Part shown: positions 1-23,937 of the stretch, piece after piece
Layout: the number at the start of each line of letters is the position of its first letter
How positions within the stretch are numbered: the first letter of the stretch is position 1
Source of the DNA: a virus
Strand: one strand, 5' to 3'
Length of the DNA: 23,937 nucleotides
IMG/VR virus record: IMGVR_UViG_3300049919_000065
Coordinates: 1 to 23,937 of that record
The notes under the pieces: generated by a model
Seen by the model: only the letters and a program-made list of their open reading frames with translations
The model's database searches: none
What the model was told of the DNA's origin: nothing
Translations under genes and position numbers: made by a program

Positions 1-23
1 GCCCAAACTTTCACCATCACCCC

Positions 24-50
24 GGTTTATATTCCAAACCAAGGAACCAA
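24..50 (+). promoter_or_regulatory. AT-rich box plus CCAAACCAAGGAACCAA leader before the first gene
   Basis: A TTTATATT stretch at about 27-33 is followed by the 17-base element CCAAACCAAGGAACCAA at 34-50, which ends five bases before the ATG at 56. A 16/17 identical copy lies upstream of the lysis gene that starts at 10916. Shorter versions precede the genes starting at 17289, 18525, 22739 and 23881. The AT-rich box could be a -10 element, with the CA-rich segment forming a short untranslated leader. That reading is inference; the repeat itself is directly visible. Confidence 0.5.
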
Positions 51-55
51 AGACA

Positions 56-373
56 ATGAGCACCAAAAAAATCCCCGCGAAAAAAGCGGCGGCAAAGAAG
101 GTGGCGGCAAAAAAAGCCGCCGTGAAATCCCCCGCAAAAAAAACCGCACCGGCAGCGAAAAAGCCCCGGTATGTGCCACCCGGCAAGCTGGCCAAGAAAG
201 CCGCCGCCAAGGCTCCGGCAAAGAAGGCACCCGCCAAGAAAGCGGCAAAGAAGGTGGCACCGAAGGCACCGGCCCCAATCAAGAAGGTGCCCAAAACACC
301 GCCGCCCAAAGCCGCCAAACCGGAAAAGCCAAAGGCTCCGCAATCCACCGCGCCAATTGATCCCAACCGGTAA
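56..373 (+). CDS. Lysine/alanine/proline-rich histone H1-tail-like protein
   Basis: The product has 105 residues and is almost entirely AKKA, PAKKA and KKAP repeats, with no folded domain visible. Such composition is typical of linker-histone C-terminal tails and of bacterial or phage nucleoid-associated proteins that bind DNA non-specifically, so a DNA-condensing or DNA-binding role is likely. The ATG at 56 follows the CCAAACCAAGGAACCAA leader. The ORF ends at an ochre codon at 371-373. The next ORF (386-877) is in the same reading frame and ends in a similar lysine-rich tail, so the two may be one interrupted gene with a globular domain flanked by two basic tails. The Lys/Ala repeats are low-complexity DNA but are not a CRISPR array. 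Confidence 0.7.
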   Translation: MSTKKIPAKKAAAKKVAAKKAAVKSPAKKTAPAAKKPRYVPPGKLAKKAAAKAPAKKAPAKKAAKKVAPKAPAPIKKVPKTPPPKAAKPEKPKAPQSTAPIDPNR

Positions 374-385
374 AAGAAAAACGGC

Positions 386-877
386 GTGTTGCATCCGGCA
401 CCGCGCACCATCGGTGGCGATCTTTGGGCCATTTGCGACGGCCTCACCAAAACGCTTGGCCGTGCGCCCGCTCGCTTTGAATATCGTGAGAAGGTGGAAG
501 CCGCCAACGTCAAGCGCGTTGAGGCCGGGGAAAAGCCCTATGATGTGAATTCCGTTTCTTTCCAATACTTCGCATGGCGGAAGTTCCACGGCGTTCCCGC
601 CCGCGCCTCCGGCATCTTCCCGAAGCGCGGAAGCTTTGAGGTTTCCACAAACAAGGAAGCCAAGGAAGCGGCCAGCAAGCCCGCCACGGCCCCGGAACCG
701 GAACCGGCCAAGAAGCCCGCGCCCGCTGCCAAAAAGGCCATACCGGCCAAGAAGGCGGCGAAAAAGACGGCTCCGAAGGCTCCGGCCCCCGAAGCTCCCC
801 CGGCTCCGCCGTCGGAAACCCCCGGAGTGTCTTCAAGGCTCGCCGGAGTGTCGGAAGCTGCCGCCCATTCCGCTTGA
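386..877 (+). CDS. Putative DNA-binding protein: small globular domain plus Lys/Ala/Pro-rich tail
   Basis: The product has 163 residues if read from GTG at 386; there is no in-frame ATG. The first ~80 residues look globular and contain the strings GGDLWAICDGL and FAWRKFHGV. These resemble a small winged-helix-like domain I recall from phage DNA-binding proteins, which usually begins near an NGV motif and ends in WRKFHG. The rest is a PAKKA-rich basic tail ending in an acidic/proline-rich stretch. NGV would be completed only by reading the four codons before the GTG, that is, through the region just after the upstream TAA. The gene may therefore be the second half of the 56-373 ORF, joined by readthrough or separated by a nonsense mutation. 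The domain assignment is from memory and not certain. Confidence 0.55.
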   Translation: MLHPAPRTIGGDLWAICDGLTKTLGRAPARFEYREKVEAANVKRVEAGEKPYDVNSVSFQYFAWRKFHGVPARASGIFPKRGSFEVSTNKEAKEAASKPATAPEPEPAKKPAPAAKKAIPAKKAAKKTAPKAPAPEAPPAPPSETPGVSSRLAGVSEAAAHSA

Positions 878-885
878 TTGATCTT

Positions 886-905
886 GCCGGGGCGGCAACC
901 CCGGC
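886..905 (+). terminator. GC-rich hairpin just after the 386-877 gene
   Basis: GCCGGGG (886-892) pairs perfectly with CCCCGGC (899-905) across a six-base loop, nine bases after the TGA at 875-877. No U-tract follows, so it is not a standard intrinsic terminator. It could protect the 3' end of the upstream mRNA or act as a weak attenuator. Confidence 0.3.
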
Positions 906-914
906 ATTGAACCC

Positions 915-991
915 GCCCGCCGGGGTTCCGCCCTTGAACCATTGCAAATCATCGGGACAAGTAAGGCAAGGAACCGGGAACCCCGGCGGGC
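915..991 (+). repeat. 15-bp perfect inverted repeat spanning the 878-1004 intergenic region
   Basis: GCCCGCCGGGGTTCC at 915-929 is the exact reverse complement of GGAACCCCGGCGGGC at 977-991. The 47-base interval contains a further short stem, CCTTG (932-936) with CAAGG (967-971). The right arm is followed by AACTTTTTG, so transcription on the plus strand could end there. The next start codon is at 1005. It may be a terminator/attenuator with a long loop, or a structured RNA that controls the 1005 operon. Confidence 0.45.
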
Positions 992-1004
992 AACTTTTTG
1001 AAAC

Positions 1005-1193
1005 ATGAAGCCTTTCAAACGCATTATCAAAGCCAAGGCTCCGCAAGGGCAAATTGACCGTTGGCACCGGAAGCGTCACCATGCGGATCAAATGGGTTGG
1101 CGATATGTCAAGCGGTGCAAATCGTTTTGCCGCAAGGCCAAGAAGTGGGATCGCATTCATGACAAATGGGCATCATACGCCGCCGGATTTTGA
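1005..1193 (+). CDS. Small highly basic protein of unknown function
   Basis: The 62-residue product is rich in Lys, Arg, His and Trp, with WHRKRHHADQMGWRYVKRCK in the middle and two cysteines (CKSFC) that do not form a recognisable zinc finger. The charge suggests nucleic-acid binding. It starts with ATG at 1005, immediately after the structured intergenic repeat. Its TGA stop is the first half of TGATATATG, whose last three bases are the start codon of the sliding-clamp-like gene, so it probably belongs to the replication operon. I do not recognise the family. Confidence 0.6.
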   Translation: MKPFKRIIKAKAPQGQIDRWHRKRHHADQMGWRYVKRCKSFCRKAKKWDRIHDKWASYAAGF

Positions 1194-1196
1194 TAT

Positions 1197-2168
1197 ATGA
1201 TTGAAACCCTAAAATTCGTCCGCGCTGCCGTTTGCAAGAGCGGGCACAATCCCGCGCAAATGCACTTCCGCATTCGTGGCGGCACGATCCAAGCCAACAA
1301 CGGGCGGCTTGCTATTCAATGCCCTTTCCCGTCGGATTTGGATTGTTGCCCGCACGCCGGGCTTTTCTTCAAGGCCGTGGCGGCTTGTGATGATGTGATT
1401 TCAATGCACATTGAGGCCGGGCGGCTCATTGTCCGTTCCGGGCGGTTCAAGTCATTTGTGCCCATTTGCGACAAATCCACCTTTCCAGAATTCCAGCCAA
1501 CCGGGGCAATGTTCCCCGTGCCGCAACCCATCATCCCGACGCTTCGCAAGCTCTTCCCGTTTGTCTCCGATGATGAGCGGAGGCCATGGGCTTGCGGCGT
1601 GCAATTCGTCAACAACTCCGCGATTGCCACAAATAGCATTGCCATTGTTGAGCATTGGATGCCCTTCGCGTTCCCGGTGATCGCCAACATTCCACGCGAT
1701 GCCATCGGGGAGCTTTTGCGCCTCAAAATGGAGCCGGTAAGCATCCAAGCTTCCCCGCACGCTGTCACGTTCAACTTGCCGGAAGGCGCATGGGTTGCGT
1801 GTTCCGTCTTGAAGTATGAATGGCCGGACGTTCAAAGCGTGTTCAATCGCGCTGCCGCTTATCAAGGAACATATATCAACGCCGGCCAGCTTGAATCATT
1901 GCTTGATGATGTTGCAAAGCTGGAAAACTTCGCGGATGAGTTGAAGGCCGTGCATTTCATTCCCGGCGCAATCTCAACGGTGCCAGCCGGGCACCCCGGC
2001 ACCTCCATTGAGTGCCCGCATTCCCCCGGCGTGGGGGTGTTCCGGGCGGATCAACTCGCCGCCTTGCGTGGCATTGTTGACCGCATCGGATTTGCCGCGT
2101 ATCCTTCCCCGGTGCCATTCTTCGGGGGCGATTTGTTGCGCGGTGTAATGGTTGGATTTCAAAGTTGA
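1197..2168 (+). CDS. DNA polymerase sliding clamp (DnaN-like) homologue
   Basis: The 323-residue product resembles phage beta-clamp-like proteins. The N-terminus reads as FVRAAVCKSG...FRIRGGTIQANNGRLAI, a beta-clamp first-domain pattern. Around residues 130-150, CGVQFVNNSAIATNSIAIVE matches the typical clamp strand pattern with G.....G.L.ATD.HRLA-like spacing. It is somewhat shorter than cellular DnaN (about 366 residues). A ring clamp would tether the DNA polymerase encoded immediately downstream, and the two ORFs overlap or nearly overlap at 2165-2174, which supports a shared replication role. ATG at 1197 lies directly in the TGATATATG junction, with no Shine-Dalgarno. The assignment rests on sequence pattern and context only. 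Confidence 0.62.
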   Translation: MIETLKFVRAAVCKSGHNPAQMHFRIRGGTIQANNGRLAIQCPFPSDLDCCPHAGLFFKAVAACDDVISMHIEAGRLIVRSGRFKSFVPICDKSTFPEFQPTGAMFPVPQPIIPTLRKLFPFVSDDERRPWACGVQFVNNSAIATNSIAIVEHWMPFAFPVIANIPRDAIGELLRLKMEPVSIQASPHAVTFNLPEGAWVACSVLKYEWPDVQSVFNRAAAYQGTYINAGQLESLLDDVAKLENFADELKAVHFIPGAISTVPAGHPGTSIECPHSPGVGVFRADQLAALRGIVDRIGFAAYPSPVPFFGGDLLRGVMVGFQS

Positions 2169-4138
2169 ACATCATGGAGCTTCAAGGTTTATTCTGGAAA
2201 GTTGACCCGCCAAAGAGCAACGAAAAGCGCACGCCGCCGGAACCCGTTTGGCTCGCTGCCGACTATCTCCCCGGCTTGGATGAGGCGCGGGCGTTCCGCG
2301 TGCCGCTCATGGATCATGCCGAATTGATGGCAGCGCAAGCGAGGCGGGAGCAATTGGTTTGTGATATTGAAGTATATCCGAATTACTTCCTTGCCGCCTT
2401 CATGAGCATGGAGACGGGCCGGGCGTGGTATGTTGAATTTGATTCTTCCGGCTTCGGCCAACTCATGGAACCGGCTTGGCTTTCATGGGTGTTGCATTCG
2501 TTTGAAATCTTCACCTTCAACGGGCGCAACTTTGATATTCCATTGCTTGCGCTGGCCTTGGCCGGGCGCACATGCGGGGAGCTTCACCACGCGGCCAAGA
2601 TGATAATCCAGCAAGAAATCAAACCTTGGCAAGTGCTCAAAACCTTCAAGGTTGATGAGCTTGAAATCAATCACATTGATTTGATTGAGGTTTGCCCGCT
2701 TTCCGGCTCATTGAAGATATATGGCGGGCGGCTCCATGTGCCGAAGATGCAAGATTTACCCTTCCACCCGGAAACCCCGCTTTCCCCGGAGCAAATCGCA
2801 ATCTTGCGTTGGTATTGCATCAATGATTTGACAACAACCGCATTTGTGGCCACCAACCTTGAAGAGCAAATCACGGTGCGGCGTGGCATGTCGGAAAAGT
2901 ATGATGTTGATTTGCGGAGCAAGAGCGATGCCCAAATTGCCGAAGCTGTAATCAAGGCGGAGTTGCGCCGGTTGAATGGTTGGGAACCGGATCGCCCGGA
3001 GATTGAGCCGGGAACTTCATACATGTATCACGTTCCCCCATTCATCCAATTTCACACGCCCGCCATGCAAACCGCTTTGGATGCCGTGCGCCGTGCGCGG
3101 TTCATCGTCGGGGAATCCGGGGCCGTTGAAATGCCGCCGGAGCTTTCCGGGCTTGAAATCAAGCTTGGAAAGGGCGCGTATCGCATGGGCATTGGCGGGC
3201 TTCATTCTTCGGAAAAGTGCGTTGCATATAAAGCGGATGAATCCTTCAAGTTGGTTGATCGTGACGTTGCCAGTTATTACCCTTCAATCATCCTCAACCA
3301 AAAGCTTTACCCGTTGCACCTTGGCTTTGACTTCCTCACGGTATATCAAACCATTGTATCCCGACGGCTCGCCGCCAAGAAGAGCGGAAACAAGATTGAA
3401 GCCGACATGCTGAAAATCACCATCAACGGCAGCTTTGGAAAATTCGGCTCCAAATGGAGCGCGTTGTATGCGCCGGATTTGCTCATTCAAGTTACCCTTA
3501 CCGGCCAGCTTGCGCTTTTGATGATGATTGAAGCCCTTGAAATGAATGGCGTTGAAATATGTTCCGCCAACACGGATGGAATCGTGATGAGATACCCCCG
3601 GATCATGGAGGAAACGGTTTTGCGCGTGGTGAAGGATTGGGAAACACGCACCGGCTTTGAGACGGAAGAAACCGAATATGCCGCGCTTTTCTGCCGCGAT
3701 GTGAACAATTACGTTGCGATCAAGCCCGGCGGGAAGGCCAAAACAAAGGGGGCTTACAACATCCCGGAAGGCATCTTCCGTTTCCACAAGAATCCCACCA
3801 ACCCCCTTTGTGTTGAGGCCGTGATTGCATATCTTGCAAAGGGGGTGCCAGTTGCGCAAACCGTTTGGAATTGCCGCGATATTCGGAAATTCATCACCGT
3901 GCGTGCCGTGAAGGGCGGAGCCGTCAAGGATGGGGTATTTTTGGGGAAGGCAATCCGCTGGTATTACGGCACGGAAACCGGCGGTGAAATCGTGTATGCG
4001 GCCAGCGGAAACAAGGTGCCCCAAAGCGACGGGGCCAAGCCGTGCATGGAGTTGCCGCCGGAGTTTCCGGGGGATGTTGATTTTGCCCGGTATGAGGCGG
4101 AAGCGGTTGGAATTCTCCGGGAAATCGCCGCCCTTTGA
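2165..4138 (+). CDS. Family B-like DNA polymerase with 3'-5' exonuclease domain
   Basis: The 657-residue product (counted from TTG at 2165, which overlaps the upstream stop by four bases; ATG at 2174 is the alternative) carries exonuclease motifs DIE (about 67-69), FNGRNFD (118-124) and YCIND (217-221). Polymerase motif A is DVASYYPS (367-374), motif B is KITINGSFGKFG (417-428) and motif C is ANTDG (468-472). The conserved thumb-region pattern appears as GGKAKTKGA (522-530). It would replicate phage DNA with proofreading. It is compact for family B, and motif C has Asn where the usual DTD has its first Asp; the second, metal-binding Asp is kept. The adjacent clamp homologue suggests the two act together. 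No helicase or primase lies in the window. Confidence 0.85.
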   Translation: MNIMELQGLFWKVDPPKSNEKRTPPEPVWLAADYLPGLDEARAFRVPLMDHAELMAAQARREQLVCDIEVYPNYFLAAFMSMETGRAWYVEFDSSGFGQLMEPAWLSWVLHSFEIFTFNGRNFDIPLLALALAGRTCGELHHAAKMIIQQEIKPWQVLKTFKVDELEINHIDLIEVCPLSGSLKIYGGRLHVPKMQDLPFHPETPLSPEQIAILRWYCINDLTTTAFVATNLEEQITVRRGMSEKYDVDLRSKSDAQIAEAVIKAELRRLNGWEPDRPEIEPGTSYMYHVPPFIQFHTPAMQTALDAVRRARFIVGESGAVEMPPELSGLEIKLGKGAYRMGIGGLHSSEKCVAYKADESFKLVDRDVASYYPSIILNQKLYPLHLGFDFLTVYQTIVSRRLAAKKSGNKIEADMLKITINGSFGKFGSKWSALYAPDLLIQVTLTGQLALLMMIEALEMNGVEICSANTDGIVMRYPRIMEETVLRVVKDWETRTGFETEETEYAALFCRDVNNYVAIKPGGKAKTKGAYNIPEGIFRFHKNPTNPLCVEAVIAYLAKGVPVAQTVWNCRDIRKFITVRAVKGGAVKDGVFLGKAIRWYYGTETGGEIVYAASGNKVPQSDGAKPCMELPPEFPGDVDFARYEAEAVGILREIAAL

Positions 4139-4242
4139 AAACTTTTTTGCATTGAGTTTTCAATGAGTTACAAAGAAAAACGGCCAAGGCCGAAAAAAAT
4201 TGATTGTCAAAGTGCCGGGCCGATGATATTTCTTTTCCCGTC
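4139..4242. other. Intergenic region with small hairpins between polymerase and accessory genes
   Basis: Two short inverted repeats are visible: CATTGA (4150-4155) with TCAATG (4160-4165), and the CGGCC/GGCCG core at about 4181-4192. The second core is flanked by A-tracts on both sides, so on the minus strand it would be a hairpin followed by T5. That orientation could stop antisense transcripts arriving from the late operon. TTGATTG and TGATATTT at 4200-4231 could be promoter elements for the downstream small genes, but this is weak. Confidence 0.3.
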
Positions 4243-4521
4243 ATGAACGCAACAACACAAACCGCCGCCCAATTCAAACACATTGCCCCAATCACCGCCG
4301 GATGCTATGCCGTGATTCTCGCCACCGGAAAAGCCGGACGGATCACCGGCAAAGGCTTTGGCCGCTATGATTGGGGAATGGCATGGAGCCATGATGAATA
4401 TACGCAAGCCCCATCATGGAAAACGGAAGACTTTGACCCCAAAGAAATCCGCCGCATCACTCCCGCCCAATACAAAGCCCTCCCGGCCTCGCAACAAATC
4501 ACCGCATACGGCCAAGATTGA
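4243..4521 (+). CDS. Hypothetical protein, first gene of the small accessory operon
   Basis: The 92-residue product begins with MNATTQTAAQF at ATG 4243. An upstream GTG-type start in the same frame (4204) is less likely. The sequence contains ITAGCYAVILATGKAGRITGKGFGRYDWGMAW, which looks like a small beta-rich fold, and ends with KEIRRITPAQYKALP. No signal peptide, membrane segment or known catalytic motif is evident. It heads a run of four short plus-strand genes after the polymerase and ends 60 bases before the next start. A strong GC hairpin lies in that gap. Function unknown. Confidence 0.6.
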   Translation: MNATTQTAAQFKHIAPITAGCYAVILATGKAGRITGKGFGRYDWGMAWSHDEYTQAPSWKTEDFDPKEIRRITPAQYKALPASQQITAYGQD

Positions 4522-4537
4522 TCTTCCCCCAACAACC

Positions 4538-4565
4538 CCCGGCAGCGGCCCCCGACGCTGCCGGG
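4538..4565 (+). terminator. 10-bp GC hairpin between two small genes (attenuator-like)
   Basis: CCCGGCAGCG (4538-4547) pairs perfectly with CGCTGCCGGG (4556-4565), with an eight-base loop. It lies 16 bases after the 4243-4521 stop and 15 bases before the ATG at 4581. No U-tract follows, so factor-independent termination is doubtful. It may stabilise the upstream transcript or mask the next start. Confidence 0.4.
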
Positions 4566-4580
4566 CACCTCACCAAAACC

Positions 4581-4721
4581 ATGAAATACACCTTATCACT
4601 CATCATCGGGGCTTTACTTTTCACCCTTTACTTGATGGCCACAAATCAAAGCCCGGCGGATGCCGTCGGCATGGCCGGAGCCAACCGCTTTGAGGAAGCC
4701 GCCAACCTTTGGAACCCATGA
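4581..4721 (+). CDS. 46-residue single-pass membrane or signal-peptide protein
   Basis: The product starts MKYTLSLIIGALLFTLYLMA, a lysine followed by a hydrophobic helix at about residues 4-20. A polar tail, NQSPADAVGMAGANRFEEAA, follows. It could be a membrane microprotein or a small exported protein. No lipobox cysteine is present. Its stop overlaps the start of the next gene by four bases (ATGA at 4718-4721), which indicates translational coupling. The start is ATG at 4581 after a CACCAAAACC leader. Function unknown; a role at the host membrane is inference. Confidence 0.55.
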   Translation: MKYTLSLIIGALLFTLYLMATNQSPADAVGMAGANRFEEAANLWNP

Positions 4722-4927
4722 ACACCGTTTTCAATATCATTGCCATTTTCGCCGCGCTGGCCGCGATTCTCTTTCTTGGCCCCTTCGGCTTCCTCTTGAT
4801 TTTCGGAGTGCTTGCAATATGGTTTGTGGCCAGCTTGCTTGAAGCCATCGGCAAAGCCGCCATCAAGCCGCGTGCTCCGATGCCGCCGCCCCTTCCGAAA
4901 ACACCGCCGCCCCTTCCTCGCCAATGA
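4718..4927 (+). CDS. 69-residue membrane protein with proline-rich C-terminus
   Basis: ATG at 4718 overlaps the preceding stop. The first ~45 residues are strongly hydrophobic (two close membrane segments or one hairpin: IIAIFAALAAILFLGPFGF and LLIFGVLAIWFVASLL). A cytoplasmic-looking basic and proline-rich tail follows, with PPPLPKTPPPLPRQ at the end. It is coupled to its neighbours on both sides by ATGA overlaps. Such small two-helix proteins can be holin-like, superinfection-exclusion or host-membrane factors; nothing in the sequence decides between these. Confidence 0.6.
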   Translation: MNTVFNIIAIFAALAAILFLGPFGFLLIFGVLAIWFVASLLEAIGKAAIKPRAPMPPPLPKTPPPLPRQ

Positions 4928-5118
4928 ATATCATTTTGACCGTTCCGCCCGCGCTGTCATTGAACCGGCTCCGGGATGCCCTTCACGCCGCGCACTTGCC
5001 CGCCGTTGTCGCTCCGCTTGGCAAAGACGGGGTGAAGATCAAACCCGGCACCGGCATTTGCCGCAAGAGCGTTGAGGCTTTCGCAAAGGGGTTTGTTGCC
5101 GGGTTCAATTCCCCTTGA
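4924..5118 (+). CDS. Hypothetical 64-residue protein, last gene of plus-strand operon
   Basis: ATG at 4924 overlaps the preceding stop by four bases. The product begins MNIILTVPPALSLNRLRDAL and contains VVAPLGKDGVKIKPGTGIC, which suggests a small alpha/beta fold. The N-terminal helix is not long enough for a confident membrane call. It ends 133 bases before the end of the convergent tail-tip gene. I do not recognise it. Confidence 0.55.
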   Translation: MNIILTVPPALSLNRLRDALHAAHLPAVVAPLGKDGVKIKPGTGICRKSVEAFAKGFVAGFNSP

Positions 5119-5190
5119 CCTTTGGGCGGGGATTTGCCAGCTTACCCCCGGCCAATGATCTTTTGCGGGTTGTTGTTCGCTTCATGTTCA

Positions 5191-5234
5191 ATCAAGGCGG
5201 AAAGGATGGGGAAACCCTGATTTTCCGCCTTGAT
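5191..5234 (+). terminator. Inverted-repeat terminator between convergent operons
   Basis: ATCAAGGCGGAAA (5191-5203) and TTTCCGCCTTGAT (5222-5234) form a perfect 13-bp stem. GGGG/CCCC-like bases inside the loop could extend pairing. On the plus strand CGTTTTG follows. It sits between the ends of the plus-strand operon (5118) and the minus-strand late operon (5251), where a bidirectional terminator is expected. The rest of the 5119-5250 gap shows no gene. Minus-strand readout has no T-tract, so termination there would be weaker. Confidence 0.6.
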
Positions 5235-5250
5235 CGTTTTGCGTGATATA

Positions 5251-8200
5251 TCAAGGAATCACGGCTTCCGTTGAAAGCGTCAACTCCGGCCCCCATTTGT
5301 CAACCACGGCAACCCGCCAATACAAGGGCCGCGTTGGGGCTGGAATGGTCGCGTCAAGGGTTGTTCGGGTCGCAATCAGGTTGCCCGCCCCCGGCGTGAA
5401 TCCGGAGACGGTTGAAGCATACACCCGGAATTCAAGCTCATCCCCTTCCGTGGGGCCGTATGTCCATGTTGCGGGGTAATCCGTGCCCGTGGGGCTTCCC
5501 ACGGCCAGCGAGGCGGGCGCGGAGGCCGGGGCGGGGTTGGTGCGCGTAATGTCCGCGCTGGCACCGCTGCCGCCCGCGTTGAAGGCTTTCACGCGGAATT
5601 CAATGGCCCTCCCGGTGCCACCATCCGCCGTGTAATCGTCAAAGCTGTAATCCGCCCGGAGCGCGGAGCCAACGGCCATGGATCGTGCCAGAATGCCCCC
5701 GGTGTAAATGTCGGCAATGTATCCGTTGGCCCCGTTGACGGCCCCCCATTTCACCGTTGCTGTCAAGCCGGTGAAGGCCGGTTGCGTGGCGTTCAATTCC
5801 GGCGCGGGCGGCGGGTTGATATTACTTCCCACAATGAAGGGCGCGGATTGGGTGTAAATCACATTCCCATTGAGCGCGAAGGGTGCCACGCGTGCAATGA
5901 GCGTGCCGGGGTTGGTGCCAATCTCAACCGGCGGGGCCGCGAAGTTTCCGGCGGGGTTCCACGTTGCCCCATCGTCGTATGATGTTTGCAAGATATACGA
6001 AACGGCACCGGCAACCGGAGGCCAATCAATGTATGCGCGTTCCGCCTTTTCCGGCACCGGGGCGATTGTCACCCATTGCACGGTTGGATTGCTCCGGTTT
6101 TTGATTACCTTCACTTCCACCGCGTCAATCACTTCGGAATCCTCCCAACCATAAACGGCGGGCACGTAATTCATGCAAGATATTTCAACGGTGTTTTCAT
6201 CAATTGGGCGGATTGCGGAAATCTTGCCCATGAACGCCCAAACGTCGGCAACTCCGAAGGCATACAAAGGCGGCACGCGGTTTTCCGAAAAATCCAAAGT
6301 CTCCGGCGGATCGCTGGCAAGAATCACCTTGTTTGGTGCGCTGCCGGGGGTGCATGTGATGGGGGTTCCCATGATTGCCCCATCATCACCACGGATGGCG
6401 ATCTTGTGAACAACCACCGTTGTTGCGAAGTTCACTTGCTCCGAAAGCGTCATTTCATTTGTGCCGCTATTGTATGCCAGAATCATCCCACCTTGCCCAA
6501 CTCGCAACGTGTCATGAGTGATTGAAATCAAATCCATGAAAGCCGGAATGTGGCCTTCAAGCCCGGTTTGAAAGGTAACGGTTTTCCGTTGGAACTCCCG
6601 GCGGGTTTGAATATACATGCCCTCTTGATATGCCTTCTTGCGGCGAGTGCATCCGGGGAATTTCACCCGGTCAAGGTTAAGGCCAGCGCGGCCCGGCAGC
6701 ACGCAAGAAACCTCTTTGGTTTGCCAAGTGTCGGGGTCCGTGTATTCCACAATCACCCCATCAAAAGGTTGGAAATCATACATTTGGAGGGTCTTTTTCA
6801 AGCTCCCCTTTACGATATTATGTTGATTGAAGACGGCGGCGGGGAGGCTTTGCGAAACATCCCGCACGGCGGTAATGAGCGAGCCTTGCGGCACCGGCAA
6901 CGCACGCCCCACGCGGAGCGGCATCTTGGCGGCTTCCCACACGGTCAAGCTTCCGTCAAAGATCCAATCAAACCAATCCTCACGGGTTTCATAGGTTGCG
7001 GCCAGCGCGGCCAGCGTTGGCATATCAAGGAACTCGCTGGAAAGCTTCGCACCATAGGCGGAGCGGAAAATATCGCAAAACGCCCAAATGGGATTCCGGG
7101 TTGGCCCGGAATCAATCGCGCTCACCCATCCATCAACGGCGTTCCATTGTGGAAGCTTCCGGGTTGCAACAACATTGAAACGCTTGGAAGATGAATCGTT
7201 CAATGAATTCGTTGCCAAAGCCTTCATTGCAATGAGGGTGACGCTTCCAAAATTGGCATTCAATTTGGCATAGCCTTTGACAGTCTCCCAACGCACTTGC
7301 GAAGATACGCGGGTTGATCCGGGTTTGTCACTCACCCGACGGCCCCGCACTTGGTAGCGGCCAGCGGGAACGGCGGTTGAATAGGTGATCCGTTGGGGCG
7401 TGTTGTCTTTGCGGCTCACGGTTGGGTTTGCCAGCGTTTGCCATGTTCCAATCGGGTCCGCATCGGCATCAATTTCACGATATTCAAAGAGCAATTCCAC
7501 GGTTTGGCTTTGCAAATCGCCCTCATCATCAAGCTTGTAAAGACCTTGCGGAAAAGATATATCAACGGCTAAACGCTTAACATCATTATCCGCATCATTC
7601 ACCACGAATGGCCCGGAAACGCCCGTGTAATCATCTTCATTGGGGCCAAGCAATTCAATGTTTGAAACCTCAATGGCGGTGAAAACATTGGCCTCAATCA
7701 AATCAACGGTTCCGCCCGGTTGGATGATTTCTATTTCAACTTCCGTGAAATCGTCAACCGGGGTATCATCAAGCATGATGCTTTCAAAATCAAACCGCCC
7801 TTGGCCGATGCAAAAGAGGCTGTATTGATATTGCTGGTTTCCGATGTATTCGGAATAAGGCCGGGCCGCATAGCTTGGCCAGTGACGGCATTTGCCATAC
7901 ATTACTTCAATCGGCTCATTGGGCCGGAATCGGTTGGTTTGGCCCCGGAGGGTGTAAACGGAATCCGGGCTTTGGGTTTGATCCGTCGGAATCTTCGGGT
8001 CCGGCATCAAGAGATAAGCCGCCACCCCGACAACAACGGCCACAATGAGGGCAACAATCAAAACCTCAATCCCTTGCGGCACATGCACGAAAGCGGCAAC
8101 GTCTCCCGGCTGGAATTGACGCGTTGCCCAATCGGCACGCATCACAAGCTCGCCATTCCATTGCAAGACGGTTGGCCGGTCAAATTCTTCAAACTCCGGG

Positions 8201-8310
8201 CCGAAGTGCTCCGCCAACCATTCACGCGGCGTGATGCCGTCGGATGCTTGAAAGCGTTCAATATCATGGAGCGGATTGAACGGGTTTGATATAAGAAGAA
8301 TTTGCGTCAT
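5251..8310 (-). CDS. Tail tip / host-specificity protein (lambda gpJ-like, with gpI-like N-terminus)
   Basis: The 1019-residue product is the longest in the window and lies directly after the NlpC/P60 gene (ATGA overlap at 8307-8310), the K-J order of lambda-like siphophages. Residues 1-80 resemble the small lambda gpI-type domain. A hydrophobic segment follows at about 82-102 (VLIVALIVAVVVGVAAYL), then the baseplate-hub-like body (PNEPIEVMYGKCRHWPSYAA onward). The last ~280 residues read as three fibronectin-III-like modules, for example AERAYIDWPPVAGAVSYIL and TATVKWGAVNGANGYIADIY. It would form the tail tip, contact the host receptor and help DNA entry. The stop codon is embedded in the TGATATATCA palindrome at 5244-5253. 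Confidence 0.85.
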   Translation of the reverse strand: MTQILLISNPFNPLHDIERFQASDGITPREWLAEHFGPEFEEFDRPTVLQWNGELVMRADWATRQFQPGDVAAFVHVPQGIEVLIVALIVAVVVGVAAYLLMPDPKIPTDQTQSPDSVYTLRGQTNRFRPNEPIEVMYGKCRHWPSYAARPYSEYIGNQQYQYSLFCIGQGRFDFESIMLDDTPVDDFTEVEIEIIQPGGTVDLIEANVFTAIEVSNIELLGPNEDDYTGVSGPFVVNDADNDVKRLAVDISFPQGLYKLDDEGDLQSQTVELLFEYREIDADADPIGTWQTLANPTVSRKDNTPQRITYSTAVPAGRYQVRGRRVSDKPGSTRVSSQVRWETVKGYAKLNANFGSVTLIAMKALATNSLNDSSSKRFNVVATRKLPQWNAVDGWVSAIDSGPTRNPIWAFCDIFRSAYGAKLSSEFLDMPTLAALAATYETREDWFDWIFDGSLTVWEAAKMPLRVGRALPVPQGSLITAVRDVSQSLPAAVFNQHNIVKGSLKKTLQMYDFQPFDGVIVEYTDPDTWQTKEVSCVLPGRAGLNLDRVKFPGCTRRKKAYQEGMYIQTRREFQRKTVTFQTGLEGHIPAFMDLISITHDTLRVGQGGMILAYNSGTNEMTLSEQVNFATTVVVHKIAIRGDDGAIMGTPITCTPGSAPNKVILASDPPETLDFSENRVPPLYAFGVADVWAFMGKISAIRPIDENTVEISCMNYVPAVYGWEDSEVIDAVEVKVIKNRSNPTVQWVTIAPVPEKAERAYIDWPPVAGAVSYILQTSYDDGATWNPAGNFAAPPVEIGTNPGTLIARVAPFALNGNVIYTQSAPFIVGSNINPPPAPELNATQPAFTGLTATVKWGAVNGANGYIADIYTGGILARSMAVGSALRADYSFDDYTADGGTGRAIEFRVKAFNAGGSGASADITRTNPAPASAPASLAVGSPTGTDYPATWTYGPTEGDELEFRVYASTVSGFTPGAGNLIATRTTLDATIPAPTRPLYWRVAVVDKWGPELTLSTEAVIP

Positions 8311-8720
8311 GGCCGGAATTGGTAAAATGTGAAGTTTTGAAAACCGGTATTGCGGATGCTGGCCGGGCTTTGGAATACCACGCCCGCGCCCTCATGGGAA
8401 TGGAGCACGCCGCCCGCGCCCTCATCAAGCCAAAGCCCTACATGCTCAATCCGACGGCCCCGCGCCATCGCAACGCAACAAAGGTGAACCGGCGTGGCGA
8501 TCAATTCCCAACGCTCTTGCGCCTCCGCCTCCGCGTTGCGGATCATGCCAGCCAAGCCGGTTTCCTTCACCCCGCCATAAGGGCAAAGCTCAATGCCCCG
8601 GCGTTCCCGGAGCACATGGCGGAGCAATCCCCAACAATCGAAAGCCTCCGGGCCGCTGGCACCGGAAACCCATGGCTTGCCAATGAGGAAAAGGCAAAAA
8701 GATATATCTTGCGCAATCAT
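8307..8720 (-). CDS. NlpC/P60-family tail-tip peptidase (lambda gpK-like)
   Basis: The 137-residue product has the papain-like NlpC/P60 signature. The catalytic Cys29 lies in FDCWGLLR after GKPWVSGASGP. The His is at 93 in IEHVGLWLD, and a third polar residue is probably His107 in GVLHSH. In siphophages this enzyme sits in the tail tip and cuts peptidoglycan cross-links during DNA injection. It overlaps both neighbours by ATGA (8717-8720 and 8307-8310). It lacks the N-terminal JAMM domain of lambda gpK, so it corresponds only to the peptidase half. A 15-bp direct repeat near its C-terminal end duplicates the EGAG codons. Confidence 0.85.
   Translation of the reverse strand: MIAQDISFCLFLIGKPWVSGASGPEAFDCWGLLRHVLRERRGIELCPYGGVKETGLAGMIRNAEAEAQERWELIATPVHLCCVAMARGRRIEHVGLWLDEGAGGVLHSHEGAGVVFQSPASIRNTGFQNFTFYQFRP
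8381..8425. repeat. 15-bp direct repeat inside the NlpC/P60 gene
   Basis: CGCCCGCGCCCTCAT occurs at 8381-8395 and again at 8411-8425, exactly 30 bases apart. The minus-strand product therefore contains EGAGGVLHSH followed by EGAGVVF, as if ten codons had been duplicated and diverged. The second copy includes the putative third catalytic position region. Confidence 0.5.
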
Positions 8721-9220
8721 GCGAAGGGCGGGAATCGGGGCACCGTGTAAAGTTCCGTTGGAAATTTGAGATTGAGGAAATCCACCGGCACCGCCCGCCC
8801 GCTTACTTGTGCTTCCCCAATTTGAACATCTTTGAGGAAGAGCCGCAAAGGCGGGTCCATCAATGGCGTTTCAAGGTCCGTTGACAAATAAGGCCGGTAA
8901 TATATTTCAACCGGCGCGGGGAAGTTCATGGCACTTTCGCAAAAATCGCTCACGCGGTTGTTTGCATTGTCCATGGTCAAAGTAAGCTCTTGCAAGCCGC
9001 CCTCATCCGTGGCGGGCAAGGTGAAATTGAAACCGCACGCCCGGAACTTCTTGAAGCTGCCGCCCGTGGTGATCTTGATTTCCTTGTGGAAAAAGCCTTG
9101 CACCAAATACAAAGGCTCACTCATGGATTCATGCCGCAATTCCAGCGTGTGAATGTGTGCCACCGCTGCCGGTGCGATGGCGTAAGCTTCCACAAGTGCG
9201 GGGTGTAAATTCGGGTTCAT
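8717..9220 (-). CDS. DUF1833-type minor tail protein
   Basis: The product has 167 residues when started at ATG 9220, which overlaps the upstream stop by ATGA; a start at 9247 is possible but breaks this pattern. Features such as FFHKEIKITTGGSFKKFRACGFNFTLPATDEGG, LTLTMDNANNRV and PVEIYYRPYL match the beta-rich pattern of DUF1833 proteins. These occur between tape-measure-associated genes and the NlpC tail-tip gene in many siphophages, in the lambda gpL region. It probably forms part of the tail tip complex. The position immediately before the NlpC/P60 gene supports this. Confidence 0.7.
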   Translation of the reverse strand: MNPNLHPALVEAYAIAPAAVAHIHTLELRHESMSEPLYLVQGFFHKEIKITTGGSFKKFRACGFNFTLPATDEGGLQELTLTMDNANNRVSDFCESAMNFPAPVEIYYRPYLSTDLETPLMDPPLRLFLKDVQIGEAQVSGRAVPVDFLNLKFPTELYTVPRFPPFA

Positions 9221-9612
9221 TCGGATGGGGGATTTGTGCCGGGGCAACGCACGCGCCGGGCAAGGTTTTTCAACTCAACGCCAACATCGGCTTGCGCCTT
9301 GTTTCCATCCTTGATGATTTGTTCAAGCCTAACGGAATGATCCTTGTGTTGTTGTATCATCTTCTCACCAAGTTCATTGTTTTTGGTGAGCAACGCCATT
9401 CTTTCGGCCAAGGCTTCGGTATCGCGCTTATCGCGGGCGGCTTGCAAATTGTCTTCCCGTTTGCTTGTCCAATAGGCGAGGGCGCAAAACAAGGCGAGGC
9501 CAACAAAGCCAATTCCCCATTTTTCCGCGATGCGTTCCCAAAAGGGCGCATCATCCATGGTGACGGCCAGCAAGCTTGAAAGCGGTATCATTGGCAAGAT
9601 GAAATCTTTCAT
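9217..9612 (-). CDS. Single-TM coiled-coil protein; candidate inner-membrane spanin or holin-like
   Basis: The 131-residue product has a weakly hydrophobic start (FILPMIPLSSLLAV), a clear membrane helix at about 32-48 (WGIGFVGLALFCALAYW), then a charged, heptad-like helix from about 52 to 118. This is the architecture of Rz-type inner-membrane spanins and also of BhlA/UviB-like holins. It directly follows the endolysin gene with the CTTGATATATG junction at 9610-9619. Being adjacent to an endolysin and a lipobox-containing protein favours a lysis role. Its exact role cannot be fixed from sequence. Confidence 0.55.
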   Translation of the reverse strand: MKDFILPMIPLSSLLAVTMDDAPFWERIAEKWGIGFVGLALFCALAYWTSKREDNLQAARDKRDTEALAERMALLTKNNELGEKMIQQHKDHSVRLEQIIKDGNKAQADVGVELKNLARRVRCPGTNPPSE

Positions 9613-9615
9613 ATA

Positions 9616-10272
9616 TCAAGCGGCAATTCGGATGAACTTACGGACGGATGAAATGGAGCGGGTGCGCTTGTAAACGCCATCACCTTCCCGGCTCCCGCTG
9701 CCGTCCGTGTTGGCTTCAATGGTGATGATGCTTGATCCATCAACCCCGACAACCAAGCCGACATGTGAGGCCGTGGCGAGTGTGAAAATGTCGCCCGCCT
9801 TCGGGGCCGTGGTAAAGCTCACGCCCTTTGCGGCGTTGGCCGTCGCCCATTTCTCAAAGTCATAGGCCAGCGGGGAGCGCGGCAGCGAGAAAGGCACCGT
9901 GCGGCCCCCTACTGCTTCACGGACAAGCCAACACATGAACGCCGCGCAATATGGCTCCCGGTTTTCGTATCCGTCGGGATAGGTGGTTGCGCTCCAAAAC
10001 TTCTTGATTTCCGGCCCTTGGTTTTTGGAAGTCTCCCGGACGTTCAAGAGCAATTGGCCCTTGGCAAGCTCAACCATAATGGCGGCAACGGTGCCCGTTT
10101 GGGGCTTGCCTTCGCTGGCCGCTTTGGATGCTTCAAAGGCGGCAACCGCCGCCCGTGTTTTCGGCCCCTCATCACCATCAATGATGCCGTATTTGGAAGG
10201 GGCCGGGCCGAAGTCATAGCCCAAAGACTTCAACCCGGTTTGAATAAGAAAGGTGCGCGTGTCGTATGGCAT
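9616..10272 (-). CDS. Endolysin: peptidoglycan-binding-like N-terminus plus CHAP amidase/peptidase
   Basis: The 218-residue product begins with a helical repeat pattern typical of PG-binding-1 domains (about 5-70: LIQTGLKSLGYDFG, then GDEGPKTRAAVAAFEASK). The second half has the CHAP triad: Cys109 in EPYCAAFMCWLV, His170 in SHVGLVVGV and the Glu/Asn pair in TIEANT (about 186-188). It should cleave peptidoglycan peptide or amide bonds at lysis. No signal peptide is present, so release needs a holin. It sits between the holin/lipoprotein-like gene and the coiled-coil membrane gene. A virion-associated lysin is the alternative, since it lies amid tail genes. Confidence 0.8.
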   Translation of the reverse strand: MPYDTRTFLIQTGLKSLGYDFGPAPSKYGIIDGDEGPKTRAAVAAFEASKAASEGKPQTGTVAAIMVELAKGQLLLNVRETSKNQGPEIKKFWSATTYPDGYENREPYCAAFMCWLVREAVGGRTVPFSLPRSPLAYDFEKWATANAAKGVSFTTAPKAGDIFTLATASHVGLVVGVDGSSIITIEANTDGSGSREGDGVYKRTRSISSVRKFIRIAA

Positions 10273-10289
10273 TGGTTAAGCCGGGCGGA

Positions 10290-10916
10290 TCATCCGGCAA
10301 GGCTAGGTTGCGTGCCCGGCGGCAAGCCGTCAAGCGTGATTCCGGCCTTGGAACTCCAACCCACCCAAACCCCATCCGGCGTGCGGTATTGAATCCGGGT
10401 TTCCTTGGTGGCCACAATATACGTTGCCCGGAGCTTCACGCCGTCTGCGTTTGTCCATTCGGTGCGGTATGCGTAAATCTCACCCTCCCCGCCCGCACAC
10501 GGCCCGGCAGCGTAAACAACGCCCTTTTCCGTGCGTGTGATGAGGAAGCAACCGGCATCATCCGGGGCGTTGAGCTTCAAGCCGCAACCCGTGAGCATGA
10601 AGCCCGCGCAAAGCAAGGCCAACATATACAAACCAACCCGGCCAAGGCCAAGGCCGCTTTTGTATGATCCATCAAGCTTGCCGTTGTCGATTAAATCGGC
10701 AACGGTATTGAAAGCCGGTTTGGCAGCGACAAGGCCAAGGGCAATCTTTCCGATATTTCCGGCGAGCGGGTCCGGCAGCATGGCGAGCACGGCGGCGGTT
10801 TCCGGCGAGGGAATGACAAGCGAGGCGGCAAGGATGCCGACAAGTTGAATTGCATTCAAGGCAATCACCCGAATGGGCACCTTGGTTGACAGTGTTGCGG
10901 TTTTTAATGGTCGCAT
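10290..10916 (-). CDS. Holin-like membrane domain joined in frame to a lipobox lipoprotein domain
   Basis: The product has 208 residues. Residues 17-65 contain hydrophobic segments (VIALNAIQLVGILAASLVI, then IGKIALGLVAA) like a small holin. After a polar linker with K86 and R93, residues 94-111 form a second signal-like segment ending in the lipobox LTGC (108-111). A ~97-residue secreted-looking domain follows, with two more cysteines. Either one protein has both parts, or an internal start (ATG for M98, or the valine codon at 94) also makes a lipoprotein separately, as an outer-membrane spanin would be. The upstream leader is the CCAAACCAAGAAACCAA copy. It leads the lysis cassette. Confidence 0.55.
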   Translation of the reverse strand: MRPLKTATLSTKVPIRVIALNAIQLVGILAASLVIPSPETAAVLAMLPDPLAGNIGKIALGLVAAKPAFNTVADLIDNGKLDGSYKSGLGLGRVGLYMLALLCAGFMLTGCGLKLNAPDDAGCFLITRTEKGVVYAAGPCAGGEGEIYAYRTEWTNADGVKLRATYIVATKETRIQYRTPDGVWVGWSSKAGITLDGLPPGTQPSLAG

Positions 10917-10925
10917 GGTATGTGT

Positions 10926-10942
10926 TTGGTTTCTTGGTTTGG
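10926..10942 (-). promoter_or_regulatory. CCAAACCAAGAAACCAA leader before the lysis cassette
   Basis: On the minus strand this reads CCAAACCAAGAAACCAA, 16/17 identical to positions 34-50. It lies 10 bases before the ATG at 10916 and follows TTGATATATCTCC, which includes the stop of the preceding gene (10951). This is the largest gap in the tail module besides the ones near 18550 and 22800, so it may mark a promoter or translational element. Confidence 0.5.
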
Positions 10943-10950
10943 GAGATATA

Positions 10951-12513
10951 TCAAGGCAAATCCCGCAAAAGTTGCTTGGAAAGCCCTACTTTCAGACGTT
11001 GAGAAGTGTCTTTATTGAAAGGCGTGTTCAAAGTGATTTGAGTCCACATTCCGCCGGTGTTCCAATTCAAGGCAAATTGCTTGATCCGGGTTCCGGCGGT
11101 TCCGGTTCCGGCGTTTTTCGTATTCAAAACCGCAACGGTGAAATCATTCCCATAAGCCGGGGTTGATACCACTGTCATTGAATCAAAACCAACCCCGTTG
11201 GTTGTTGTTGGGCCGGTTGCCCCGGCTTGCGCGGAATCGTCAACCAAAGCTTTCACGTTGGCTTCGGTGAAATATACGTTGCCGCTTGAAGTTGTTGAAA
11301 CCCTCCAATATGAAGAATCACCACGCCGCCAACACACAACGATTCCCGGATCACCGCCGATGCTGGCCGGTTCAACCGCCGGGCCGGTAATGGCGGAAGT
11401 GATGCGGGCAACGGAACTTGAAACCATGCTGGCAATTGTGGCCAATCCCAAATCATCAAAGTATGTGGCGGGCGTGGTGAGCCGCACCGTTCCGGCGGCT
11501 CCCATGGCTCCGGGGTTTGCCGCATCGGTGATTGTCAATTGCGTGGTTGTCGGGGCCGTGGCAACGGTGAAAGTGCCGTTGTATCCGGCGAGGCTGGCAC
11601 CCTCAATGGTGACGGAATCCCCGGCAATCAAACCGTGAGCCGTGGCGGTGTTGATTGTGAAGGTTGTTGACGTTGAAGATGCGGAGGAAATGGCCGCTTT
11701 CTTGGTGATGATGCCGCGCAAATCAAGCTTGTCTCCGGCGAGGAAATGGGTTGCTGCCGAAAAGGTAACATCAACATTTGTGCCGTTGCCGACGATTGAA
11801 AGCATTGAATACTTTTGAGGAAGGCCAACGGCTTCGGCTCCCAATTCATAGGATTGATTGCGGCCAGTGACGGTTTCCCGGCGTGAATAAAGCAATTGAA
11901 TTTGATCTTCAACATCAATAGCAACGGTTGCCGGAAGCTTCACCCGCGCACCGTCAACAATCACACTTCCCAATGTGTATGCGGAAGTTGCCGAAGCAAA
12001 ATTCACTTGCCGGGTGTATTCAACCCATCCGGCAGCATGGTCAAGCACGGCGGTTGTTGTTCCGGTAAATGATGTTTGCGCGGCACTTCCCCAAAATGCA
12101 CCATCATTGCAAAGGTAACGCCGGATTGTGCCGCCCGTAATCGTGCGAGCCGGGCCGGAAACCGTGATTTGAGTGTCACTTGTGCGGGCGGTAACGTGAA
12201 CCCGTTCCCCGGTGTTCCATTTCAATTCGCATCCAATATGCGAGGGTGAAACCGGGAATGTTCCGGCTCCGCTTGCCCGTGTGATCGTGTTCCCGGTTTG
12301 GCTCCATGTGCCGGGCAAATCTTCATAGGATTCCGCCGTTGATGTATAAGCCCCGCAAGTTGAATTGATGCCGGAAATATAAGCCCCCGTCATTGCAGAA
12401 TTGAAAAGAAGATTTGGAATATCCTTCACTTCATGTTTCAAATTTCCGTTTTTGTCAATCACCCGGAGCCATTGCAATTTGCCGGAAACTTTACATTTAA
12501 TTTTTGCGTTCAT
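10951..12513 (-). CDS. Large minor tail / tail-fibre-like structural protein
   Basis: The 520-residue product is rich in Thr, Ser, Ala and Gly and appears all-beta. Residues around 290-350 contain ATAHGLIAGDSVTIEGA, then YNGTFTVATAPTTTQLTITD, a pattern recurrent in phage tail-fibre and baseplate proteins. A related string (FQVGDLITSS...NNGTFRITSVAAGKLIVE) occurs in the tail tube protein here. Early residues (GKLQWLRVIDKNGNLKHEV) look like the attachment region. It probably decorates the distal tail or forms a fibre. ATG at 12513 follows the CTTGATATATG junction. No catalytic motif is visible. Confidence 0.6.
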   Translation of the reverse strand: MNAKIKCKVSGKLQWLRVIDKNGNLKHEVKDIPNLLFNSAMTGAYISGINSTCGAYTSTAESYEDLPGTWSQTGNTITRASGAGTFPVSPSHIGCELKWNTGERVHVTARTSDTQITVSGPARTITGGTIRRYLCNDGAFWGSAAQTSFTGTTTAVLDHAAGWVEYTRQVNFASATSAYTLGSVIVDGARVKLPATVAIDVEDQIQLLYSRRETVTGRNQSYELGAEAVGLPQKYSMLSIVGNGTNVDVTFSAATHFLAGDKLDLRGIITKKAAISSASSTSTTFTINTATAHGLIAGDSVTIEGASLAGYNGTFTVATAPTTTQLTITDAANPGAMGAAGTVRLTTPATYFDDLGLATIASMVSSSVARITSAITGPAVEPASIGGDPGIVVCWRRGDSSYWRVSTTSSGNVYFTEANVKALVDDSAQAGATGPTTTNGVGFDSMTVVSTPAYGNDFTVAVLNTKNAGTGTAGTRIKQFALNWNTGGMWTQITLNTPFNKDTSQRLKVGLSKQLLRDLP

Positions 12514-12516
12514 ATA

Positions 12517-14016
12517 TCAAGGGATTACAAGTTCAAATGAGGGTTTCAAAAACACTCCGCCCGCATTATCGGTGGCGAGTGTGCCAACATCTTCAAGCAC
12601 TGTCAAAATTTCAAATGAGGCGTTTCCGAATACCCCTCCGGCGTAATCGGTGCCAATGTTTCCAACGTCTTCAACAACGGAAATGAGTTCAAGGGTTGGC
12701 TTGGCAAAAGTGCTTTCCGCATAGTCATTGCCAACGCTGCCAATGTTCAAAATAGTATCTTTAAGTTCAAAGGTTGGCTTGCCAAAGATTCCGCCCGCCT
12801 CATCCGTGCCAACGTCTCCCAAATCCACAATGAACGGCCCGCGTGTGATGAGCACGTTACCAAGCCCGGTGATGAGCAAGCCGAATTCCGGCGTTGTTGC
12901 GTAAATGTGAAGGGAAATCGTTTGCCCGGCATCCGGGTTGACGATGAAAAACTTGCCTTCCGCATCAAGCATTTTGCGGTTGGCCGTCACGTTGACGCGG
13001 GGGCCGTAGTATTCGGGATATGGTCTTTCCGCCGATGGCAACACCGTTTGCGCGGTGATCCGGTCAAGGCTTGCCGATACCCGGAAAGTATCGTGAAAGG
13101 TATATGATTCCGAATACTTGCCGCCAACAAAGCGGACAATCACCGGGATGAACTGGCCATCAACCGGCAGCGTGAGCCAAAAGGGAAGGCTCCCGGATTT
13201 CAAAGTTGTATAAAAGAAATCTTGAAAGGTTTGGAGTTGGGCAAGCGTGAAATCAAATTCAACATTGTATCCCTTTACCGTGGTTTCAAGCCCCGCCCAT
13301 TGGCGAGCGTGCCCGCTTTCCATATCAAGGCGGGATGCCTTGCGCTCCGCTCCCACGCGAAAGGCGCGGTTGAGGTTGGGGAGCGTTCCCGGCCAGCTTG
13401 GCACGGCCTCCGGCGGCAGCGGGTCAACATCTTCGGAGGTGATGAGGGTTTCACCGTCGCCAAGGTTTTGAATACCAAAGTAAATGTATTGGGTTTCATC
13501 CGTCGGGGGGTATATCCGCAACGTGGTTGTTGATCCATCATCCGGGCGCACCGTCAAAAGGGCGTTGCGATGCGCCAAGGTGAGGTTTTGGGAGGCCGTC
13601 GGATCAACGGCCAGCCGGAGCCATTGGGGGATTGGCAAGGTGCGGTTTGAAGGCGCGATGGCCACAATCATGCGCTCAATCCGGGCGGTGACGTTCCACC
13701 AAAGCGCATTCTTGTGGGAAGCCTCATATGATCCGCCAACAAAGCGCACGGGTTGGGTTTCATAAGCCCCGTCCTTCGGCAAATCCAAGCCGAAGATGAG
13801 CACGCCGCCAATGAGGGTTTCCGCAAACCATTCTTCAAACGCGGCAAGCTCATCCTCCGAAAGCTGCCAACTCACATTGTAAGTTTCACGCCCGGTGGCG
13901 AAACGGCCAAATTGTTCAATCAAGCCGTTTTCAAGGTCCGTGCGCACCGTTGGCGTTTCCGCATTGGCCGAAAGGGAAACATCGGGAGCCGGGAAGTTGG
14001 TGGGATAGGGAATCAT
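12517..14016 (-). CDS. Minor tail protein with internal duplication and C-terminal tandem repeats
   Basis: The 499-residue product directly follows the tape measure (ATGA overlap at 14013-14016), the place of lambda gpM-type distal tail proteins. It consists of two related ~195-residue halves. ETYNVSWQLSEDELAAFEEW and PVRFVGGSYEAS in the first half match KGYNVEFDFTLAQLQTFQDF and IVRFVGGKYSES in the second. Residues 397-499 are four ~26-residue repeats around GTDYAGGVFGNASFEI. The duplicated unit probably forms a tail-tip ring-type beta domain. The repeat tail may be an adhesion or multimerisation module. The function is inferred from position and fold-like pattern; no family name is certain. 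Confidence 0.65.
   Translation of the reverse strand: MIPYPTNFPAPDVSLSANAETPTVRTDLENGLIEQFGRFATGRETYNVSWQLSEDELAAFEEWFAETLIGGVLIFGLDLPKDGAYETQPVRFVGGSYEASHKNALWWNVTARIERMIVAIAPSNRTLPIPQWLRLAVDPTASQNLTLAHRNALLTVRPDDGSTTTLRIYPPTDETQYIYFGIQNLGDGETLITSEDVDPLPPEAVPSWPGTLPNLNRAFRVGAERKASRLDMESGHARQWAGLETTVKGYNVEFDFTLAQLQTFQDFFYTTLKSGSLPFWLTLPVDGQFIPVIVRFVGGKYSESYTFHDTFRVSASLDRITAQTVLPSAERPYPEYYGPRVNVTANRKMLDAEGKFFIVNPDAGQTISLHIYATTPEFGLLITGLGNVLITRGPFIVDLGDVGTDEAGGIFGKPTFELKDTILNIGSVGNDYAESTFAKPTLELISVVEDVGNIGTDYAGGVFGNASFEILTVLEDVGTLATDNAGGVFLKPSFELVIP
12520..12828 (-). repeat. Four ~26-residue tandem repeats at the C-terminus of the minor tail protein
   Basis: Repeat cores read VGTDEAGGIFGKPTFEL, VGNDYAESTFAKPTLEL, IGTDYAGGVFGNASFEI and LATDNAGGVFLKPSFEL, separated by linkers such as VLEDVG. 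The fourth ends the protein. The repeats have diverged at DNA level but keep the GTD.AGG.F..P.FEL pattern. Confidence 0.8.
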
Positions 14017-16523
14017 GCGCGTTTGCCTCTTGACATGTTGTAAGTGCCTTCCATGGCGCGTGCAACTTTGGTGCCACCCTTTGAAATATCATTGGCAACC
14101 CTTTCGGCAGCTTGGCCGATGATGAATTCAATCATTTCCTTGTTTCCATCCATGCGCCGGGTTTCCTTCACCGGCTCCCCGCTCATGTTGATGATCTTCA
14201 CTTCAACATTGCTTCCGCCGGAGGCTTGCGCCCCGCCCATGCGATCCCATGTTGATTGCGCGGAAGTCACCATGGCGGGGCCGCGCACAAGCTCCGGCCC
14301 GGCCTCGCCAACCAAGCCATACTTGCCCGCCGGGATGGCTCCCCCGATGGCATACGCGCCGGAATAGCCCCCGGAATCGTCCGTGCTCTTGATCTTTTGG
14401 ATATTGGCCAAACCGGCGGCGATGGCAGCACCGGCAGCGGCAGCACCCAAAGCCGGGCCAACGTAAGGGATGCCAGCAAGCGCGGCGTAAGCGGAGGTTG
14501 CCGCTTGATATGTCTTCACGGTTGTTTCCGCGATTGCCGCCGCCTTGGCGATCTTCGCGCCCTTCTTGCCGAAGGCTCCCGCGATTTGGGAAATGTTGCC
14601 CATGAAATCGGCAGCGAGGCCAAGGGCAACCTCATTGCGTTCCGTTTCATGCTTGCGCATGGAAGCGGTGTATTGCAATTCCGCCTCATTGAGCATTTTG
14701 AGCTTTTCGGCTTCCGTCAATTCGGTTGCCGAAAGGATGATTTCCTTTCGCTTTGCATATGATTCTTCAATGATGCGCTCTTCCTCCGCAAAGGCTTCAA
14801 ACATCCTTTCCGGTTGATCCTTCATTTTCTCCAACCGGCGGCGTTGCTCTTCCTCAAATTTTTCAGTCAAAGAAATTTCAAGCTCCGCTTGGTATGCGGA
14901 CCCTTCGCGGGTGTTCTTTTCAATTAAGTCAAAGCGGCGTTGATACGATTCTGAAATCAAGCTTTCTTGCTTGCGCAATTCGTCTTCAAGCGTCTCCCAT
15001 TCCCGGCTTTCCTTTGATGCTCCGCCGCCACCCTTCTTGCCCTTTGCGGTTGGGGTTGCCGTGCCGCCGCCGTCGCCAACACGGTATTTGGCAAGCCTAT
15101 CCTCCCGGATCTTCGCACGCGCTGCCGCATCCTTATCATATTCGGCCCGCTTTTGATCCGCCTCACCTTCAAGCATCGCGGCCCGGTCAATTTCCTTTCC
15201 AGCCTCTTGCCAATACTTCGCAACGTCTCCGGTGACAACTTCGGCATTGATGCCGATTTTTGCCATGGATTGTTCCCACGCTTTGCGGGAGGTGTTGGCG
15301 GCTCCGGTAATATCATCGGAAACGCCCGCCCATGCCTCCGCGAAGCCTTGACCCGCGCTCTTGTTTGAAAATGGATTGAGGGCGTTGCCAATGGCCGCAC
15401 CGGCCCGGCCAGCGGCTCCAATGAGGGCGTTGAAGCTGGCCGCAATGGTTTGATATATCGCCTTGCCAACTTGCACGGCGGAATCAACCAAGCCGAAAAG
15501 AATCACGCCCATGGATTGCACATAAGAGCGGTATCCGATGATTGCCGCCTTCATACCACCCATCAAGCCTTCCGAAAGCGTCATTCCGGTTTGCTGGCCT
15601 TCCTTGCCGTGATCTTGCAATATCTCATTGAGGTATTGAACCCCGGCGGAAACGTCTTCAACATACCCACCGAAGGCAATGCCCCAACCGTCAATTGCGG
15701 CTTGGATTTGGCCGGATTCAATTTGGGCCGTCAATTCGGCAACCAATTCGGTGATGTTGCGGATTGAGGCTTCAACGAATTCGCCAAGCCCTTCCTCCCC
15801 GATTGTGGCCTTCAAAACATCCCACGAATCACCAAGGTTTGAAAATGCGCCTGTGAGCGTTTCCATTTGCCGGGCCATGCCGCCGCCAAAGTTTTTCTCA
15901 CCCAATTCAATGAAATACTTTTCAATATCATTGATGTTGTTGGCAACCGTGGTTTTTACGCCACGGAATGTGAAAGATATATTTTCGCCCTCTTTTTGGG
16001 CGCGGATGCCAAACCGCTTCAAGTTTTCAAATTCACCCGCCGTGGCGTTTGATACAGCAAGCACCATATCCGAAAGCGAGGCACCAAGGCTTGATGCGGT
16101 ATCGCCATACGCCCGCAAGGCACGCTCCGAAGGGGTGAGGCCGCGATTGACAAGCGCAATGAATGCGCCGGTTGCTTGCTGTAAATCGTAAGGGGTGGTT
16201 GCGGCAAAATCCTTGATTGCCACAAATGCGGCGGCGGCGTTTTCCGCGCTGCCGGTGGCGGTGACAAGTTGGGCGTTGAGTTGCTGGAATTCCGCCGTTG
16301 TCTTGATGATCGCACGAATACCGGCAATGGCTCCCGTCACCACGGTTGCGCCCGCCGCGAAGGCATACAAGCCCTTCAATGAAGATGAAATCCGCGATCC
16401 GAAGCCCTCAACCGTTTTGGTGGCTTTGGTGCCCGTTCCTTCCAGCTTTTTCAAGCGGGCTTCCGCCTTGTCAATGGAATCGTAAAGGATGCGGATTTGA
16501 AGGCTTGTAATGTCTTCCGTCAT
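14013..16523 (-). CDS. Tape measure protein
   Basis: The 836-residue product has the classical layout. A helical N-terminus has an early Ala/Gly-rich hydrophobic segment (AFAAGATVVTGAIAGIRAII). The next region reads FAATTPYDLQQATGAFIAL and shows the tail-length-protein pattern. Long charged helices follow (EEQRRRLEKMKDQPERMFEA). The Ala/Gly-rich hydrophobic stretch near 710-750 (YVGPALGAAAAGAAIAAG) is followed by the typical GLVGEAGPELV motif. It sets tail length and travels with DNA at injection. By the usual rule of about 0.15 nm per residue the tail would be near 125 nm. It overlaps the chaperone frameshift product upstream and the minor tail gene downstream by ATGA. Confidence 0.9.
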   Translation of the reverse strand: MTEDITSLQIRILYDSIDKAEARLKKLEGTGTKATKTVEGFGSRISSSLKGLYAFAAGATVVTGAIAGIRAIIKTTAEFQQLNAQLVTATGSAENAAAAFVAIKDFAATTPYDLQQATGAFIALVNRGLTPSERALRAYGDTASSLGASLSDMVLAVSNATAGEFENLKRFGIRAQKEGENISFTFRGVKTTVANNINDIEKYFIELGEKNFGGGMARQMETLTGAFSNLGDSWDVLKATIGEEGLGEFVEASIRNITELVAELTAQIESGQIQAAIDGWGIAFGGYVEDVSAGVQYLNEILQDHGKEGQQTGMTLSEGLMGGMKAAIIGYRSYVQSMGVILFGLVDSAVQVGKAIYQTIAASFNALIGAAGRAGAAIGNALNPFSNKSAGQGFAEAWAGVSDDITGAANTSRKAWEQSMAKIGINAEVVTGDVAKYWQEAGKEIDRAAMLEGEADQKRAEYDKDAAARAKIREDRLAKYRVGDGGGTATPTAKGKKGGGGASKESREWETLEDELRKQESLISESYQRRFDLIEKNTREGSAYQAELEISLTEKFEEEQRRRLEKMKDQPERMFEAFAEEERIIEESYAKRKEIILSATELTEAEKLKMLNEAELQYTASMRKHETERNEVALGLAADFMGNISQIAGAFGKKGAKIAKAAAIAETTVKTYQAATSAYAALAGIPYVGPALGAAAAGAAIAAGLANIQKIKSTDDSGGYSGAYAIGGAIPAGKYGLVGEAGPELVRGPAMVTSAQSTWDRMGGAQASGGSNVEVKIINMSGEPVKETRRMDGNKEMIEFIIGQAAERVANDISKGGTKVARAMEGTYNMSRGKRA

Positions 16524-16873
16524 TGCGTTTGGGTGATTGTCCGGTGATGTATAAAGGAAAGATTGCGGATGGCCTTTGCCTCAACTTCGGAAATTTCTTT
16601 ATTCGTCAAAATCGACCATGACCGGATTTCTTGCCATGTGAGCCTTTCGCCGGTTTGGATTTCATCAACATACCAACGCCACAAATGAGCAACCGCCGCC
16701 GGAAGCTCCGGCAAAGCCAATTCGGGATTAACGTAAGAGGGATCACGGCGGCGGCGGGAGGTTTGCACTTGCTCCAAAGATTCCCGCTTGGTGAGCTTGG
16801 AACCCTTGGCAGCGGGTTGGTTTAAGGTGAAGACGGCGGTTGCGAAGGAATCAAGCTTTGCAAAGGCTTCTTG
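16520..16873 (-). CDS. Frameshift extension of the tail assembly chaperone (lambda GT-like)
   Basis: This -1 frame segment has no good independent start; a TTG near 16777 would give 85 residues. It continues without a stop from the nine-T slippery site to TGA at 16520-16522. A -1 slip joins residue 139 of the upstream chaperone to this 117-residue extension, giving a 256-residue fusion. The extension begins with QEAFAKLDSFATAVFTLNQP and later reads VAHLWRWYVDEIQTGERLTW, a T-domain-like pattern. In lambda the gpGT fusion binds the tape measure and recruits tail tube subunits. It overlaps the tape measure start by ATGA. Confidence 0.8.
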   Translation of the reverse strand, partial: QEAFAKLDSFATAVFTLNQPAAKGSKLTKRESLEQVQTSRRRRDPSYVNPELALPELPAAVAHLWRWYVDEIQTGERLTWQEIRSWSILTNKEISEVEAKAIRNLSFIHHRTITQTQ

Positions 16874-17289
16874 AAAAAAAAAGCCCGGCGGCTCGCAAAC
16901 TTGTCAACTTCCGCCGCGATTTGGGGAGCTTCCCGGAGAAACGCTTTCACGTTGTCAAGGGTGCATGGCATATCAAAAGACCATGCCGCCACAAGCGCGG
17001 CTTGCATTTCAAGGGTTGCATCCAAAATGGCTTCCTCCCGCTCTTCCTCCGGCAGCAAGGCGATTTCCGAAGTGCGCCGGGTTTGCTTGGTTTGGGATTT
17101 GCGGAAGGCATCGGAATCAACACCCCGCACGCGGAGCCAATGGGCGGAAAGCCTCCCATCCGCCGTGTAAAGCGGAATTTGATGGCCTTCATTGGCCTTG
17201 CTCCGCGTCATGAAATCTTCCATGGCGGGAGTTGGGAGGGCTTCGGGTTTCTTGGCCCGTGCGCGGGGTGTTGCTGGTTTGCGTTTCAT
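16822..17289 (-). CDS. Tail assembly chaperone, zero-frame form (lambda G-like)
   Basis: The 155-residue product begins with a basic segment (KRKPATPRARAKK). A helical domain follows (EEREEAILDATLEMQAALV, MPCTLDNVKAFLRE) typical of tail assembly chaperones found between the tail tube and tape measure genes. Codons 136-139 (A F F F) lie on nine consecutive T residues, where ribosomes can slip to the -1 frame. Without slippage the protein ends in a short Pro/Ser-rich tail at TAA. Its start lies in an ATATATG context, 33 bases after the tail tube stop and in the same frame as it. The CCAAGGAACCA leader motif lies in that gap. Confidence 0.8.
   Translation of the reverse strand: MKRKPATPRARAKKPEALPTPAMEDFMTRSKANEGHQIPLYTADGRLSAHWLRVRGVDSDAFRKSQTKQTRRTSEIALLPEEEREEAILDATLEMQAALVAAWSFDMPCTLDNVKAFLREAPQIAAEVDKFASRRAFFFKKPLQSLIPSQPPSSP
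16871..16884 (-). promoter_or_regulatory. Programmed -1 frameshift slippery site (T9)
   Basis: On the minus strand the codons are GCT TTT TTT TTC AAG, so the run of nine T (plus-strand A9 at 16874-16882) offers the heptamer T TTT TTC for tandem slippage of two Phe tRNAs. The -1 frame is open from here into the downstream chaperone extension. Both position and type match the known frameshift in siphophage tail chaperones. Confidence 0.82.
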
Positions 17290-17295
17290 ATATGG

Positions 17296-17307
17296 TGGTT
17301 CCTTGGA
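17296..17307 (-). promoter_or_regulatory. TCCAAGGAACCA leader element before the tail chaperone gene
   Basis: On the minus strand this reads TCCAAGGAACCA and is followed by CCATATATG, the start of the chaperone. The 11-base core CCAAGGAACCA is identical to that before the gene at 56. Both lie in gaps without translational coupling. Confidence 0.45.
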
Positions 17308-17322
17308 TTTTAGGCCGTGCGA

Positions 17323-18525
17323 TTATGCCGAAGGCGCGGCGGGGATTTTGGTGATGATGATGTTGGAAGCCGTCACCGGATCAAGGATGCCTTGGAAGGG
17401 CATCGCAAGGGTGATGCTTCCTTGCCCGCTAACGTCCGGTTGCCCGCCCGTGAATTTGAAGCGCGGGATTGTGAGCACATACGAATTGCCTTCACCGTCG
17501 GGAAGCTCAATGGAAAGCGAAGTGTTTTCTTCATTGAGGAACTTTTTGAGGAAGGCGGAGCTTTCAAAATACACCGTTGCGGAGCCGGTGAGATTGGAGC
17601 GGCCAGCCGACGGGCGGAGGGTGAACTTGCTGCCAACCACGTTGCGCACTTCCAAACCGTTTTCAAGGTTGATGGAAAATTCGGTGACTTCACCAACCAC
17701 GTTGGCACCCTCCCGCAATTCGCCCGTGAAGGCATCAAGCGGGGCCGTGTCGGGGGCATCGGCAAAGGTGGCACCGGAGGGCGCGGTATTGGATGGGGCA
17801 ACGCCTTGACGGCCCAACGCGCCAAAGTTGGCCGTTACGATGGCCGTGGGGTTCACCGCGATTGCCAGCGTGTTGAATTCCACCCCGTTGAAAAGGTGGT
17901 AAGGCTCACCCTCGCCGCTTGCGGCAATGTCCGTGAAGTGCCGGAGCAATGAGAAGGAACGGCGCACGGTGCCAGCCTTCAAAACCTTGGCCGTGGTTTC
18001 AACCTTGTGGCCAGCGGCGGCGGCCTCATCCGCAAGAGCGGTGGCGGGCGTGCCGTCGGGTTTTTCCACAATGAGCTTGCCAGCGGCAACGCTTGTGATG
18101 CGGAAAGTTCCGTTGTTGGCCGGAGTGGTGAAGGAAGATGAGGTAATCAAATCCCCGACTTGGAAACCGGCGGTGACAAATCCGTTTGCGGAATCATTGA
18201 AGGAATCATCCGAAGCTTGAACCGAAAGCGTTGCGGCGGTTTTGGTGGCCTTCGGGGTCCATGTGCCCATGAGCACGGCTTCAAGAAGATCATCAAAGCT
18301 TTCAAAGGAAAGTTCCGTGTTCAAGTCACCGGCAACGGAAATGGCACCAAGCCGGAAATCGGCAATTTGGCGATCCGGGCGCAATTCTTCGGATTGGAGG
18401 CTTCCCCGTTGAACACCTAGCGTGCATCCGACATGGCGGAGCCGCTTGAAAGGTGGGTTGGCGGGCGTGGTTCCATATGTTGCTTCGGCAACAAAATGGG
18501 CGGCGTGGCGGGCGGCATCACTCAT
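17323..18525 (-). CDS. Major tail tube protein
   Basis: The 400-residue product begins AARHAAHFVAEATYGTTP, the start pattern of siphophage tube proteins. It contains ISVAGDLNTELSFESFDDLLEAVLMGTW and, near the C-terminus, IELPDGEGNSYVLTIPRFKFTGGQPDVSGQGSITLAMPFQGI, all typical of the tail tube family. A ~75-residue insertion at about 95-170 (FQVGDLITSSSF...KVET) looks like a surface decoration domain. It forms the tube around the tape measure and is expected to be one of the most abundant virion proteins. It lies just before the chaperone pair, as usual. Its start is preceded by GATATACCAAACCAA. The stop is TAA. Confidence 0.87.
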   Translation of the reverse strand: MSDAARHAAHFVAEATYGTTPANPPFKRLRHVGCTLGVQRGSLQSEELRPDRQIADFRLGAISVAGDLNTELSFESFDDLLEAVLMGTWTPKATKTAATLSVQASDDSFNDSANGFVTAGFQVGDLITSSSFTTPANNGTFRITSVAAGKLIVEKPDGTPATALADEAAAAGHKVETTAKVLKAGTVRRSFSLLRHFTDIAASGEGEPYHLFNGVEFNTLAIAVNPTAIVTANFGALGRQGVAPSNTAPSGATFADAPDTAPLDAFTGELREGANVVGEVTEFSINLENGLEVRNVVGSKFTLRPSAGRSNLTGSATVYFESSAFLKKFLNEENTSLSIELPDGEGNSYVLTIPRFKFTGGQPDVSGQGSITLAMPFQGILDPVTASNIIITKIPAAPSA

Positions 18526-18543
18526 GGCTTTGGTATTCTATTT

Positions 18544-18552
18544 TTGGTTTGG
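18544..18552 (-). promoter_or_regulatory. CCAAACCAA element upstream of the tail tube gene
   Basis: Minus-strand sequence GATATACCAAACCAA lies 19 bases before the ATG at 18525 and is followed by AAATAGAATACCAAAG. It shares the nine-base core with the leaders before 56 and 10916. A separate promoter for the tube gene would fit its high expected dose. Confidence 0.4.
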
Positions 18553-18569
18553 TATATCTTCGGAGGTGA

Positions 18570-19190
18570 TTAAATCACAATCCTTTCAGCGGCAACAAAC
18601 AAATCATCAACTTGCTTCGCGGTCAATCCTAGGGATTGGGAAAAGGCAAGCACGGTTTCCCCGCGCCGGGCAAGCTTTGCGTCTCCATTCCATGCCGTCA
18701 AGACAACCCCGCGTTGCGGCTCCGGCAATCCATTGATTGCGGCTTCAATTGCTGGAATCAATCCCATTTGAGAAAGAACGGCCTTGGCCCTCCAATTTTG
18801 TATTTCAAGAGGCACGCGGGCGGAGGGTTCCGGGCGTTCAAGATAGTTGCCCGCCGTGCCATCAATGAGCGGTTGCAACACCGCCGCCGGATCATCGCCG
18901 CAAAGTGTGATGATGCGTTCCGCGTGCGTTTCCATATCATCGCCAACCGCCGCGCCAAAGTCTTCCTTGCGATACAAAAGCAAAGGCTCCGGGATGGGTG
19001 GAAGGTATGCCAAAAGGCACCGATTCAACGCGTCAATGTGAACATAGAAAGGAAGCTTTTCAAACTCCCGCTCTTCCTTGATGCCGGGAAGGGTTTGACC
19101 GGGAGCAACCACGCGGGGGCGGGGGTTGCCGGAGCTTCGCACCGTCAAGGTGAAAGGCTTTGCGAAACGGGCGATTGATTGAGGAATCAT
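18570..19190 (-). CDS. Tail-associated protein of unknown function (XkdW-like C-terminus)
   Basis: The product has 206 residues from ATG 19190, chosen because it lies in the CATATATG context right after the upstream TAA; a longer reading from 19400 would overlap the neighbour extensively. The C-terminal ~75 residues (NWRAKAVLSQMGLIPAIEAA, LPEPQRGVVLTAWNGDAKL, LGLTAKQVDDLFVAAERI) resemble a helical domain I associate with phage tail-region proteins. The N-terminal half contains KEEREFEKLPFYVHIDALN and shows no known motif. It lies between the unassigned 267-residue gene and the tail tube gene. Function is unproven; a structural or assembly role is inferred. Confidence 0.55.
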   Translation of the reverse strand: MIPQSIARFAKPFTLTVRSSGNPRPRVVAPGQTLPGIKEEREFEKLPFYVHIDALNRCLLAYLPPIPEPLLLYRKEDFGAAVGDDMETHAERIITLCGDDPAAVLQPLIDGTAGNYLERPEPSARVPLEIQNWRAKAVLSQMGLIPAIEAAINGLPEPQRGVVLTAWNGDAKLARRGETVLAFSQSLGLTAKQVDDLFVAAERIVI

Positions 19191-19197
19191 ATATGTT

Positions 19198-20001
19198 TTA
19201 TGGTAAGACACGGGGGCCGCGTGTTGCGGCGATGCGGGCAAATTGTTTGGGCAACGCGGTGCGGATGCCAGCTTCATTGACAAACTCGCCGGAGAAAGAA
19301 ACGCCATCAACGGGGCTATCCAAAGCCCCAAATATATCCGCCACGTAATACACCGGCCAAAAAACCTTGGTGACGATTGAAGCCCCGTTGTAATAAACAT
19401 CCGGGATGATGATTTCCCAATCGTAAAAGTTGGTTGCCGTCACCGTCGCCCCAACCCATCCCGCCGCCCGCAAGTCCGCTTGCAAAAGCGCGGCATCCGT
19501 CGGCATGGTATATGGAAAATGCGGCAGCGTTTGAATCACGCCCCCGACTGTCAACGCGGTGAAAGGGCCGTTGCGCGGATCGCCCGTTGATGGCCCGGCG
19601 GCACGCATCCGGCCCGTTTTGATTGTGGAATCAACCGGATGGATGCAACGCGCCCAATACTTGAAAGAGCCATCCCCGACGGTTTCCGGCGAGCCGAGAG
19701 CATCCACAAACTTTGCCCGGTTCCATTGGGTGAGGTTTTCGGATTGTTCAAGGTCAAGCTTGATATATCCCCGCGCATCCTGCCAACCGGCAGCGGCGGA
19801 GCCGGTCAAAACTTCCAAGGATTGCCAAGCTACTTCAAACCACTTTTCCCCGCCGTCATTGGTGATGCGATATTCAAGGCTCCCCATGCTCAAAGCCTTG
19901 CGGCATGGCCACACTTGCCGCCCTTCCTTCATGAGAAAGCGGACGTTGCGCCCATTGGCCTTGAACCGCTTCACGCGGCGATTTCCTTTGTAAAGTGTCA
20001 T
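19198..20001 (-). CDS. Unassigned virion-region protein, 267 residues
   Basis: The product starts MTLYKGNRRVKRFKANGRNV at ATG 20001, which overlaps the collagen-like gene's stop by ATGA; an ATG at 20010 is possible but breaks this pattern. The sequence is beta- and Trp-rich (EKWFEVAWQSLEVL, NFYDWEIIIPDVYYNGASI, VFWPVYYVADIF) and contains a Pro/Gly-rich middle. No membrane segment or catalytic motif is evident. Coupling to the collagen-like protein suggests the two work together, perhaps as a spike or fibre on the head-tail region. I do not recognise the family. Confidence 0.55.
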   Translation of the reverse strand: MTLYKGNRRVKRFKANGRNVRFLMKEGRQVWPCRKALSMGSLEYRITNDGGEKWFEVAWQSLEVLTGSAAAGWQDARGYIKLDLEQSENLTQWNRAKFVDALGSPETVGDGSFKYWARCIHPVDSTIKTGRMRAAGPSTGDPRNGPFTALTVGGVIQTLPHFPYTMPTDAALLQADLRAAGWVGATVTATNFYDWEIIIPDVYYNGASIVTKVFWPVYYVADIFGALDSPVDGVSFSGEFVNEAGIRTALPKQFARIAATRGPRVLP

Positions 20002-20342
20002 GGTTCCCATGGGGCATCCGTTATATCATAATAAACGGCGGGGTCTTTCGGTTCCAAAGCGTCATATTGGGCCATGGTGAGGGCGACAACTTGCACCCCG
20101 TTGATTCCAGCCGGACCCGCCGGACCTTGCGGCCCTTGTGCGCCAGCGGCTCCCGGTGCGCCATCTTGCCCGTCTTGCCCCGGCTCGCCGGGTTCACCTT
20201 GCGGGCCGGGCGGAAGGCTTGGCACGATCAACGCGGCCAGTTGCTCCGGCGTGATGAATCCCTTTTCGTCACCCGTGCGGGCGCAAATCTTGGTGCCTTC
20301 CAATGAGGCGGAAATTGCGGTTTTTGTGAAGGGTGTAATCAT
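19998..20342 (-). CDS. Collagen-like virion protein
   Basis: The 114-residue product has twelve perfect Gly-X-Y triplets at residues 46-81 (GPQGEPGEPGQDGQDGAPGA and onward), enough for a short collagen-like triple helix. Residues 1-45 are a non-repetitive head (FITPEQLAALIVPSLPP). The C-terminus reads VVALTMAQYDALEPKDPAVYYDITDAPW, a pattern common in phage fibre and structural proteins. It is probably a trimeric fibre linker or capsid/tail decoration. It starts five bases downstream of the tail terminator stop and overlaps the next gene by ATGA. Confidence 0.75.
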   Translation of the reverse strand: MITPFTKTAISASLEGTKICARTGDEKGFITPEQLAALIVPSLPPGPQGEPGEPGQDGQDGAPGAAGAQGPQGPAGPAGINGVQVVALTMAQYDALEPKDPAVYYDITDAPWEP

Positions 20343-20346
20343 CGGC

Positions 20347-20835
20347 CTATTCTTCCCATGTGACTAAATCAACATCATCACTTTGCACGGCTTGCAAGAT
20401 TTCCAATGAAACGCCCGTGCGCTTGATCCGGGTTTCCCAATCAATCGTGAAGGTGTATCGGTAAAAGCCATCAACCGGCCTTCCATTGCCGTTGCGCCCG
20501 CAAGCTTTGATAAGGATGTTCACCGTATCATATATCACCCTTTGACCAGCCGGGAAGGCGGCACGCAAAAGGGATTCAAGATCATCAACGGCGGCACGCC
20601 CGCGCCCTTCTTTGATATTCAAATCAATTTGGACAAGGCCGGTAATTGCATCGCTTCCGGCACTTCCAAGCGTGGCAACTTCGGGGCGGTTTGGAATGAA
20701 TGAAAAGATATACCATTTTTCCTTGCCCTTCGGGTCAAAGGCTTGGTTTTCAAATGCGGTGTTTCCAACCGCTGCCGGAACGGCGGCGAGGAAAGCGGCC
20801 CTCAAAGCGGGTTCAAGTTTGGTTGATGCGCTCAT
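20347..20835 (-). CDS. Tail terminator protein (lambda gpU-like, DUF4128-like)
   Basis: The 162-residue product begins with KLEPALRAAFLAAVPA and GNTAFENQAFDP, and later reads DLNIKEGRGRAAVDDLESLL, AFPAGQRVIYDTVNILI and FYRYTFTIDWETRI. This is the pattern of siphophage tail terminators that cap the tube at the head-proximal end. The position right after the gp10-like neck gene supports it; the two overlap by ATGA at 20832-20835. It is the only gene here clearly ending in TAG. Confidence 0.75.
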   Translation of the reverse strand: MSASTKLEPALRAAFLAAVPAAVGNTAFENQAFDPKGKEKWYIFSFIPNRPEVATLGSAGSDAITGLVQIDLNIKEGRGRAAVDDLESLLRAAFPAGQRVIYDTVNILIKACGRNGNGRPVDGFYRYTFTIDWETRIKRTGVSLEILQAVQSDDVDLVTWEE

Positions 20836-21338
20836 GAGGATGATTTGAGTTTGCCAAGTTCACCGGAAATGATTTTTTGAATACGTGTGACGTTGCGCCT
20901 TACCATGCCTTCCGGGGCTTGGCGGCTCCAACCTTCATATTCAATGCGGTATGCGTAGGGGAGTGAGTTGGAAAGCCAAAGAACTTTCTTGCGGTTGCCT
21001 TGGTTGCAAGTGTCGGAAACGGAAGTGAGCACTTCCCCGACGGCGGGAAAGTTTTTGTATGCCTTGCGGGTTTTGGCACCCTTCGGAGCTTGGAAGGTGG
21101 TAAGGTCCGGCATGGCCAGCGAACAACGCCAGTTGCCCCGGAGCCGCCCGCCAACATAGCCCGGCGGGGGTTTGGCGCGGCCCTTTGAGTCTTTCTTTGT
21201 GGATACCCACAAATCAGGATCACCAACCGGCGTATCACGGATCACGGCGGAAAACGTCTTGATTCCAACGGCACGAATCAACAAATCCGCCCTTTCAAGC
21301 GTCTTGCGTGCAAACTCGCTGAAATCCATTTCCGCCAT
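20832..21338 (-). CDS. HK97 gp10-like tail completion / neck protein
   Basis: The 168-residue product contains the pattern VIRDTPVGDPDLW, GYVGGRLRGNWRCSL, LSNSLPYAYRIEYEGWSRQAPEGMV, the hallmark of the gp10-like tail completion family found between head closure and tail terminator genes. It would help join the tail to the head. ATG at 21338 lies in the CTTGATATATG junction with the head closure gene. A lysine-rich middle (KDSKGRAKPPPG) may be a loop. Confidence 0.85.
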   Translation of the reverse strand: MAEMDFSEFARKTLERADLLIRAVGIKTFSAVIRDTPVGDPDLWVSTKKDSKGRAKPPPGYVGGRLRGNWRCSLAMPDLTTFQAPKGAKTRKAYKNFPAVGEVLTSVSDTCNQGNRKKVLWLSNSLPYAYRIEYEGWSRQAPEGMVRRNVTRIQKIISGELGKLKSSS

Positions 21339-21341
21339 ATA

Positions 21342-21761
21342 TCAAGGGGGCGTTGGGGTTGGGGTGAATGAGCCGCATTGAATCACGCCCATTGTGTAAA
21401 TGATGGGGGTTGCACCATCGGGGGCAAGCGGAGTGCATCCGACAACTTGCCAGTTGGTGCCGTTGATTACGACAATATCAAGAGCTTCCGGTGAGAATGG
21501 CGCACCCTTGGCGGCAGCAAGCACGGTGCGGAGTTTGCCCCGGATCAATGCTTCCTTGAATGAATCATCAAGGGAATTGAAAATTTGCCCCTTGTATCGG
21601 GGTAAGACAACGGCGGTGATTTCCCCGGCCAGCGTTGGCGCATCCGTGGGAATGCCGGTAACGTCATTGAACGTGACAACGGGCCGGAAGATTTGAAATT
21701 TCTTCCCGGCCTTCGCAATCGACTTCAACGCATTGGCGGCATTCTTTTCGTAATTTGCCAT
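21342..21761 (-). CDS. Head closure / head-tail connector protein
   Basis: The 139-residue product reads KKFQIFRPVVTFNDVTGIPT, then GEITAVVLPRYKGQIF, then EALDIVVINGTNWQVVGCTPLAPDG. This is the beta-barrel layout of siphophage head closure proteins that sit under the adaptor ring. Its place after the adaptor and before the gp10-like gene is standard. The TGATATATC junction separates it from the upstream gene by six bases. The C-terminus ends in a short TPTPTPP tail. Confidence 0.65.
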   Translation of the reverse strand: MANYEKNAANALKSIAKAGKKFQIFRPVVTFNDVTGIPTDAPTLAGEITAVVLPRYKGQIFNSLDDSFKEALIRGKLRTVLAAAKGAPFSPEALDIVVINGTNWQVVGCTPLAPDGATPIIYTMGVIQCGSFTPTPTPP

Positions 21762-21767
21762 GATATA

Positions 21768-22274
21768 TCAAGCCCGGATCACTTTGATTCCCCCGAAGCC
21801 CCCGGAGGAAATGAGGGGTTCCAAAAATGCGCGGACCTTGGCAAGATAGGGTTGAGGGGCACCGCCCGCGCCCGGCGCGTATTCGGTTTCCAAAACGTCA
21901 ACCTTTTCGCGGATCACTTCGCGCCCGTCTCCCGTCGGCATCAAATCGGTGCCCGCTGCCGCCTCAATGGCAAGTTGCGATTGGGCGAATTTGAGCACTT
22001 GCGGGATATGGTCAACCGGAACTTGCCAGCCATCCAAAACAACGCCCGTGCGGGGCCATTGGAGGGCTTGCGTTGCCGGATCAACCTTCTTGCCTTGATA
22101 CTCACCCCGGAGGCTTTCCAAGTAGTCCATGGCCACAATCAAAGCGGCCTCAACTTCGGAATCATCAACGGGAAGATTGGATGCACGGGCTTCGGCAAAA
22201 GCCCGCGCATCCGCAACCCCAACATACGAATTGGCACCCGCAACCAAGGAACCGTTTTCAATCACAAGAGCCAT
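21768..22274 (-). CDS. Head-tail adaptor protein (DnaT-like / gp6-like family)
   Basis: The 168-residue product matches the phage family annotated as DnaT-like SSB or head-tail connector. The pattern begins MALVIENGSLVAGANSYVGV and continues DARAFAEAR, ALIVAMDYLESLRGEYQG, ALQWPRTGVVLDGWQVPVDH, REKVDVLETEYAPG. Helices of this protein bind the portal to begin the neck. Despite the DnaT name, context with capsid and neck genes indicates a structural role. ATG at 22274 follows a CA-rich 36-base gap with no Shine-Dalgarno. Confidence 0.8.
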   Translation of the reverse strand: MALVIENGSLVAGANSYVGVADARAFAEARASNLPVDDSEVEAALIVAMDYLESLRGEYQGKKVDPATQALQWPRTGVVLDGWQVPVDHIPQVLKFAQSQLAIEAAAGTDLMPTGDGREVIREKVDVLETEYAPGAGGAPQPYLAKVRAFLEPLISSGGFGGIKVIRA

Positions 22275-22310
22275 GTCCGTTTGTGTGTTGGGGTTGAAGC
22301 TTTCCCGGAA

Positions 22311-22739
22311 TTACTCGCCTTCGGCTTCCGGGTAGAAATGGGCAAGGTAAAGCTCCGCAAGCTTTTCGGTTTTCGCGTTGGCATGATATTCAATGCCCTC
22401 CGCGTCAAGAGCCGCTTTGAGGCTTTCCCGGTCTTCCGGGCATCCCTCGCCATCGGGGAGGCCAATGGAGTTCAACTTGCGATCAACAACGGCAAGGGAT
22501 GCGGGCTTGGCCGCTTCCTTGGTGAGCTTCCCGGCGTTGTCATAGTGGGGAAGGTCCGCGTATTGCGGAGGGATGGGAGCACCGGCGGTGCCTTCGCACG
22601 TTTCCGCACGCTCATTGCCTTCAATGCTGCCGTTGCGGAAGACAACTTTCTTGCCGGTGGCGGCGTTGATGGCCGTGGCGGCTTCCTTGTGTGCTTCCCG
22701 GACGATACCGGCAGCGACGAAAAAGAGGATTGCTTTCAT
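22311..22739 (-). CDS. Small head-region protein with HeH/LEM-like C-terminal motif
   Basis: The 142-residue product has an N-terminal hydrophobic stretch (MKAILFFVAAGIV). A middle region reads ATAINAATGKKVVFRNGSI. The C-terminus, ESLKAALDAEGIEYHANAKTEKLAELYL, resembles HeH/LEM-type extension modules often found in proteins next to phage capsid genes. It may be a head decoration or completion protein. It lies downstream of the MCP and a strong terminator, with a CAACCAAGAAACCAA leader. The family is not certain. Confidence 0.55.
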   Translation of the reverse strand: MKAILFFVAAGIVREAHKEAATAINAATGKKVVFRNGSIEGNERAETCEGTAGAPIPPQYADLPHYDNAGKLTKEAAKPASLAVVDRKLNSIGLPDGEGCPEDRESLKAALDAEGIEYHANAKTEKLAELYLAHFYPEAEGE

Positions 22740-22753
22740 GATGTTTGTATATG

Positions 22754-22770
22754 TTGGTTTCTTGGTTGTT
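22754..22770 (-). promoter_or_regulatory. CAACCAAGAAACCAA leader before the small head gene
   Basis: The minus strand reads AACAACCAAGAAACCAA, 14/17 identical to the element at 10926-10942, and is followed by CATATACAAACATC and the ATG at 22739. It lies directly downstream of the capsid terminator, so a new promoter here is plausible. Confidence 0.45.
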
Positions 22771-22781
22771 TATTCGGGTAG

Positions 22782-22820
22782 AAAAAAGGCGGGGCGGCTC
22801 CGGGATGGAACCGCCCCGCC
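22782..22820 (-). terminator. Intrinsic terminator after the major capsid gene
   Basis: On the minus strand GGCGGGGCGG (22820-22811) pairs with CCGCCCCGCC (22797-22788), with one mismatch and three more pairs toward a five-base loop, and is followed directly by six T. This is a textbook factor-independent terminator. It lies 26 bases after the MCP stop and would lower expression of the downstream neck and tail genes relative to capsid. Confidence 0.88.
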
Positions 22821-22846
22821 GGAGGTTTGGGGCGGATTGGGTGCGA

Positions 22847-23881
22847 TTACTTGGTTTCCAGAATCACGCCCGCAAGGTCTTTGATGTCCGTTGCGGTGCG
22901 ATCCCAATTCGTGGAAGTGGTAAGCGCGGCAGTGGTGGGAGACTTCCCGCCGTTGCTCTTATCCCATGCAAAACCCTTGATGGCGACGTTGTAAGACCAT
23001 TCGGATTGAATCGTGCGGTCAATGTTTTCGTTGCCGTTTTTGGTTTCGATGTTTTGCTCAAAATCGTCGTTGTCTTCAACCATCACCGCGCCGGGAACTA
23101 GGCCAAGGTGGAAGTAGGAAGGAACGGCAACGGAACCCCCAGCATCACCATCCGCGCTTGAACCGTCGCCATCATCAATGCCGGTGGCGTTGATGAGGGA
23201 AGCGGAATCGGTGATGATGAACGGACGGCCAAGCGGATCACCAAGCACGCGCACCGATTCATAAGTGAAAAGGTTGGCAGCGTTGGCGAGGTTGGCACCC
23301 ATCAAGTCAAAGGTGGGAAGCGAGTGCATCACCCAACACGCGATGCGTGCGGCACGATCACCAAAGGGCTTGGTGGCGGTGTTGAGGGCGACATACGAAA
23401 CGATTCCGGCCTTGCCATTGGTGACAACGCCGGTGCCGGTAAAGCCGCCGGTGCTCACTCCCGAAAGGGCCGCACGGGCCGCGCCCGCTCCGGTGTTGAG
23501 CATGTCCGCAAGCATCGCAATTGCGAGTTGCTGGCCATAAACAACGCCTTGCTCTTTCGGATCTTTGAGAATCCATTTCATGCGGCTTGGCGGGATGTTC
23601 ACCGGAGGGGTGCCAGCGGCAACCTTCACGGAAGTATCCGCAAGTTGTTCCAAGTCGATTGCGGAAACGGCCCCGGAGCCGTAAGCATCACGGCGGCGGA
23701 CAAGATTTTCCATGCGCTTCCAAAAGGAAACATCGGAAAAATCGCCATCGTTGCGTTTCACGACAAGCACAATCGCGCCATTGCTGGCCGCGTTGAACTT
23801 GTCAACTTGTTGGGTGAGGGTTTCCGTCATGGAACCCTTTGCGTATTGGCTGAAAACTTTCAGCGAGGATAGACCGGCCAT
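22847..23881 (-). CDS. Major capsid protein
   Basis: The 344-residue product shows a phage capsid pattern. The N-terminal part reads VSFWKRMENLVRRRDAYGSG. The middle contains DRAARIACWVMHSLPTFDLM and VRVLGDPLGRPFIITD (domain with the usual G.P..V.D type loop). The C-terminal part contains YFHLGLVPGAVMVEDNDDFEQ, then NIDRTIQSEWSYNVAIKGFAWD. The C-terminal Ala/Trp-rich end (STNWDRTATDIKDLAGVIL) is typical of major capsid proteins of this type. It builds the icosahedral head. ATG 23881 is preceded by CTCCAAACCACC. A strong terminator follows it, in line with high, separate expression. Confidence 0.82.
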   Translation of the reverse strand: MAGLSSLKVFSQYAKGSMTETLTQQVDKFNAASNGAIVLVVKRNDGDFSDVSFWKRMENLVRRRDAYGSGAVSAIDLEQLADTSVKVAAGTPPVNIPPSRMKWILKDPKEQGVVYGQQLAIAMLADMLNTGAGAARAALSGVSTGGFTGTGVVTNGKAGIVSYVALNTATKPFGDRAARIACWVMHSLPTFDLMGANLANAANLFTYESVRVLGDPLGRPFIITDSASLINATGIDDGDGSSADGDAGGSVAVPSYFHLGLVPGAVMVEDNDDFEQNIETKNGNENIDRTIQSEWSYNVAIKGFAWDKSNGGKSPTTAALTTSTNWDRTATDIKDLAGVILETK

Positions 23882-23937
23882 TGTTTTAGGTGGTTTGGAG
23901 TGGTGATGATATATGGTTTATGCGTGCGGTGGTATTC
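23882..23937 (-). promoter_or_regulatory. Upstream region of the major capsid gene
   Basis: Minus-strand sequence includes CATATATCATC, then CTCCAAACCACC, then AAAACAATG, the same AT-box plus CCAAACC arrangement seen before other non-coupled genes. No gene end is visible in these 56 bases; a scaffold or protease gene probably ends further right. Confidence 0.4.

Follow-up and report, generated by a model that had tools for sequence, protein, structure and literature searches.

A siphophage genome fragment devoid of GTAC, and the loss of this word in phages of alphaproteobacteria

Results

GTAC is missing from the whole fragment

The tetranucleotide GTAC is absent from the window, the whole stretch of 23,937 bases (positions 1 to 23937) analysed here, which covers part of a lytic-type siphophage genome and was taken from an IMG/VR virus record. 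The loss is total, occurs at the level of DNA, is conserved in the clade, has arisen repeatedly and, in other phages, depends on the host group. The initial annotation had found no GTAC by eye and supposed that dozens would be expected by chance; the computed count is indeed 0. The expected number is 91.5 (about 92) from base composition, 28.9 (about 29) from a second-order Markov model, and 43.1±5.6 from synonymous codon shuffling within each gene, the lowest of 300 runs giving 30. Hence, GTAC lies far under expectation with both composition and codon-preserving nulls (0 versus 29, 43 and 92), and it is a short palindrome with a known Type II specificity, that of RsaI (PMC6256690). Its z is the lowest of all tetramers, and it is the sole tetramer at zero. 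GGCC, CCGG and CATG are common, as had been stated. CTAG had been described as rare, with four occurrences. The count is right (positions 10303, 18417, 18629 and 23098), but the low number follows from the scarcity of CTA and TAG, given which the word shows no deficit (4 versus 2.0 expected).

The codons used around potential sites are consistent with this count. After a G, tyrosine is encoded by TAT in 41 cases and by TAC in none, while in other contexts TAC outnumbers TAT by 93 to 72 (Fisher p = 4e-13). In addition, C never follows a GTA (Val) codon, and T never occupies the third position of GGN or CGN codons preceding AC-. GTAC is depleted in all three codon phases, which shows that the target is a DNA word and not a codon.

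Named phages gave no near DNA-level match to the window. Its recognizable genes are listed in Table 1, and a scan of about 30 ORFs of this phage fragment revealed neither a restriction nor a methylase gene. Small Lys/Ala-rich proteins with AKKAPAKK-like repeats, recalling histone H1 tails, are encoded on the plus strand of the window (56-373, no Pfam match) and of locus L007 (1649-2326). Alignments of the capsid and polB proteins against genome contigs gave no usable link to a host. A Bartonella-labelled MAG was rejected as such a link, its two polB matches being just 40 % identical.

Table 1. Features located in the window
Feature	Position	Strand	Evidence or remark
Stretch without GTAC	1..23937	.	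IMG/VR virus fragment; 0 vs 29-92 expected, 43±6 with synonymous shuffling
DNA polymerase processivity factor (clamp)	1197..2168	+	phrog_947, E 1.6e-48
Family B DNA polymerase (polB; basis of the GTAC-loss tree)	2165..4138	+	phrog_1252, E 5.5e-203
Tail tip attachment protein (J-like)	5251..8310	-	phrog_469 and PF24801
Endolysin with CHAP domain	9616..10272	-	PF05257
Tape measure protein	14013..16523	-	phrog_1538
Tail tube protein	17323..18525	-	PF18906
Major capsid protein, Gp13-like	22847..23881	-	PF20036, E 6e-115

Other words are avoided in the window

Under the synonymous null, TCGA (6 versus 85 expected), TTAA (9 versus 74) and CAGG plus CCTG (4 versus 94) are also scarce in the window, and the TA dinucleotide stands at 0.37. 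CAG/CTG, at 0.18 of expectation, is the lowest of 125 loci, the next one being at 0.39. What is left of it lies mostly inside GCCAGC or GGCAGC, and glutamine is encoded by CAA 225 times and by CAG 13 times. GAG/CTC, on the other hand, is normal once the dinucleotides of the window are allowed for. The avoidance of TCGA, TTAA and CAG/CTG indicates that other forces act on the window too. Avoidance of TCGA, TTAA and CAGG/CCTG to this degree is not common to the relatives, among which the 44.8 kb contig G002 has 116 TCGA for 123 expected and also differs in TTAA. GTAC is the only total deficit of the window and the one that its relatives have in common.

GTAC loss runs through the clade and has arisen repeatedly

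The initial annotation had proposed a comparison with relatives, and in this comparison the loss runs through the clade of the window, more distant relatives being mostly normal. Relatives at 63–84 % protein identity are also depleted, with observed over expected counts of 0/31 in G002, 1/33 in L003, 1/28 in L014, 0/11 in L001, 0/13 in L004 and 1/7 in L013; L005 is a partial exception among these close relatives (3/7). At 45–53 % capsid identity, GTAC is nearer normal, and in several of these phages, Burkholderia phage KL1 among them, the avoided word is GATC (1–4 versus 46–124 expected). The 75 polB sequences include 12 from GTAC-free phages, and on their tree the loss requires six changes or more. 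Among loci of at least 6 kb, in a tally that counts near-duplicates, elimination is most frequent for GTAC (23) and GATC (21), followed by GGCC (3). In single cases other words are missing: CATG and GGCC are both at 0 in L036/L037, and CCGG, CGCG and GGCC are all at 0 in L089. Neither methylase nor restriction nuclease was found in the ORFs scanned of G002, which is near-complete, or in those of G021, an independently GTAC-free contig.

GTAC loss follows the host in other phages

The window has a GTAC-depleted relative in RcTitan, a Rhodobacter phage whose host is R. capsulatus YW1. We therefore considered R. capsulatus phages that PMC8601537 places in unrelated clusters, with counts that cover all or most of each sequence. 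All lytic ones tested have 0–1 GTAC: RcDurkin 0/225, RcZahn 0/145, RcSimone-Hastad 0/70, RcGingersnap 0/53 and RcTitan 1/79, to which RcRhea (0/9) and RcOceanus (0/8) add expected numbers too small to inform alone. The temperate or Mu-like R. capsulatus phages, counted on 20–25 kb pieces, lie at about one third to three quarters of expectation (prophage RcapNL 6/17, Mu-like RcWaterboi 9/17 and Mu-like RC1 19/25). The capsid of Pseudomonas phage YuA shares 72 % identity with the RcSimone-Hastad capsid, and this phage has 188 of 208 expected sites; KL1, a relative of the window, has 147 of 148. These unrelated R. capsulatus phages, set against YuA and KL1, and the repeated changes on the polB tree support the view that GTAC loss follows host and not phage kinship. 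This argument concerns phages other than that of the window, in a modest, hand-picked sample.

Beyond R. capsulatus, phages Paracoccus R3 (2/133), Sphingomonas Lucius (0/81) and Loktanella pCB2051-A (0/22) are nearly GTAC-free, and GTAC is retained in Ruegeria V18 (36/63), Dinoroseobacter R4C (13/26) and Rhizobium RHph_TM16 (62/82). Therefore, as the Ruegeria and Dinoroseobacter phages show, not all Rhodobacterales phages are affected. Lucius (L139+L178) has eliminated both GTAC and GATC (1/116). In chromosome pieces of 29 alphaproteobacterial genomes (leaving out L146 and L147, which came from another search), GTAC is mildly low, at about 0.7 of expectation. Hence, the word is not simply rare in alphaproteobacteria.

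GAG/CTC is nearly erased in Septimatrevirus-like phages

A separate deficit concerns a trinucleotide. In Septimatrevirus-like phages, GAG/CTC is nearly erased from both strands, at about 1-3 % of expectation: 10/1517 in RcTitan (L131), 12/1459 in Paracoccus R3 (L138+L177), 29/1449 in KL1 (L025+L042+L043) and 27/1524 in Lucius (L139+L178). The unrelated RcOceanus (L132+L179) is at 6 % of expectation, and one GAG/CTC occurs in the 6.6 kb of L001, which shares 84 % tail protein identity with the window. AAG/CTT is over-represented in the GAG/CTC-poor phages. In the annotated RcTitan genes checked, glutamate is encoded by GAA 487 times and by GAG once. A Vsr-type nuclease (PF03852) was rejected as the cause, being present in 0 of 35 records. 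The search for a gene common to RcOceanus and other GAG-poor phages returned just structural or weak matches, and no known restriction type that explains the loss was found. We found no text dealing with GAG or CTC as distinct words in the KL1 genome paper. Compared with the GTAC loss, this trinucleotide deficit of related phages is perhaps the more unusual lead.

Discussion

We consider it likely that a lineage of lytic-type siphophages erased all its GTAC sites under host Type II enzymes of the RsaI type, which cut unmodified GTAC. Long exposure to a host defence directed at this word, as suggested in the initial annotation, is the best-supported cause: loss at the DNA level, its extent over the clade, the six or more changes and the host pattern all argue for it. 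A Type II restriction system cutting GTAC is the simplest form that such a defence could take, and a cutting enzyme would then be the agent. Every GTAC in entering DNA would be a cutting site for the host enzyme, and phages with fewer sites would survive entry. Sites would be removed over time, largely via synonymous choices such as TAT for TAC after G. By analogy with the GTAC-free phages of Rhodobacter, Paracoccus, Loktanella and Sphingomonas, the host of the window phage is probably an alphaproteobacterium. The required specificity exists in this group, since Rhodobacter blasticus 28/5 has RsaI, with m4C at GTAC; R. sphaeroides 2.4.1 has no GTAC methylation (PMC6256690). Such systems are therefore patchy, yet available to the group.

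The strength of the general biases in the window (TA, CAG/CTG, TCGA and TTAA) might suggest that GTAC disappeared as a by-product of extreme word or codon preferences, without any selection on GTAC itself. This is most improbable, because no site is observed against a null that keeps the codons of each gene, the relatives differ in their word biases and have just the GTAC loss in common, and both G021 and the R. capsulatus phages are GTAC-depleted with other palindromes near normal. A phage might also encode its own GTAC-specific nuclease or modification system and keep its genome site-free for that reason. The window is a fragment, so that such a gene could lie in the rest of the genome, and an N6/N4 methylase domain is encoded by G029 (L095), a relative that is GTAC-free. 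However, neither methylase nor restriction nuclease turned up among the ORFs scanned in the window, G002 and G021, PF01555 is missing from five other GTAC-free records, and unrelated R. capsulatus phages are GTAC-free without an obvious common gene of this kind, which makes a phage-encoded system very unlikely.

It is also rather improbable that GTAC was targeted chemically in a way that does not involve classical cutting, for instance by PabI-type base excision. Enzymes of the PabI family remove the adenine of GTAC when the site is unmethylated, and they limit the growth of phages; genomes that have held them for a long time are GTAC-poor (PMC10273834). The extension of the loss over phages of several alphaproteobacterial genera would fit. 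Nevertheless, the family was described from Pyrococcus, Helicobacter and Campylobacter (PMC10273834), and RsaI already provides the needed specificity in Rhodobacter (PMC6256690). Sequence statistics do not distinguish cutting from PabI-type chemistry. A broader proposal combines an as yet undescribed, taxon-wide GTAC defence of Rhodobacterales and Sphingomonadales, escaped by nearly all of their lytic phages, with a separate trinucleotide constraint (GAG/CTC in most related phages, CAG/CTG in the window) that known restriction systems do not explain; we hold this combination to be unlikely.

In dsDNA phages, site elimination typically affects palindromic Type II sites and occurs in phages that are non-temperate (Rusinov et al. 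2018, PMC6286503); as there, a short palindromic site is near zero here. In haloviruses of the HF1 group, palindromic tetramers are wholly absent across the virus group and the absence is ascribed to host defences, but these are archaeal myoviruses with known hosts, and the words are GATC and CTAG (PMC7230728). RsaI of R. blasticus recognises GTAC within Rhodobacter and is missing in R. sphaeroides 2.4.1 (PMC6256690). PabI and HpyAXII share the recognition word, and GTAC is rare in genomes long exposed to them; there, however, the loss is in cellular genomes, of Helicobacter, Campylobacter and Pyrococcus, and here in phages (PMC10273834). In the literature that we searched, which was limited, no description was found of GTAC loss in Rhodobacter phages or of its elimination over unrelated R. 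capsulatus phages.

Overall, the window provides a clear-cut case of site elimination, and the comparison across phages amounts to a natural experiment in which the missing word is set by the host and not by phage ancestry. GTAC-free genomes could help to assign hosts to metagenomic phages, and GTAC-cutting systems are predicted to be common in Rhodobacterales and Sphingomonadales.
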